DNA of 64,000 nt from contig LR134389.1 in assembly GCA_900637675.1 (NCBI GenBank), forward strand, positions 930,001 through 994,000, written 5' to 3'. A program made the position numbers and the translations under genes. The notes under the pieces were generated by a model. It saw nothing but the letters and a program-made list of their open reading frames with translations, made no database searches and had not been told where the DNA came from. The stretch comes from Streptococcus equi subsp. equi (GTDB lineage Bacteria > Bacillota > Bacilli > Lactobacillales > Streptococcaceae). Below are positions 1 to 64,000 of the stretch, one piece after another. The first letter of the stretch is position 1. Each line of letters begins with the position of its first letter.

Positions 1-420
1 GATAATCAGATTGAGGCTCCTTATGATGAGGCGGACTTTACCCTATCAGATGCTCCTTGGTTTTGCATGCTGCTAAAGGATCCTAGCTTTGTTAAGCTGG
101 TGGTCACAAGGTATCATCAGCTCCGACAGAATGTTTTATCAACGGATTATTTGATCAAGTATATTGATGCTACGGTTGCTTTTTTAGGTCCGGCTATTCA
201 GCGCAATTATCATAAGTGGGGCTATGTGTTTACAGTGCCATCAAGAAGCGATGCCACTAATTACCTTGTGCCAGCCAGTCGTAACTACAGTAGCTATGAG
301 GCCTCTGTTAAGCAACTAAAGGACTTTATTAGACGTCGTGGGCGATGGCTGGATAAGCATATTGAGACGCTCTATCAGTACAGTGCACCGTCTAAAAATA
401 CCAATACATTATTGGAGTAG
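1..420 (+). CDS. CotH-like protein, C-terminal part (cut by window start)
   Basis: The frame is open from the first base to the stop at 418-420, so about 139 C-terminal residues are visible and the start lies outside. The segment has the look of the C-terminal third of CotH-family atypical kinases: a YLIKYIDATVAFLGPAIQRN stretch followed by an SYE...LKDFIRRRGRWLDKHI helix, the part that usually closes CotH proteins. CotH proteins are known in spore coats and in several bacterial polysaccharide loci. The glycosidase-like gene starts 4 bases downstream and a processive GT2 follows, so a role in exopolysaccharide assembly or modification is inferred. The kinase active site is not in view. Confidence 0.55.
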   Translation, partial: DNQIEAPYDEADFTLSDAPWFCMLLKDPSFVKLVVTRYHQLRQNVLSTDYLIKYIDATVAFLGPAIQRNYHKWGYVFTVPSRSDATNYLVPASRNYSSYEASVKQLKDFIRRRGRWLDKHIETLYQYSAPSKNTNTLLE

Positions 421-423
421 GTA

Positions 424-2567
424 GTGATGAAGAAATATTTAATCTTTGTTGGTTTGCTCTTGTCTGTGATTGGCTTGAGCTATTATTGTTGTGATATTGA
501 TGGTCGCTTGTACCTGCCGGTCTCTAACCAGTCAGCTATTCGGACAGTCTTTTACACCAAGGACAAGCGCATATATGATCAAAAGGGATCTCCTTATCTC
601 ATCAAGGGTGTTGATGTGGAGAGTTCCATAGCAGGCTATCGTCGACGAGACCTTAGCGTTGATGAGAAAACCTACTATAGGTGGTTCAAGCAAATAGCAG
701 CTATGGGTGCAAATACGATCAGGGTAAGGGTTATTATGCCCGTCACTTTTTACCATGCTTTGAGACGCTACAATGACAGAGCAAGTCATCCTCTGTACCT
801 ATTACAGGGCTTTAGAATAGATGCTTATCATGACAATTCTTCTATCAGCGCCTTAGATAAGGCTTATTTAGGCACTCTGTTAAGGGAAGCTAGGGCTAGT
901 GTTGATGTGATTCATGGGAGAAAACGGATCTGGCATTCGGATTTAGGGCTTCAGCATTATGATCAGGATATGAGTAAATGGCTACTCGGCTATATTGTTG
1001 GTGATGATTGGTACAGTGGGACGATAGCCTATACCAATCATCAGAATCACGCCAAGCCTGTAGGCTTTAAGGGAAGGTATTATGCAACGACACCTCAGGC
1101 CAATCGGTTTGAGGCTATACTGGCTGAAATCATGGAGGAAATCACGTCATACGAGAGCCGCAAATATGGCTGGCAGCACTTGGTGAGCTTTTCAAATACG
1201 CCTCAATCAGATCCCTTTGTCTATCAGGATCCCTTTGCCTCTCAGGCAGCAAAATATGTTCAACTGACGATTGAAAATATTAAGCCCAGCGCTAAGGTTA
1301 AGGCCGGTCTTTTTGCTTCCTATAAGCTCTTGGATTGTCACTCGGCTTATAGGGATTATCTGCTATTTGACCGTCTAGGGCTTACTGATAGGCTTGTTGG
1401 GGATATTAAGCGCATGCCCTTATATCAGGGATACGTCAAGCTACTGACGAGCTATCATCGTGTCCCAGTGGTTGTGACGGGCTATGGCTATTCGACAGCC
1501 AGAGGTGTGGACCAAATGATATCGACTTCCAGCCCTTTGACAGAAAAGGATCAAGGCGAGCGCTTGATGGCAGATTACACAGCCTTTATTGCGTCTGGCT
1601 GCTGTGGTGCAACGATCCATAGCTGGCAGGACGATTGGACTGCTAGGAGCTGGAATACCTCCTTTGCAACCAATAAACATCAAAGCTTTCTTTGGGGTGA
1701 TGTTCAGTCTAAGGCTCAAGGTTATGGTCTCTTAACCTTTGAGCATGCTCCAAGGACGCATGCTATTGATGGGCAAAAGGCAGCAGATGAGTGGTCTAGA
1801 GCTCTAACCTACAAGAAAAATGGGCAGCAGCTCCTCGTTGATCAGGACGAAAAATACCTCTATATTGCTATTGAATCGACAAAAAAGCAGCCCTTACAAA
1901 GACAGTGGCTCATTCCCTTAGACATTACGCCCAAAACAGGCAGCAGGGTTATTGAAGGCTTTAGCGCTCGGTTTGATCGCTTTGCTGATTTTGCCCTTGT
2001 TGTTGATGACCACAAAGGCAGTCGCCTCTTGGTGCAGGAGCGCTACCATGCTACTGATGCCAATTACCTTAGGCAGATTAATGGAAAGGACTTTTATGTC
2101 TTTCCCCCTAACAAGCATACGCCAAGATTTACTATGGTTGATATGGTGGTGAGAAATGATGGTATTTTTGCAGCCATTGATCAGGTTCCGATTGCAAAAA
2201 GAGGACTGAAGCGCTACCCTACCGGCCAATTAAAACAGGGCAATGGCAAACGAGGCTCGGCTCATTTTGATTCGCAGACCGATATTTCTTTTGGCGAGCG
2301 TCTGATTGAGCTTAGGATTCCCTGGCAGCTGCTCAATTTTCTGATCCAGCTTCAAACAAAATACACGATGATTATTTTGAGCACTATGGTGTTGAGGAAT
2401 TAGCCATTGAAGCAATAGCTATTGGTTTTGCACCGCTAAAGGAATCAAAGGTCATTGCAATGGTAGAGTATCCACTGTTGAGCTGGGAGCGTCCAAGGGT
2501 AAGAGAAGTTTTAAAGACCTCCTATCAGCAGGTGCAGGCTGTCTGGCAGGAAAAGAGGAGAAGATAA
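424..2567 (+). pseudogene. Secreted glycosidase-like (TIM-barrel type) protein, frame broken near 2340
   Basis: Translation starts at GTG 424 or, more likely, ATG 427, after GGAG at 414-417. The N-terminus is a signal anchor (KKYLIFVGLLLSVIGLSYYC). The next region, around residues 45-110, has a DQKGSPYLIKGVDVE...MGANTIRVR pattern like the start of GH2/GH5-type TIM barrels; a conserved-looking SWQDDWTARSWNT segment and a beta-rich C-terminal domain follow. The frame runs into a stop at 2401-2403, but adding one T to the TTTT run at 2337-2340 restores FSDPASNKIHDDYFEHYG and carries the protein to the stop at 2565-2567 (about 713 aa). It probably acts outside the membrane on the polymer made by the downstream GT2. 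The exact enzyme family is not certain. Confidence 0.6.
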
Positions 2568-2568
2568 G

Positions 2569-2691
2569 ATGATTTATTACCTGTTGTTTTTTTATATAAT
2601 CGTTTGCTTAGCGATCCTTGCCTTTAATATCGGGTATTTGATGAAGCAGACCTTGAGACGCTTTTGTAAGGCGAATGGTAAGCACAAGTGA
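2569..2691 (+). CDS. 40-aa membrane peptide of the exopolysaccharide locus
   Basis: This short ORF starts one base after the restored stop of the glycosidase-like gene and has a good ribosome site (AGGAG at 2556-2560, 8 bases before ATG). The product has one hydrophobic segment (YYLLFFYIIVCLAILAFNIGY) and a basic tail (KQTLRRFCKANGKHK), so an N-out/C-in single-pass peptide is expected. It ends 23 bases before the GTG start of the GT2 gene. The tight spacing and its own ribosome site argue that it is real; it may be a small partner of the synthase. I know no family for it. Confidence 0.55.
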   Translation: MIYYLLFFYIIVCLAILAFNIGYLMKQTLRRFCKANGKHK

Positions 2692-2714
2692 TTGCATGTT
2701 AAAGGAGAATGATA

Positions 2715-4109
2715 GTGCAGCTACTGTTTTTAGTATTGAAATACTCCCAATATCTTTTTTTAGCGTTTTTGATTGCCTATGCGAGCTTTTTACTGCTATC
2801 CTTAATTGTTGGGACTATTCACCTTTATGAAAGGCGACAGCAAGCGCCTGTTGGTGGTGATGTTTCTTTACCGCCAGTGTCTATTTTGGTTCCGGCCTAT
2901 AATGAAGAGCTAACCATTATCGAAACAGTGGAGTCCTTGCTGATGCTTGATTATGACTGCTATGAGATTATTGTCATTGATGATGGGTCAACAGATCATA
3001 CCGCCAAGCTCTTGAAGGAGCAGTTTCATTTAGAAGCGGTGACTTGTTCGATTAATCAGCGGATCCCAACACGCCCTCTAAAGGCTGTAAGCCAAAAGCA
3101 GCTCAAGCATATCAAGCTGACCCTGCTTGAAAAGGCAAATGGCGGCAAAGGAGATAGCCTCAATCTTGGGATTAACGCTGCTCAATACGATTATTTATTG
3201 TGCATGGACGCTGATTCGATGCTACAGGAGGATTCGCTTAAGCGTATTGCAAAGACTGCTGCAAAGGATCCGTCTGTCATTGCTGTTGGGGGCATGGTCA
3301 AGGTTTCGCAGGGAGTAGCATTGGCAGCTGGGAGGATCGTAGACTACCATTTGCCGCGTCAGCTTATTTCGTGTGCGCAGGCAATTGAGTATGATTGTGC
3401 CTTTTTTGGAGCTCGTGTTTTATTAGACCAGGCTGCTGGGAATTTAATCATATCAGGAGCGTTTGGACTGTTTAAAAAAGAGCTTGCGATTGCTGTTGAT
3501 GGTTATGACACTGGGACTCTGGGAGAAGATATGGAGCTGGTGATGAAATTACATTTTTTCTGCCATAACAACAAGATTCCTTATCGTATTGGCTATGAAA
3601 CAGACGCTATTTGCTGGAGCCAAGCGCCCAGTCGCTTGAAGGATTTGTGTCGGCAAAGGCGTCGTTGGTTTTTAGGACTGTATCAATGCTTGAAAAAGTA
3701 TCTCCAGTTTTTTGTAAGCTGTCGGTTTAAAGCGACGGTACTCATTTCCTATGTGCTGTATCTTTTGTTTGAGCTTTTATCTCCTTTTATTGAGGCATTT
3801 GGTGTTATTATCATTGTGCTGTCTTTGCTATGCCATCAATTAAACACAACCTTTTTTGTGTCACTGATGCTGCTCTATATTTGCTATTGTGTGCTTATTG
3901 CGTTGACATCGTTTTTAAATAGGGTTTATTTGCAAAACAATAGTAGCATTACTCTTTTTGATATGGCTTGGGTAATCTATGCTGCCATCTACCAATGCCT
4001 TGTTCTTCATACGGTATTAACCCTTATCAAGGTGAGCAGCTTTATTGGTTATCAGCGTAAAAAGAATGCCTGGGGACAGATCACAAGAGACAAGCACAGG
4101 GCAGCTTAA
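2715..4109 (+). CDS. Processive family 2 glycosyltransferase (exopolysaccharide synthase type)
   Basis: Membrane synthase of about 464 aa with the hyaluronan/cellulose/PgaC-type layout: N-terminal membrane segment (about residues 5-35), cytoplasmic GT2 domain and several C-terminal membrane segments. Visible motifs are VIDDGSTD near 85, CMDADSM (the DxD-like metal site) near 164, GEDMEL near 270 (catalytic base) and RQRRRWFLG near 313 (the Q/RxxRW motif of processive enzymes). ATG 2709 sits only one base from the AGGAG at 2703-2707, so GTG 2715, with 7-base spacing, is preferred. The polymer is not identifiable: poly-GlcNAc or a beta-glucan are both possible. This is not HasA-like in its neighbours. 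Confidence 0.75.
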   Translation: MQLLFLVLKYSQYLFLAFLIAYASFLLLSLIVGTIHLYERRQQAPVGGDVSLPPVSILVPAYNEELTIIETVESLLMLDYDCYEIIVIDDGSTDHTAKLLKEQFHLEAVTCSINQRIPTRPLKAVSQKQLKHIKLTLLEKANGGKGDSLNLGINAAQYDYLLCMDADSMLQEDSLKRIAKTAAKDPSVIAVGGMVKVSQGVALAAGRIVDYHLPRQLISCAQAIEYDCAFFGARVLLDQAAGNLIISGAFGLFKKELAIAVDGYDTGTLGEDMELVMKLHFFCHNNKIPYRIGYETDAICWSQAPSRLKDLCRQRRRWFLGLYQCLKKYLQFFVSCRFKATVLISYVLYLLFELLSPFIEAFGVIIIVLSLLCHQLNTTFFVSLMLLYICYCVLIALTSFLNRVYLQNNSSITLFDMAWVIYAAIYQCLVLHTVLTLIKVSSFIGYQRKKNAWGQITRDKHRAA

Positions 4110-4148
4110 CTAGGAGCTCTTAGTCTGTTTTTTGAGCCTATACAAGAC

Positions 4149-4202
4149 AAAGCCTTATCATTTCTTGCGCAAAGCAGCAGATGTGAAATGGTAGGCTTTT
4201 TT
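4149..4202 (+). terminator. Terminator after the exopolysaccharide locus
   Basis: The arms AAAGCCTTATCATTTC and GAAATGGTAGGCTTT pair with a small bulge around a loop of about 20 bases, and six T follow. It separates the GT2 gene from rexB. Confidence 0.6.
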
Positions 4203-4266
4203 CATGCTGTGAGCGCTTCTTGTGGCGTTTGAAAGATCATTAACAATGGGAAAAGCAAGGCTGATT

Positions 4267-4275
4267 TGTTATAAT
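4267..4275 (+). promoter_or_regulatory. Extended -10 promoter of rexBA
   Basis: TGTTATAAT is a perfect -10 with the TG extension, 43 bases before the rexB start; no convincing -35 is seen, as is common for extended -10 promoters. Confidence 0.5.
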
Positions 4276-4317
4276 GGAGGCATAGACGTTGTATCAGGTC
4301 CAAATAAAAGGAGTTTT

Positions 4318-7300
4318 ATGAAATTACTATACACAGAGATTAGCTATTCCATGACAGAGATTTTAGTCAAAGAGGCAAGAGCTTATGCTGATAAGGGCTA
4401 TCGTGTCTTTTATATTGCTCCTAACTCTCTATCCTTTGAAAAGGAACGTTCTGTCCTAGCCTTATTGCCAGAGCAGGGTTCCTTTGCTATTACGGTGACC
4501 CGCTTTGAGCAGATGGCGCGTTATTTTACCTTAGCTAAGGCAGCTAATCGACAAGCGTTAGATGATAATGGCTTAGCCATGATTTTTTATCGTGTGCTCA
4601 TGCAGCTGCAAGAAGATGAGCTAAAGGTTTTTCACCGGCTACGGACAGATCAGGCCTTTATTGCCCAGTTAGTTGAGCTATATAAGGAATTGCAAGCAGC
4701 TAATCTGACAGCCTTTGACTTAACGACGCTTGATAGACCAGAAAAGCAAGAGGACCTGATCACGATTATGACCAAGGCTGAGCAGCTGATTGCACAAGGA
4801 GATTACGACCAGTCAAGTAGGCTGGCTCAGCTTGCTGAGGCTATCAAAAGCAAGAGCCTAGATGACGAGCTAAGGCAGACCGTATTAGTGATTGATGGCT
4901 TTACCCGCTTTTCAGCTGAGGAGGAGCAGCTGCTAGCGCTCTTAAACGAAGCCTGTGAAGAAATCGTTATTGGAGCCTATATCAGTCAAAAGGCTTATCG
5001 ACTAGCCTTTACCAAGGGAAATCTCTACGAGGCGAGCCTTGCGTTTATCCAACAGCTGGCACAGCAATTTCAAACCAAGCCGATCTACACAACGTCAGAA
5101 AAGGTCTTTGATGTGTCATTTTCTCGCCTAACACAGCTTCTTGAAGCCAATCATGACTATTCAAAGCTTGATTGGCAGCTCAGTGCCAAGGACAAGAGCA
5201 AGGTTGTGATCTGGCAAGCGCTCAATCAAAAAGAGGAGCTTGAGCATGTTGCAAAGGCTATTCGTGAGAAGCTCTATCAGGGTTATCGCTATAAGGATAT
5301 GCTTGTCCTTTTAGGTGATGTGGCGTCTTATCAGCTGCAAATTGGTCCTATTTTTGAGAAATTTGAGATCCCTTATTATATCGGCAAGCAAGAGCCGATG
5401 TCTGCTCACCCCTTGGTTCAATTTGTCGAATCCTTAGAAAGAGGCCGCAGATACAATTGGCGACGTGAGGATATTGTCAACTTACTAAAATCAGGACTCT
5501 TTGGGCGCTTTCAAGAGGGAGAGCTGGATCAGCTTGAGCAATACTTGGTCTTTGCTGATATTCAAGGCTTCACCAAATTTTCAAGACCCTTTACCCTAAA
5601 TTCCTCACGTCAGTATCCTTTGCCTCTTTTGAATCAGCTGCGACTTGCTGTGGTGACTCCTCTCCAGCAGCTCTTTAAGAGTCAAAAGCAGCTAGGGGCT
5701 TCCCTACTTGATAAGCTAATGACCTTTTTTAAGACCATTCAGCTGGCTGATAATTTTGAGGCACTAGCAGGCAGTAGAAGGGAGACTGATAGGGAAAAGG
5801 ACGAGGAGGTTTGGAAAGCCTTCACAGGCATTTTAGAGACCTTTTATCAGGTGTTTGGTCAGGAAAAAATGACCCTTGCAGACTGTCTAGCTCTGATCAA
5901 GATGGGCATGCAGACAGCACATTATCGGACAGTGCCTGCGACCTTAGATGTTGTGTCTATCAAATCCTATGATCTGGTGGAGCCGCATTCCAAGCCCTTT
6001 GTGTTTGCGATTGGCCTGAGTCGCTCCCATTTTCCTAAGCAGACAAAAAACACCAGCCTGATCTCTGATCAGGAAAGGGCAAGCATCAATGAGCAGACTG
6101 CCTCTTACCAGCGCCTTGATGTGCCGAGCTTTGAAAATATCAAGAAAAATCACCAAACAGCACTTTCCCTGTTTAATGCAGCGACGCAGGAGCTGGTGTT
6201 AAGCCTGCCTACAAGCTTAACGAATAGCTCAGATGATGTCTCTCCTTACCTGAAGGAGCTAATTGCCCTTGGTGTTCCAGTCATTGAAAAAGGAAAGAAC
6301 CGTTTGTCACACTCAGCGGCAGATATTGGCAATTATAAGGCTCTCTTGTCTCGCTTGGTGGCTATTAATCGGCAGGGAATTGCAGATGACATGACCAGTG
6401 AGGACAGAAACTTTTGGACGGTTGCCCTTCGTTATTTGAAACGTAGGCTAGCCGATGAGCAGCTAAGTCTTCCAGCTTTTGAGCATCATTTGACTACTAA
6501 GCCAGTAGCACCTGAGGTTATTGAGACCCGCTTTTCAAGTCAGCAGCCCTTGAATCTGTCTTCATCGGCCTTGACTGTATTTTATAACAATCAATACAAG
6601 TATTTCTTGAAATATGTCCTAGGGCTGCAAGAGCCAGAGTCTATTCACCCAGATGCTCGCATTCATGGTCAATACCTGCACCGTATTTTTGAGTTGGTAA
6701 CCAAGGATAGGTCTAATGCTGCCTTTGACCAAAAGCTAGGCGCAGCTATTGCAGCAGTTAATCAGCAAAGCGCTTTTCAGCAGGTTTATCAGGCTGATGC
6801 TGAAGGGCGATATAGCTTAGAGGTCCTAAAGGGGATTGCTTACTCAACAGCCTCTGTCTTAGACCTTAATCAAGGCCTGCAGATAACCAAGCAAGAGGAG
6901 GCCTTTGAGCTAGCGCTGGGTCAGCAAGTGCTTATTCGAGGGGTTATTGACCGTATTGACCAGCTAGCTGATGGTAGGCTGGGCATTGTGGACTACAAAT
7001 CCAGTGCAAGGGTATTTGACATTGTTGCCTTTTACAATGGCTTGAGTCCTCAGCTTGTGACCTATCTTGCTGCCCTAAAGAATAAGGGGCAGGGCCTGTT
7101 TGGCGCCATGTACCTGCACATGCAAGAGCCAAGGCTAAGTCTGTCTGACTTTAAGGCACTTGATGATCAGCTAGTAGCTGCGGCTTACAAGGAGTTAACC
7201 TATAAGGGCATTTTTTTAGCCCAAGCCAAGGAATATCTGGCTAATGGCAGCTATCACCTTAACAACACACTTTATGAGACTGATGAGCTAGAAACCCTGC

Positions 7301-7539
7301 TGGCTTATAATGAGCAGCTATATTTGTCTGCGGTGAAGCAGATTAAAACAGGGCATTTCCTAATAAACCCTTATACCGCAGACGGCAAGTCTGTTCAGGG
7401 TGACCAGCTCAAGGCCATCACGCGCTTTGAGGCGGATTTAGATCTAGGGTACGCGAGACGCCTAGTCGTCCTACCGACAAAAGAAAGGAGACAGGCTTTC
7501 TTGACACGAATGAATGAGGAGATAAAGCATGAGGATTGA
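4318..7539 (+). CDS. rexB: ATP-dependent nuclease subunit B (RexB/AddB)
   Basis: RexB of the RexAB (AddAB-type) helicase-nuclease, which processes double-strand ends for recombination in the cytoplasm. The open frame runs from 4222, but the start is ATG 4318: it follows AAAGGAG (4308-4314) and begins [11 protein letters not shown] as in other streptococcal RexB; earlier codons lie before the -10 element. The protein is 1,073 aa, the usual length. The C-terminal nuclease domain is visible as GVIDRIDQ...[10 protein letters not shown] near residue 890, the D...DYK signature of the RecB-type nuclease. The last 11 bases overlap rexA, so the two are translationally coupled. Confidence 0.95.
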
Positions 7540-10500
7540 TGAAGGCTTTCTAACGCCAGAGGCTATTGCTCGTTTGCAGCAGGAGGAGGCCTTATCAGAT
7601 AAGACGCACAAGCGGACAGCGCAGCAGATTGAGGCTATTTATAGCAGTGGACAAAATATCTTAGTATCAGCATCTGCTGGCTCAGGTAAGACCTTTGTTA
7701 TGGTTGAGCGCATTTTGGATAAGATTCTAAGAGGTATTCCGGTTGATTGCTTATTTATTTCGACCTTTACCGTAAAAGCAGCTACTGAGCTAATAGAGAG
7801 AATTGAAAAAAAGCTGCACACAGCTATAGCAGAGACTCAGGATTATCAGCTCAAGGCCTACCTTAATGACCAATTGCAGGCTTTATCACAGGCTGATATT
7901 GGTACGATGGATGCCTTTGCTCAGAAATTGGTTCACCAGCATGGTTATGTTTTAGGGATTTCACCGCATTTTCGTATCATACAGGATAAGGCAGAGCAGG
8001 ACATTTTAAAGCGCGAGGTCTTTCGTCAGGTTTTTGAAGACTATATGTCGCAGACTGACAATAAAGCCTTTATACAGCTGGTGCAGAATTTTCTGGACGT
8101 CGTAAGGATAGCTCAGCCTTTAGAGAGATTGTTGATAGCATTTATGCCTTCAGTCAATCAACTGCCAATCCTAGCAGTTGGTTGGCAGAGGTCTTTTTAC
8201 GAGGGTCTAAGACCTATACCAGCTTTACAGATATTCCAGACCAAGCTGTAGATGCTCTCTTAGCCTGTATGCAGGACACTGCTGATCAGCTGCGAGACCT
8301 CACAGACATGGAGGGTTACGCTCAAACAACCAAGGCTGGCAAGCTAACTGCCAAATACACTAAGCACCTCAAAATGATTGACAGCTTATATGAGTGGGCT
8401 TTGCATTTTGACAGCCTTTACGGTAAAGCGCGACTAGGTCAGCTAGCACAGGAGCTAACAGCTTTACTTCCTTCAGGAGCTGATATAACTGTAGCCGGTC
8501 ACAAATACCCTATTTTCAAATCGCTACAGGAGCAGCTGGTAAGATTTAGGCACTTGGAGACTATCCTTGCTTATCAACAGGAGAGCTTACCACTTTTGGA
8601 GGTGCTGCAAGCCTTTGTGATCAGCTTTTCAGAGGCTTATTTGGCTGCAAAAATGCAAGAAAATGCCTTTGAATTTTCAGATATAGCTCATTTTGCCATT
8701 GAGATTTTACAACAGGCTCCAGATATTCGCCAAGCTTACCAAGGTCATTATCATGAGGTCATGGTTGATGAATACCAAGATAACAATCACATGCAGGAGC
8801 GCCTATTAGAGCTGCTGTCTAATGGCCATAATCGTTTTATGGTTGGGGATATCAAGCAATCCATCTATCGCTTTAGGCAAGCAGATCCTCAAATCTTCAA
8901 TCAAAAGTTTAAGGATTATCAAAGCAATCCCGAGCATGGCAAGCTGATTTTACTAAAGGAAAATTTCCGCAGTCAGTCAGAGGTCCTAAATGTCACCAAC
9001 GCTGTCTTTAGCCGCCTTATGGACGAGTCTTTAGGAGAGATTACCTATGATGACAAGCACCAGCTGGTAGCAGGCAGTGAGGGACAAAGACAGCCATATC
9101 CTAACAATCGAGCCCAATTGCTGCTCTATGACACCGATCAAGTTCAAGAAGGCACCGAGGAAGCCTTAGCTAACGATGGTATCTCCGCAGGTGAGGTCAT
9201 CTTAGTGGCTAAGGAAATCATCAGGCTCTATAACGAGGAGAAGGTTGCTTTTGAAGATATTACCCTGCTTGTTTCGTCACGCACACGAAATGACACTATT
9301 TTTCAGGTCTTTAATCAGTATGGCATTCCTCTCGTTGCTGATGGTGGCCAAGAAAATTACCTCAAATCAGTTGAGGTGATGGTCATGCTGGATACGCTAA
9401 GAAGCATCAACAATCCTTTGAATGATTATGCCCTAGTGGCCTTAATGCGCTCGCCAATGTTTTCCTTTGATGAGGATCAGCTGGCAAGAATCTCACTGCA
9501 AGGCAGCTCACAAAAGCAGCCTCAAGCCTTCTATGACAAGCTTAGCAATAGCTTGAGAGGACAAGGCGAGCACCCAGAGCTGATCGGTCAGGAGCTGATG
9601 ACAAAGCTGGCTGATTTTGATGGGACCTTGAGAGACTGGCGTCAATTTGCAAAGCTTCATTCGCTTTATGAGCTGATTTGGAAGATTTTTAACGATCGCT
9701 TTTACTTTGACTTTGTAGCAAGCCAGCCAAAGGCAGAGCAGGCTCAGGCAAACCTTTACGCCCTTGCTATACGGGCTGACCAATTTGAGCAATCAGGCTA
9801 CAAGGGACTCTCACGCTTTATTGGCATGATTGATAAGGTGCTGGAGACGCAAAATGATTTGGCAGATGTTGAGGTCGAAAGGCCTAAGCATGCTGTTAAC
9901 CTCATGACAATTCATAAATCAAAGGGACTTGAATTTCATTACGTGTTCATTTTGAATTGCGACAAGCGCTTTGCGATGGCTGACCTACAGGCGCCAATCA
10001 TTCTAAATAGAGATGAGGGAATCGGTATCAAATATGTCGCCAATGTAAAGGAGCTTCTAAGAGAAGAAAAATTGGCGTCGCTCAAGGTTACGATGGAAAC
10101 TCTTCCTTACCAGCTCAATAAGCAGCAGCTACGCTTGGCGACCTTATCAGAGCAAATGCGTCTCTTGTATGTGGCCATGACGCGAGCAGAAAAAAAGGTA
10201 TACCTCATTGGTAAGGCTAGCAAGGAAAAGGTACAGGAAAAAACAGCCGACAATAGCTCCGAAGGACGCTTAGCCTTAGCTAGTCGAGAAAGATTGCTGA
10301 GCTTTCAAGACTGGCTACTAGCGATAGCAGCAACATTTAGCAAGGAGGACTTGTTTATTGATGTGCGATTTGTTGATGACAGTGACTTAACACCAGAAGC
10401 TGTTGGTCAGCTAAGGCCCTCAGGGCTGCTGCAAGCAGATGATCTCAAGGATAACCGTCAAACAGAGGACATTGCGCGTGCCTTAGACATGCTGGATAAG

Positions 10501-11169
10501 GTGTCAGAGCTCAATGCAAGCTATCAGGCGGCCATTGAGCTGCCGACGGTGAGAACCCCCAGTCAGCTTAAAACCCTTTATGAGCCTCTAATGGATACTG
10601 ATGGTGTTGATATCATAGATCAGCCTTATCATAGGCCCAAGACCTTTGAGCTTCCTGATTTTTCTAAGAAAAAGGCTGTTGAGCCTAGCCAGGTCGGCTC
10701 AAGCCTGCATGAGCTCATGCAGCGTATTCCAATGTCTGATCAGGTTACTGCTGGTGATATTGAACAGACCTTACAGCTTGTCTCAGCTGACGCAGAGGTC
10801 AAGGCAAGGCTTGACATTGAAAAGGTAACCTCTTTTTTTGCGACAACTGAATTGGGGCAGCTCCTGCAAGAGCATCACCAGCGCCTACACCGCGAGGCTC
10901 CTTTTGCGATGCTGAAAAAAGACAGCCTAAGTCAGGAGCAGTACGTAGTGCGTGGTATTATTGATGGCTACCTGCTTTTTGAGGATCGTATTGTTCTTTT
11001 TGACTATAAGACAGATCGCTATCAGCAGTCAGCTGAGCTGAAGCAGCGCTATCAGCAGCAAATGGACCTATATGCCGAGGCTCTGAGCCAATCCTACGGG
11101 ATTGCAAGGATCGAAAAATACTTGGTATTAATGGGTGGATCACAGCTAGAAGTTGTCCGCCTAGCCTAG
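7529..11169 (+). pseudogene. rexA: ATP-dependent helicase/nuclease subunit A (RexA/AddA), frame broken at 8089-8092
   Basis: UvrD-type helicase plus nuclease partner of RexB. The N-terminal part carries SASAGSGKT (Walker A, near residue 47); after the break come MVDEYQDNN (Walker B), SKGLEFHYVF, RLLYVAMTRAEKK (motif VI) and the nuclease motif GIIDGYLLFEDRIVLFDYKTDR near the end. The first frame ends at 8251 and the second is open from before 8092. Adding one T to the TTTT at 8089-8092 gives [20 protein letters not shown] and an uninterrupted protein of about 1,213 aa, the family length. The rest of the gene shows no decay, so a one-base sequencing error is as likely as a true mutation. Confidence 0.92.
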
Positions 11170-11237
11170 TCATTGGCTCATAGTAGAGTGATGATAGTCA
11201 CTCTGATCTGAAATCAATGAATTGATACGAGCTATCA

Positions 11238-11277
11238 GGCTCCTAATCCCGCTGATTGGTGGGTTGGGAGTCTTTTT
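11238..11277 (+). terminator. Terminator after rexA
   Basis: The arms GGCTCCTAATCCCGC and GTGGGTTGGGAGTC pair with several G:T pairs around a short loop, followed by TTTTT. Confidence 0.65.
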
Positions 11278-11377
11278 ATGTGATTTTTGCTCTATTTAGT
11301 AGCCTTTCATGCGAGACCAATCAGGACTAACTGTTAGATAGGACATGATTCTTATCAAAAAAAGGATAGTTTTTGAT

Positions 11378-11406
11378 TTGACAATTGTATTTTTATGCGA
11401 TATTGT
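11378..11406 (+). promoter_or_regulatory. Sigma-A promoter of the aminotransferase gene
   Basis: A perfect -35 TTGACA (11378-11383), a 17-base spacer and TATTGT as -10 (11401-11406) lie 33 bases before the start codon. Confidence 0.7.
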
Positions 11407-11438
11407 AATAAATATTACGCAAGAAATAAGGTGATCTT

Positions 11439-12554
11439 ATGAAACTACCGGTATTTGGTGTAGAAGAGTGGCTAAATCAGCATGAAAAACGTGCTGTATA
11501 CGATATTGCTGGCTCATCTATTGCTTCATTAACGCTTGAGGAGCTCTTTGACTTAACACAGGAGCAGCCTCAAGCCTTTTACCAGCAGCTGCATCAAAAG
11601 CCATTAGACTATGGCTGGATAGAAGGCTCTCCTGACTTTAAGCAGGCAGTGGCAGGGCTTTATCAGCAGCAGAAAGCTAGAAATATCTTGCAAACCAATG
11701 GGGCAACAGGTGCCAATTTTTTGGTTATTTATGCACTGCTTGAAGCAGGTGATCATGTGATTGCTCACTATCCTAGCTATCAGCAGCTATATGATATTCC
11801 AGCTTCTCTTGGAGTGGAGGTTGATTATTGGCAGATCAGAGAGGAGCAGGCTTGGCTGCCAGACCTTAATGAGCTAGGTGCCATGATTCGTCCCAACACA
11901 AAAATGATCATGATCAACAATGCCAACAACCCAACAGGTGCCTATATGACCAAGCCTTATTTAGAGGAGCTCATCAATATTGCTAGAGAGCATGATATTT
12001 ACCTGCTAAGTGATGAGGTTTATCATTCCTTTACCTCTGATCATCTTTTAGCGGTGGCAGATTTGTATGATAAGGGGATTACTGTTAATAGCATGTCAAA
12101 AACCTTTTCGATTCCGGGCATTCGAGTTGGCTGGGTAGCCGCTTCTGAGACCATCTGTGATCAGCTTAGGTTATATCGAGATTACACAATGATCTGTGCA
12201 GGTGTTTTTGATGATATGGTGGCTTCGCTAGCCTTGAAGCATGCTGACAAGCTATTGCAGCGCAATCAAGCCATTATCAGGACTAACCTTGCTATCTTAG
12301 AGGACTGGATAACAGGTGAAGCCAGGGCCTCCTACCATAGACCGAATGAGGTCTCAACGGCCTTTGTTAGGCTAGATATAGATGAGGACATGGAAGCCTT
12401 TGCTTTGAGGCTGCTGGAGGATTACGGTACCTTGGTCGTTCCGGGAAATCGCTTTAATCAAGCAAATCATGTGAGAATCGGCTATTGCTGTCAGCCGCAG
12501 GTTCTACAGGCAGGATTAAGCAGACTATCGCAGTGCTTGAAAAATATTCAATAA
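11439..12554 (+). CDS. PLP-dependent class I/II aminotransferase
   Basis: Fold-type I aminotransferase of 371 aa. Visible landmarks are NNANNPTGAYM (substrate/PLP region), LLSDEVYHSF (Asp-x-x-Tyr contact with the cofactor) and SMSKTFSIPGIRVGW, where the Lys near position 222 should form the Schiff base. AAGGTGA precedes the ATG by a normal distance. It has its own strong promoter, and an amino-acid-binding lipoprotein gene with a separate promoter follows, so a role in amino-acid uptake and metabolism is inferred. The substrate is not predictable from sequence; capreomycidine-synthase-like and malY-like members of the family share this layout. Confidence 0.85.
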   Translation: MKLPVFGVEEWLNQHEKRAVYDIAGSSIASLTLEELFDLTQEQPQAFYQQLHQKPLDYGWIEGSPDFKQAVAGLYQQQKARNILQTNGATGANFLVIYALLEAGDHVIAHYPSYQQLYDIPASLGVEVDYWQIREEQAWLPDLNELGAMIRPNTKMIMINNANNPTGAYMTKPYLEELINIAREHDIYLLSDEVYHSFTSDHLLAVADLYDKGITVNSMSKTFSIPGIRVGWVAASETICDQLRLYRDYTMICAGVFDDMVASLALKHADKLLQRNQAIIRTNLAILEDWITGEARASYHRPNEVSTAFVRLDIDEDMEAFALRLLEDYGTLVVPGNRFNQANHVRIGYCCQPQVLQAGLSRLSQCLKNIQ

Positions 12555-12558
12555 AAAC

Positions 12559-12587
12559 TTGACCATTGAATAATAATGCAATATAAT
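12559..12587 (+). promoter_or_regulatory. Sigma-A promoter of the binding-protein gene
   Basis: TTGACC (12559-12564), 17 bases, TATAAT (12582-12587): near consensus, 35 bases before the ATG at 12622. Confidence 0.75.
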
Positions 12588-12621
12588 AAGATTCATCAAC
12601 AAGAAAAGGAATAATTATAAT

Positions 12622-13434
12622 ATGAACATGAAGCGATTATTAGTTGGAGCACTTGCTATGGTATCTGTTTTTGCTTTGGCAGCTTGTGGCCAAGCTAACA
12701 AGACGAGCCTTCAAGACAGGATCCAGGAAAAGGGAAAGCTGGTGGTTGCTGTTAGCCCTGACTATGCTCCTTTTGAATTTAAGGCCTTGGTTGACGGCAA
12801 GGATACTATTGTCGGAGCAGACATTGAGCTGGCACAGGCCATTGCTGATGAACTAGGGGTTAAGCTTGAACTCTCTGCTATGAATTTTGATAATGTCTTA
12901 TCCAGTCTGCAAACTGGTAAGGTGGATATAGCGATTTCTGGTTTGTCCTACACCAAAGAGCGTGCCAAAGTGTATGATTTTTCTGAGGCTTACTATGAAA
13001 CTGAAAATGCTATTTTGGTGAAAGCGTCAGATGCCAAGCATTATGCTAATAAGGATAGCTTAGTTGGCAAAAAGGTGGCTGTTCAAAAAGGCAGCATCGA
13101 GGAGGGCCTAGTCAAGGAGCAGCTTAATAAAGCCAACTGTGTTTCTCTAACTGTGATGGGTGAGGCTATTAATGAGTTGAAATCTGGGCAGGTGCAGGCT
13201 GTTGATTTGGAAGCACCAGTAGCTGCAGGCTTTTTAGCTCAACATAAAGACCTGGCTTTAGCACCATTTAAATTGCAGGCAAGTGATGGAGATGCTAAGG
13301 CTGTAGCTATGCCAAAGGGGAGTGATGACCTAAGGCAAACCATTAATAAGGTGATCAAGCAATTAAACAAGGATGGCAAATACAAGGCCTTTATTCAAGA
13401 AGCAGCATTATTAACAGGAAATGCAGTAGAATAG
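12622..13434 (+). CDS. Amino-acid ABC transporter substrate-binding lipoprotein
   Basis: Family 3 solute-binding protein (270 aa) tethered outside the membrane. The N-terminus is a lipoprotein signal, KRLLVGALAMVSVFALAACG, with the lipidated Cys near 22. The mature part opens with KLVVAVSPDYAPFEF and contains GADIELAQAIADEL, typical of polar amino-acid binders. Two close ATGs (12622 and 12628) are both possible. No permease or ATPase gene lies beside it, so it must either serve a transporter encoded elsewhere or act as an extra receptor. The ligand cannot be read from the sequence. Confidence 0.88.
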   Translation: MNMKRLLVGALAMVSVFALAACGQANKTSLQDRIQEKGKLVVAVSPDYAPFEFKALVDGKDTIVGADIELAQAIADELGVKLELSAMNFDNVLSSLQTGKVDIAISGLSYTKERAKVYDFSEAYYETENAILVKASDAKHYANKDSLVGKKVAVQKGSIEEGLVKEQLNKANCVSLTVMGEAINELKSGQVQAVDLEAPVAAGFLAQHKDLALAPFKLQASDGDAKAVAMPKGSDDLRQTINKVIKQLNKDGKYKAFIQEAALLTGNAVE

Positions 13435-13513
13435 CCTTGCCAAGTGATGCCTAATGCAGCAGCAAATTTTAAGGTATTTTTTTAAGAATGACCTCAAAAT
13501 CAAGAAAAGATCA

Positions 13514-13542
13514 TTGACTTTTTCCGAAAAATCATGTAAGAT
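13514..13542 (+). promoter_or_regulatory. Sigma-A promoter of rpsU
   Basis: TTGACT (13514-13519), 17 bases, TAAGAT (13537-13542), with rpsU starting 46 bases later. Confidence 0.6.
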
Positions 13543-13588
13543 AAGCTAGAACGTGAAAATGTTACAATATCTTGAGGAGGTGAAACAT

Positions 13589-13765
13589 ATGTCAAAAACA
13601 GTAGTACGTAAGAATGAATCGCTTGATGATGCTCTTCGTCGTTTCAAACGTTCTGTTACTAAAGCTGGTACTCTTCAAGAATCACGCAAGCGTGAATTCT
13701 ACGAAAAACCTTCTGTAAAGCGTAAACGCAAATCAGAAGCAGCTCGCAAACGTAAAAAATTCTAA
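13589..13765 (+). CDS. rpsU: 30S ribosomal protein S21
   Basis: 58-aa basic protein starting [20 protein letters not shown] and ending in the [14 protein letters not shown] tail of bacterial S21. The start is ATG 13589, right after the strong ribosome site GAGGAGGTG (13574-13582); the open frame reaches further upstream only by chance. S21 binds the 30S platform and helps base pairing at initiation. Placement just ahead of dnaG-rpoD is the conserved macromolecular-synthesis neighbourhood, here separated from dnaG by mscL on the other strand. Confidence 0.97.
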
Positions 13766-13776
13766 TCATCATAAAA

Positions 13777-13801
13777 AAGGCGGCCCTTTGTAGGCTGCCT
13801 T
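13777..13801 (+). terminator. First hairpin after rpsU
   Basis: AAGGCGGCC and GGCTGCCTT pair around CTTTGTA. There is no T run, so it may assist the stronger hairpin just downstream. Confidence 0.5.
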
Positions 13802-13809
13802 AGTTTGAA

Positions 13810-13847
13810 GGCAAACCAGTATGAGGATACTAGTTTGTCTTTTTTTA
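13810..13847 (+). terminator. Strong terminator after rpsU
   Basis: GGCAAACCAGTAT pairs with ATACTAGTTTGTC around GAGG, followed by a run of seven T. Confidence 0.85.
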
Positions 13848-13948
13848 CCTTAGCTTGCTGCTGATAAAAATAGCAATGATATGCTAAAACAGCAAATAGA
13901 GCCGGTTCTATTATCTTTTGATCGCTAAGTGCTCTGTGCTTGTATATC

Positions 13949-13975
13949 AAAAAGCAGCCGGACAGGTCCAGCTGC
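13949..13975 (-). terminator. Terminator of mscL
   Basis: Read on the minus strand, GCAGCTGGAC and GTCCGGCTGC pair around CT and are followed by TTTTT, just past the mscL stop. Confidence 0.8.
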
Positions 13976-13990
13976 TGTAAGAGCTTTGAG

Positions 13991-14365
13991 TTATTTTTTG
14001 GCTAACAAATCACGTATGTCAAGTAATAATTCTTCCTGAGTTGGTGTTTTGGGCTTAGCGGGCTCTTCCTCTCCCTTTTTAGGCATTGCTTTTTGAGCGA
14101 CCTTAACCACAAAGAAAAGGCTGGTACCAACAATTAAAAAGTTGATAATAGCACTGAGAAAGCTGCCATATTTGATGCCATTCCAGGCGAGCTGAGCAAT
14201 GTTTTCCACATTTGCAGCTTTCAAGGCTGGGTTTAGGATCAGCGGTGTGATAATGTCGTTGACAAATGATGTGACAATAGCGCTAAAGGCGCTCCCAACA
14301 ATCACCGCAACTGCTAGGTCGATAATATTCCCTCTAAATAAAAATGCTTTTAATTCTTTGAGCAT
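13991..14365 (-). CDS. mscL: Large-conductance mechanosensitive channel MscL
   Basis: 124-aa inner-membrane channel that opens under hypo-osmotic tension. The N-terminal helix and first membrane segment read MLKELKAFLFRGNIIDLAVAVIVGSAFSAIV, the MscL hallmark; a periplasmic-type loop and a second membrane segment (LSAIINFLIVGTSLFFVVKV) follow, then a charged C-terminal helix rich in Lys, Glu and Pro. The length is normal for the family. AAAGGGGAG precedes the start. It is transcribed alone, against rpsU, with its own terminator. Confidence 0.96.
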   Translation of the reverse strand: MLKELKAFLFRGNIIDLAVAVIVGSAFSAIVTSFVNDIITPLILNPALKAANVENIAQLAWNGIKYGSFLSAIINFLIVGTSLFFVVKVAQKAMPKKGEEEPAKPKTPTQEELLLDIRDLLAKK

Positions 14366-14566
14366 GATTGACTCCCCTTTTTTCAGATAATCTTATCATA
14401 GCACAAATAGGTCAAAAAGGCTAATAGAAGAGCTTATCAAGGACTGATGAGCTACTTAATGCTGTACTGCTAGTCAAGCTAGTGATCATAAGAGACGTCA
14501 ATACTTTAGCATAGCTTATTGCTTGATGTAGCGGGCTTTAGATGATGAAGGATTGTGCTTTTACAA

Positions 14567-14595
14567 TTTACAAAGCTCATTTTCAATGGTATAAT
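14567..14595 (+). promoter_or_regulatory. Sigma-A promoter of dnaG-rpoD
   Basis: TTTACA (14567-14572), 17 bases, TATAAT (14590-14595) preceded by TGG; close to consensus. Confidence 0.75.
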
Positions 14596-14638
14596 GAAAT
14601 GTAAATTTACAATGGGCTTTTTGTGGGGAGGTGACGGT

Positions 14639-16426
14639 TTGGCTATTGACAAAGAGATGATTTCTCAGATCAAGCATAATGTCAATATTGTTGATGTTAT
14701 TGGAGAAGTTGTCCATCTATCGCGGGCTGGTCGGCACTACCTTGGATTGTGTCCCTTTCATAAAGAAAAAACACCCTCTTTTAATGTCATCGAAGATAGA
14801 CAGTTCTTTCACTGCTTTGGCTGCGGTAAGTCGGGGGATGTTTTTAAGTTTATTGAGGAATATCGGCAGGTTCCTTTTTTAGAAAGTGTTCAGATTGTGG
14901 CTGATAAGGCTGGTATGGCAGTTACTGTTGCTCCAAGTCAGACTAGTTTGAGTCAAAAGCAGCACCCTCATCAGGCTTTAATTGATCTTCATGAAGATGC
15001 TGCTAAGTTTTACCATGCGGTTTTGATGACGACAAAGATTGGCCAAAGAGCCAAGGAGTATCTTTATCAAAGAGGGCTTGATGATCAGCTAATAGAGTAT
15101 TTTCGGATTGGCTTGGCGCCTAACGAGATGGACTACCTTTATCAAGCCTTGTCAAAAAAGTATACTGAGGCGCAATTAACAGCCTCAGGCTTGTTTCATG
15201 TTTCTGAACAATCAAATGCTATTTATGATGCCTTTCGTCATCGAATCATGTTTCCCTTATGTGATGATAAGGGCAATATGATTGCTTTTTCAGGACGTAT
15301 CTGGGCAAGAGAGGATATAGAAAAGCAGCAGGCCAAGTATAAAAATTCAAGGGCTACGGTCCTATTTAACAAGTCCTATGAGCTTTACCACCTTGATAAG
15401 GCCAAGCCGATAATCGCTAAGACTCATGAGGTCTTTTTGATGGAAGGCTTTATGGACGTTATTGCAGCCTACCGGGCAGGCTATGGTAATACTGTTGCCT
15501 CTATGGGGACAGCCTTGACGCCAGAGCATGTTAGGCACCTCAAGCAGCTGACACAAAAGGTTGTATTGACTTATGATGGTGACGACGCCGGGCAAAATGC
15601 TATTGCCAAGTCTCTTGAGCTGCTGGCAGATTTTCAAGTGGAGATCGTGAAAATACCAAATAGAATGGATCCCGATGAATTTGTTCAGCAGCATTCACCA
15701 GAGGCTCTAGCAGAATTGCTCCAGCACTCGCGCATTAGCAGTGTTGAGTTTTTGATTGATCACCTGAAGCCTGAAAATATGGATAACCTGCAATCGCAGA
15801 TTGCTTATGTGGAGCATATATCACAGATTATTGCTCAAGCACCCTCAATCACCGCACAAAATTCGTATATTAATAAGGTGGCTGATTTGCTGCCGGATTT
15901 TGATTATTTTCAGGTGGAGCAATCGGTAAATGCTTTAAGGCTACAAGATAGGCAAAGCTTACAACAAGGACAGGCTAGTCAACCAAAGGCATCTCTGGTG
16001 ACCTTACCGATTAACAAAAGCATGACAGCCTTGGCTAAAACAGAAAGTCACCTCCTGCATCGCCTGCTTCATCACGACTATTTGCTCAATGAATTTCGTC
16101 ATCGGCCGGATTTTTATTTTGATACACCAGCCCTTCAGACGCTGTATGAGCAGCTAAAGGCCACAGGGCAGATTACCTCCTATGACCTATCGCAACTGTC
16201 TGAAGAGGTTAACCAAGCCTATTACCGGGTTTTAGAGGAAAATCTTCCTGATGAGATAGCTAGCGGTGAGATTGAGGATATTTTATCAAGGCAAATGACA
16301 TTGCTAAAGCAAAGAGAGCTGCATAGGCAAGGAAAGCAGATTAGGGAATCTAGCAGTAAGGGTGACCACCAGATGGCTCTAGAGGCTTTAGAGCGTTTCA
16401 TTGCTGAAAAAAGAAAAATGGAATAG
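14639..16426 (+). CDS. dnaG: DNA primase
   Basis: Synthesises RNA primers for the replication fork. The N-terminal zinc-binding domain shows [11 protein letters not shown]...CFGCGKSGD (four metal ligands, residues about 39-67); the TOPRIM core shows [18 protein letters not shown] and [10 protein letters not shown]; a helicase-binding C-terminal region follows. The likely start is TTG 14639 (LAIDKEMI...), since GGGGAGGTGA at 14625-14634 is ideally placed for it; annotation from ATG 14612 gives [16 protein letters not shown] and 604 aa, which places the ribosome site inside the gene. The promoter lies at 14567-14595 and rpoD follows after 8 bases. Confidence 0.96.
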
Positions 16427-16434
16427 AGGAAAAT

Positions 16435-17544
16435 ATGGCAAAAGAAAAAGAAATTACAACCTTTAACGTTCAAATTGCGGAGTTTATTCGTCATCATAAA
16501 AAGGAAGGAACAGCTACTGATGATGAGGTCACAGAAAAACTCGTGATTCCATTTACCTTAGATGCTGACCAAATTGATGATTTGCTTGAGCGTTTGACAG
16601 ATGGTGGCATTTCCATTACAGATAAGGAAGGAAATCCCTCATCTAAATACGTCGTTGAAGAGCCTAAGCCAGAGGAGCTGACAGACGAGGAGCTTATCGG
16701 AAGTAATTCAGCCAAGGTCAACGATCCTGTGCGCATGTATCTCAAGGAGATCGGTGTGGTGCCGCTGCTGACAAGTGATGAGGAAAAGGTTTTAGCGGTT
16801 GCAGTAGCCGCTGGTGATATGGAGGCTAAGCAGCGTCTTGCTGAGGCCAATCTGCGTTTGGTGGTGTCGATTGCAAAGCGTTATGTAGGGCGTGGCATGC
16901 AATTTCTTGATTTGATTCAAGAAGGTAACATGGGCTTAATGAAGGCTGTTGACAAGTTTGATTATTCTAAGGGCTTCAAGTTTTCGACCTATGCGACCTG
17001 GTGGATTCGTCAGGCCATTACTCGTGCTATTGCAGATCAGGCACGTACCATTCGGATTCCTGTGCATATGGTGGAAACCATTAATAAACTAGTGCGTGAG
17101 CAGCGCAACCTCCTTCAAGAATTGGGGCAGGATCCTACTCCAGAGCAGATCGCAGAGCGTATGGAGATGACCCCTGATAAGGTGCGTGAAATTCTGAAAA
17201 TCGCTCAGGAGCCAGTGTCTCTTGAAACACCAATCGGTGAAGAGGATGACAGTCATTTAGGTGATTTTATTGAAGATGAAGTGATTGAAAATCCTGTTGA
17301 TTACACAACTCGTGTGGTTCTTCGTGAGCAATTAGACGAAGTGCTTGATACGCTGACAGATCGTGAGGAAAATGTTCTTCGCCTGCGCTTTGGGCTTGAT
17401 GATGGGAAAATGCGTACATTAGAGGACGTTGGGAAGGTCTTCAATGTCACTCGTGAACGGATTCGTCAAATTGAGGCTAAGGCTTTGCGTAAGCTCCGCC
17501 ACCCAAGCCGCAGCAAGCAGCTCAGAGACTTCATTGAGGATTAA
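16435..17544 (+). CDS. rpoD: Primary RNA polymerase sigma factor (SigA/RpoD)
   Basis: 369-aa housekeeping sigma factor. Region 2 is explicit: [20 protein letters not shown] and [21 protein letters not shown]; region 3 follows; region 4.2 is [31 protein letters not shown] near the C-terminus. The N-terminal region 1.1 is the short, acidic version usual in streptococci. It sits 8 bases after dnaG in the conserved operon and is closed by a strong terminator. Confidence 0.98.
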
Positions 17545-17566
17545 AAAGGTCCGGTGGACCTTTTTA
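17543..17566 (+). terminator. Terminator of dnaG-rpoD
   Basis: AAAAAGGTCC pairs with GGACCTTTTT around GGT; compact and strong, and probably also works on the other strand. The 276 bases after it hold no gene: only an imperfect inverted repeat (TAGTTACTGG near 17652 against CCAGTAGCTA near 17682) without a T run. Confidence 0.85.
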
Positions 17567-17841
17567 ACGGCGAGCTAAAAATAGGAGACGAGCCCGAAAT
17601 GCGTTATCTCTCCTTGACGGTGAGTGGCCTATGGTCAACGACTCCAAGCCTAGTTACTGGTTTATGAGATTACCTTTGCTAGCCAGTAGCTAAAGACTAG
17701 TGTTAATGTAAGGGTGACTAAAAAGAGGCTATCAATGTTAGTCAGCTTAGGGCATCATAGGTATGCTGAATGCGCTGGTCTTTGGGCTGGTTTTTGACTT
17801 GGCATCATATCAGGTCTTCGAAAAAAGTGAAAGGAATAGCT

Positions 17842-18180
17842 ATGACTGAAACATTAAAATACACAGAAGAGCAGGTTGCAGCTATCAAGGATCGGATTCT
17901 TGAAGCTTTGGGAACGGTTATTGATCCGGAGCTAGGTATTGATATTGTGAATCTAGGCTTGGTCTATGAGATTCGTTTTGATGACAATGGTCATACCGAG
18001 ATTGACATGACCTTGACCACAATGGGCTGTCCTTTGGCGGATTTGTTGACTGATCATATTCATGATGCGATGAGAGATGTTCCAGAGGTGACCAAGGTTG
18101 AGGTAAAGTTGGTCTGGTACCCTGTTTGGAGCGTTGAAAAGATGAGCCGCTATGCGAGAATTGCCCTAGGTATTCGGTAG
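17842..18180 (+). CDS. SufT/PaaD-like metal-sulfur cluster protein (DUF59, MIP18 family)
   Basis: 112-aa single-domain protein. The start is ATG 17842 (MTETLKYTEEQ), 5 bases after AAAGGA; the frame upstream to 17770 is leader. Family marks are VIDPELGIDIVNLGLVYEI and the conserved Cys in TTMGCPLADLLTDHI. Members help mature Fe-S proteins in the cytoplasm. It lies just before rmlD, as I recall from other pyogenic streptococci, but has no obvious link to carbohydrate synthesis. Confidence 0.88.
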   Translation: MTETLKYTEEQVAAIKDRILEALGTVIDPELGIDIVNLGLVYEIRFDDNGHTEIDMTLTTMGCPLADLLTDHIHDAMRDVPEVTKVEVKLVWYPVWSVEKMSRYARIALGIR

Positions 18181-18321
18181 CTAGATAAAAAGCAAGGCTG
18201 ATACGATACCACAACAAAGGTCTTGCTAGGGTCAGCTGATCAAAAAAGCCTCTCTTAGGATTAGATGGGAGTGAGCTGCGTGATTAGCTCAAAGAAATAA
18301 GACCTTTACAAAGGAGAAAAG

Positions 18322-19170
18322 ATGATTTTAATTACAGGAAGTAATGGTCAATTAGGAACAGAGCTTCGTTATCTTTTAGACGAACGAAGCGTCGATTATG
18401 TTGCTGTTGATGTTGCTGAAATGGATATTACCAACGCGACTAAAGTAGAGGAGGTTTTTGCTCAGGTCAAGCCTAGCTTAGTGTATCACTGTGCAGCCTA
18501 CACAGCAGTTGATGCTGCTGAAGAAGAAGGAAAAGCACTGAATGAAGCTATCAATGTAGCTGGTACTGAGCATATTGCCAAGGCTTGTGAGCGCTACGGG
18601 GCGACCTTGGTTTATATTTCAACGGATTACGTTTTTGATGGTCAAAAGCCAGCTGGTCAGGAATGGCTAGAAACAGATACTCCTGATCCTCAAACAGCAT
18701 ACGGTCGTGCTAAGCGCTTAGGTGAGCTGGCTGTTGAGCGATATACCAAGCAATTTTACATTATTCGTACCGCATGGGTGTTTGGTCATTATGGCAAGAA
18801 TTTTGTGTTTACCATGCAAAACCTTGCTAAGACCCACTCTCGCTTGACAGTCGTCAATGATCAGCATGGGCGTCCAACCTGGACGAGGACCTTGGCTGAG
18901 TTTATGTGTCATCTAGCAGACAATCGCAAGCCTTATGGCTATTATCATTTGTCAAATGATGCTAAAGAAGACACCACTTGGTATGATTTTGCTAGAGAAA
19001 TCTTAAAAGAGACAGCTGTCGAGGTTGTGCCTGTGGATTCATCGGCTTTTCCTGCTAAAGCCAAAAGACCCTTTAACTCAACCATGAATCTTGATAAGGC
19101 TAAGGCAACTGGTTTTGTGATTCCTACCTGGCAAGAAGCCCTGGAGGCTTTTTACAAGCAACAGCAATGA
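18322..19170 (+). CDS. rmlD: dTDP-4-dehydrorhamnose reductase (RmlD/GacA)
   Basis: 282-aa short-chain dehydrogenase-type enzyme that makes dTDP-L-rhamnose, the building block of the polyrhamnose backbone. The nucleotide-binding motif GSNGQLGTEL opens the protein, and STDYVFDG and the catalytic YGRAK (Tyr-x-x-x-Lys) are present. It has AAAGGAG before the ATG. In group A Streptococcus the corresponding gacA is the first gene of the group carbohydrate cluster, and the order here is the same. Confidence 0.96.
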   Translation: MILITGSNGQLGTELRYLLDERSVDYVAVDVAEMDITNATKVEEVFAQVKPSLVYHCAAYTAVDAAEEEGKALNEAINVAGTEHIAKACERYGATLVYISTDYVFDGQKPAGQEWLETDTPDPQTAYGRAKRLGELAVERYTKQFYIIRTAWVFGHYGKNFVFTMQNLAKTHSRLTVVNDQHGRPTWTRTLAEFMCHLADNRKPYGYYHLSNDAKEDTTWYDFAREILKETAVEVVPVDSSAFPAKAKRPFNSTMNLDKAKATGFVIPTWQEALEAFYKQQQ

Positions 19171-19250
19171 ATAAGCGATAGCACTAAAGAGCTGATCTAG
19201 GAGATTGGCTCTCTTTTCATGGATTTTATGTCGCATAAGACCTGTTTATA

Positions 19251-19259
19251 TGGTATAAT
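19251..19259 (+). promoter_or_regulatory. Extended -10 promoter before gacB
   Basis: TGGTATAAT (TATAAT at 19254-19259) lies in the only sizeable gap early in the cluster, so gacB and the genes after it may be expressed separately from rmlD. The -35 is poor. Confidence 0.5.
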
Positions 19260-19294
19260 ACTACTAATTATATTTTAGAATGGGGCAGTGTGCT

Positions 19295-20449
19295 ATGCAG
19301 GATGTTTTCATCATCGGAAGTCGCGGTTTACCAGCAAAGTATGGTGGTTTTGAGACCTTTGTTGAAGAATTAGTCACTAATCAGACCAACAAAAGCATTA
19401 CCTATCATATTGCCTGCTTGAGCGATAGCAAGCACAAGGAGCATTTTGTGTACAAGGGAGCAGATTGTTTTTATATCAATCCTCCTAAGCTCGGTCCAGC
19501 TAGAGTGATTGCTTATGATATGATGGCTATTAGTCACGCTTTAGCTTATATTGATAGGTATCATATTCAAAAGCCTATTTTTTATGTTCTAGGCAATACC
19601 ATTGGAGGCTTTATTGCCCCCTTTGCAAAGCAGATTCACCAGCGTGGTGGGCGTTTGTTGATTAATCCTGATGGGCTGGAATGGAAGCGTTCAAAATGGT
19701 CTAAGCCTGTTCAGCAATACCTGAAATACGCCGAAAAGCAAATGACAAAGCATGCTGATTTGGTCATCTCAGATAATATTGGCATTGAAGCCTACATCAA
19801 AAAGTCTTATCCTTGGGCAAAAACGACTTTTATTGCCTATGGGACAGAAATAGGGCGGTCTTGTTTGTCTACATCAGATGAAAAAGTCAGAACTTACTTT
19901 CAAACATTTGAGATAACAGAAAACCAATACTATTTGATTTTGGGGCGCTTTGTTCCTGAAAACAACTATGAAACAGCCATTAGAGAGTTTATGGCATCAT
20001 CTACTCAGCGGGATTTGGTTATTATTTGCAACCATGACAAAAATCCTTATTTTGAGCGGCTGGTTAGTGCAACTGGCTGTGATAAGGACGCGCGTGTAAA
20101 ATTTGTTGGAACACAGTATGATAAGCAGCTTTTAGCTTATATTCGTGAGCATGCTTTTGCTTATATTCATGGGCATGAGGTTGGAGGTACCAATCCAGGT
20201 CTTTTGGAGGCCCTAGCCCATACCCAGCTTAATTTGGTTTTGGGAGTGACCTTTAATCAATCAGTTGCTAAAACAGCAGCCCTTTATTGGACAAAAGAAA
20301 AGGGCAGCCTTACTGGACTGATTAACAGGGTTGATCAAAAGGAATCGTTTGCTGATTTGGGAGAAAGAGCTAAGCAAATCATTGCCAAAGAATATACCTG
20401 GGAGAAAATTGTAGGAGAGTATGAGGCCTTATTTTTAGATGAAGATTAA
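19295..20449 (+). CDS. gacB: Rhamnosyltransferase initiating the polyrhamnose backbone (GacB/RgpA type)
   Basis: GT4-family enzyme (385 aa from ATG 19295, MQDVFIIGSRG; the longer reading from ATG 19280 lacks a ribosome site). The N-terminal SRGLPAKYGGFETFVEELV and the C-terminal HGHEVGGTNPGLLEALAH (the EX7E-like donor site) identify it. The GAS homologue GacB adds the first rhamnose to lipid-linked GlcNAc at the cytoplasmic face of the membrane. It overlaps gacC by 11 bases. Confidence 0.92.
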   Translation: MQDVFIIGSRGLPAKYGGFETFVEELVTNQTNKSITYHIACLSDSKHKEHFVYKGADCFYINPPKLGPARVIAYDMMAISHALAYIDRYHIQKPIFYVLGNTIGGFIAPFAKQIHQRGGRLLINPDGLEWKRSKWSKPVQQYLKYAEKQMTKHADLVISDNIGIEAYIKKSYPWAKTTFIAYGTEIGRSCLSTSDEKVRTYFQTFEITENQYYLILGRFVPENNYETAIREFMASSTQRDLVIICNHDKNPYFERLVSATGCDKDARVKFVGTQYDKQLLAYIREHAFAYIHGHEVGGTNPGLLEALAHTQLNLVLGVTFNQSVAKTAALYWTKEKGSLTGLINRVDQKESFADLGERAKQIIAKEYTWEKIVGEYEALFLDED

Positions 20450-21374
20450 TATTTTAATGTCTACCTACAACGGGGCGCGGTTTTTAGCAGAGCAAATACA
20501 AAGCATTCAAAGGCAGACGGTGCAGGATTGGACCTTATTAGTCAGAGATGATGGCTCTACTGATAAAACGCTTGCCATCATTCAGGCTTTTGCTAAAAAG
20601 GATCCGAGAATTTGCTTGATTAATGCTGATGTGCAGGAAAACCTCGGTGTGATTCGAAGCTTTCACACCCTTTTAACATATGAAAAGGCAGATATTTATT
20701 TTTTCAGTGACCAAGACGATGTGTGGTTAGACAATAAATTAGAGCTTACTCTGGCAGAAGCGCAAAAGCACAAGATAAGCGAGCCCTTACTAGTCTACAC
20801 AGACCTAAAGGTGGTCAATCAAGACTTAGAAGTACGTCATGAGAGTATGATCCAAACACAATCACATCATGCTAATACTCAGCTAGTCCAGGAGTTGACT
20901 GAAAACACAGTCACAGGCGGCACTATGATGATTAATCACGCGCTGGCAGAGCAGTGGGTGAGCTGTGAGCATGTGGTGATGCATGATTGGTATTTAGCCT
21001 TGATTGCAGCAGCGCAGGGAGAGCTTGTGTATCTAGATGTGGCAACAGAGCTCTATCGTCAGCATGATGCTAATGTTTTAGGGGCAAGAACCTGGTCTAA
21101 GCGACTGAAGCAGTGGCGTAAGCCCCATAAGCTCATAGAGAAGTATTGGTGGCTTATTGTTTCTAGTCAACATCAAGCAAGGCAATTGCTAGACTTGCAG
21201 CTAAATCCGGCTGACAGAAGATTGATTGAGGCTTACGTAGGGCTTTTGGATAGGCCTTTCTATCAGCGTCTGTCTGATTTCAAAGCGTATGGCTTTCGGA
21301 AAAATCGTGCCTTTCATACCCTTGTTTTTATGGCATTGATCATGACCAAATTTGGCTATAGGAGAAAAGAATAA
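20439..21374 (+). CDS. gacC: Rhamnosyltransferase, GT2 family (GacC/RgpB type)
   Basis: 311-aa GT2 enzyme. The N-terminus is MKINILMSTYNGARFLAEQI; VRDDGSTDKT and FFSDQDDVWLDNKLEL (DxD site) are visible within the first 105 residues. Homologues extend the rhamnan primer. It starts inside gacB and its TAA overlaps the ATG of gacD (TAATG), so translation is coupled along the operon. Confidence 0.92.
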   Translation: MKINILMSTYNGARFLAEQIQSIQRQTVQDWTLLVRDDGSTDKTLAIIQAFAKKDPRICLINADVQENLGVIRSFHTLLTYEKADIYFFSDQDDVWLDNKLELTLAEAQKHKISEPLLVYTDLKVVNQDLEVRHESMIQTQSHHANTQLVQELTENTVTGGTMMINHALAEQWVSCEHVVMHDWYLALIAAAQGELVYLDVATELYRQHDANVLGARTWSKRLKQWRKPHKLIEKYWWLIVSSQHQARQLLDLQLNPADRRLIEAYVGLLDRPFYQRLSDFKAYGFRKNRAFHTLVFMALIMTKFGYRRKE

Positions 21375-22177
21375 TGGAATTATTGAGTAAAAAGAATCGT
21401 ATTCTTTTGAAAGAGCTTGTTAAAACAGACTTTAAACTAAGGTATCAGGGCAGTGCTATTGGTTATTTGTGGTCTATCTTAAAGCCTTTGATGATGTTTA
21501 CCATCATGTATTTGGTGTTTATCAGGTTTTTGCGAACTGGTGGTGACGTTCCTCATTTTCCGGTTGCTCTTTTACTTGCCAATGTGATTTGGTCCTTTTT
21601 CTCAGAAGCAACCAGTATGGGAATGGTCTCTATTGTATCGCGAGGAGACCTGCTTAGAAAATTGAATTTTTCAAAGCATACTATCGTTTTTTCAGCAGTT
21701 TTAGGAGCATTGATTAACTTTTCAATCAACCTATTAGTGGTTTTGGTTTTTGCAGCTATCAATGGAGTTACTTTATCTCCTCACGCTTATCTGGCCTTAC
21801 CACTCTTTGTTGAGCTGGCTGTTCTTACAGTTGGTGTGGCCTTGATGCTTTCTACCGTCTTTGTTTATTATCGTGATTTGGCTCAGGTTTGGGAGGTTCT
21901 ATTGCAGGCAGGTATGTATGTGACTCCCATCATCTACCCGATTACCTTTGTGTTTGACCGACACCCTCTTGCTGCCAAGATTTTGATGCTTAATCCTTTA
22001 GCACAGATTATTCAAGATTTGCGGTATCTGCTGATTGACAGAGCTAATGTGACCATTTGGCAAATGTCGACAAATTGGTGCTATATCATCATTCCTTACC
22101 TCATTCCATTTGTCCTATTAGCACTTGGGGTAGCAGTGTTTAATAAAAATGCTAAGAAGTTTGCGGAGATTATCTAA
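21374..22177 (+). CDS. gacD: Polyrhamnose ABC exporter, permease (GacD/RgpC type)
   Basis: 267-aa ABC-2-type membrane protein with six hydrophobic segments. The cytoplasmic N-terminus LLKELVKTDFKLRYQGSAIGYLWSILKP is the standard opening of polysaccharide exporters of the Wzm/TagG type. It works with the ATPase encoded next to move the lipid-linked rhamnan across the membrane. TAATG overlaps join it to gacC and gacE. Confidence 0.94.
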   Translation: MELLSKKNRILLKELVKTDFKLRYQGSAIGYLWSILKPLMMFTIMYLVFIRFLRTGGDVPHFPVALLLANVIWSFFSEATSMGMVSIVSRGDLLRKLNFSKHTIVFSAVLGALINFSINLLVVLVFAAINGVTLSPHAYLALPLFVELAVLTVGVALMLSTVFVYYRDLAQVWEVLLQAGMYVTPIIYPITFVFDRHPLAAKILMLNPLAQIIQDLRYLLIDRANVTIWQMSTNWCYIIIPYLIPFVLLALGVAVFNKNAKKFAEII

Positions 22178-23385
22178 TGGCTAATAAAGAAATTGCAGTA
22201 ACAGTTGATCATGTCAGTAAGTCCTTTAAGCTGCCAACAGAGGCAACCAAGAGCTTTCGTACTGCTCTTGTTAACCGTTTTAAAGGCATTAAGGGCTATA
22301 CCGAGCAGCATGTGCTAAGGGATATTAGCTTTGACGTGTATAAGGGGGATTTTTTTGGCATCGTTGGACGAAATGGCTCTGGAAAATCAACCTTATTAAA
22401 AATTATTTCTCAAATTTATGTTCCAGAAAAAGGACAGGTCACAGTTGAGGGGAAAATGGTGTCCTTCATCGAGCTTGGTGTTGGCTTTAATCCTGAGTTG
22501 ACTGGGCGTGAAAATGTCTACATGAATGGCGCAATGCTGGGCTTTACCACAGAAGAGGTTGATGATATGTATGATGATATCGTTGACTTTGCTGAGCTGC
22601 ATGATTTCATGAATCAAAAATTAAAAAATTATTCCTCAGGCATGCAGGTTCGTCTTGCTTTTTCTGTCGCTATCAAGGCACAGGGAGATGTGCTGATTCT
22701 TGATGAGGTGTTAGCTGTTGGTGATGAGGCCTTTCAACGAAAATGCAATGACTACTTCATGGAGCGCAAGGAGAGCGGCAAGACTACTATACTAGTGACC
22801 CATGATATGGGGGCTGTCAAAAAATACTGCAATCGCGCAGTCCTCATCGAAAATGGCCTTGTCAAGGCTTACGGCGAACCCTTTGATGTCGCTAACCAAT
22901 ACAGTGTTGATAATACTGAATTGAAAAATGCTGAGCAAGGAGCTGCTGCTGAGCCTGTGTCTGATTTGGCAAGCCAGTTAGAGGTGAGGTTGACCTCTAA
23001 GCCAAGCCTTAGTCCAGATGAGCCCATTTCCTTTGAGATTTCCTATCATGTCTTAAAGGACGAGCCTACCTATGTTGCCTTTTCGTTGACTGATATTGAC
23101 CGCAATATTTGGGTATATAATGACAATTCACAGGATCAACCGACAAGTGGTCCTGGTCATAAGAACATATCCTACCAGTGTCAGCTCTCACACCTAAATG
23201 ATATCAAATTAAAGCTTGAGGTGACTGTTCGCGATCAAAACGGGCAAATGCTGCTCTTTTTAACAGCTAATCATTCCCCATTAGTCGTGCTTCAACGAAA
23301 CGATATTGCTCCAGATGACCTGTCTGCTTTGGACTCTGCCAGTGGCTTATATCAAAGAAATGGTAGCTGGCTCATTAATCAATAA
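22177..23385 (+). CDS. gacE: Polyrhamnose ABC exporter, ATPase (GacE/RgpD type)
   Basis: 402-aa ATPase. Walker A is GRNGSGKST (residues about 66-74), the signature is YSSGMQVRLAF, Walker B is VLILDEVLAVGDE, and the switch His lies in VTHDMG. The C-terminal 150 residues form an extra beta-rich domain like the carbohydrate-binding domain of Wzt proteins, which in that family can recognise the polymer; whether it does so here is inference. Confidence 0.94.
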   Translation: MANKEIAVTVDHVSKSFKLPTEATKSFRTALVNRFKGIKGYTEQHVLRDISFDVYKGDFFGIVGRNGSGKSTLLKIISQIYVPEKGQVTVEGKMVSFIELGVGFNPELTGRENVYMNGAMLGFTTEEVDDMYDDIVDFAELHDFMNQKLKNYSSGMQVRLAFSVAIKAQGDVLILDEVLAVGDEAFQRKCNDYFMERKESGKTTILVTHDMGAVKKYCNRAVLIENGLVKAYGEPFDVANQYSVDNTELKNAEQGAAAEPVSDLASQLEVRLTSKPSLSPDEPISFEISYHVLKDEPTYVAFSLTDIDRNIWVYNDNSQDQPTSGPGHKNISYQCQLSHLNDIKLKLEVTVRDQNGQMLLFLTANHSPLVVLQRNDIAPDDLSALDSASGLYQRNGSWLINQ

Positions 23386-23405
23386 TTGTCATTAGAAAGC
23401 ATCCT

Positions 23406-24413
23406 ATGAAAAAAGTTTCTATTATTTGCACCAATTATAATAAGGGGCCTTGGATTTCAGAGGCCTTAGACAGCTTTTTAGCCCAACAGACCAGCTTTGA
23501 TGTTGAAATTATTGTCATTGACGACGCTTCAACAGACTATTCCAGACAGATCCTCATGGACTATCAAGCCAGCTTTCCAGATCGTATACGACTCATCGTT
23601 AATGAGGTAAATCTTGGGATTGCAAGAACCTGGGTCAAGGCTTGTTTGGAGGCAAAGGGACAGTATATTGCCAGATGTGATGGTGATGACTATTGGACTG
23701 ATACTCTCAAGCTACAAAAGCAGGTTGATTTGCTGGATAGCTCACCAGATTCAAAATGGTCTAATACTGACTTTGATTTTGTAGATACTGACGGCAAGCT
23801 TATTCAGAGCAATGCCTTTGAAAGTGGCTTTACTCCCTTAACAGACACCTACGAGAAAATGCTTGCTTTAAAAGGAATGACCATGTCATCAACCTGGCTG
23901 GTGGAGGCTGATCTGATGAGGGCAGTTAATCAACGCATTGATTTGGAGACGTCAGACGACACTTTTGACATACAATTAGAGCTGTTTCAGTCAACCTCTC
24001 TAGCCTATTTGAAGGATTCGACCACTGTTTATCGAATGACGGATAATTCAGATTCAAGGCCGGCAGCAGAGGAAAAAATGCTGGGCCGTATTCAAGGCTT
24101 GTTGGAGACCCAGCTGTCCTATTTGTCTAAATACCCTACAGCCAATATGGAAGCTATTGCAAAAGCATTACTAAAGCAGGACGCTAAAAATGAAATTCGG
24201 ATTCATCAATTAAGTCATACCATTCATCAATTACGACAGACGCTTGCAGATCAGGAGGCTCTACAGGCAGAGAAGATAGATCAGCTACAGCAGCAGCTTG
24301 ATCATCAAAGGCAAGAGGTTGAAGCGCTAACCCATCAATACAATTGTGTGGTTACCTCACGTCGTTGGAGGTACCTATCAAAGCTGCTTGAGCTTTTTAG
24401 GAGGAAAAAATGA
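23406..24413 (+). CDS. gacF: Rhamnosyltransferase, GT2 family, with C-terminal coiled coil (GacF type)
   Basis: 335-aa GT2 enzyme: MKKVSIICTNYNKGPWISEAL, VIDDASTDYS and ARCDGDDYWTD (DxD) in the first 100 residues. Residues about 255-315 (KNEIRIHQLSHTIHQLRQ...LQQQLDHQRQEVEALTHQY) read as a long coiled coil, followed by a basic end (FRRKK). By homology it contributes to rhamnan synthesis. Its TGA overlaps the ATG of gacG. Confidence 0.9.
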   Translation: MKKVSIICTNYNKGPWISEALDSFLAQQTSFDVEIIVIDDASTDYSRQILMDYQASFPDRIRLIVNEVNLGIARTWVKACLEAKGQYIARCDGDDYWTDTLKLQKQVDLLDSSPDSKWSNTDFDFVDTDGKLIQSNAFESGFTPLTDTYEKMLALKGMTMSSTWLVEADLMRAVNQRIDLETSDDTFDIQLELFQSTSLAYLKDSTTVYRMTDNSDSRPAAEEKMLGRIQGLLETQLSYLSKYPTANMEAIAKALLKQDAKNEIRIHQLSHTIHQLRQTLADQEALQAEKIDQLQQQLDHQRQEVEALTHQYNCVVTSRRWRYLSKLLELFRRKK

Positions 24414-26155
24414 AGCGTCTATTATTGTATGTGCATTTCAATAAATATCATAAGGTAAGCGATCATGTTTATTACCAGCTCGAACAGATGAGAGCCTTGT
24501 TTTCAAAGATTGTCTTTATTTCAAATAGTGATATCCATCAAGAGGACCTTGAGCAGCTTGAACAGCGGCATTTGATGGATCAGTTTATTCAACGACACAA
24601 TAAAGGCTATGATTTTGCAGCTTGGCATGATGGTATGAAGGCCTTAGGCTGTGAGCACCTTGTTGACTTTGACTCAATCACGATTATGAACGATACCTGC
24701 TTTGGTCCGCTTTGGGATATGAAGCCTTATTATCTCAAATATGAAGCAGATGAAGCAGTTGATTTCTGGGGCATGACCAACAATCGAGCGACCAAGGCCT
24801 TTAAAGAGCATATTCAGAGCTATTTTATCAGCTTCAAAAAATCCCTCGTTCATAGTAAGGAATTTAGGCAGTTTTGGGAAAATATCGTTGAGCTAACAGA
24901 CGTTCAAGATGTGATCCACAATTATGAAACCAGAATAACCACTGTCTTTGTGGAGGCTGGCTTTCGATACAAGACGGTATTTGATACGACCAAGGAGGAC
25001 TCGTCCTCTATGCTGCATGCGGATTTCTCTTATTACAATCCGACAGCCATCTTAAAGCACCATGTGCCCTTTATCAAGGTTAAGGCTATTGACGCTAACC
25101 AGCACATTGCTCCTTACCTTTTGGATTTTATTGACCAAAAAACGACATACCCTGCCAGCTTGATTGTGGATCATATGTCGCAGGTCCATCCACCAGATGC
25201 TAAGTATCTTCTGGCACATAAATACCTGCCAGAGCAGCCGATAAGCATTGATCAAAGCAAGAAAATTGCTGTTCATCTTCATGTTTTTTATGTTGATTTA
25301 TTGTCAGAGTTTTTAGAAGCATTTAGTCATTTTCATTTTGATTATGACTTGCTCATAACGACCGATAGCAAGGCTAAAAAGGCTGAGATTAAAGAAATTC
25401 TACGAGAAAGCGGGGCAAGTGCTGACATATTGGTGACAGGAAATATCGGTCGAGATGTCTTGCCAATGCTGACCTTAAAGGAACGATTGTCTCAATATGA
25501 TTATATTGGGCATTTTCATACCAAAAAATCAAAGGAAGCAGATTTTTGGGCGGGCCAATCCTGGCGCACTGAATTGATTGATATGATGGTGAAGCCGGCG
25601 GATCAAATCCTAACAGCACTGGCTGCTGATGCTATCGGTATTGTGATAGCAGATATTCCAAGTTTTTTCCGTTTTAATAAAATTGTTGACGCTTGGAATG
25701 AGCACCTTATTGCCCCTGAAATGAATCAGCTTTGGCAGGCAATGGGGCTTACAAAACGCATTGATTTTCAGACGATGGATACCTTTGTCATGAGCTATGG
25801 CACCTTTGTTTGGTTTAAATACGATGCCTTAAAGCCCTTGTTTGACTTAGACCTAAGTGAGGCTGATATTCCAGCAGAGCCTCTGTCTCAAAATTCGATC
25901 CTGCATGCCATTGAACGTCTCTTAATTTATATTGCTTGGGACAGACACTATGATTTTAGAATTTCAAGAAATGAAAAGCTATTGACACCATTTATTGATA
26001 ATAAGCTCTTAAACCTGCGTGAAGGCAGTGTGCCACATACCTATGTCGATTTTGACTATATGGGAGGTATAAAAGGAGCCTTAAAATATATTGTGATTGG
26101 GCCAGCTAAGGCTATCCGTTATATCATAAAGCGATTGCTAAAAAGACGCGTTTAG
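24410..26155 (+). CDS. gacG: Rhamnan synthesis protein (GacG/RgpF type)
   Basis: 581-aa protein of the RgpF family, beginning MKRLLLYVHFNKYHKVSDHVYYQL. Family segments include NDTCFGPLWDM, NKGYDFAAWHDGM, GNIGRDVLPML and GHFHTKKS. It is the polymerising rhamnosyltransferase in the GAS and S. mutans systems. There is no signal peptide; the C-terminus is short, hydrophobic and basic, consistent with membrane association. It ends 29 bases before gacI; in GAS, gacH stands in this gap, but here it has moved to the end of the cluster. Confidence 0.92.
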   Translation: MKRLLLYVHFNKYHKVSDHVYYQLEQMRALFSKIVFISNSDIHQEDLEQLEQRHLMDQFIQRHNKGYDFAAWHDGMKALGCEHLVDFDSITIMNDTCFGPLWDMKPYYLKYEADEAVDFWGMTNNRATKAFKEHIQSYFISFKKSLVHSKEFRQFWENIVELTDVQDVIHNYETRITTVFVEAGFRYKTVFDTTKEDSSSMLHADFSYYNPTAILKHHVPFIKVKAIDANQHIAPYLLDFIDQKTTYPASLIVDHMSQVHPPDAKYLLAHKYLPEQPISIDQSKKIAVHLHVFYVDLLSEFLEAFSHFHFDYDLLITTDSKAKKAEIKEILRESGASADILVTGNIGRDVLPMLTLKERLSQYDYIGHFHTKKSKEADFWAGQSWRTELIDMMVKPADQILTALAADAIGIVIADIPSFFRFNKIVDAWNEHLIAPEMNQLWQAMGLTKRIDFQTMDTFVMSYGTFVWFKYDALKPLFDLDLSEADIPAEPLSQNSILHAIERLLIYIAWDRHYDFRISRNEKLLTPFIDNKLLNLREGSVPHTYVDFDYMGGIKGALKYIVIGPAKAIRYIIKRLLKRRV

Positions 26156-26184
26156 ACGAATGAATAGAGAGAATATTTGACGAT

Positions 26185-26874
26185 ATGAAAAAAGACTTAT
26201 TGGTAATGATTCCAGCATATAACGAAGAGGAGTCGATTGAAAAAGTAGTGGAAAATATCAAAAGACATTTTCCTCAATATGATTATGTGATTATCAATGA
26301 TGGCTCTTCGGATCGGACATCAGAGATCTGTCATCATAACCATTACAATATCATTGATTTGCCGGAAAATCTTGGCTTATCTGGTGCTATTCAGACGGGC
26401 TTTAAATATGCCTTTAAAAAGGGATATGCTAAAGCACTCCAGTTCGATGCAGATGGTCAACACTTGCCAGAGTATATTGAGGCTTTGAGCGATTCAATTA
26501 ATGCTGGTGCTGATTGTGTCATTGGATCAAGGTTTGTCAGTGCTGAAAAGAATAGATCCTTGAGAATGATAGGCAATAGCCTTATTAGCTTTTTTATCAA
26601 GCTAACCACAGGAAAGCGTATTACCGATCCGACCTCTGGTATGAGAATGTTTAATCAGGAGCTGATCAGGATTTTTGCAACTAATATTAACTATACTCCA
26701 GAGCCTGATACGATCTCTTATCTTATTCGACAAGGCTATAGGGTGAGTGAGGTTCAGGTGCAAATGAATGATAGGCTGGCTGGTCAAAGCTACCTCACTC
26801 TTTCTAGATCTATTAAATACATGGTTCACATGTTTATTTCGATTATTTTAATTCAAAACTTTAGAAAGAGGTAA
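26185..26874 (+). CDS. gacI: GT2 that charges undecaprenyl phosphate with the side-chain sugar (GacI type)
   Basis: 229-aa GT2 of the dolichol-phosphate-mannose-synthase type: MIPAYNEEESIEKVV, VIINDGSSDRT, LQFDADGQHLPEYI and GSRFV. In GAS, GacI with GacJ makes GlcNAc-phosphate-undecaprenol for side-chain transfer. Here the sugar may be GalNAc, since the cluster carries an epimerase with the matching active-site residue (see galE). A weakly hydrophobic C-terminus (HMFISIILIQNF) suggests it sits at the membrane. Confidence 0.88.
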   Translation: MKKDLLVMIPAYNEEESIEKVVENIKRHFPQYDYVIINDGSSDRTSEICHHNHYNIIDLPENLGLSGAIQTGFKYAFKKGYAKALQFDADGQHLPEYIEALSDSINAGADCVIGSRFVSAEKNRSLRMIGNSLISFFIKLTTGKRITDPTSGMRMFNQELIRIFATNINYTPEPDTISYLIRQGYRVSEVQVQMNDRLAGQSYLTLSRSIKYMVHMFISIILIQNFRKR

Positions 26875-26878
26875 GAGG

Positions 26879-27235
26879 ATGTTTATTGGGTTACAGCTGA
26901 TTTTGATCATTGTTGCATTATTGACAGCCATGTTTATACTAGATAGCATTCGCAGATCCAAAATTTTAATTGAAGATAGCTTTTTTTGGCTCTTTTTCTC
27001 TTTAATAGTGCTTTTGCTGTCACTGTTTCCAAATGCTGCGGTTTATTTTTCAAGGCTGCTAGGCTTTGAATCGCCGGCAAATTTTGTTTTTCTATCAATC
27101 ATTTTTTTACTCATCATCAACCAATTTTTTATCACTCAAAAATTGTCTCGGACAGAGATTAAGCTTAAAAAAATGATTCAGTATTTAGCCCTTAATGAGA
27201 AGGAAAAGCAGGAAGAAGATGAAAACCAGCAGTAG
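26879..27235 (+). CDS. gacJ: Small membrane partner of GacI (GacJ type, DUF2304)
   Basis: 118-aa protein with three hydrophobic segments and a charged tail (LNEKEKQEEDENQQ). It begins 4 bases after gacI. The GAS homologue is reported to bind and stimulate GacI. The end overlaps gacK by 17 bases. Confidence 0.85.
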   Translation: MFIGLQLILIIVALLTAMFILDSIRRSKILIEDSFFWLFFSLIVLLLSLFPNAAVYFSRLLGFESPANFVFLSIIFLLIINQFFITQKLSRTEIKLKKMIQYLALNEKEKQEEDENQQ

Positions 27236-28460
27236 GATTCAATCGGATCAGTCGATTTTTATTTGGAATGTGTTGGGAACCAGCTCGACAGCACTAATAT
27301 CAGTGATTTTACTGATGATTGTGTCTCGGGTCTTATCTAAATCAGCTTCAGATACCTTTAGCTTTGCCTATGCTATTGGAAATCAGCTGATTACTATTGG
27401 CTTATTTCAGATTAGAAATTTCCAATCAACGGATATATTACACAAGTACCGCTTCAAAGACTATTTTTATACAAGACTAGTCACCTGTTTCTTGATGATA
27501 GCCATTTCAGTGCTCTATATTTATTTGGGGAGCTATAGTGGGTTTAAGGGGCTAGTGATTTGGTTGATTTGCTTGTATCGTTGCACAGATGCCATTTCTG
27601 ATGTGTTTCAAGGAATGTTTCAACAAAGAGAGCGCTTAGATATTGCCGGCAAATCCTTGTTTTATCGAAATATGCTGGTGATTCTTGGCTTTACGCTCTG
27701 TCTGGTTCTGACCAAGCAGCTAGTCCTGTCTTTGATCGTGATATGTCTTATTTCAGTGGCTTGTATTGTGCTATTTGACATAACCCCTTCAGTTTCCTTT
27801 ACGAGCCTTGAGCGTCGTATTGATGCTCAAAGCATCTTAGGGCTATTGAAGGAGAGCTTTCCCCTCTTTTTAAATGGTTTTTTACTCATTTATATCTACA
27901 ACCAGCCCAAGTTTGTTTTGGAGCAGCTTTACTCAAAGCAGCTGATCCCAGCCGGTGTTCAAACAGAATTTAATATTTTGTTTATGCCTATTTTTATGAT
28001 TAACCTGATTTTCTTGTTTTTAAGGCCTATGATCACTCAGCTGGCCATTTACCATTCAAAAGAGGACAAGAAGAGCTTTGCACAATTAGAGCGTCGTCTC
28101 AGTCTAGTGCTGCTATTAGCAAGCCTAGCTATCTTGCTTGCTAGCTATTTTGTGGGGCTGCCGGTGCTATCGCTTGTTTATGGTATTGATTTAAGGCATT
28201 ACCAGCTTGATTTTATGCTTCTTATTTTTGGAGGGATTATCAGCACCTTTGCCACTTATATTGATAATTTGATTACCATTATCAGAAAGCAGCACTTGCT
28301 TGTGATACCTTATGTTGTATCCTTTATCTCCTCACTAGCCATCACTGGTTCTTTGGCTAGAAGCTTTGGGGTGATTGGAGTTACCTATGGTTTTATAATT
28401 TCAATGATGATTTGGCTGCTATTGTCATATGGCTTGTACATTATGGAAAAAAGGAAATAG
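27219..28460 (+). CDS. gacK: Polysaccharide flippase-like membrane protein (GacK type)
   Basis: 413-aa multi-pass protein starting MKTSSRIQSDQSIFIWNVLGTSS at ATG 27219, after CAGGAAG; the frame is open from 27195 but upstream codons lack a ribosome site. It has about 12 hydrophobic segments with the Wzx/MATE-like pattern, and it should turn the lipid-linked side-chain sugar to the outer face. It starts inside gacJ and gacL follows 3 bases after its end. Confidence 0.88.
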   Translation: MKTSSRIQSDQSIFIWNVLGTSSTALISVILLMIVSRVLSKSASDTFSFAYAIGNQLITIGLFQIRNFQSTDILHKYRFKDYFYTRLVTCFLMIAISVLYIYLGSYSGFKGLVIWLICLYRCTDAISDVFQGMFQQRERLDIAGKSLFYRNMLVILGFTLCLVLTKQLVLSLIVICLISVACIVLFDITPSVSFTSLERRIDAQSILGLLKESFPLFLNGFLLIYIYNQPKFVLEQLYSKQLIPAGVQTEFNILFMPIFMINLIFLFLRPMITQLAIYHSKEDKKSFAQLERRLSLVLLLASLAILLASYFVGLPVLSLVYGIDLRHYQLDFMLLIFGGIISTFATYIDNLITIIRKQHLLVIPYVVSFISSLAITGSLARSFGVIGVTYGFIISMMIWLLLSYGLYIMEKRK

Positions 28461-28463
28461 GAT

Positions 28464-29948
28464 ATGTTAGATACCTTATTTGACAAATTGCAAAAGGCGA
28501 GTAAGGCTTTGCTTGTTTTACTTGGTGCCTTTCTTGTGTTGCTGCTTTTATATACGCAATCAACGGATTTACCCATTAAATTTTTAGCAATATTAGTTGC
28601 AATTGCTGCGCTTTTGATTATCTTTTTACCTTCAAATATGGAATATGCGACAGTGCTTATTATTGTGGTTATGGGTTCTGTCTCTGCCTTCATCTCACCG
28701 ATCAATGATATTCCTGATGAGAGGGTTCACTTTGCAAGAGCCTTATACTTATCTGAGGGAAATCTTAATTTAACCAATGATGACTCAAAGCTGCTGGTGA
28801 CTGATGACATTAATCTTATGGACCACAACAATGGCAAGCCCTTACGCTTTCAGCTGTGGAGCAGAGACCATACAGATGAGGCTATTTCATTTAAGGAAAT
28901 TCGCTCAACAAATGGCTATTATAACTTTGCCTACATACCACAGGTAATAGGCTTATTTATTGGAAGGAGCTTAGGCTTGACCATGGGCTTATCTTACCTT
29001 TTAGGTAGGCTTTGTAATGTTCTTGCCTATGCCATCTTGGTTTTTGTTGCCTTACGATTGCTGACAGCAGGCAAGCAGCTGCTTGCTGTAGGAAGTCTCC
29101 TTCCGATGAATATCTATCTTGCTGGTTCTTATAATCAGGATTGTGTCTCTATTGGATTGATTATTCTGACGATTTCTTTATTTGTTCAGATGGCTACAAC
29201 TGAAAAGATTCCCTTATCCAAGCTCTTTTGGTATACCCTGCTGTGCTCAATCATTACCTTTACTAAGCTGCCTTATATTTTATTGATTTTGTTGCTGCTT
29301 TTTATCCCTTCACGTCAATTTGGAGCAAAAGCCTCTCGCACGTTTCTGCTAAAGCTGTTGTCAATTCTGACGGTGCTGGTTGTGACTGTTTTTTGGTTAA
29401 AGGTATATGGTCAAATCAAGTCACCTCAGGTGGATATGGCTGACTTTCTCCAGAAGGTCAATGCTAAAGAGCAGCTACTGACTGTGTTAAGGAACCCTAT
29501 AGTATATGGCTTTATGCTGCTAAGACACACGTTGGCTCATATCCTTAATCCTTCAGGGATTTACATGTTTGGCCCTTTATCATACGGTATGGTAGAGCTC
29601 ATGCCAATTAGTATGGTTTATTATTTTGCTGTTGTCATCACTAATGCCAACAAGCTTCAGCTGCCGACCTTATCTCGCTTTGGTATGGGATTGATGTCTT
29701 TAGGAATAATAGGCGGTATTACCTTTAGCCTTTATTTGACCTTTACGCCAGTTGGAGACCTTAATGTGCTAGGGGTTCAAGATAGGTACTTTTTGGGTGT
29801 GATCCCTTTAGTGTTGGTCTTGCTGGCCTCTAATAACAAATACCTTGAAAAGGCCCAAGGCCTATTAAGTAATAAACAGGTTCTTATTGGCTCGTTGCTA
29901 TTGATCCTAGGTATGATTACTCGAACAATGCTGCAATATTATACATAA
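28464..29948 (+). CDS. gacL: GT-C-type side-chain glycosyltransferase (GacL type, DUF2142)
   Basis: 494-aa membrane protein with about ten hydrophobic segments and a large first outer loop containing NDIPDERVHFARALYLSEG, which holds the acidic residues expected in GT-C catalysis. In GAS, GacL moves the sugar from undecaprenyl phosphate onto the rhamnan outside the cell. The layout and position (after gacK) agree. Confidence 0.88.
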   Translation: MLDTLFDKLQKASKALLVLLGAFLVLLLLYTQSTDLPIKFLAILVAIAALLIIFLPSNMEYATVLIIVVMGSVSAFISPINDIPDERVHFARALYLSEGNLNLTNDDSKLLVTDDINLMDHNNGKPLRFQLWSRDHTDEAISFKEIRSTNGYYNFAYIPQVIGLFIGRSLGLTMGLSYLLGRLCNVLAYAILVFVALRLLTAGKQLLAVGSLLPMNIYLAGSYNQDCVSIGLIILTISLFVQMATTEKIPLSKLFWYTLLCSIITFTKLPYILLILLLLFIPSRQFGAKASRTFLLKLLSILTVLVVTVFWLKVYGQIKSPQVDMADFLQKVNAKEQLLTVLRNPIVYGFMLLRHTLAHILNPSGIYMFGPLSYGMVELMPISMVYYFAVVITNANKLQLPTLSRFGMGLMSLGIIGGITFSLYLTFTPVGDLNVLGVQDRYFLGVIPLVLVLLASNNKYLEKAQGLLSNKQVLIGSLLLILGMITRTMLQYYT

Positions 29949-29961
29949 GAAGGGAAAAGCT

Positions 29962-31125
29962 TTGAAAACAATAGCCATTTTTAGCGGCTTTACAAGCCCT
30001 CATCTAGGAGGAGTAGAGCGGTATACAGAAAAAATAGCGCAACAATTAGTGAGCCTAGGCTACCGTATCATCATTGTAACCAGCAACAGCCACCAGCTGA
30101 GCCCTATTGAAAGAGATCAAGCCATTACTTATTACCGATTTCCTTCAAAGCAGCTATTTAAGCAGCGCTATCCGATTTTAGATAAGAATGATCTGTATCA
30201 TAGCATGCTGGCGGAGCTGATGGAAGAACGTATTGACTTTGTGATCTGCAATACACGATTTTATTTGACAAGCCTCATGGGCTTGAAGCTAGCCAAAAGA
30301 AAAGCCATCCCTAGTATTGTGATCGAGCATGGTGGTGGCTATGTTCAGGTGGGCGAAAATGTTAAAGGTCACCAGCTACTAGACTTGTTTGCTAAAGTCT
30401 ATGAGCATGTAATTACCTTTTTTGTCAAAGCCTATCAGCCCGACTTTTATGCGGTGTCTAAGCGCAGTATGGCATGGCTCAAGACCTTTGGAATAAAAGC
30501 CAAAGGCGTCATCTACAATTCAGTTGATTCTGATCTTTATGAGGTCTTTAAGTCAAAGGCTTATTTACCAGCTTTGCAGGATAAGGTCATTATTACCTTT
30601 GCAGGTCGAGTGATCAAGGAAAAGGGGATTCTTTTGCTGCTGGAGGCTTTTGAGCAGCTGACATATAAGGACAGGGCTGTCTTGGTGGTTGCTGGAGATG
30701 GTCCCTTGCTTGCTTCACTAAGAGATAGCTATAAAGAGGATCAGTCCATCATCTTTACAGGCAAGCTGAATTTTGCTGAGACCATGTCTTTGCTGTCTCA
30801 ATCTGATATTTTTGTTAATCCGTCCATCTATGCTGAAGGGCTTCCGACAGCTGTATTAGAGGCAGGTATGTTGAAATGTGCTGTATTAGCAACAGATAGA
30901 GGTGGTGTCAAGGAAGTGATAACGAGCCCGTCACAGGGAATCATCATTGATGATACAGTCTCTGATATTAAAAGGCAGTTGGATCATTTGATTGAGCACA
31001 AAGAAAAACGGTGTGACCTGCAAGAAGCCATTCATCAGCAGGTGCTTTCAGGCTTTACCTGGGAGGTCACTGTTCGTCAATTAGTAACAGAGGTAATCGC
31101 TTCTGAGTCAGAGAGTAATGTCTAG
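29962..31125 (+). CDS. Additional GT4 glycosyltransferase of the group carbohydrate cluster
   Basis: 387-aa GT4 enzyme absent from the GAS gac cluster as I know it. It starts at TTG 29962 after AGGGAAAAG. Landmarks: SGFTSPHLGGVERYTEKIA (N-terminal acceptor side), ITFAGRVIKEKGILLLLEAF, VVAGDGP and SIYAEGLPTAVLEAGM (the EX7E donor motif, near residue 290). A second, cytoplasmic glycosyltransferase fits a two-sugar side chain, as described for the group C antigen. The linkage and donor are inference. Confidence 0.82.
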   Translation: MKTIAIFSGFTSPHLGGVERYTEKIAQQLVSLGYRIIIVTSNSHQLSPIERDQAITYYRFPSKQLFKQRYPILDKNDLYHSMLAELMEERIDFVICNTRFYLTSLMGLKLAKRKAIPSIVIEHGGGYVQVGENVKGHQLLDLFAKVYEHVITFFVKAYQPDFYAVSKRSMAWLKTFGIKAKGVIYNSVDSDLYEVFKSKAYLPALQDKVIITFAGRVIKEKGILLLLEAFEQLTYKDRAVLVVAGDGPLLASLRDSYKEDQSIIFTGKLNFAETMSLLSQSDIFVNPSIYAEGLPTAVLEAGMLKCAVLATDRGGVKEVITSPSQGIIIDDTVSDIKRQLDHLIEHKEKRCDLQEAIHQQVLSGFTWEVTVRQLVTEVIASESESNV

Positions 31126-31147
31126 CTTTTAGCAGTTAGGAAAGGGT

Positions 31148-33573
31148 GTGACCATTATAATAACGAAGATAATTTCAAAAGCTCGCCAGTTAGTTGATCT
31201 AGAAATGCTTGATATGATATTGTTTAGCCTTTCATCTCTTTATTTATCTATTTTTGCGGTAAGCAAAAACACGTTAAATAAGGGAGCTTATGGTTCGTGG
31301 CTTGTCTTAGTGTTAATAGCTGGAATGGCATGTTTGCTGATCAAGCATGCTTCCTCAAAGCTGCTTATTGTTTCTGTAGCTGTCAGTAGCTACTATGCTG
31401 TTGCTAATAGCTATATCACCTTAGCCATCAATAAAAACAACAGCAGGTTTACCATCAGTAATCGTACGATTCAGGAAATGCTACTCAGTCTGGCAGCTTT
31501 AGTCAGCCTGCTTATTTTAGGGGTTCTCTTAAAAAATACCTGTTTAAGAAGGACTACCAATCAAACAGAGGAATCCAAGTCATTTTACTTAGTCAGGCTT
31601 TTTCAGTCTTAACGCTGAACAGCTCTTTATTTAAGACTGTGATTAAGCAAAATGATTATTGGCCTTTAGATAGTCAGTCAAACCTTGTTAGCCTGAATCT
31701 CTTTAAGTATAGCTTTTGCTCTTATATGCTGACGTTTGTGGTTTATTACCTCATCGTCACAGCCTTTATCGAGGTTTTGAGCAAGCGATGGGGTCTTAGA
31801 TTAGCTCTAGTGACCAGCTTATTTTTAGGGATCATCTTTAATTACTTTATTCAGGCTGGGATCACAGCATATGGTGATTTTCATGGGGCAGTGATTATTC
31901 CAGGTGCAACCCTGTTTCAGGTGCTTGTCTTGACCCTCTTTTTTGTGCTGGTGTTTTTGCTCATTAACAACTATATCATTGCTTTATTTGTCAATACGGT
32001 GATCGGAGCTTTAATCAGTATTGTTAATATTGAAAAATACAAGCAGCGAAGTGAGCCTTTATTGTTTTCAGATTTGAAATGGATCAAAGAGATTAAGTTT
32101 TTCTTGAATTACATTAGTCTGACTCAAATCATTAGTATTATTTTGATACTAGTCTTGTCGGGTCTGCTGATCTATGTTTTGTATAAAAGATACTTTAGAG
32201 AAAAGATCCTATCAGCGCTTTATCTTAGACTGATGTCAATAGGCTCTATCCTTTTGGTATTTGCCTCTATCCTTTTTGTATTTAGCCAAAATAAAGATGG
32301 TGAAATCAAAAAAGGTATTCCAGTTCTGTCATCAGTCTACAATGTCTTTGATATTGACTGGTATGGTCTTACAACCAATGCAAGGTTTCAATCCTTGAGC
32401 TTTGTTTGGTTCAAGCAGGTTACCACCAGCACCATTAATCAGCCTTCAGGCTATAGCAAGAGCGCTATGCAAAAGATTTATCAGAAATATCAAGCTAGAG
32501 CTGCTGATATCAATAAGCAAAGGCATCAGCGTATTTCTGATCAAACAGTGATTTATATACTGAGTGAGAGCTTTGCTGACCCAGCTAGGATTTCTGGGGT
32601 TCAATTGGCCAAGGATCCTATTGCAGAGATCCATCATATCATGGAAACCACAACGAGTGGCCTAATGACCTCTGATGGCTATGGCGGCGGTACAGCTAAT
32701 ATGGAGTTTCAAAGCCTATTTGGCCTACCAAAATATAACCTCAATCCAACAGTTTCGATTTTGTATTCTGATGTCTTTCCTAAGTTGAAGTTTTCGCCTG
32801 CCATTAGTAATGCCTTTTCGCCTAAGGATAGGATTGTTTTGCACCTTGCGAGCGCCAACAATTACTCTCGAAAAATCGTTTACAACAAATTGGGATTTGA
32901 TACCTTCATTGCCACAGAGGATTCAGCTGACAAGCCAAAGCACTTGATACGAATGAGCTCAAGCTATAGTGATGAGTCAACCTATGACAATATTTTAGAC
33001 CAGCTTAACCCCAAAAGAAGTCAATTCTTTTCAGTGATTACCATGCAAAATCATGGCCCTTGGTACACAGAGCTAAGAGATGTTGATGTTAGCCTAGCAG
33101 GACTGGACCAGTCTGAGACGGATAGCCTGCAAAGTTATGTGAATTTATTAAGCATTACCGACAAGTCAACAAAGGCCTTTTTATCAGCACTGGAAAAGGT
33201 TGACAAGCCTATTACAGTTGTGTTTTATGGTGATCATTTACCTGGCTTTTATCCAGATCAGGTCTTTAAGAATGATGAGGAGGTCAAATATTTAACAGAT
33301 TATTTCATCTGGAGCAATCATCAGACCAACAAATTGGCTAGACCTCGTGTTAATTCCAGTGATTTTACCTCTTTATTGCTAGAGCATACGGATTCCAAGG
33401 TGTCTCCTTACTACGCTCTTTTGACAGATGTCTTGGATACCAGAAATAGCGATGACAGCCAGCTAACTGCTGCTCAAAAGCAGGTGGCCTCTGACTTAAA
33501 GCTGTTAGAATATGATCTTATTGAAGGCAAGGGCTACATTAATGCCTATCCTGATTTCTTTAAAATGAAATGA
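31148..33573 (+). pseudogene. gacH: Glycerol-phosphate transferase of the group carbohydrate (GacH type), frame broken at 31531-31536
   Basis: Homologue of GacH, the LtaS-like enzyme that moves glycerol phosphate from phosphatidylglycerol to the group carbohydrate outside the cell. GTG 31148 follows AGGAAAGG. Membrane segments fill residues 1-350; the sulfatase-fold domain shows YILSESFADPAR, DGYGGGTANMEFQSL (catalytic Thr), NHGPWY and VFYGDHLPG. The first frame stops at 31612, while frame 1 is open upstream of 31639 and reads GSLKKYLFKKDYQSNRGIQV...FKTVIKQNDYW. One more A in the A6 run joins the two into about 808 aa, close to GAS GacH. No other damage is seen. Confidence 0.88.
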
Positions 33574-33640
33574 TAGATATACTTTTTGGGAGTAATCAGT
33601 TATAATATTAGTAATTATTAGAAAGTCAGGTATATAATCA

Positions 33641-34660
33641 ATGTTAGGAAGTATTTTAGTTACTGGTGGTGCAGGCTATATCGGGTCACACACCTGTGTT
33701 GAACTGCTAGCTGCTGGCTATGACGTTGTTGTGGTTGATAATTTGTGCAATTCAAATCCTAAAAGCCTAGCTGCTGTTGCCTCGATAGCTGGAAGAGAAG
33801 TGACCTTTTATCAGGGAGATATTCGCGATCAACAGCTGCTAACAGATATTTTCAGTAAGCATCCTATTGTGAGTGTCATTCACTTTGCAGGGCTAAAAGC
33901 TGTTGGAGAGTCAAGCAGGATTCCACTTGATTACTACGACAATAATATCTCTGGCACATTGACCCTACTAAAGGTAATGACAGCCTTTAATTGTAAAAAG
34001 ATCATTTTTAGCTCCTCAGCAACGGTTTATGGAGATCCGCATACCGTTCCTATTTTAGAAACCTTTCCACTATCAGTGACCAATCCTTACGGTAGGACAA
34101 AGCTGATGCTAGAGGAGATTTTCAAGGACCTCTATGCATCAGATAATGAGTGGCATATTGTATTGTTAAGGTATTTTAATCCTATCGGAGCTCATGAGTC
34201 TGGTGATTTAGGAGAGGATCCTAAGGGCATACCTAACAACCTATTACCTTATGTTTCTCAGGTAGCTGTTGGTAAGCTGGATTGTGTTGGCGTTTTTGGT
34301 GATGATTATGAGACCAAGGACGGCACTGGCGTTAGAGATTATATCCATGTTGTTGATCTGGCTAAAGGACACGTCGCTGCGCTTGCAAAGTTTGCTGAAG
34401 AGCCAAGCCTATCTATTTATAATTTAGGAACAGGTACAGGCTATTCTGTGCTAGATATTATCGAAGCCTTTTCTCAGGTGGTTGGCAGGTCTATTCCTTA
34501 CAAGATATTACCAAGGCGTCAAGGAGACATCGCAGCCTGCTATGCTGATGCTAGCAAGGCTAAAAAAGAGCTTAACTGGACTGCAGAGTACGGCTTAGAA
34601 AGGATGTGTACAGATACTTGGAGATGGCAAAGCAAGCACCCAAATGGTTATGAGGATTAA
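33641..34660 (+). CDS. galE: UDP-glucose/UDP-GlcNAc 4-epimerase
   Basis: 339-aa SDR enzyme: [11 protein letters not shown] (NAD site, residues 8-18), SSSATVYG and NPYGRTK (catalytic Tyr-x-x-x-Lys). In the substrate pocket the motif is [11 protein letters not shown]; the Cys at residue 300 stands where E. coli GalE has Tyr299 and human GALE has Cys307. A small residue there lets the enzyme act on N-acetylated sugars, so UDP-GalNAc production is predicted. It closes the group carbohydrate cluster, 67 bases after gacH, with a possible promoter (TATAAT at 33602-33607) of its own. Confidence 0.92.
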
Positions 34661-34684
34661 GGCATGGGCTGATGAATAATCAAG

Positions 34685-34717
34685 GCTGTCAAGAGCTTTC
34701 TTGGCAGCTGTCTTTTT
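34685..34717 (+). terminator. Terminator of the group carbohydrate cluster
   Basis: GCTGTCAAGA pairs with TCTTGGCAGC around GCTT; TGTCTTTTT follows. Confidence 0.8.
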
Positions 34718-34793
34718 ATGAGAACGCAACTGTAACAGAACAGATAAAGCACTGTAAAAAACTGAGCTTAGGCAAGTATTTTAGGTCCTTTTA

Positions 34794-34802
34794 TGCTATA
34801 AT
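34794..34802 (+). promoter_or_regulatory. Extended -10 promoter of pepT
   Basis: TGCTATAAT, with TATAAT at 34797-34802, lies 27 bases before the pepT start. Confidence 0.55.
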
Positions 34803-34829
34803 AGTAACGAAAACTTATCGAGGTGATCT

Positions 34830-36053
34830 ATGACATACGAAACTTTATTAGAACGATTTCTGAACTATGTAAAAATCAACACAAGGAGCAATCCAGCAAG
34901 CACTACAACTCCAAGCACCAAGAGTCAAGCTGACTTTGCTCTAACAGTGCTAAAGCCAGAGATGGAAGCTATTGGCCTACAGGACATTCATTACAATCCA
35001 GCTAATGGCTACCTCATTGGAAGCTTACCAGCTAACAGCAGCAAATTGACTCGGAAAATTGGTTTTATTGCGCATATGGATACTGCTGATTTTAATGCAG
35101 AAGGAGTAGCCCCTCAGATTATTGAGAGCTACCAGGGTGGGGAGATTAAGCTTGGTCAGTCAGGCTATTCTTTATGCCCAGAGGATTTTCCAAATCTCAA
35201 CCAATATTTGGGACAGACCCTGATTACAACTGATGGCACAACCCTTTTAGGAGCTGACGATAAATCTGGAATTGCAGAAATCATGACGGCTATTGAGTTT
35301 CTTGTTGCCAACCCTCAGATTGAGCATTGCGACATTAAGGTTGCCTTTGGACCTGATGAAGAAATTGGTGTTGGTGCAGATAAGTTTGATGTTAATGCTT
35401 TTGATGTTGACTTTGCCTATACTATTGATGGAGGTCCGCTTGGCGAGCTACAATATGAAACCTTTAGCGCAGCAGCCCTAGAGCTCAAGGTGTTAGGTCG
35501 CAATGTTCACCCTGGTACAGCTAAAAATCAGATGATTAATGCCCTGCAGCTAGCAATGGATTTCCATAGTCAATTACCAGTTGACGATCGTCCTGAAAAA
35601 ACGGACGGCTATCAAGGCTTTTACCACCTACACAGCATGTCTGGTACTGTAGAAGAAGCACAGGCCTCTTATATTATTCGTGATTTTGAGGATAGCTCCT
35701 TTGAAGCTAGAAAGGCCTTTGTAACACAGCTAGCTGAGGAGATGAATAGTCAGCTTGGAGCAGAGCGTGTATTTGTAACAGTGACGGATCAGTACTGTAA
35801 CATGAAAAAGGTGATTGAAAAGGACATGACACCTGTGAATCTAGCTAAGGCTGTTATGGAGGACCTAGCTATTAAGCCAGTTATCGAGCCGATTCGTGGT
35901 GGTACTGATGGCTCAAAGATTTCCTTTATGGGGATTCCAACGCCAAATATTTTTGCAGGTGGTGAAAATATGCATGGCAGGTTTGAATTTGTGAGTCTGC
36001 AAACGATGGAAAAGGCAGTTGATGTGATTCTTGGCATTGTCCAAAAGGCTTAA
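34830..36053 (+). CDS. pepT: Peptidase T (tripeptide aminopeptidase)
   Basis: 407-aa cytoplasmic zinc aminopeptidase (M20 family) releasing N-terminal residues of tripeptides. Metal and catalytic residues are in place: HMDTADF near 83, GADDKSG near 144, GPDEEIG near 177 (Glu pair) and, at the end, [13 protein letters not shown]...[11 protein letters not shown] with the last His ligand. The dimer-domain motif HPGTAKN is also seen. GAGGTGA precedes the ATG. Confidence 0.96.
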
Positions 36054-36097
36054 CATCACCCAAAATGCTCAGAACGGATTGGAGGTGATGGAAAAGC

Positions 36098-36586
36098 ATG
36101 ATTAAATTATTCGGTAAAGTAAGGTATCATTGGCAGCCAGAGCTGTCTTGGTCTATTATTTATTGGTCAATTGCTGTTGCGCCTATTTTTATTGGCCTGT
36201 CCTTATTGTATGAAAGAACAGAAATACCGAGTCGTGTTTTTGTCTTGTTTGCTTTATTTGCTATATTAGTGGGACTTGGCCTGCATCGTTATTTTGTAAT
36301 TGAGAATAATGGTGTCTTGAAGATCGTATCTTTAAAGCTATTTGCTCCGCACAGACTGATGATTGCCTCAATTACCAAAATTGAGGTTACTAAATCAACG
36401 GTTTGTCTATTTGTTGGTGATAAGAGCTACCTTTTTTACATGAGAAAATGGCCTAAAAAATATTTTTTAGATGATCTAGCGATTAATCCTTATTTTAAGG
36501 GAGAGGTTATATTACTAGATAACTTCATTAAACTGGATTATTTTGAAGCCTACCAATACGAAAAAAAGCCTCTTACTCGAGGGTAA
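36098..36586 (+). CDS. EbsA-family membrane protein
   Basis: 162-aa protein with two hydrophobic segments in the first 70 residues (SIIYWSIAVAPIFIGLSLLY, VFVLFALFAILVGLGL) and a soluble C-terminal part. I recognise it from its place beside the ferredoxin gene and cmk as the EbsA-family protein; its function is poorly known despite the historic 'pore formation' name. Strong ribosome site GGAGGTGATGG. Its last 14 bases overlap the end of the convergent ferredoxin gene. Confidence 0.75.
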   Translation: MIKLFGKVRYHWQPELSWSIIYWSIAVAPIFIGLSLLYERTEIPSRVFVLFALFAILVGLGLHRYFVIENNGVLKIVSLKLFAPHRLMIASITKIEVTKSTVCLFVGDKSYLFYMRKWPKKYFLDDLAINPYFKGEVILLDNFIKLDYFEAYQYEKKPLTRG

Positions 36587-36593
36587 GGGCTTT
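36563..36593. terminator. Bidirectional terminator between ebsA-like gene and fer
   Basis: AAAGCCTCTTAC and GTAAGGGCTTT pair with one bulge around TCGAGG. Seven A on the left give a T run for the minus strand. It lies inside the last codons of both genes. Confidence 0.6.
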
Positions 36594-36770
36594 AGTAGGG
36601 CAGGATTTTACTGCTAAGATGGCATCATGATCATTAGGATCTATGAGTTGACTTGACTCATCAGACTGAGCCAATTTGACGATACCATCATCATGATAGT
36701 CAAAAAGAGCAGAGTAGGTCTGGCAAAGACCACAGGCAATGCATTTTTCTGGAAGGATAGATACTTTCAT
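36573..36770 (-). CDS. fer: Ferredoxin, single [4Fe-4S] type
   Basis: 65-aa electron carrier. Cluster ligands are CIACGLC near residues 10-16 and the distal C in VKSCPTKAL near 56, as in monocluster ferredoxins (C-x2-C-x2-C...C-P). The middle is acidic (HDDGIVKLAQSDESSQ). The gene is convergent with the EbsA-like gene and divergent from the LysM gene. Confidence 0.9.
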   Translation of the reverse strand: MKVSILPEKCIACGLCQTYSALFDYHDDGIVKLAQSDESSQLIDPNDHDAILAVKSCPTKALTLE

Positions 36771-36818
36771 AGGTATTATTCTAATATGATTTTGTTAAAT
36801 TAACAAGGGGGAAGAATC

Positions 36819-37316
36819 ATGGCTAAAGAACCATGGGAAGAAAAAATTGTTGATGACAATAAGGCGACAAGAACAAGAAAATCAAGAGGAGCACTCATTA
36901 GCACACCTTGGTTGACTGCCTTGTTAAGTGTTTTCTTTGTCATTATTGTTGCCATACTTTTTATTTTCTTCTATACGTCAAACAGCGGTAGTAACAAGCA
37001 AAATGAGACAACAGGATTTTACGGGGCATCAACTCAGAAAAAGACAACAAAGAAGGTCAGCTCAAAACCAAAAACAAAGCCAAAAGCGAGCTCTAATAGC
37101 TCAGCAGCTAGTGACACAACAAGTCCTTCTAAGACTGAAACAGCACCTTCTACAGAGGCAGCAGGAAAGACAATTACAGTATTAGCAGGAGAAGGAGCAA
37201 CATCTATTGCAGCTCGTGCTGGAATTTCTGTTGAGCAATTACAGGCCCTAAACCCAGATCATATGACCCAAGGCTACTGGTATGCCAATCCAGGTGACGA
37301 GGTCAATATCAAATAA
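36819..37316 (+). CDS. Single-pass membrane protein with C-terminal LysM-like domain
   Basis: 165 aa: a charged cytoplasmic N-terminus (to about residue 28), one membrane helix ([23 protein letters not shown]), a Lys/Ser/Thr-rich linker and a C-terminal domain, [27 protein letters not shown], with the pattern of LysM (peptidoglycan binding). It should sit in the membrane with the LysM part at the wall. It stands directly before cmk (14 bases) and probably shares its transcript. Confidence 0.8.
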
Positions 37317-37330
37317 TTAAAGAGGAAAAG

Positions 37331-38011
37331 ATGAAAGCAATTAGAATTGCGATTGATGGACCAGCCTCAAGTGGGAAAAGTACGGTAGCCAAGATTATTG
37401 CCAAAAATCTTGGCTACACCTATTTAGATACTGGTGCCATGTATCGCTCAGCGACTTATATCGCATTAAAAAATGGTTATCACAAAGAAGATGTCAATCT
37501 AATCCTGCAAGAATTGGCAAAGCGTCCAATTTCTTTTAAAAAAGCAGCTGATGGCTCACAACTGGTTTTTCTTGGAGACCAAGATGTGACAATGGCGATC
37601 AGGCAAAATGATGTCACCAATAATGTTTCTTGGGTGTCCGCCTTGCCAGAGATTAGAGAGGAGCTGGTGAATCAGCAGCGACGAATTGCTAGGACTGGTG
37701 CTATTATCATGGACGGTCGTGATATCGGAACGGTTGTGCTGCCTGATGCCGAGTTGAAGATCTTTTTGATTGCTTCTGTTGAAGAAAGAGCGCAGCGTCG
37801 TTATCAGGAAAATATTGAAAAAGGGATTGCAGCTGATTTTGACACCTTAAAGGCTGAGATTGCGGCACGCGATTATAAGGACAGTCATCGTCAAGTTTCG
37901 CCGCTAAAGGCGGCAGATGACGCGATTATCTTTGATACTACCGGTATCACGATTTCAGCTGTTGTCCAATTTATTCAGGAAAAAGCAGAAAAAATAATTG
38001 ACATGGCATGA
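37331..38011 (+). CDS. cmk: Cytidylate kinase
   Basis: 226-aa (d)CMP kinase. GPASSGKST is the P-loop (residues 9-17), followed by [13 protein letters not shown] (CMP site) and [13 protein letters not shown] with the R-D-I-G motif, then [17 protein letters not shown]. The length is normal. It supplies CDP/dCDP for nucleic acid and lipid precursors. The promoter of the infC operon begins inside its last codons. Confidence 0.97.
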
Positions 38012-38026
38012 TTTATTTGTTAGAAT
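37998..38026 (+). promoter_or_regulatory. Sigma-A promoter of infC-rpmI-rplT
   Basis: TTGACA (37998-38003), 17 bases, TAGAAT (38021-38026); the -35 is inside the 3' end of cmk. Confidence 0.8.
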
Positions 38027-38035
38027 GTCAATAAT

Positions 38036-38155
38036 GAGAAAAGCAGAAGTGAGAGCTTCTCGCCTTGCGACCTAGGTTGTCTGGCCCTACATGTCAAATT
38101 CCTACGGGATATTATGTGTGCGGGCTTGGTTCATTAAGTCCGCTTTCGTTTTTCT
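38036..38155 (+). promoter_or_regulatory. Structured leader with attenuator before infC
   Basis: About 140 untranslated bases precede infC. They hold an early hairpin (AGAAG/CTTCT, 38045-38060) and, at the end, a terminator-like hairpin: GCGGGCTT (from 38120) pairs with TAAGTCCGC (ending 38143) and is followed by TTTCGTTTTT. This fits the leaders of firmicute infC-rpmI-rplT operons, where L20 binding promotes premature termination. The L20 role is inferred by family; the hairpins are seen. Confidence 0.7.
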
Positions 38156-38171
38156 CTAAAAAAATAAAGAG

Positions 38172-38702
38172 GTGAAGATCATAGCTAAAAAAGATCTATT
38201 CATTAATGATGAGATTCGTGTTCGCGAAGTTCGTCTCGTTGGTCTTGAAGGTGAACAATTAGGCATTAAACCATTATCTGAAGCTCAGTCTTTAGCTGAT
38301 GCTGCAAATGTAGATTTGGTTTTAATCCAGCCGCAAGCTGTTCCTCCTGTTGCCAAGCTTATGGACTATGGAAAGTTCAAATTTGAGTATCAAAAAAAGC
38401 AAAAGGAGCAACGCAAAAAGCAAAGCGTTGTAACTGTAAAGGAAGTACGTCTTAGCCCAGTTATCGACAAGGGTGACTTTGAAACAAAGCTTCGTAATGG
38501 TCGTAAGTTCCTTGAAAAGGGAAATAAGGTTAAGGTTTCTATCCGTTTTAAAGGACGTATGATTACTCACAAGGAGATTGGTGCTAAGGTACTGGCTGAT
38601 TTTGCTGAGGCAACTCAAGATATTGCTATTATTGAGCAAAGAGCAAAAATGGATGGTCGCCAAATGTTTATGCAGCTTGCACCAATTTCAGACAAGAAGT
38701 AA
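38172..38702 (+). CDS. infC: Translation initiation factor IF-3
   Basis: About 176-aa IF-3: [19 protein letters not shown] opens the N-domain, the linker is Lys-rich ([17 protein letters not shown]) and the C-domain shows [17 protein letters not shown]. The open frame can be read from GTG 38172, but that GTG is itself part of the ribosome site AGAGGTGA. The real start is therefore probably the rare codon ATC 38178 or ATA 38181; infC genes typically start at such codons so that IF-3 can limit its own synthesis. Confidence 0.96.
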
Positions 38703-38741
38703 TTGTCATATTACACTATATGTTAAGAGGAGAATATTAAA

Positions 38742-38939
38742 ATGCCAAAACAAAAAACACACCGCGCATCAGCTAAACGTTTTAAACGTACAGGTTCAGG
38801 CGGTTTGAAACGCTTCCGTGCCTTTACATCACACCGTTTCCATGGAAAGACTAAAAAGCAACGCCGTCATCTTCGTAAAGCAGGTATGGTGCATGCAGGA
38901 GATTTCAAGCGTATTAAAGCAATGGTTACTGGCCTTTAA
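38742..38939 (+). CDS. rpmI: 50S ribosomal protein L35
   Basis: 65-aa basic protein, [20 protein letters not shown], with the [19 protein letters not shown]-terminal half of L35. AGAGGAGAA precedes the ATG. Second gene of the infC operon. Confidence 0.98.
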
Positions 38940-38999
38940 GATTAAGGGTTGTAACAGGTATTTACTAGAATTATAAGAGTTATTTGAAGGAGAATATTA

Positions 39000-39359
39000 A
39001 TGGCACGTGTTAAAGGTGGCGTTGTATCACGCAAACGTCGTAAACGTATTTTGAAATTAGCTAAAGGTTATTATGGAGCAAAACATATCTTGTTCCGTAC
39101 TGCAAAAGAGCAGGTCATGAATTCTTATTACTATGCTTATCGTGACCGTCGTCAGAAAAAACGTGACTTCCGTAAGCTATGGATCACACGTATCAATGCA
39201 GCTGCTCGTATGAATGGCTTGTCATATTCACAATTGATGCATGGCCTAAAGCTTGCTGAAATCGAAGTTAACCGTAAAATGCTTGCTGATTTAGCGGTGA
39301 ATGATGCAGCAGCTTTTACAGCCCTTGCTGATGCTGCTAAGGCAAAGCTTGGCAAATAA
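39000..39359 (+). CDS. rplT: 50S ribosomal protein L20
   Basis: 119-aa protein starting [20 protein letters not shown] and containing [18 protein letters not shown], as in all L20. Needed early in 50S assembly and, in firmicutes, the translational or transcriptional repressor of its own operon through the infC leader. Confidence 0.98.
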
Positions 39360-39372
39360 TAGAGATCGACTG

Positions 39373-39402
39373 TAGACTTAGAAACCTTCTAAGTCTATTT
39401 TT
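39373..39402 (+). terminator. Terminator of infC-rpmI-rplT
   Basis: TAGACTTAGAA pairs perfectly with TTCTAAGTCTA around ACC; TTTTT follows. Confidence 0.88.
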
Positions 39403-39964
39403 AATGCCTTATGTTAGCTAATCTAGCTAGATAAGACAGTCATGACGTTTTGTCAAGAGTATTTGAGATGTTTTTAGCTATCTCTAATTTAGTATAAAGG
39501 AGCCAATTTACCTTTCTTTGGTAGCTGTTAACTAAGAAGAAAGGGCTTAATCTTGTATCAGACAGTTGAGCAGTCCATCAAGTGATGATCATATAAGGAG
39601 ATATATGATTTCTAGTTTTAATCAAATCCATCACCAAAATAATAAAATGCAAAACAACTTATTTAGGAGCCATAATGTCATAATTTCATTGTATTTTAAC
39701 ACAAGATATGGTTTAATATAATAGAATGAAAATGATAAGTATAAATGTGTCCTTTCTATTTGTGTCAATAAGGTGATTTATTGTTATGATATGCTTAAAG
39801 CTGCTGAGATTTGGTCAATATCTATTGATATGAGTGTATTTGAAATTTTTAGATAGTGCTTACAAAAATCACATTTACCTATAATAATCATAAGATTGAT
39901 ATGATAGGAGATGCCTTTTTAGTTATTGGTTTTATTCTACAAAACATTAAGGAGAATAGTTATA
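39403..39964 (+). other. AT-rich intergenic region, 560 bases, with a possible 38-aa ORF
   Basis: No recognised gene. A possible small ORF lies at 39605-39721: ATG 39605 has AAGGAG four bases upstream and encodes 38 residues starting MISSFNQIHHQNNKMQNN, with no known family. Candidate promoter elements for the next gene are TGTTATGAT (39782-39790) and TATAAT (39880-39885), neither with a good -35. Confidence 0.4.
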
Positions 39965-40684
39965 ATGCCACGTTTTTCTAAAGCGTTTCAATACATGGGA
40001 GCTACAACGATGTTAGGTCTATCTTTGCTAGCAGCTAATGTCAATGCCAACACTAATGCTGATACGGTAACGGTAGATTTGACCTATACAGCCTATTCTA
40101 ATCTGACAAATGAACAAAAAGCAGGCATTCAAAAAGGCACTCCAAATGAAGTACCTATCCAAGATAAATTGCATTACGTTCTTGTTTACGACAAAAGCTG
40201 TGGAGTGACAGCATCTCCAAAAGGAATGATGTCTACCCCTAAGGCTAACGCTAAGGTCTTGCCTAAAACGGGTGGTGCAGCAGATGGTCTGGTTGGTTTG
40301 GCAGTAGGGCTAGGCTTACTAAGTGTTTCAGGCTATCTTATTTACAAAAATAGGAAAAGCGGTAGCTATGTGTTGATTGCCTTGTTGGTAGCTGGTGGTG
40401 CGACAACAGCTGTTAGTGCAGTTGATGTGGTACGTCATCTCAATGATATCGTCACTAAGACTACGGTTAAGGGGGTAAGCTTTACTTACACTCCAGAAGA
40501 AAAGGTTGATGATTACTGTTATGTGGGTTATATTGTGACGCAAGAAAATAGCCCAGCACCGACACCCGAACCTAAGCCAGATCCTGTGCCAACACCAGAA
40601 CCGAAGCCTGAGCCTAAGCTAGATCCTGTGCCAACACCTGAACCGACACCAGATCCAGAATACTTTGAGGCCATTCCTCAATAA
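39965..40684 (+). CDS. Surface protein with LPKTG motif in the middle and a Pro/Glu repeat tail
   Basis: 239 aa from ATG 39965 (after AAGGAG; the open frame extends to 39926). Order: signal peptide (residues 1-28), an extracellular segment with Cys79, LPKTG at 99-103, a membrane segment (about 108-127), KNRKSG, a second membrane segment (about 134-153), a second extracellular segment with Cys185, then a tail of PTPEPKPDPV-type repeats from about 200. A normal sortase signal ends the protein; here 136 residues follow it. Sortase cleavage would separate the halves, or the protein stays as a two-pass membrane hairpin. I do not know the family. It is monocistronic, flanked by terminators. Confidence 0.7.
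   Translation: MPRFSKAFQYMGATTMLGLSLLAANVNANTNADTVTVDLTYTAYSNLTNEQKAGIQKGTPNEVPIQDKLHYVLVYDKSCGVTASPKGMMSTPKANAKVLPKTGGAADGLVGLAVGLGLLSVSGYLIYKNRKSGSYVLIALLVAGGATTAVSAVDVVRHLNDIVTKTTVKGVSFTYTPEEKVDDYCYVGYIVTQENSPAPTPEPKPDPVPTPEPKPEPKLDPVPTPEPTPDPEYFEAIPQ
40555..40660 (+). repeat. Pro/Glu/Asp/Lys codon repeats in the surface protein
   Basis: The coding sequence repeats units meaning P-x-P-E-P-K/T-P-D/E-P, with near-identical blocks (cctgtgccaacacc occurs twice). Wall-spanning proteins often carry such rigid linkers; unit number may vary between strains. Confidence 0.6.
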
Positions 40685-40698
40685 AAGTGTCAGAACTA

Positions 40699-40738
40699 AA
40701 AAGCCCTCATTAAGTTGTAACGCTCAATGAAGGCTTTT
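40699..40738. terminator. Bidirectional terminator between the LPKTG protein and ltaS
   Basis: AAAAGCCCTCATT pairs with AATGAAGGCTTTT (12 of 13) around a 14-base loop, with A and T runs on both sides; it serves two convergent genes. Confidence 0.75.
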
Positions 40739-40795
40739 AGCTTGCTTTTAGTCTTCTACGAGAGCGATCCTAGTGAGGCTTGCTTTAGACATCCA

Positions 40796-42981
40796 CTACT
40801 GACTTTGTTCCTTAACGGATTCTTCTTTAGGGTCAGAAGACGAAGTAGATTCAGGTTTTTCGGCTTCTTTAGGATTTAACTCCAGATAAGAAGGTGCTTT
40901 AAAGAGCTTTTGAGTTGATTTGTTGCCATTTTTACTATAAATGCTGGTTGAATGTGATCCTAATTTCTCTGATATCTCTTTGAGTTGTTTTAGCTGCTTG
41001 GTATAAATGAAGGTTGTTGGGTCAACAGGTTTCAGACCATTATCGGTATCAAAGCGTAGTAGGTCTCCTGTTTGGATAGCGTCACTAGCTGCTAGCTGCT
41101 GAGCAACGGCTGCTCGTATTTCTTTGACCTTAGCCATTGTCATCTCATCAGGGTTTGTAATTTCCAAGCCTGTTTGAGTGTTGTAAAGGCGACCGCTATA
41201 GCTAGTGTAGTCTGGCGTGATATAAGTTCCAGAGGTTCTTTGTGCTACCATTTGACTATTTTGTGGCGACAAGAGATCCTGTCCTAGTTGAACCATCTTG
41301 CTGGTATCAATGCCCAAGATATGCAGTAAGGTTGGTAAGGAATCAATTTCTCCGCCAAAGGTTTCTTTGATCCCGCCATTGGTATAGCCTGGAATATGGA
41401 TCATATATGGTACACGCTGGAGCATTGCATTGTCATATTCGGACCAAGTTTCAGGGTCTTTACCTAGTAATTCTGCCAAGCTGACATTTCTGGAATTAGA
41501 AATACCATAGTGGTCACCATATAGAACAAAGATAGAATTGTCATAAAGTCCTGTCGCCTTGAGATAATCAAAAAATGATTTCAAGGCTGAATCCAGATAG
41601 TTAGCTGTAGCAAAGTAACCATTGATGGTTTCATCATCGGTTTTGGCTAGTGGAAAGCCCTCTTCACTGCTTTCGCCTCTAAGGCTGGTGTAAGGGTAGT
41701 GGTTGCTGACGGTAATAAACTTAGTGTAGAAGGGTTGTTGAAGCTGTTCAAGGTACTTGATAGAATCTCTAAACATGTATTTGTCATTTAGGCCATACTG
41801 GAAAGAGTTTTTATCAGTCTGTTTTGAAAAATAGCTTGAATCAAAAAAGTAATGATAGCCCCATTGCTTATAAGCATTATTGCGATTCCAGAAGGTTCCT
41901 ACATTCCCATGAAAGACGGCACTAGTATAGCCGCCATTTTGTGCTAGGATTGATGGTGTGGCGAATTGTGTGTTTTCGCCGCCATAATTTACCATAAAAG
42001 AACCACTGTTTAAGCCAAATAATGAATTTTCCATCATGGTCTCTGCATCAGACGTTTTTCCAGCCTTGACCTGATGGAAAAAGTTAGAGAAGGCTAGTGT
42101 GGCATTGGAGTGGTAGAGGGAATTAATAAAAGGTGTGACCTCATAGTCCTTGTCGTCATCCTTGAGCTTGTAATCAATAAGAAATTGTTGGAAGCTTTCC
42201 AAGTGGATCACAATGACATTTTTTCCCTTACCGATTCCAAAATATTGAGGATCAGGTGCGGCGTAGTGGTTCTTGACATATTGCTTAACATCGACTAATT
42301 CTTCAGCGGTTGCTCCGTTACGCTCTTTTGTGCTTGATAGGTCTGGTTTCCGCTGTAAATGGTAAAAGCAGGCAATCCAAGCGCTCTAACGATATAGGTA
42401 TTTGAAAATCCTCTAGTCAGAAGCTCCGGGCGGTCAATCTCTGCAAGAAACAGATTAACAGATAAGAGCAAGCAAGACAGTGCTGTAACAGCAAAGGAAG
42501 CCCGCTTGTTAAAAGGACGCGGGTCTTTTTTGATGGTCTTAGTTACTGATAAACTAATCAGAATGATGAAATCAAGGACGTAAACAATATCCCAAATGCG
42601 CAAAAGGTTTAAAGCAGAGTCTCCTAAACCAGCAGAAACCTTACTACTGGCTAGCATAGCACTAACCGTAATGAAATCTGAAAACTCTCGGTAATAAATA
42701 GAATTTGATATTAACAAGAGGTTAAGGATAATATAGACGATCCAAGAGCTGATATAAAAGGCCCTAGTATTCTTGATATAAAGGGTAAATCCCAATAGTA
42801 ACAAAGCTAGAGGGATTGGGTTAATAATTGTTAGAAAGACCTGATAGGCATTTCCCAAATCTAGTGAAAAGTCAGCATGGTAAGCCCATAGGGTTTTTAT
42901 CCAAAAGCAGAAGAGAAGCGTTAGCACAAAGCCTAATCTTGTATTGATAAAGCTTGTGATAAATGTTTTAAAATTCTTCAC
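40796..42981 (-). pseudogene. ltaS: Lipoteichoic acid synthase, frame broken at 42326-42329
   Basis: LtaS polymerises glycerol phosphate from phosphatidylglycerol into LTA outside the membrane. Translation begins at GTG 42979-42981 (MKNFKTFITSFINTR...), with AAGGAAG upstream. Residues 1-190 hold five membrane segments; the outer sulfatase-fold domain begins VIVIHLESFQQF, with the catalytic Thr in AGKTSDAETM and later FVLYGDHYG. The first frame stops at 42295, but adding one base to the four-base run at 42326-42329 gives QAQKERNGATAEELVDVKQYV and joins both parts into about 728 aa, the family length. Upstream of the gene lies a transposon insertion that duplicated its promoter. Confidence 0.93.
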
Positions 42982-42984
42982 AGT

Positions 42985-43121
42985 AAGAACTTCCTTATCA
43001 TTTTTTCCTAAAAGATATAATCTCCAAATAAAATCTCAGATTAAATTATACCAAAAATATGGAGCTAATGCTTGCAATAAGTTTAAATCTAGTATGATTT
43101 TTTAATAGTTTTTGTTATAAT
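42985..43121. repeat. Target-site duplication, left copy (137 bp)
   Basis: Identical to 46467-46603 over 137 bases as read by eye. It covers nearly the whole original gap between ltaS and rlmI. The left copy keeps the ltaS ribosome site and extended -10 (minus-strand TGGTATAAT, TATAAT at 43045-43050). Confidence 0.92.
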
Positions 43122-43197
43122 CCCGACTTTATCACTTAAAAACAAGTAAAGACCAGCTAACCCCTTGTGTCCCAAGGGATTTTGCTGGTCTTTAAAT

Positions 43198-43863
43198 TTA
43201 TTTTAGTGTTGTATATGGATTTTTAGCGTAATGTTTGAGCTCTTCAAACTTAACGATTCCCTTCGCCCATTCAATTCCTAGCAGTCTGTTTAACTCCTGC
43301 ATATCAAGGCTTTCTTGAAGTCTGTAGTAGTTATCTTGTAACGGTGTTACCTTGGCACTGTTTAAGGCAGTAATGATACGTTCAGGACTCATCTGCCAAT
43401 CTATCTGATGTTGAAGGAGGCGTAGATGAACTAAAGCAATGAAACAGGTTAGAAAGTGAGCTTGAATGTGTTTTTCCGTCCAAACGTAAACAGGACGACT
43501 TTCCAGTTCTGTTCTCGTCACACGGAAACAATCTTCAATCTTGGCTAGCTCTTTATAGGCATTTAACATCTCCTCATCAGTCATCTCTATTTCACTCGTG
43601 ACAAGCACATTAATCCCATCAAACTGAGCATCAAAATCAGCCTGTTCTTGATCAATCGTAATCAAAGGAGAGTAGGGTTTAACCTCGCCAGTTTCTTTAT
43701 CCAAATATTGGAGCTCTAGGTATTTCTTGCCTCCCTTTTTACTGGTTCTACGAAAAAGCTCCGCATTGGTTAACTGACTGGCATAGTCTAAAGCACCTTC
43801 ACGACGAATGCGCTCCCGGTCGGCATATTTTTTAGACCAAGTGATGAGAACCTTCTCTTGAAC
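43198..43863 (-). pseudogene. IS1634-type transposase, C-terminal fragment
   Basis: About 220 residues reading VQEKVLITWSKKYADRERIRREG to the end at 43198. The segment KIEDCFRVTRTELESRPVYVWTEKHIQAHFL has the typical place of the third catalytic acid of this DDE family. Its N-terminal partner lies at 45292-46348, beyond the inserted IS3 element, so the transposase is split and inactive. Confidence 0.85.
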
Positions 43864-43870
43864 TGAACTG

Positions 43871-43909
43871 CCCCCCAAAAGTTAGACATAAAATCTAACA
43901 ATTGGGGGG
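43871..43909 (+). promoter_or_regulatory. Inverted repeat just inside the IS3 left end, in the orfA leader
   Basis: CCCCCCAAAAGTTAGA (43871-43886) pairs with TCTAACAATTGGGGGG (43894-43909), 14 of 16. The right arm contains the G-rich stretch that would be the ribosome site of orfA (8 bases before ATG 43918), so transcripts entering from outside would fold and hide it. Confidence 0.6.
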
Positions 43910-43917
43910 CTATTTTT

Positions 43918-44433
43918 ATGACATTGAGTTATGAAGACAAGGTTCAAATCTATGAGCTACGGCACATTGGAAAGTCCATTAAATGCTTATCAGAAAAGTT
44001 TAGTATTGCAGAATCTGACCTCAAATACATGATTCGCCTGATTGACAGGTATGGGTTAGCCATTGTCCAAAAAGGTAAGAATAGTTATTATTCTCCAGAA
44101 CTGAAGCAAGAGATAATAGATAAAGTTCTGATTGATGGTCAATCTCAAAAACAGACGTCCTTAGACTATGCTTTACCAAATTCTAGTATGCTTTCAAGGT
44201 GGATAGCGCAATACAAGAAAAACGGCTATACTATTCTTGAGAAAAGAAGAGGGAGGCCACCAAAGATGGGACGTCAACCAAAGAAGACTTTAGAACAAAT
44301 GACAGAGTTGGAGCGACTCCAAAAAGAATTAGACTACCTTAGAGCGGAGAATGCTGTGCTAAAAAAGCTGAGAGAATACCGGTTGAGGGACGAAGCAAAG
44401 CTCAAAGAGCAACAGAAATCATCCAAGAATTAA
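43918..44433 (+). CDS. IS3-family transposase OrfA
   Basis: 171-aa DNA-binding subunit with a helix-turn-helix N-terminus ([26 protein letters not shown]), a second HTH, the [11 protein letters not shown] linker of the IS150 group and a C-terminal leucine-zipper-like helix ([23 protein letters not shown]). The heptamer AAAAAAG at 44361-44367, in the frame A AAA AAG, is the standard slip site giving the OrfAB fusion. Confidence 0.9.
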
Positions 44434-45259
44434 TCGGTCAATTTTCTCTAGCAACTTTGCTTGAAATCCTTGATTTATCGCGGTCAACCTATTATTATCA
44501 AGTCAAGCAACTAGCTCAAGAAGATAAGGACATGGACTTAAAGGAGCTCATTCAAGGCATCTATGATGAACATCATGGCAATTATGGCTATCGTCGCATT
44601 CATCTGGAACTAAGAAATCGTGGTTTTATCGTCAATCACAAAAAAGTACAACGTTTGATGACTGTCATGGGCTTAAAAGCTCGTATCCGTCGTAAGCGCA
44701 AGTATTCTTCTTACAAAGGTGAGGTTGGCAAAAAGGCTGATAATCTGATTAAACGTCAGTTTGAAGGTTCTAAGCCCTACGAGAAGTGCTATACCGATGT
44801 GACGGAATTTACCTTACCTGAGGGGAAACTCTATCTATCGCCTGTTCTTGACGGCTATAACAGTGAGATTATTGATTTCACCCTGTCTCGATCGCCTGAC
44901 TTGAAGCAAGTACAAACCATGCTTGAGAAGGCTTTTCCAGCGGATTCGTACAATGGAACGATTCTCCACAGCGATCAAGGCTGGCAATATCAACATCAGT
45001 CTTATCATCACTTTTTGGAGACTAAAGGCATTCGTCCATCCATGTCTCGCAAGGGAAATAGTCCAGATAATGGGATGATGGAGTCCTTCTTTGGTATTCT
45101 CAAATCTGAGATGTTTTACGGCCTTGAGACAACTTATCAATCCCTTAATGAGCTTGAACAAGCTATTACAGATTACATTTTTACTACAACAACAAACGCA
45201 TTAAAGCAAAGCTAAAAGGACTTAGCCCTGTGCAATACAGAACTAAATCCTTTCACTAA
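44361..45259 (+). CDS. IS3-family transposase OrfB (by -1 frameshift), broken near its end
   Basis: The frame one base back from orfA is open from the slip site (reading [18 protein letters not shown]...). The catalytic DDE residues are in [17 protein letters not shown] and [15 protein letters not shown]. The frame stops early at 45215, but one more T in the five-T run at 45178-45182 restores [20 protein letters not shown] and the stop at 45257-45259. The core catalytic domain is complete either way. Confidence 0.85.
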
Positions 45260-45291
45260 TATGTCGTGTCCAACTTTTGGGGGTCAGTACA

Positions 45292-46348
45292 CCACTGGGG
45301 AAGATTTTTTATTCCCTAACTTCCGTTCACGGATATAAGATTTCTTAGCGAAGGTAAGTTCTGGGTTAAATTGCCAATCCGATGAATCAAGGATGTGTTC
45401 TTGAATATCTTTTGGAGCTCCTCGGCGTCCGCGATGTTTCTGTGAGAAGAGCCAGCCATCTTCTTGCTTGAGCATTTCTGAAACATTAGCCATACTATTC
45501 ATCGCCTTATCGGCGACTACAATTAACCGCTCAATTCCAAATTGTTTTTTGACTTCCTCAACCGCTGGAAGATAGGTAACAGGATCGGTTTGATTACCTC
45601 GAAACAGTTTATAGCTAATCGGAATACCGTTGGTATCCCTAAAGAGTCCTAATTGCACAATGGGTTTTGGACGGTGTTCCTTACTCGGACCACGTCTTCG
45701 AAGCCCTTCTTGTAGTATCTCTCCATTTTCTGAAACCAACTCGTTATCTGGAATATCTGTCTCAAAATAATAATTGGTGACATCGTAGAAAACGAGACTG
45801 GCTTCACGTTTGATCATCTGACTCACTACCTTGTGAAGATGATGTTGAAGATCATCTTTCAAGGTGTTCAATTTGTTCAAGGAGCGATAAATGGCATTTA
45901 AGCTGATGTCCCAATGGCCAAATAAGTCTGCTTGAGAGGCATAGGTGGCAAGTTTACTATCTGGTCGGAGAATTCTCTGAAAAACTAATAGCTTTAGCAC
46001 TTGCACTAAGTCATACTCAGACTTCGTTTTGATACCCTTTAAAAAGGCTGTGAGCCCCAGAGATTCGAAGAGATTATCCAAAACCATCCAACCATAAGAT
46101 TGATCCGGTTGGTTCATGGGGGCAAGGAGGTCATAGGAAACCTGGAGTACCTTAGGGTTATTTAAAGTATCTTCTTTAGCTTCGCGCTTAAGACGCTCAA
46201 GAATCCCTGGTTCTTCCAATTCAAGCTCATCTAAGAGACCAAATTTTTTAAGGATACGCTGTTTGACCTTACCATCTTTACGATACCCTTCTACAAGGTA
46301 GACATGCGTCCTACCTTCTTTATTCGTTGTTGTTTTAATAAAAGCCAT
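45292..46348 (-). pseudogene. IS1634-type transposase, N-terminal fragment
   Basis: About 350 residues starting MAFIKTTTNKEGRTHVYLVEGY. Two catalytic acids are visible: FYDVTNYYFETD and VVADKAMNSMANVSE. It reads into the IS3 right end, where it meets a stop at 45284. The minus-strand TATAAT lies only five bases before the ATG, so its own transcript would be essentially leaderless. Confidence 0.88.
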
Positions 46349-46466
46349 AGTTTATTATAACATATATAACCATACACAACAAGAAAAAGCGTTAAAATTT
46401 ATTAAAAAACCTTACTCTACCAAGGGGTTGAGTAAGGTGTGGACTAAAACAAGTGATAAAGTCGGG

Positions 46467-46603
46467 AAGAACTTCCTTATCATTTTTTCCTAAAAGATAT
46501 AATCTCCAAATAAAATCTCAGATTAAATTATACCAAAAATATGGAGCTAATGCTTGCAATAAGTTTAAATCTAGTATGATTTTTTAATAGTTTTTGTTAT
46601 AAT
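46467..46603. repeat. Target-site duplication, right copy (137 bp)
   Basis: Second copy of 42985-43121. It ends exactly with TATAAT (46598-46603), the -10 of rlmI. It also carries a spare ltaS promoter (TATAAT on the minus strand at 46527-46532) that now points into the transposase. Confidence 0.92.
46595..46603 (+). promoter_or_regulatory. Extended -10 promoter of the rlmI-like gene
   Basis: TGTTATAAT ends 7 bases before the ATG at 46611, so transcription would start at or next to the start codon. Confidence 0.55.
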
Positions 46604-46610
46604 AGAAACT

Positions 46611-47774
46611 ATGAATAAGGTCTGTATTAATCCCCTTGTTGAACGCAAGATAGCAGCAGGGATACAATTACTAGATGAAAAGGATTTTGATGGCACCATT
46701 TGGGACTACCAGTTAGTGCAGCTTGTGAATTCATCTCATCAGCTCATCGGCACAGCTTACCTTTCAAAGCAACATAAGGGAGTAGGCTGGTATCTAGGAA
46801 GGTCTGTTAAGAAATTGTCGGTTTCTTATTTTGTGACCTTATTTAAGACAGCTAAGAAGAAAAGAGAGCATTTTGCCGCGTCTGAATGGACAAATGCTTA
46901 CCGTCTTTTTAACCAAGACGGTGATGATTTTGGAGGACTAACCATAGACCTCTATAAGGACTTTGCTTTATTTTCTTGGTATAATGTCTTTGTTTATCAA
47001 GAAAAGGAGCTTATTATTCAGGCTTTTCGAGAGGTTTTTCCTGAGGTCAGGGGAGCTTATGAAAAGATTCGCTTTAAGGGACCAGATAAGGAGACGGCTC
47101 ATTTGTATGGCGCGTTTGCTCCTGATACCTTTACCATTTTAGAAAATGGCGTAGCCTATCAGGTATTTTTAAATGATGGCTTGATGACAGGGATTTTTCT
47201 TGATCAGCATGAGGTTAGACGAGGTCTGGTGGACGGCTTGGCGCTTGGAAAGACTGTTTTAAACCTGTTCTCATATACAGCAGCTTTTTCTGTAGCTGCA
47301 GCAATGGGCGGTGCAGTTGAGACAACCTCTGTTGATTTGGCAAAGCGCTCCAGAGAGTTATCAAAGGCTCATTTTGTTCAAAATCAGTTGGACCTATCCA
47401 GTCATCAGCTTGTGGTTATGGACGTTTTTGACTATTTTAAGTATGCTAAGCGAAAGCAACTTTCTTTTGATCTTATTATTATTGATCCACCAAGCTTTGC
47501 CAGAAACAAAAAGCAGACGTTTTCAGTGAGTAAGGATTACCATCAATTAATCGCTGAGGCTCTAGACCTATTGGCCCCCAAGGGAACAATTATCGCTTCA
47601 ACAAATGCTGCCAATATGACTGTTAACCAGTTTAAAAAGCAAATTATCAAAGGATTGGGAGGCAGGCCATTAGCTCAGATGACACTTGAGCAGCTTCCAA
47701 GTGATTTTACTATCAATAAAGCAGATGAAAGAAGTAATTATTTAAAGGTATTTACTATAAGGGTACGAGAATGA
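46611..47774 (+). CDS. Class I SAM-dependent rRNA methyltransferase (RlmI-like)
   Basis: 387 aa. The N-terminal 70 residues ([21 protein letters not shown]) fit the PUA-like domain of RlmI/YccW proteins; the Rossmann domain shows [18 protein letters not shown] (SAM site), SVDLAKRS and [14 protein letters not shown] (the DPP(S/F) catalytic region), as in 23S rRNA m5C methyltransferases. No ribosome site is seen and the -10 abuts the ATG, so a leaderless mRNA is likely. The last codon overlaps aroD (ATGA). The exact rRNA position is not predictable. Confidence 0.85.
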
Positions 47775-48451
47775 AAATTGTAGCACCAGTCATGCCAAGA
47801 AATGTTGAAGAGGCTCAATCTATCGACGTTTCTAAATATCAAGATGTTAATTTAATCGAGTGGCGAGCAGACTTTCTTCCTAAGGAGGATATTGTTTCTG
47901 TAGCGCCAGCTATTTTTGAAAAATTTGCAGGTAGAGAGATTATTTTTACCCTTCGTACAAGTCAAGAAGGAGGGCATATTACACTTTCTGATCAGGAATA
48001 CGTTGATTTGATCAAGGAGATCAATGCGATTTATAATCCTGACTATATTGACTTTGAATACTTTAGTCACAAGGCTGTCTTTCATGAAATGCTTGACTTT
48101 CCGAATCTTGTCTTGTCTTATCACAATTTTGATGAGACGCCTGAAAATCTGATGGAGGCTTTTTCGGAGATGACTAAGCTAGCTCCTCGCGTTGTCAAGA
48201 TTGCTGTCATGCCACAGAGCGAGCAGGACGTTTTGGATTTGATGAATTATACCAGAGGCTTTAAAACACTTAACCCAGAGCAGGAATTTGCAACCATGTC
48301 AATGGGAAAGCTAGGCAGACTATCACGCTTGGCAGGTGATGTTGTAGGGTCCTCGTGGACTTTTGTGTCCTTAGATCAAGCCAGTGCACCAGGGCAGGTT
48401 TCCTTGGCTGATATGAAAAGGATTCTTCATGTTTTGGAATCTGAGGATTGA
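47771..48451 (+). CDS. aroD: 3-dehydroquinate dehydratase, type I
   Basis: 226-aa shikimate-pathway enzyme. Type I features are seen: [10 protein letters not shown] near the start, [12 protein letters not shown] with the catalytic His, [10 protein letters not shown] with the Schiff-base Lys, and [16 protein letters not shown] with the substrate-binding Arg. It overlaps the upstream methyltransferase and precedes aroC. Confidence 0.95.
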
Positions 48452-48563
48452 TAAGATACGGTAACAGACATTATTCTCTTGGATAGCTTAGAATAATGTC
48501 TTTTAGTTGTCTAGAGGAGGGCAGGTTTGCTTTTTATGTCTATGATTGATAAATGGAGGAATA

Positions 48564-49730
48564 ATGAGGTATTTAACAGCAGGTGAGTCACATGGACAAG
48601 CTTTGACGGCCATTATAGAGGGAATTCCTGCAGGCTTAGCATTATCAGCTGAGCTTATTAACAAGGAACTGAAGCGTCGGCAGGGGGGATATGGTCGTGG
48701 CGCACGCATGCGCATTGAATCAGATCGTGTGCATATCTCTTCAGGTGTTCGTCATGGCAAAACAACAGGAGCACCAATTACTTTAACCATTCAAAACAAG
48801 GACCATCAAAAATGGCTAGACATTATGGCTGTTGAGGCTGTTGAAGAGCAAATCAAGTTCAAGCGTAAAATCACTCGTCCACGCCCTGGTCATGCTGACT
48901 TGGTTGGGGGGATCAAATATCGTTTTGATGATTTAAGAAATGCGCTTGAGCGCTCCTCTGCCAGAGAAACAGCGATGCGTGTGGCCGTTGGTGCAATTGC
49001 TAAGGCAATCCTTACTGAGCTTGGGATCGAAACTGCTAATCATGTCCTAGTTTTTGGTGGTATCGAGGTAGCTGTGCCTGAGGCGATGTCCTTTGCAGAT
49101 ATCAAAAAAGTAGCAGAGTCTTCTGATTTATCTATTGTCAATCCCAAGCAAGAGGCGACTATCAAGGCCCATATTGATCAAGTCAAAAAAGAAGGAGATA
49201 CGCTTGGTGGTATTATTGAAACACTCATTCATGGCTTACCAGCAGGCTTAGGTTCATATGTTCAGTGGGATCGTAAATTAGACGCCAAAATCGCGCAGGC
49301 TGTCCTGTCTATCAACGCCTTTAAAGGGGTCGAATTTGGTATGGGCTTTGACATGGGCTACCAAAAAGGCTCGCAGGTCATGGACGACATCATTTGGCAT
49401 GAGACAAGCGGCTACAGTCGTCGAACAAACCGACTAGGTGGCTTTGAGGCAGGTATGACTACTGGTCAGCCTATTGTTGTCAAAGGGGTGATGAAGCCGA
49501 TTCCCACCCTCTACAAGCCCCTAATGTCTGTGGATACTGAGACGCACGAGCCTTACAAGGCTACTGTTGAGCGTTCTGATCCTACGGCTCTGCCGGCTGC
49601 CGGTGTCGTGATGGAAAATGTTGTAGCAACTGTCATCACAAAAGAGATTTTGGAACAATTTCCATCAGACAATATGACCGATTTAAAGCAGGCTTTTTTT
49701 GCCTATCGTGACTATGTTCATCATTTTTAA
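48564..49730 (+). CDS. aroC: Chorismate synthase
   Basis: 388 aa from ATG 48564 ([18 protein letters not shown]), with GGAGGA (48555-48560) as ribosome site; the frame can be read from TTG 48546 but that has none. Family marks: [30 protein letters not shown] and [14 protein letters not shown]. It uses FMNH2 to convert EPSP to chorismate. With aroD it covers two steps of the aromatic pathway. Confidence 0.97.
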
Positions 49731-49790
49731 GCGACAAATGGCTTGATATTGTGATATGATAAGGATAATAAATGATAAAAGGAGATCCAG

Positions 49791-50132
49791 ATGTCCCAAG
49801 ATATTTATGATTATGCCAATAAGCTTGAGCGAGCTGTTCGTGCGCTCCCAGAGTATCGCAAGGCCTTGGAAGCCAGAGAAGAGATTAAGGCAGATGAGGC
49901 TGCCAGTCAGCTATTTGATGAGTTTGTTGCTGTGCAAGAAAAATTGCAAGGACTCATGCAGACCGGTCAGCTGCCAACAGAGACAGAGCAGGCAGATATT
50001 CAGGCTCTCAGCCAAAAAATTGAGGCCAATGACCTATTAAAAGGGTATTTTAACGCTCAGCAGGCTCTTTCCGTCTATGTTAATGATATTGAACGGATTG
50101 TATTTGCACCATTGAAGGATTTGGCCAAGTAG
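49791..50132 (+). CDS. YlbF/YmcA-family protein (UPF0342 type)
   Basis: 113-aa all-helical protein, [23 protein letters not shown], with heptad-like spacing through [35 protein letters not shown] precedes the ATG. Relatives (YlbF, YmcA) act with RNase Y or in competence and biofilm control in Bacillus; the streptococcal role is unknown. A probable promoter (TTGATA, then a TATGAT or TAATAA-like -10) lies in the 60-base gap after aroC. Confidence 0.85.
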
Positions 50133-50164
50133 AGCTAAGCTGGCTTAGGATTAAGAGAAGAAAG

Positions 50165-50194
50165 GATTGTTGATGCTTATCACAATCTTTTTTT
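50165..50194 (+). terminator. Terminator after the YlbF-family gene
   Basis: GATTGT pairs with ACAATC around TGATGCTTATC; seven T follow. Confidence 0.75.
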
Positions 50195-50208
50195 GTCGTA
50201 GCAGGGAT

Positions 50209-50237
50209 TTGAGACACAAGTTATTTTATGTTATAGT
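50209..50237 (+). promoter_or_regulatory. Sigma-A promoter of gor
   Basis: TTGAGA (50209-50214), 17 bases, TATAGT (50232-50237); it gives a leader of about 80 bases. Confidence 0.6.
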
Positions 50238-50325
50238 CAAATGACAGTAGATTAAAATAAAGCAATAATGATAGCTTAATAACAAATCTATTGAGGCAAG
50301 CATTAAGAGTAAAGGTGGTAAATTA

Positions 50326-51678
50326 ATGGCAATTCAGTATGATTATATTGTGATTGGTGGTGGGAGCGCTGGGATTGCCTCGGCGAATCGTGCAGCAATG
50401 TACGGTGCTAAGGTCCTATTAGCTGAGGGCAAGGCTATTGGAGGGACCTGTGTTAATTTGGGCTGCGTGCCTAAAAAGGTCATGTGGTATGGCGCACAGG
50501 TAGCAGAAACGATTCATACCTATGCGAAGGATTACGGGTTTACGGTGTTAGAGGATAGGTTTGATTTTAAAACCTTAAAAAGCAATCGTCAGGCCTATAT
50601 TGATCGTATTCATGCCTCTTATGAGAAGGGCTTTGAGCATAACGGGGTTGATCGTATTTATGATTATGCACGATTTATTGATCAGCATACGGTTGACATT
50701 GCAGGTAAGACCTATACAGCCCCCCATATTTTAATCGCTACTGGTGGTCAGCCTATTTTTCCTGACATTGAAGGAGCTGAGCTGGGGATTAGCTCAGATG
50801 GTTTCTTTGCTTTAGATGATATTCCAAAACGAACAGCAGTTGTCGGTGCTGGCTATATTGCTGTTGAGATTGCAGGAGTGCTCAATGCCCTAGGTTCTCA
50901 GACGGATTTGCTGGTTCGCTATGACAGGCCACTGAGGACCTTTGATCAGGATATTATCCAGGTTCTGGTCGATGAGATGAAGGTATCTGGACCAAGGCTG
51001 CATACCAATGCCGATGTTACTAAGGTTACCAAGGCTAATGATGGCTCTCTTCAAGTGCATTTGTCCGATGGTCGTAGGCTTGAAGTGGACCAAGTGATTT
51101 GGGCAATTGGCCGCAAGCCAAATGTGACAGGCTTTGGCTTGGAGCATACAGGAGTTGAGCTGGATAAGAAGGGCTATATTGCTGTTGACGCTTATGAAAA
51201 CACATCTGTTGATGGCATCTATGCTGTTGGTGATGTTAATGGAAAGCTTGCTTTGACCCCAGTCGCTGTCGCAGCAGGTCGTCGCTTGGCAGAGCGCTTG
51301 TTTCATAATAAGCCCAATGAAAAGCTTGATTATAACAAGGTTGCGACAGTTGTCTTTAGCCATCCGCCAATTGGCTCGATCGGCTTAACAGAAGAGGCAG
51401 CTATTCAAGCCTATGGGCAAGCGGCTGTTCGTGTCTATCAATCACAATTTACGTCCATGTATACAGCTATTACTAGTCATCGCCAGCCCTGCCTAATGAA
51501 ATTGATCGTTGCAGGAGAAGAAGAGACCATCGTTGGTCTGCATGGTATTGGTTATGGTGTTGATGAGATGATTCAAGGCTTTGCTGTTGCCATTAAAATG
51601 GGGGCTACTAAGGCTGATTTTGACAATACTGTTGCCATTCACCCTACAGGTGCTGAAGAGTTTGTTACCATGAGATAA
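50326..51678 (+). CDS. gor: Glutathione reductase
   Basis: 450-aa flavin disulfide reductase, important for oxidative-stress defence. FAD site [18 protein letters not shown], redox pair [13 protein letters not shown] (Cys about 42 and 47), NADPH site [16 protein letters not shown] followed by an Arg-containing [11 protein letters not shown] region, and the C-terminal [12 protein letters not shown] with the catalytic His. The last motif and the NADPH region separate it from dihydrolipoamide dehydrogenase. Monocistronic between two terminators. Confidence 0.95.
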
Positions 51679-51690
51679 CAGCACATGATA

Positions 51691-51744
51691 AAACACGATA
51701 GCAGACAATTCAGAGCTTATCTGAATTGCCTGTTATCGTGTTTT
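51691..51744. terminator. Long bidirectional terminator between gor and the convergent gene
   Basis: Arms AACACGATAGCAGACAATTC and GAATTGCCTGTTATCGTGTT pair almost throughout, with A and T runs outside. Confidence 0.85.
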
Positions 51745-51747
51745 GTG

Positions 51748-52188
51748 TTATGGATTGCTTGTACTGTTAGGAGCTGGCTCATTAGCTGTGGGTTGATTAG
51801 CAGCCGGTGCTTCCGTTTCGGTATTCTGTTGTTTTTCTGTATCCTTAGTAGCAGGATCAGCTGAGCTAGGAGTAGTATGTGTCGCCTGAGTACCGCTAGA
51901 ATCAGAATTAGTTTCTGTCTTGTCAGTCTCTTCCTTATTTGAGTGTGACGACTCCTTTTCAATAATTTTCACAATCGTTGATGTTGATGACGGAGAGGAA
52001 TCGCTTTTGGGTTGCTCATTTGATGGTTGTAGAGCTCGATTAATAGTGATTGTCGCTACAACAATACTCAGAACACTACCAACTAAGGCAATGGTTTTTT
52101 GAAGGGCGGTAAAGCCAGTTTTAATATGCTTTGTGGGAATACTTGCTGATTTTTTAGGCTTTTGTTGACGTGAATAATGTGATGACAT
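51748..52188 (-). CDS. Single-pass membrane protein with low-complexity Ser/Thr/Glu tail
   Basis: 146 aa, strong ribosome site (AAAGGAGAT on the minus strand). A basic cytoplasmic N-terminus (residues 1-28) leads to one membrane helix (TIALVGSVLSIVVATITI, about 32-49); the remaining 95 residues are Ser, Thr, Glu, Pro and Ala rich with no folded domain in sight, and end PAPNSTSNP. It is probably exposed to the wall. I recognise no function. Convergent with gor, divergent from iscS. Confidence 0.7.
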   Translation of the reverse strand: MSSHYSRQQKPKKSASIPTKHIKTGFTALQKTIALVGSVLSIVVATITINRALQPSNEQPKSDSSPSSTSTIVKIIEKESSHSNKEETDKTETNSDSSGTQATHTTPSSADPATKDTEKQQNTETEAPAANQPTANEPAPNSTSNP

Positions 52189-52427
52189 GAGAATATCTCC
52201 TTTAACGAGTCATAGGCTAGCTAAAGTCAAATGCTTTAGGTCTTTAATGGCTAACAGGCATTTCAGACTTAGCTCTATCATCTACCAGTATAATCTAGAA
52301 CAAAAATCAAGTCAACGGTTTACCTTATTGTCTAGGATAGAGTTGTCCTATCCTGCAAAAAGATCTATTTTTTCATTTCATCAAATTTGTGATACAATAA
52401 AGTATTGAATAAAAATGAAGGTGACAC

Positions 52428-53570
52428 ATGATTTATTTTGATAATGCAGCCACTACCAAGCCTTACGAAGAGGCACTTAAAACGTATCAGGAAGTGGCCA
52501 GTAAGATTTACGGCAATCCCTCTAGTCTCCATCAGCTAGGAGCCAATGCCAGTCGTATATTGGAGGCTTCGCGCAGGCAAATAGCGGCCTTACTTGATGT
52601 AGAGGCCAAAGAGATTTTCTTTACCTCTGGCGGAACGGAAAGCGACAATTGGGCTATCAAGGGGATTGCCTTTGAAAAATCTCACTTTGGTAAGCACATC
52701 ATTGTCTCAGCCATTGAGCACCCAGCTGTCAGAGAAAGCGCCAAATGGCTAGAAAGTCAAGGCTTTGAGCTGTCTTATGCTCCTGTCACAGATAAGGGAG
52801 TTGTTGATGTCAAAAAGCTAGCTGCCTTAATCCGAAAAGATACCATATTAGTTTCCATTATGGCGGTTAACAATGAGATTGGGTCAATTCAGCCGATTGC
52901 AGCCATATCAGAGCTTTTGGCTGATAAGCCCACCATTACCTTTCATGTCGATGCTGTTCAGGCTATTGGGAAGCTTCCTGTTGAGGCTTACTTAACCGCG
53001 CGTGTTGACTTAGCTTCTTTTTCTGGTCATAAATTTCATGCTGTTCGTGGTGTTGGCTTTCTTTATAAAAAATCAGGAAAGCGAATCACTCCCTTATTGG
53101 TCGGTGGCGGTCAAGAAGATGAGCTACGTTCGACAACTGAAAACGTGGCAGCTATTGCAAGTATGGCCAAGGCTTTAAGGATCATCACAGAAAGACAGGA
53201 TAGATCTCAAGCAAGGATAGCAGCCATGAAAAAGGTTATTTATCAAGCCTTGCAGGCCTATGAGGATACCATTCTCTTTTCTGAGATAGATGATTTTGCT
53301 CCTCATATTCTGACCTTTGGTATAAAGGGCGTTCGTGGAGAGGTTATTGTGCACGCATTTGAAAAGCATGAGATTTATATATCAACAACGAGTGCCTGCT
53401 CATCAAAGGTTGGAAAGCCGGCAGGAACCTTAGTCTCAATGGGAATTCCAGCAGCATTGGCTCAAACAGCAGTCCGTATCAGCCTAGATGATGATAATGA
53501 TATGGGACAGGTTGAGCAATTTTTAACGATTTTTAAACAGATTTATGAAAAAACACAAAAGGTTAGATAA
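52428..53570 (+). CDS. Cysteine desulfurase (IscS/NifS type)
   Basis: 380-aa PLP enzyme that releases sulfur from cysteine. [12 protein letters not shown] opens the protein; [15 protein letters not shown] holds the PLP Lys; the flexible loop [15 protein letters not shown] holds the persulfide Cys. It is followed after one base by thiI, so its sulfur probably goes to 4-thiouridine in tRNA (the dedicated-desulfurase arrangement of Bacillus NifZ-ThiI), rather than to general Fe-S assembly. A TGATACAAT -10 lies at 52390-52398. Confidence 0.93.
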
Positions 53571-53571
53571 T

Positions 53572-54786
53572 ATGAAATATTCAGAAATAATGGTTCGTCA
53601 TGGGGAGTTATCGACCAAGGGAAAAAACCGTATGCGGTTTATTAATCGGCTAAAAGCTAATATTCAAGATGTTCTTTCTGCCTATTCTGAGGTGACAGTC
53701 AGATCAACTCGAGACAGGACCCATGTTTTACTTAATGGTGCAGATGATAGGTCTGTGATTGAAGCCTTAAAGCCGGTGTTTGGTATTCAGGGCTTATCTC
53801 CTGTCTATAAAGTTGAAAAAAGTGTCCCTGTACTGATAGCAGCAGTTCAGGAGATTATGAGCTCCTTGTATCGCGAAGGGCTAACCTTTAAAATATCCAG
53901 CAAGCGTAGTGACCATCAGTTTGAGCTAGATAGCCGCGACCTCAACCACACCTTAGGAGCAGCCGTCTTTGAGGCTTTGCCGCATATCAAGGCACAGATG
54001 AAAAATCCTGATGTTACCCTAAAGGTCGAAATTCGTGATGAGGCTGCTTATCTGTCTCACGAAGATATAAAGGGAGCTGGAGGGCTGCCGGTTGGAGCTT
54101 CAGGAAAGGGAATGCTGATGCTATCAGGTGGTATTGATTCACCGGTTGCGGGCTATCTATCCCTGAAACGAGGTGTTGAGATTGAGGCAGTGCATTTTGC
54201 AAGCCCACCCTATACCAGTCCTGGTGCGCTAAGAAAAGCCAAGGATCTAACGCAGCGCTTAACACGTTTTGGAGGTAATATACAGTTTATCGAGGTTCCA
54301 TTTACCGAGATTCAAGAGGAGATCAAGCATAAGGCACCCGAAGCCTATTTGATGACACTTACTAGACGCTTCATGCTGCGGATCACAGATGCTATTCGTG
54401 AGAAGCGAAAGGCTTTAGTGATTATTAACGGTGAAAGCTTAGGACAGGTTGCAAGCCAGACCTTAGAGAGCATGCAGGCTATTAATGCAGTCACTTCAAC
54501 TCCGATTATCAGACCAGTTGTGGCAATGGATAAGCTAGAAATCATTGATATCGCTCAGCAAATTGACACCTTTGATATTTCCATTCAGCCCTTTGAAGAC
54601 TGCTGTACTATTTTTGCTCCTGATCGTCCCAAAACCAATCCCAAGCTAGCAAATGTTGAACGATATGAGTCTCGCTTTGATGTCGACGGATTGGTCGAGC
54701 GAGCAGTGGCAGGGATCAGAGTAACTGAGATCACTCCTGAAATCGAAACTGACAGCTTATCAACGCTTATTGAGGAATTGTTGTAG
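53572..54786 (+). CDS. thiI: tRNA 4-thiouridine synthase ThiI
   Basis: 404 aa from ATG 53572 ([20 protein letters not shown]). Order: ferredoxin-like and THUMP domains (residues 1-165, [14 protein letters not shown] and the [12 protein letters not shown] strand), then the PP-loop adenylating domain with [15 protein letters not shown] and [12 protein letters not shown]. It lacks the C-terminal rhodanese domain of the E. coli protein, as usual in firmicutes, and so needs the desulfurase encoded just before it. Confidence 0.96.
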
Positions 54787-54836
54787 GAGGTGCGCACCTA
54801 GCCCTACAACATAAGCAGTCTATCTAAACAGTCAAA

Positions 54837-54881
54837 AAAAGCCAGACCTATTAGTTATTAAAGGCTCTGGCTTTTGTTTTT
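54837..54881 (+). terminator. Terminator of iscS-thiI
   Basis: AAAAGCCAGACCT pairs with AGGCTCTGGCTTTT around an AT-rich loop; further T follow. Confidence 0.8.
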
Positions 54882-54907
54882 AGCTGATTTTGCTCAAATT
54901 CTCTTAT

Positions 54908-55164
54908 TTAGCTGCTAAAATACTGGATAATCTCATCAGAAAGGACCTCCTCGTATTGTTTCATAGCCTCTTCATTGGTTAAGCCCATCGTCTGTAGGTA
55001 GGCTTTCAAGGATTCGGCAATGCCATGTCTGGTCAAATCCTCTACCGTAACCGCTTGAATAGGCTTTTCCTGAACAGCCTCAGCTAGCTGCAAAGACAAT
55101 GAGTGACAGCCAGTTAATAAGAGACTGGCTAATAGTGTACAACTTATCAATATAGATTTTTCAT
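54908..55164 (-). CDS. Small lipoprotein, frame broken at its start codon region
   Basis: About 86 residues. The ribosome site AAAGGAGGGAAA and ATG 55162-55164 (minus strand) are excellent, but from this ATG the frame stops after five codons. With one more A in the run at 55157-55161 it reads MKKSILISCTLLASLLLTGC, a clean lipoprotein signal with the lipidated Cys, joining the open frame. The mature part (SLSLQLAEAVQEKPIQAVTVEDLTRHG...) is helical and acidic. Function unknown. Its neighbour is the IgG protease gene. Confidence 0.72.
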
Positions 55165-55433
55165 ATATTTCCCTCCTTTCATGAAAATTATATGAAAACA
55201 ACCATAAATTGTAAACTATTTGGATTTATTTTTAGTATAATATTCGTATTTTATGTTCAAAAAATGATTTTTTTATTAAGATAAATAATAACGTTTGTTT
55301 TTTATGTCAGGTATCTAGTTTACTTATCTTAGAAAAGAACAACAGGCACATTAATGTTTAACAAAACAAGAGCTTAAAGAGTTCATGACAAGCTTTAACC
55401 AATGACAGTGAGCTAATAGGGCTATTGTTAGAC

Positions 55434-55464
55434 GAAAAAACAGACCAATAAGCACTTGGTCTGT
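55434..55464 (-). terminator. Terminator of the IgG protease gene
   Basis: On the minus strand ACAGACCAA pairs with TTGGTCTGT around a short loop, followed by six T. The 230 bases between it and the lipoprotein gene hold no other feature I can support. Confidence 0.8.
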
Positions 55465-55480
55465 TCCTAATGATGACTGG

Positions 55481-56530
55481 TTAGCTCAGTTTCTGCCATA
55501 TGTCCTTGCCACTGGAAAGCGTAAATAAGCCTAATACTTGAGCGCCAATGTTTTCTCCTTCTATTTTCTTGGCAGAAATGGCGACATGTCTATGAGCATT
55601 AATGCCGACAAAATATTTTTTCATACCAATAGACGCATTAGCATCTGAGTCTGTGACATAGATGGCCTCAAGGTTTCCTTCAGCATTAAAATCAGCTCCC
55701 CACAAGTTAATCACATGGCTAATGCTAACATTGGCGTAGGTATGTGATAAAGCAAGGGCTCTTCCTTCAGTCAGTTCTTGCTTGATAATGGTGCTGATGT
55801 CATTTAGTCCTTTATTTTTTAAATCATGACGAGCTGTCAAGAGCGTTGTCTGATCTCCTCTGGTGAAAACAGCATCGAAAATACCACCTCGTTTGTCCTT
55901 GTCCTGATAAGGTCGATTGACATCAGTAGACTGTGTTTTAAACACATTTAAGTAGTAACCATTGATAAACATGTCTAGAACAAGATCAGGCATAACCCCG
56001 AGTTGACGTGCTGATAGATTTGGAAAGGCTTTATCTCTAAAATAATTAAAAAGCTGACTATTGGTTTGACTGTCCTTGGTATCGATAGCAGCTTTCAAAT
56101 CAAATAGCTCTTGGTTGTTAAAAATGATTTTTTGCTTTTCAGGGTGTTTACTTAAATAGGCTTCAATCTCTGTTTTATTTTGATCAAACCACCAATGCAG
56201 CATATTACCTGCCGTTGCTGCGCCACACAAGAGATTATCCTTCCCATCGAAGGCCTTGGTGATATCGTACCAGCCTTGATGAGCAAGATATGGCGCATGG
56301 ATCACATCTTCGTTATTATATCGAAACTGCTCGGGTGTTAGTGGTGTAACACCTTTGGTCCATACAGAAGTGATCTGATGTGGTACTTCTTTGGCATAAG
56401 CTTCCGTAGCATTCCTTTGGTAATCGTCAGCATAAGTAATGTTTGAACTCGCCAGGCTAAAAATAGCTATAGCAGTTAAGAGACCAGCTGATAAGGAGTG
56501 AGGTTTATTTGGATAAGCTATTGTTTTCAT
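55481..56530 (-). CDS. ideE: Secreted IgG-cleaving cysteine protease (IdeE/IdeZ, Mac/IdeS family)
   Basis: 349 aa from the ATG at 56530 (MKTIAYPNKPHSLSAG), preceded by AAAGGG; earlier codons in frame are leader. Signal peptide to about residue 34 (SSNITYA|DD). It is the S. equi member of the IdeS family, which cuts IgG in the lower hinge. The catalytic residues are visible: Cys in NLLCGAATAGNMLHWW, His in NVSISHVINLWGADF and Asp in IYVTDSDANASIG. Called ideE in subspecies equi and ideZ in zooepidemicus; I cannot tell which. One residue, Arg in NAHRHVAIS, stands where IdeS has Gly. Confidence 0.96.
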   Translation of the reverse strand: MKTIAYPNKPHSLSAGLLTAIAIFSLASSNITYADDYQRNATEAYAKEVPHQITSVWTKGVTPLTPEQFRYNNEDVIHAPYLAHQGWYDITKAFDGKDNLLCGAATAGNMLHWWFDQNKTEIEAYLSKHPEKQKIIFNNQELFDLKAAIDTKDSQTNSQLFNYFRDKAFPNLSARQLGVMPDLVLDMFINGYYLNVFKTQSTDVNRPYQDKDKRGGIFDAVFTRGDQTTLLTARHDLKNKGLNDISTIIKQELTEGRALALSHTYANVSISHVINLWGADFNAEGNLEAIYVTDSDANASIGMKKYFVGINAHRHVAISAKKIEGENIGAQVLGLFTLSSGKDIWQKLS

Positions 56531-56585
56531 ATAACCCTTTCTTGTTATGGTGATATTATCATTAAATAATGTTAATGACATTTAT

Positions 56586-56613
56586 ATATTATCACAATAT
56601 TTTGTTGAGACAA
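56586..56613 (-). promoter_or_regulatory. Promoter of the IgG protease gene
   Basis: On the minus strand TTGTCT (56608-56613), 16 bases, TAATAT (56586-56591). The leader contains ATTAAATAATG and GTTAATG repeats, similar to the ATTARA sites bound by CovR in group A Streptococcus; control by a CovR-like regulator is inference. Confidence 0.5.
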
Positions 56614-57053
56614 TGCTTTTGATAAGCTTTATTTATTAGTAAATAGTGATGAGATAGTAGAGATGCTGGCAGACTGGATCTCTATAATGGATATTTCAGC
56701 TTGGTTTATGTTAGCGTTACCTATTTTACCAATGATGATACCGTTTGGTATTGTTGGTGTCATGCCTTAGACATGAGCTGTTATTATTGAGACCACTAAT
56801 AAGAGCTAGTGTAGGCTTTGATGTTATTGGGATTCTTGCACAATCTTAGCCAAGCTTAGTCAGCAAATCAGGGCATTAGCTAGGATAGTAAGGACAATGG
56901 TGCAGTTATTACTTGATTAGCTAGGCGGACGATTTAGGAGATGGTCTGGTTACTAAGCAGATTGACAAAGAGAAGCATAGCTCTATCAAGTTAAAACCGC
57001 TCGGAAGGTTGTCTGAGCAGTTTTGATCTATGATAACTTATTGGGTTATTTCA
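56614..57053 (+). other. Intergenic region with a possible 35-aa hydrophobic peptide and a hairpin
   Basis: No recognised gene in 440 bases. A plus-strand ORF at 56663-56770 encodes 35 residues, very hydrophobic after MLADWISIMDISAW, without a good ribosome site. A hairpin at 56993-57024 (AAAACCGCTC with GAGCAGTTTT) probably ends the minus-strand gene that follows. Confidence 0.4.
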
Positions 57054-57395
57054 TTAAAAAGGGGAATAGTCGTTATAAAATTTAGCTAATTCAGATAGAA
57101 CTGCAGAAATAACTTCACTACGAGTTTTACCCTTAAAGTCAGCTAGTAGCTTTTTGTAATCTTGATCAGCCATAGAGTCCGAATAAAGAGTGGCATCAAA
57201 ATGGTTAAGGCCTAGACTCTCCAAGAATGACACCAAATCATCGTATCCTTCTTGCTTAGGCGTCAAAAGATATTCCACGTCACCATAAACATAGTCATCA
57301 GCTTTGCTGATGTGGGTTGAAGCTGTTAGGCAGACTCCTGCCAAAGCTAGGGCAGCCATTGTAGAAACCATAAATTTCTTACAAGCTTGTGTCAT
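57054..57395 (-). CDS. Small secreted protein of unknown function
   Basis: 113 aa from the ATG at 57395 (MTQACKKFMVSTMAAL), with GGAGGA upstream; the longer reading from 57416 has no ribosome site. A clear signal peptide (cleavage near SKA|DD, residue 32) leaves an 81-residue mature protein, DDYVYGDVEYLLTPKQEGYD..., acidic and mainly helical, with no Cys. A good promoter stands at 57468-57496. The mature start resembles that of the neighbouring IgG protease only in the short KADDY/YADDY junction. I know no family; its place beside ideE suggests a host-interaction role. Confidence 0.75.
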   Translation of the reverse strand: MTQACKKFMVSTMAALALAGVCLTASTHISKADDYVYGDVEYLLTPKQEGYDDLVSFLESLGLNHFDATLYSDSMADQDYKKLLADFKGKTRSEVISAVLSELAKFYNDYSPF

Positions 57396-57467
57396 ATAAG
57401 TGTCCTCCATTTCCAACGGTTCCTTTGTCCGTCGTTATTTTTGTGATATTTTCCTTATCACAATGTT

Positions 57468-57496
57468 AGTTTAACTCAAAATCTGTCAAAAGTCAA
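57468..57496 (-). promoter_or_regulatory. Promoter of the small secreted protein gene
   Basis: On the minus strand TTGACT (57491-57496), 17 bases, TAAACT (57468-57473). Confidence 0.5.
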
Positions 57497-57895
57497 ATGT
57501 TTTTGTAATTAAATTAATAAAGTGTTTTTAAAAAATTAAATAAATGTAGCTTTTGGAATAATTAAATTATTGAAATTTTGTAAAGAAGCACAATATCATA
57601 ACAGATGATATCTATAAAGCAGCAGTAAATGATGTCTATATAACAGGCAATACAGGGCAATTATCCGAAAAAATTTGATAATGTGCTGTCAATGAAGCAA
57701 GTAGAAGAAGTATTATAAAAAAATAAATATAAGATTAGCTAAAGAGAAAATTCAAGCTGTTCTTAAAGGATTTTTTGGCCTTTTTTTTGCTATCACTTTC
57801 ATAGAAACTTACGGTAACCCACGAACAGGACAAAAAGAAAAAACCTTGATTTAACAAGGTTTTAGTAAGTTATGGTAACTTACGGTAAGTATTGA
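57497..57895. other. Gene-poor region beside tmRNA with a decayed coding fragment and short repeats
   Basis: A start-less frame at 57574-57678 reads NFVKKHNIITDDIYKAAVND..., and a second piece in another frame (FDNVLSMKQVEEVL) follows at once, as in a decayed gene. The 12-mer AACTTACGGTAA occurs at 57806-57817 and 57877-57888, with an inverted GTAAGTTA between, just outside the tmRNA 3' end. Confidence 0.4.
57836..57864 (-). terminator. Terminator of tmRNA
   Basis: On the minus strand AAAACCTTG pairs with CAAGGTTTT around TTAAAT, followed by a T-rich tail. Confidence 0.75.
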
Positions 57896-58241
57896 TGGAG
57901 CTGGTGGGAGTCGAACCCACGTCCAAACACCTGCTAACCTATTTGTCTACAACCATAGGTTATGTCTTACTTTAACAGACCAAGGACACATAACTCAAGC
58001 CATCAGCCTGCGAGTCTAGGGTTCTCTTTTTAGGTGACTAGACAATCACCTAAACGTAGCTTGCTGTTTTGAGACCTCTAATAAGACACAAGCAATCCTA
58101 TAGAAGTCACGCCGGCTGGTTTTTAGGCAGCTAAAGCGTAAGTTGTGTTATTTTTTGCAGTTATATTTAACTGGCATTTTTACATCTGCCGATGAGTTGC
58201 AAAATAGGCCTCATAATGCCTGTCGAATCCGTAACAACCCC
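57896..58241 (-). ncRNA. ssrA: Transfer-messenger RNA (tmRNA)
   Basis: The minus strand begins GGGGTTGTTACGGATTCGAC and ends with a tRNA-like GGTTCGACTCCCACCAGCTCCA, the terminal CCA being encoded. The tag frame at 58158-58123 reads GCA AAA AAT AAC ACA ACT TAC GCT TTA GCT GCC TAA, that is AKNNTTYALAA, one residue different from the GAS tag as I recall it. It rescues stalled ribosomes with SmpB. About 346 bases, the normal size. Confidence 0.98.
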
Positions 58242-58273
58242 ATAAAAAGGCGTATGAGATACTTACGGATGCT

Positions 58274-58302
58274 AGTATAGCAAAATTTTTTTAAAATGGC
58301 AA
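58274..58302 (-). promoter_or_regulatory. Promoter of ssrA
   Basis: On the minus strand TTGCCA (58297-58302), 17 bases, TATACT (58274-58279). Its -35 hexamer is also the best -35 candidate for the divergent VTT gene. Confidence 0.75.
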
Positions 58303-58316
58303 AAAAATAGCGCTTA

Positions 58317-58325
58317 TGGTATGAT
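58317..58325 (+). promoter_or_regulatory. Extended -10 promoter of the VTT gene
   Basis: TGGTATGAT, ending 6 bases before the ATG at 58332; 17 bases upstream stands TGGCAA (58297-58302). The expected start of transcription is the ATG itself. Confidence 0.55.
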
Positions 58326-58331
58326 GAAGCT

Positions 58332-58943
58332 ATGAGAAATAATGAGTTGAAGCCTTATGTGATATGGCAAAAAGTGATTAAGCTATTAGGAAGTCTGGCT
58401 TTAGTCGGATCTTTTTTGCTAGCCTTTTGGTTTTACAGGCTTGGCATTTTAAATGACAGCAATGCACTCAAGGATCTTGTTCATAGTCACAAGGTTTTTG
58501 GCCCCCTTGTTTTTGTCGGTGTGCAAATTGTTCAGATTGTTTTTCCTATTATTCCAGGTGGTATGACAACTATTGCAGGCTTTTTGATTTTTGGCCCTTT
58601 GCTGGGTTTTCTTTATAACTATGTTGGTATCTTCATTGGTAGTGTGATTCTGTTTTTACTTGTGAAGACCTATGGTAGGCGCTTTATTTTACTGTTTATA
58701 GAGGAACAGACCTTTTACAAGTATGAGAGAAAATTAGAGATGCCATATTATGAGAGATTGTTTATTCTCTGTATGCTTTCTCCGATTTCACCAGCAGATA
58801 TTATGGTCATGATTACTGGGCTGACAGAGATGTCGTTGAAGCGTTTTGTGACCATTATTTTAATCACGAAGCCACTATCAATTATTGGCTACAGCTATCT
58901 TTTTATCTTTGGAAAGGATTTGATCCTATGGTTTTTCCATTAA
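58332..58943 (+). CDS. VTT-domain membrane protein (TVP38/DedA-related)
   Basis: 203 aa with about five hydrophobic segments. The central VFVGVQIVQIVFPIIPGGMTTIAGFLIFGPLLGFLYNYVG stretch and the later SPISPADIMVMITGLTEMSLKRF have the Pro/Gly pattern of the VTT (SNARE-associated) domain. Relatives act as lipid scramblases or undecaprenyl-phosphate translocases; the role here is unknown. No ribosome site precedes the ATG, so it is probably leaderless. Confidence 0.85.
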   Translation: MRNNELKPYVIWQKVIKLLGSLALVGSFLLAFWFYRLGILNDSNALKDLVHSHKVFGPLVFVGVQIVQIVFPIIPGGMTTIAGFLIFGPLLGFLYNYVGIFIGSVILFLLVKTYGRRFILLFIEEQTFYKYERKLEMPYYERLFILCMLSPISPADIMVMITGLTEMSLKRFVTIILITKPLSIIGYSYLFIFGKDLILWFFH

Positions 58944-58989
58944 AAAAGTCTAGGCATTGCCTGATAAGCAGTGGCTAGACTTTTTGTTA

Positions 58990-59784
58990 TCATTGGATAT
59001 TAAGCTTGTTTTTGATGATGAAGTGAGTAGCAACGTAAAGGATAATGCCTTCAACTAGTTGCTCTATGTTTAAAATAGATATGGCTGTATGATCACCGAA
59101 ATAGAGTAGCGAGTCTGAGCTATTTGGGTTGACGGTGAAAAACGCATCATTTAAATAAGTCATGACGACAATAATGATAATAACTAAAATGAAATAGGCA
59201 CAAAATGCCATCAAACCACGACGATTTGAAAATAGCTGACCAATTGAGATTGCTAGATAAATCAATAGTATACTTGTTATGGTTGACAAAAGCATGTAGA
59301 TGAGGATAGAAGCATTTTCGACTAAGTTTTCTGGCTTCATAATTGTCTTTAGCACCTTTAGTAGATAGGTAAAGTCAACTGTTGGCGCTATTAAAATAAA
59401 GATACCGATTAATAGGTTAATGCCATTAAAAATACTGCAAACAAAGGACGCTAACAGCTTGGACAAGATAATCTGATGTGCTGTTACTGGTAGTGTCAGT
59501 GTTAAGTATCCCTCGCGCCCAAAGACATTTTTGTTAAAGCGATTAATGATGATTAATAGCGTTGATAAGAATGATCCGGCAATCAGAGAACCAAACGTTA
59601 ATGAGAGTGTGAGAGGAACCATTTTGTTTGCCAGACTTGTTGTTAAACCAACCTCGTCAGGATTGTTTGTAAGCGTATTGATGGTAAAAGAAAGGACTAT
59701 CGCGATAGCAATGACACCGGCATTAAGCGCAAAATACCACTTGCCAATTGATCTAAATTCGTATTTTAATAATTTTCCAAACAT
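58990..59784 (-). CDS. ABC transporter permease (YtrA-regulated type)
   Basis: 264-aa membrane protein with six hydrophobic segments, starting MFGKLLKYEFRSIGKWYFALNAG, an opening common to ABC-2-type permeases of GntR/YtrA-controlled operons. Third gene of a three-gene operon; its ribosome site AGGAGG falls directly behind the restored stop of the ATPase gene. The substrate is unknown; cell-envelope or antimicrobial-peptide stress is the usual context. Confidence 0.8.
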   Translation of the reverse strand: MFGKLLKYEFRSIGKWYFALNAGVIAIAIVLSFTINTLTNNPDEVGLTTSLANKMVPLTLSLTFGSLIAGSFLSTLLIIINRFNKNVFGREGYLTLTLPVTAHQIILSKLLASFVCSIFNGINLLIGIFILIAPTVDFTYLLKVLKTIMKPENLVENASILIYMLLSTITSILLIYLAISIGQLFSNRRGLMAFCAYFILVIIIIVVMTYLNDAFFTVNPNSSDSLLYFGDHTAISILNIEQLVEGIILYVATHFIIKNKLNIQ

Positions 59785-59793
59785 GCCTACCTC

Positions 59794-60491
59794 CTAAACC
59801 TTGTAGATCTCTCTAAATAATGAATCAATCGATTGCTGATGCTGAACTCGTAAATCATCAGCGTTTCCAGAAAGGCAGAGCTTACCATTTTTAAGAAAAT
59901 AGCTTCATCAAGTACAGGCTCAATGTCTGAGATGAGGTGAGTAGAAATGATAACAGAGGCTTGCTCAGAGTAATTATTAATAATGGTTTTAAGAATATAA
60001 TCTCTTGCTGCCGGGTCAACCCCTCCGATAGGCTCATCAAGGATATAGAGCTTTGCTTTGCGGCTCATCACGAGGATAAGCTGTGCCTTTTCCTTATTTC
60101 CCTTTGATAGGTTTTTAAAGCGCTCTTCAGCATCTAAGTCTAAATCCTTCAGGAGACTGGTCGCTTTATCTCTGTCAAAATCGGCATAGAAATCACCAAA
60201 AAAGTCTAGCATATCCTTGATTTTCATACTTTCATTAAGATAGGTCGTATCTGGTAAGTAAGAAATGATTTTTTTAGTTTCTACAGATGGTCTAAAGCCG
60301 TCAATAACAATGTCTCCCTTGTCTGGCTGTAAAAGTCCGTTGATTAGCTTAATTAGTGTAGTTTTGCCGCTACCATTTGGTCCTAGTAAGCCGATAATTT
60401 TTCCAGAAGGGATTGTTATGGTTAAATCATCAATAGCTAATTGTTTTTTGTAAGATTTTGAGACGTGGTGCAGCTGTAATAGTTGTGCCAT
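59794..60491 (-). CDS. ABC transporter ATPase, frame broken near its end
   Basis: About 232 aa. Walker A GLLGPNGSGKTT, signature LSKGNKEKAQL, Walker B KLYILDEPIGGVDPAARD and the switch His in ISTHLISDIE are all present. After FLK the frame runs into an alternative end at 59787; one more base in the run at 59888-59892 gives LKNGKLCLSGNADDLRVQHQ...FREIYKV and a stop at 59794-59796. The core is intact either way. Its ATG overlaps the stop of the GntR gene (TAATG). Confidence 0.87.
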
Positions 60492-60862
60492 TAGTTTGAT
60501 CCCTCCTCTAAAAAGGTACTTAAAACAGGAATGATTTCTGAACGTTCAAAACCTATTTTGATCATATTGCTAATAAAGGACTTGAGCTCGTTGATGGCCA
60601 GCTCTCGTCTTTTGCGCGCGATAAGCTCTTGGTTATCTGTTACAAACCGGCCGGCAGTTCGTTGCGAGTAAACTATGCCTTCACGATCTAATTCGGTAAG
60701 TGCTCTTTGCATGGTGTTGGGATTAACGCCGGCAATTTCAGCATATTCTCGGACAGTCGGCAGCTGATCTCCACTTTTGATCTCTTGGCTGACAATTTGC
60801 AGCATGATATGCTGTGCTATCTGTGCGTAAATAGGAGATTTCTCATCAAATTTCCAAGACAT
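60491..60862 (-). CDS. GntR-family regulator (YtrA type)
   Basis: 123-aa repressor: winged helix SPIYAQIAQHIMLQIVSQEIKSGDQLPTVREYAEIAGVNPNTMQRALTELDREGIV, then only a short C-terminal dimer helix, which defines the YtrA subfamily. It heads the operon with the ABC genes and should repress it through the operator over its own promoter. Confidence 0.9.
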   Translation of the reverse strand: MSWKFDEKSPIYAQIAQHIMLQIVSQEIKSGDQLPTVREYAEIAGVNPNTMQRALTELDREGIVYSQRTAGRFVTDNQELIARKRRELAINELKSFISNMIKIGFERSEIIPVLSTFLEEGSN

Positions 60863-60897
60863 ACTGTCTCCTTTCTTTCTAAAATCTGCGATTAATA

Positions 60898-60921
60898 TTT
60901 GTACTAATTAAATGATACAAA
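60898..60921. promoter_or_regulatory. Probable YtrA-type operator
   Basis: An inverted repeat with outer arms TTTGTAC and (G)ATACAAA spaced by an AT-rich centre. It covers the -10 of the gntR promoter, the expected place for autorepression. Confidence 0.6.
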
Positions 60922-60940
60922 AAAACGATTGACTTGTCAA
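60912..60940 (-). promoter_or_regulatory. Sigma-A promoter of the gntR-ABC operon
   Basis: On the minus strand TTGACA (60935-60940), 17 bases, TATCAT (60912-60917). Confidence 0.75.
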
Positions 60941-61069
60941 GCCTTGTGTGTCATCTCTAGTTACATACTGGCTTGCAATGCTAGTGGGATTCCTGCTGAT
61001 AGTGGTGCAGTAAAGACAGATCACTGCTATTAAAAGCTTAAAATCTGGGCAGTAAAGTCTTTTTCATAG

Positions 61070-61075
61070 TATAAT
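61070..61075 (+). promoter_or_regulatory. -10 element of dnaE
   Basis: TATAAT, 28 bases before the ATG at 61104; the -35 region is weak. Confidence 0.45.
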
Positions 61076-61103
61076 GGTAGTAAGAACGCTAAAGGAGATG
61101 TCC

Positions 61104-64000
61104 ATGTTTGCTCAGTTAGATACAAAAACAGTTTATTCCTTTATGGATAGTTTGATTGATTTAGACCATTATTTTAAACAAGCCAAACGATTAGGCTATC
61201 AAGCCATAGGGATTATGGATCAGGATAATCTATATGGGGCATATCATTTTATTAAGGGCTGTCAAAGGCATGGGCTTCAGCCGATTTTAGGTCTTGAGGT
61301 GGCTATTACAGTTAAAGAGCAGGCTCTTACGCTGAAGCTTGTTGCGAAAAATGATACAGGCTATCAGCAGCTCTTAAAGCTTTCGACTGAAAAAATGTCT
61401 GGAGACCTAGACCTAGACACATTGGTGCAGTATTTAGAAGGGATAGCAGTTATCGTTCCTTTTAGTCAGAGCTTGCGTGATTTAGGGCTTCCTTTTGATT
61501 ACTTCATTGGCATTGATGAGGCAAGCGACTTGTCAAAGATAGACTCTACAGAAAGACTGATTCCGCTTAGAACGGTACGTTATTTTGATAATGCTGAGAC
61601 TGAGACTCTGCAAATGCTGCATGCCATTCGTGATAATATTAGCTTAGCAGATACGGCTCTAGTAGCCAAGGATCAGTTTTTAGCGCCTTGTCAGGAGATG
61701 ACGGCTATTTTCCAGGAAAAGTGCCCTGAGGCTTTGGTGAATCTCGTAAATCTAACAGCTTCGATTGCTTATCATTTTGATACTGATTTAAAGCTTCCGA
61801 GATTTAACCGCGATAAGCCAGCAAAAGAAGAGCTAAGAGAATTGACCGAGTCTGGTCTAAGAGAAAAGCAATTATGGAAGGAGCCTTACCAATTTCGTCT
61901 GGCAGAGGAGCTGGCTATTATTTCAGATATGGGGTTTGATGATTATTTTCTCATTGTCTGGGATTTGCTGCGCTTTGGAAGGAGTAGAGGCTATTATATG
62001 GGCATGGGGCGTGGTTCAGCAGCAGGCAGTCTAGTGGCTTATTCGTTGCGCATTACTGGGATTGATCCTGTCAAAAACAATTTATTGTTTGAACGCTTTT
62101 TGAATAAAGAACGCTACAGCATGCCTGATATTGATATTGATTTGCCTGATATTTACCGCTCAGAGTTTCTTCATTATGTTCGAGACCGGTATGGTAGTGA
62201 GCACTCAGCTCAGATTGTTACCTTTTCGACTTTTGGTCCTAAGCAGGCTGTTCGTGATGTGTTCAAACGCTTTGGTGTCCCAGAATACGAGCTAACAAGC
62301 CTAACTAAAAAAATTGGGTTCAAGGATACCCTGAGCACTGTTTATGAGAAAAATATAGCCTTCAGACAGACCATTAATAGCCGCTTAGAGTTTCAAAAGG
62401 CATTTGAGATAGCTAAGCGCATTGAAGGCAATCCAAGACAGACCTCTATTCACGCTGCTGGTATCGTGATGAGTGATGACCATCTGACCAACCATATTCC
62501 CTTAAAAAAGGGGGAGGATATGATGGTGACTCAGTATGATGCCAGTGCTGTTGAAGCTAATGGCTTGCTGAAAATGGATTTTCTTGGTCTGAGAAATTTG
62601 ACGCTTGTACAGAAAATGCAGGAAAAGGTGGTCAACGATTACGGTCTTTCAATTGACATTGAAGCTATTAACCTAGAGGATCCTGAAACGATAGCCTTGT
62701 TTGCTAGGGGTGATACCAAGGGCATTTTTCAATTTGAACAGCATGGTGCGATTAGCCTGTTAAAACGGATCAAGCCGACTAGCTTTGAGGAAATTGTTGC
62801 GACAACCAGCTTAAATAGACCGGGAGCAAGTGATTACACGCAGAATTTTATTAAGCGCCGGCAGGGACAGGAAAACATTGATCTAATAGATCCGGTGATT
62901 GCTCCGATATTAGAGCCAACCTATGGTATCATGCTTTATCAGGAGCAGGTTATGCAGATTGCTCAAGTTTATGCAGGCTTTACACTTGGAAAGGCCGATT
63001 TGCTACGGCGTGCTATGTCTAAGAAAAACCTCGTTGAGATGCAAAGAATGCAGGAGGATTTTCTGACTGGTGCTAGAGCCTTGGGTCGCTCTGAGGAGAC
63101 AGCCAGACTATTGTTTGCACGTATGGAAAAATTTGCAGGCTACGGCTTTAACCGCAGCCATGCCTTTGCTTATGCTGCCCTAGCCTTTCAGCTAGCCTAT
63201 TTTAAAGCGCACTATCCTGAGGTATTTTTTGATGTCATGATGAATTATTCTAGCAGTGATTACATCACAGATGCGTTAGATTTTGGCTTTGAGGCCGCGC
63301 AGGTGACGATAAACACCATTCCCTTCAATGATAAGATTGAGCGTCATAAGATTTATATGGGCTTAAAAAACATCAAGGGTCTTCCTAGAGAATTTTCGTA
63401 TTGGATCATTGAAAATAGGCCCTTTACCAGTGTTGAAAGCTTTTTGTGCAGCATTCCTGAAAATACCAGAAAACCAGCTTCTTAGAGCCCCTTATCAAAA
63501 TAGGCCTGTTTGATGGGTTTGAAAAAAATCGCCAAAAAATCATTAACAACTTAGAAGGACTGCTAACCTTTGTCAATGAATTGGGATCACTTTTTGCGGA
63601 TTCCTCCTTTAGCTGGGTAGAGACTGAGGATTATTCAGCTGCTGAGAAATATTACTTTGAGCAGGATTTGCTTGGTGTTGGCATGAGCAAGCACCCCTTG
63701 CTAGCTGTCGCTGAAAAAAGCACAGTAGCAGTCACACCAATCACAAAGTTAGTGAAGGATACAGAAGCTACTTTGCTGGTTCAAATAGATGCGATCAGGG
63801 TTATTCGGACAAAATCAAGCGGACAGCAGATGGCCTTTTTGAGTGTTACTGATACCAAACAGAAATTAGATGTTACCCTTTTTCCTGAGCAATATGCTGT
63901 CTATAAGCAAGACCTAAAAGAGGGGCATATTTACTATATCAATGGCAGGGTAAAAGAAAGAGATAACCGCTTGCAGCTAGTCTGTCACCAGCTTCGATTA
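61104..64000 (+). CDS. dnaE: DNA polymerase III alpha subunit DnaE, frame broken near 63464, cut by window end
   Basis: The start is ATG 61104 (MFAQLDTKTVYSFMDSL) after AAAGGAGA. The PHP domain comes first (GIMDQDNLYGAYHFIKGC), then the polymerase core: GRGSAAGSLVAYSLRIT, MPDIDIDLPD (two catalytic Asp), QTSIHAAGIV, then LKMDFLGLRNL, which holds the third catalytic Asp. The frame stops at 63485, but one base added at 63463-63464 restores IPENYQKTSFLEPLIKIGLF, open to the window end with an OB-fold-like part. The protein is essential, so this break is probably a sequence error. About 966 of roughly 1,036 residues are inside the window. Confidence 0.94.

Follow-up and report, generated by a model that had tools for sequence, protein, structure and literature searches.

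The 64,000 bases analysed here (the window) run from base 930001 to base 994000 in the genome of Streptococcus equi subsp. equi, the agent of strangles in horses, which is assembled as one contig (2,253,416 bases; completeness 97.69%). Eight genes in the window have interrupted reading frames, among them ltaS, rexA/addA and dnaE (Table 1). The first-pass annotation had described a single-base loss in each, and comparison of the unrepaired window pieces with the open frames of relatives bears this out: all eight genes are frame-shifted at the positions given, each with a net change of -1, seven of them backed by intact relatives or sister copies and the lipoprotein gene by one relative.

Table 1. 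Frame breaks in the window, with positions counted from the first base of the window.
Gene	Position	Strand	Observation
Glycosidase-like gene, near 3′ end	2334..2340	+	net -1 at T run; two-frame matches to relatives G012 and G109
rexA/addA	8089..8092	+	net -1 at T run; 5/5 relatives match in two frames
gacH-like membrane sulfatase-fold gene	31531..31552	+	net -1 at A run; 1/1 relative
ltaS	42304..42337	-	net -1; 5/5 relatives match in two frames
ISSeq3 (IS3 family) orfB	45178..45182	+	base missing; 0/39 other genome copies lack it
Small lipoprotein gene, just past start codon	55157..55177	-	body out of frame with its ribosome-binding site and ATG
ABC-transporter ATPase gene, near 3′ end	59889..59904	-	net -1; Pfam ABC_tran
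dnaE	63461..63545	+	net -1; break placed only to this interval

The glycosidase-like gene has no Pfam or NCBIfam match; its homologs are open over 721 aa in G012 and 717 aa in G109, and for both of these relatives, the two that carry a homolog, the match to the window switches frame at the tabulated site. Both pieces of rexA/addA match NCBIfam TIGR02785; the addA genes of two relatives (L325 in G061 and L326 in G015) are themselves divided between two frames near the N end, at places that differ from that in the window. The gacH-like gene, whose name is taken from the first-pass annotation, is matched in two frames by an 812-aa open frame of G061, and its 3′ piece matches Pfam Sulfatase. For ltaS, the five relatives have open frames of 729-749 aa and four of them place the switch at 42322-42328, and both window pieces match NCBIfam LtaS (NF053595). 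Ten of the 80 loci kept from the relatives search were examined for the two genes nearest the end of the window: all ten match dnaE in two frames, and eight switch frame in the ABC ATPase gene, the other two (L038 and L100) giving no two-frame match. The lipoprotein break is the least supported of the eight. One relative (G076) shares the layout of ribosome-binding site and ATG, and there the ATG is in the reading frame of the body, which in the window it is not; the only other relative matched (G096, E 4.9e-4) has one internal stop, and support was counted from G076. Next to the broken lipoprotein gene, at window 55481-56581, lies an unbroken Mac-1 family gene (Pfam PF09028), which is related by family to the streptococcal IgG endopeptidases.

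Seven of the eight sites lie inside A/T runs of at least four bases, which cover 7.5% of bases (P 1e-7, a flattering value because the first-pass annotation picked the positions). The same annotation had counted seven losses in homopolymers, which leaves dnaE, given there as the single position 63464, as the exception. This exception is doubtful: the missing base can be placed only within an interval, and two A4 runs, at 63460 and 63470, flank 63464, so dnaE may not depart from the homopolymer rule. That all the losses concern A or T mostly reflects base composition, as runs of at least five are chiefly A/T, and G7 runs were contracted in 2/2 cases in the comparator regions described below.

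A homolog scan with relatives' open frames covered 52,985 of the 64,000 window bases (53.0 of 64.0 kb) and returned ten frame-switch clusters, of which six fell at sites in Table 1, six of six being -1. The remaining four were set aside: a +1 cluster at 38728-38736, between the reading frames of infC and rpmI, and three clusters at 58141-58181 inside the tmRNA, where there is no protein gene. No additional break was attributed to a protein gene in the 53.0 kb scanned. The tmRNA gene itself (58141-58181) differs in length by a net one base from its counterparts in S. didelphis and S. pseudoporcinus. An identical scan on relatives, covering 151,890 bases, also gave ten clusters, five of each sign; set against these mixed signs over 151.9 kb, the sign and density of the window breaks are unusual. 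Codon statistics were also used to look for frame switches in 464 kb (the window and 20 further stretches). Three of the eight sites had a switch called close by (at 2322, 8065 and 42323); the 107 candidates were mostly neighbouring or overlapping genes, and the counts were left unused because errors and gene borders could not be distinguished.

In the collections searched, no same-subspecies record covers the seven sites outside the insertion sequence, and each was therefore judged by pattern; a plasmid collection queried with the window returned no S. equi record beyond ISSeq3. Independent records do exist for two other regions of the genome, both outside the window: the Javan179 prophage of strain 4047 (41,483 bases) and a record of strain XJ5012 (15,805 bases; aligned over 17,221 bases because one repeat is counted twice), 57.3 kb together. 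Two more prophage regions were considered (1745-1765 kb and 2080-2100 kb), and the matches listed for them included no same-strain record fit for base-level comparison. The analysed genome is 377 bases shorter than that of strain 4047, a difference in length that was not counted as evidence because the two are different strains. Its prophage at about 142 kb is unlike Javan178 of strain 4047 (54% covered at 94.4%), which indicates a strain other than 4047. The diverging prophage lies at G000:C1 ~142-160 kb (L157), and our guess is that it occupies the site of phiSeq1, a prophage that has been termed dynamic (PMC4561494).

The XJ5012 record (NZ_CP134539.1), a circular 15.8-kb 'plasmid', corresponds to a citrate-fermentation locus that is chromosomal in the analysed genome (G000:C1:1176909-1194125, L182), where it is flanked by two 1.42-kb copies in direct repeat. 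In extent the circle matches the chromosomal interval together with one 1.42-kb copy; it may have arisen by excision or be an artefact of assembly.

The two comparators together revealed 18 indels and 9 substitutions in 57.3 kb. In 17/18 indels it is the analysed genome that lacks one base, each time in a run of 5-8 (15 A/T, 2 G), and the 18th is private to strain 4047. Against Javan179 there were 14 indels and 5 substitutions, with 13/14 indels being losses of one base from the analysed genome in runs of 5-8 (11 A/T, 2 G) and the remaining one a base absent from 4047; against XJ5012, all of the 4 indels (with 4 substitutions) were such losses, in A/T runs of 5-7. A third assembly, IMG/VR provirus contig 2681812816, spans 33.1 kb of the Javan179-matching prophage and sides with 4047 at 10/10 shared sites. 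Compared with each other as a control pair, this contig and 4047 showed zero homopolymer contractions in 33.1 kb, one indel that lies outside homopolymers and is also in the analysed genome, and 59 distinct substitutions. These are different strains that agree on run lengths, which makes the analysed genome the outlier. Outside the window, and in the window for ISSeq3, the independent assemblies thus lack the losses, and the bias of loss over gain (six of six in the window scan) is that expected of homopolymer deletion error in an assembly.

Contraction in the comparator regions depended on run length. Among A/T runs, 0/2227 of length 3-4 were contracted, 3/281 of length 5, 4/128 of length 6, 7/40 of length 7, 1/5 of length 8 and 0/1 of length 9 (pooled, 8/46 for runs of 7-9 vs 7/409 for runs of 5-6). 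No G/C run of 3-6 was contracted (0/606), and both G/C runs of 7 were (2/2, both G7). All 17 losses thus lie in runs of 5-8. Undercalling of short homopolymers, as the first-pass annotation had proposed, does not extend to very short ones, with 0/2810 runs of 3-4 contracted. When the comparator rates are applied to the runs in the window, 11.3 contractions are expected and 8 were observed, all of them genic (P(<=8) = 0.20); intergenic contractions in the window would escape notice.

ISSeq3 provides an internal check, as the genome holds 40 copies, the number also reported for strain 4047 (PMC2654543). The base missing from the window copy (~43900-45291) is present in all 39 others, seven of which have substitutions in or beside the run, and the ISSeq3 copies in the 4047 and XJ5012 records are one base longer over the element than the window copy. 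Four copies, including that in the window, are each one base short at a different A/T run of 5-6, and there is one single-copy interior substitution among the 40. Differences at the element ends were left out of the count: in L171, columns 1-5 plus an insertion at 1381; in L178, 1387; and in L179, 1358-1387, among them two losses outside runs. One of the four counted losses, in L170 at column 14, is also near an element end. Losses thus amount to 0.07 per kb in ISSeq3, roughly one-quarter of the 0.30 per kb in the comparator regions, perhaps due to the element having no run above 6. The 16S copies are identical (6/6) and count neither for nor against error.

At many homopolymers the analysed genome has one base fewer than the independent assemblies, with the difference going almost always in one direction and becoming more frequent with run length. 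The systematic undercalling that the first-pass annotation had suggested thus has the same signature where independent sequence exists (13/14 indels against 4047, 4/4 against XJ5012, and 10/10 sites with the third assembly). We regard it as very probable that the eight breaks in the window are likewise consensus errors of the assembly, single bases dropped from homopolymer runs, and the broken look of the eight genes is almost certainly an ordinary sequencing artefact with no real feature behind it. Errors of this kind would be those of long-read sequencing left without accurate short-read polishing. On this account the window breaks would come from the same process as the losses in the comparator regions, and the cause would lie in the read technology, with the cell not involved. 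Counting against error are the low rate in ISSeq3, the dnaE break, which does not sit clearly in a run, the known occurrence of real pseudogenes in S. equi (PMC2654543), and the judging of the seven sites outside the insertion sequence by pattern. Of these seven breaks, one or two may be real pseudogenes.

Real gene decay, in which a host-restricted pathogen sheds genes and true pseudogenes are among the eight, has a precedent in strain 4047, for which 78 pseudogenes and 58 partial genes are reported (PMC2654543). Evenly spread, the 78 would amount to about two per 64 kb, so that one of the eight could quite possibly be a real pseudogene; the lipoprotein and glycosidase-like genes look the most dispensable. 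As an account of the breaks in general, decay is nonetheless very unlikely: it would mix in stops, insertions and larger deletions, whereas all the breaks are -1 and nearly all are in runs, and the same pattern recurs in regions that are unaffected in independent assemblies. Loss of dnaE and ltaS is also improbable. B. subtilis cannot do without the polymerase activity of DnaE (PMC5627055); the literature searched contained no direct statement of its essentiality in S. equi, and PMC5452409 does not mention dnaE, ltaS, rexA or gacH. Deletion of addA slows the growth of S. equi (PMC7276704), which implies that the subspecies owns a working addA.

The remaining alternatives accept the shortened runs as real, and we give each of them hardly any credence. 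A mutator strain that shortens homopolymers would agree with contraction that is real in the assembly and dependent on run length. However, loss of mismatch repair leads to additions as well as losses and to more substitutions, whereas losses made up 17/18 indels with just 9 substitutions; mutS, the one mismatch-repair gene inspected for a break, is a single open frame of 856 aa, and a broken dnaE should be lethal. No more credible are breaks that are real and rendered harmless by transcriptional or translational slippage back at the runs. Slippage of this kind does occur in bacteria at A/T runs, and IS3 elements pass from orfA to orfB by a -1 frameshift. The ISSeq3 break, however, lies within orfB, away from the orfA/orfB junction, and is shared by 0/39 sister copies, unlike a programmed IS3 frameshift, which sits at the junction and is common to copies; moreover, relatives lack the break at the other sites, and several of the runs are just 4 long as assembled. 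A combination of the two, in which a replication defect biased towards loss would have left the isolate with hundreds of real -1 contractions that slippage makes tolerable, is just as far-fetched.

If the loss rate of the comparator regions held throughout, about 670 bases would be missing from the genome (95% interval 390-1070); at the ISSeq3 rate the number would be lower, near 160. Pseudogene counts and claims of gene loss for a host-restricted pathogen would be inflated if drawn from this assembly, which is the sole one of its species in the set searched. Mutual comparison of high-copy insertion sequences within one assembly offers a cheap internal check.

Similar errors have been described for long-read assemblies. 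In MinION assemblies, deletions were linked to homopolymers, most often of A/T (PMC12007338), and residual homopolymer deletion errors were also present in the nanopore assemblies of PMC8011154. The likeness to the breaks described here extends to single-base losses from homopolymers, A/T most often, and to the apparent pseudogenes that result (PMC12007338; PMC8011154). They differ in run length: most deletion errors in the MinION assembly of PMC12007338 followed runs of four to five, whereas here runs of 3-4 were spared (0/2810). The pseudogenes of strain 4047 also resemble the window breaks, being frameshifted genes in the same subspecies (PMC2654543). However, they were reported from a finished genome and include other types of change, e.g., a 4-bp deletion in a hyaluronate lyase gene (PMC2654543), in contrast to the window, where only one-base losses occur.
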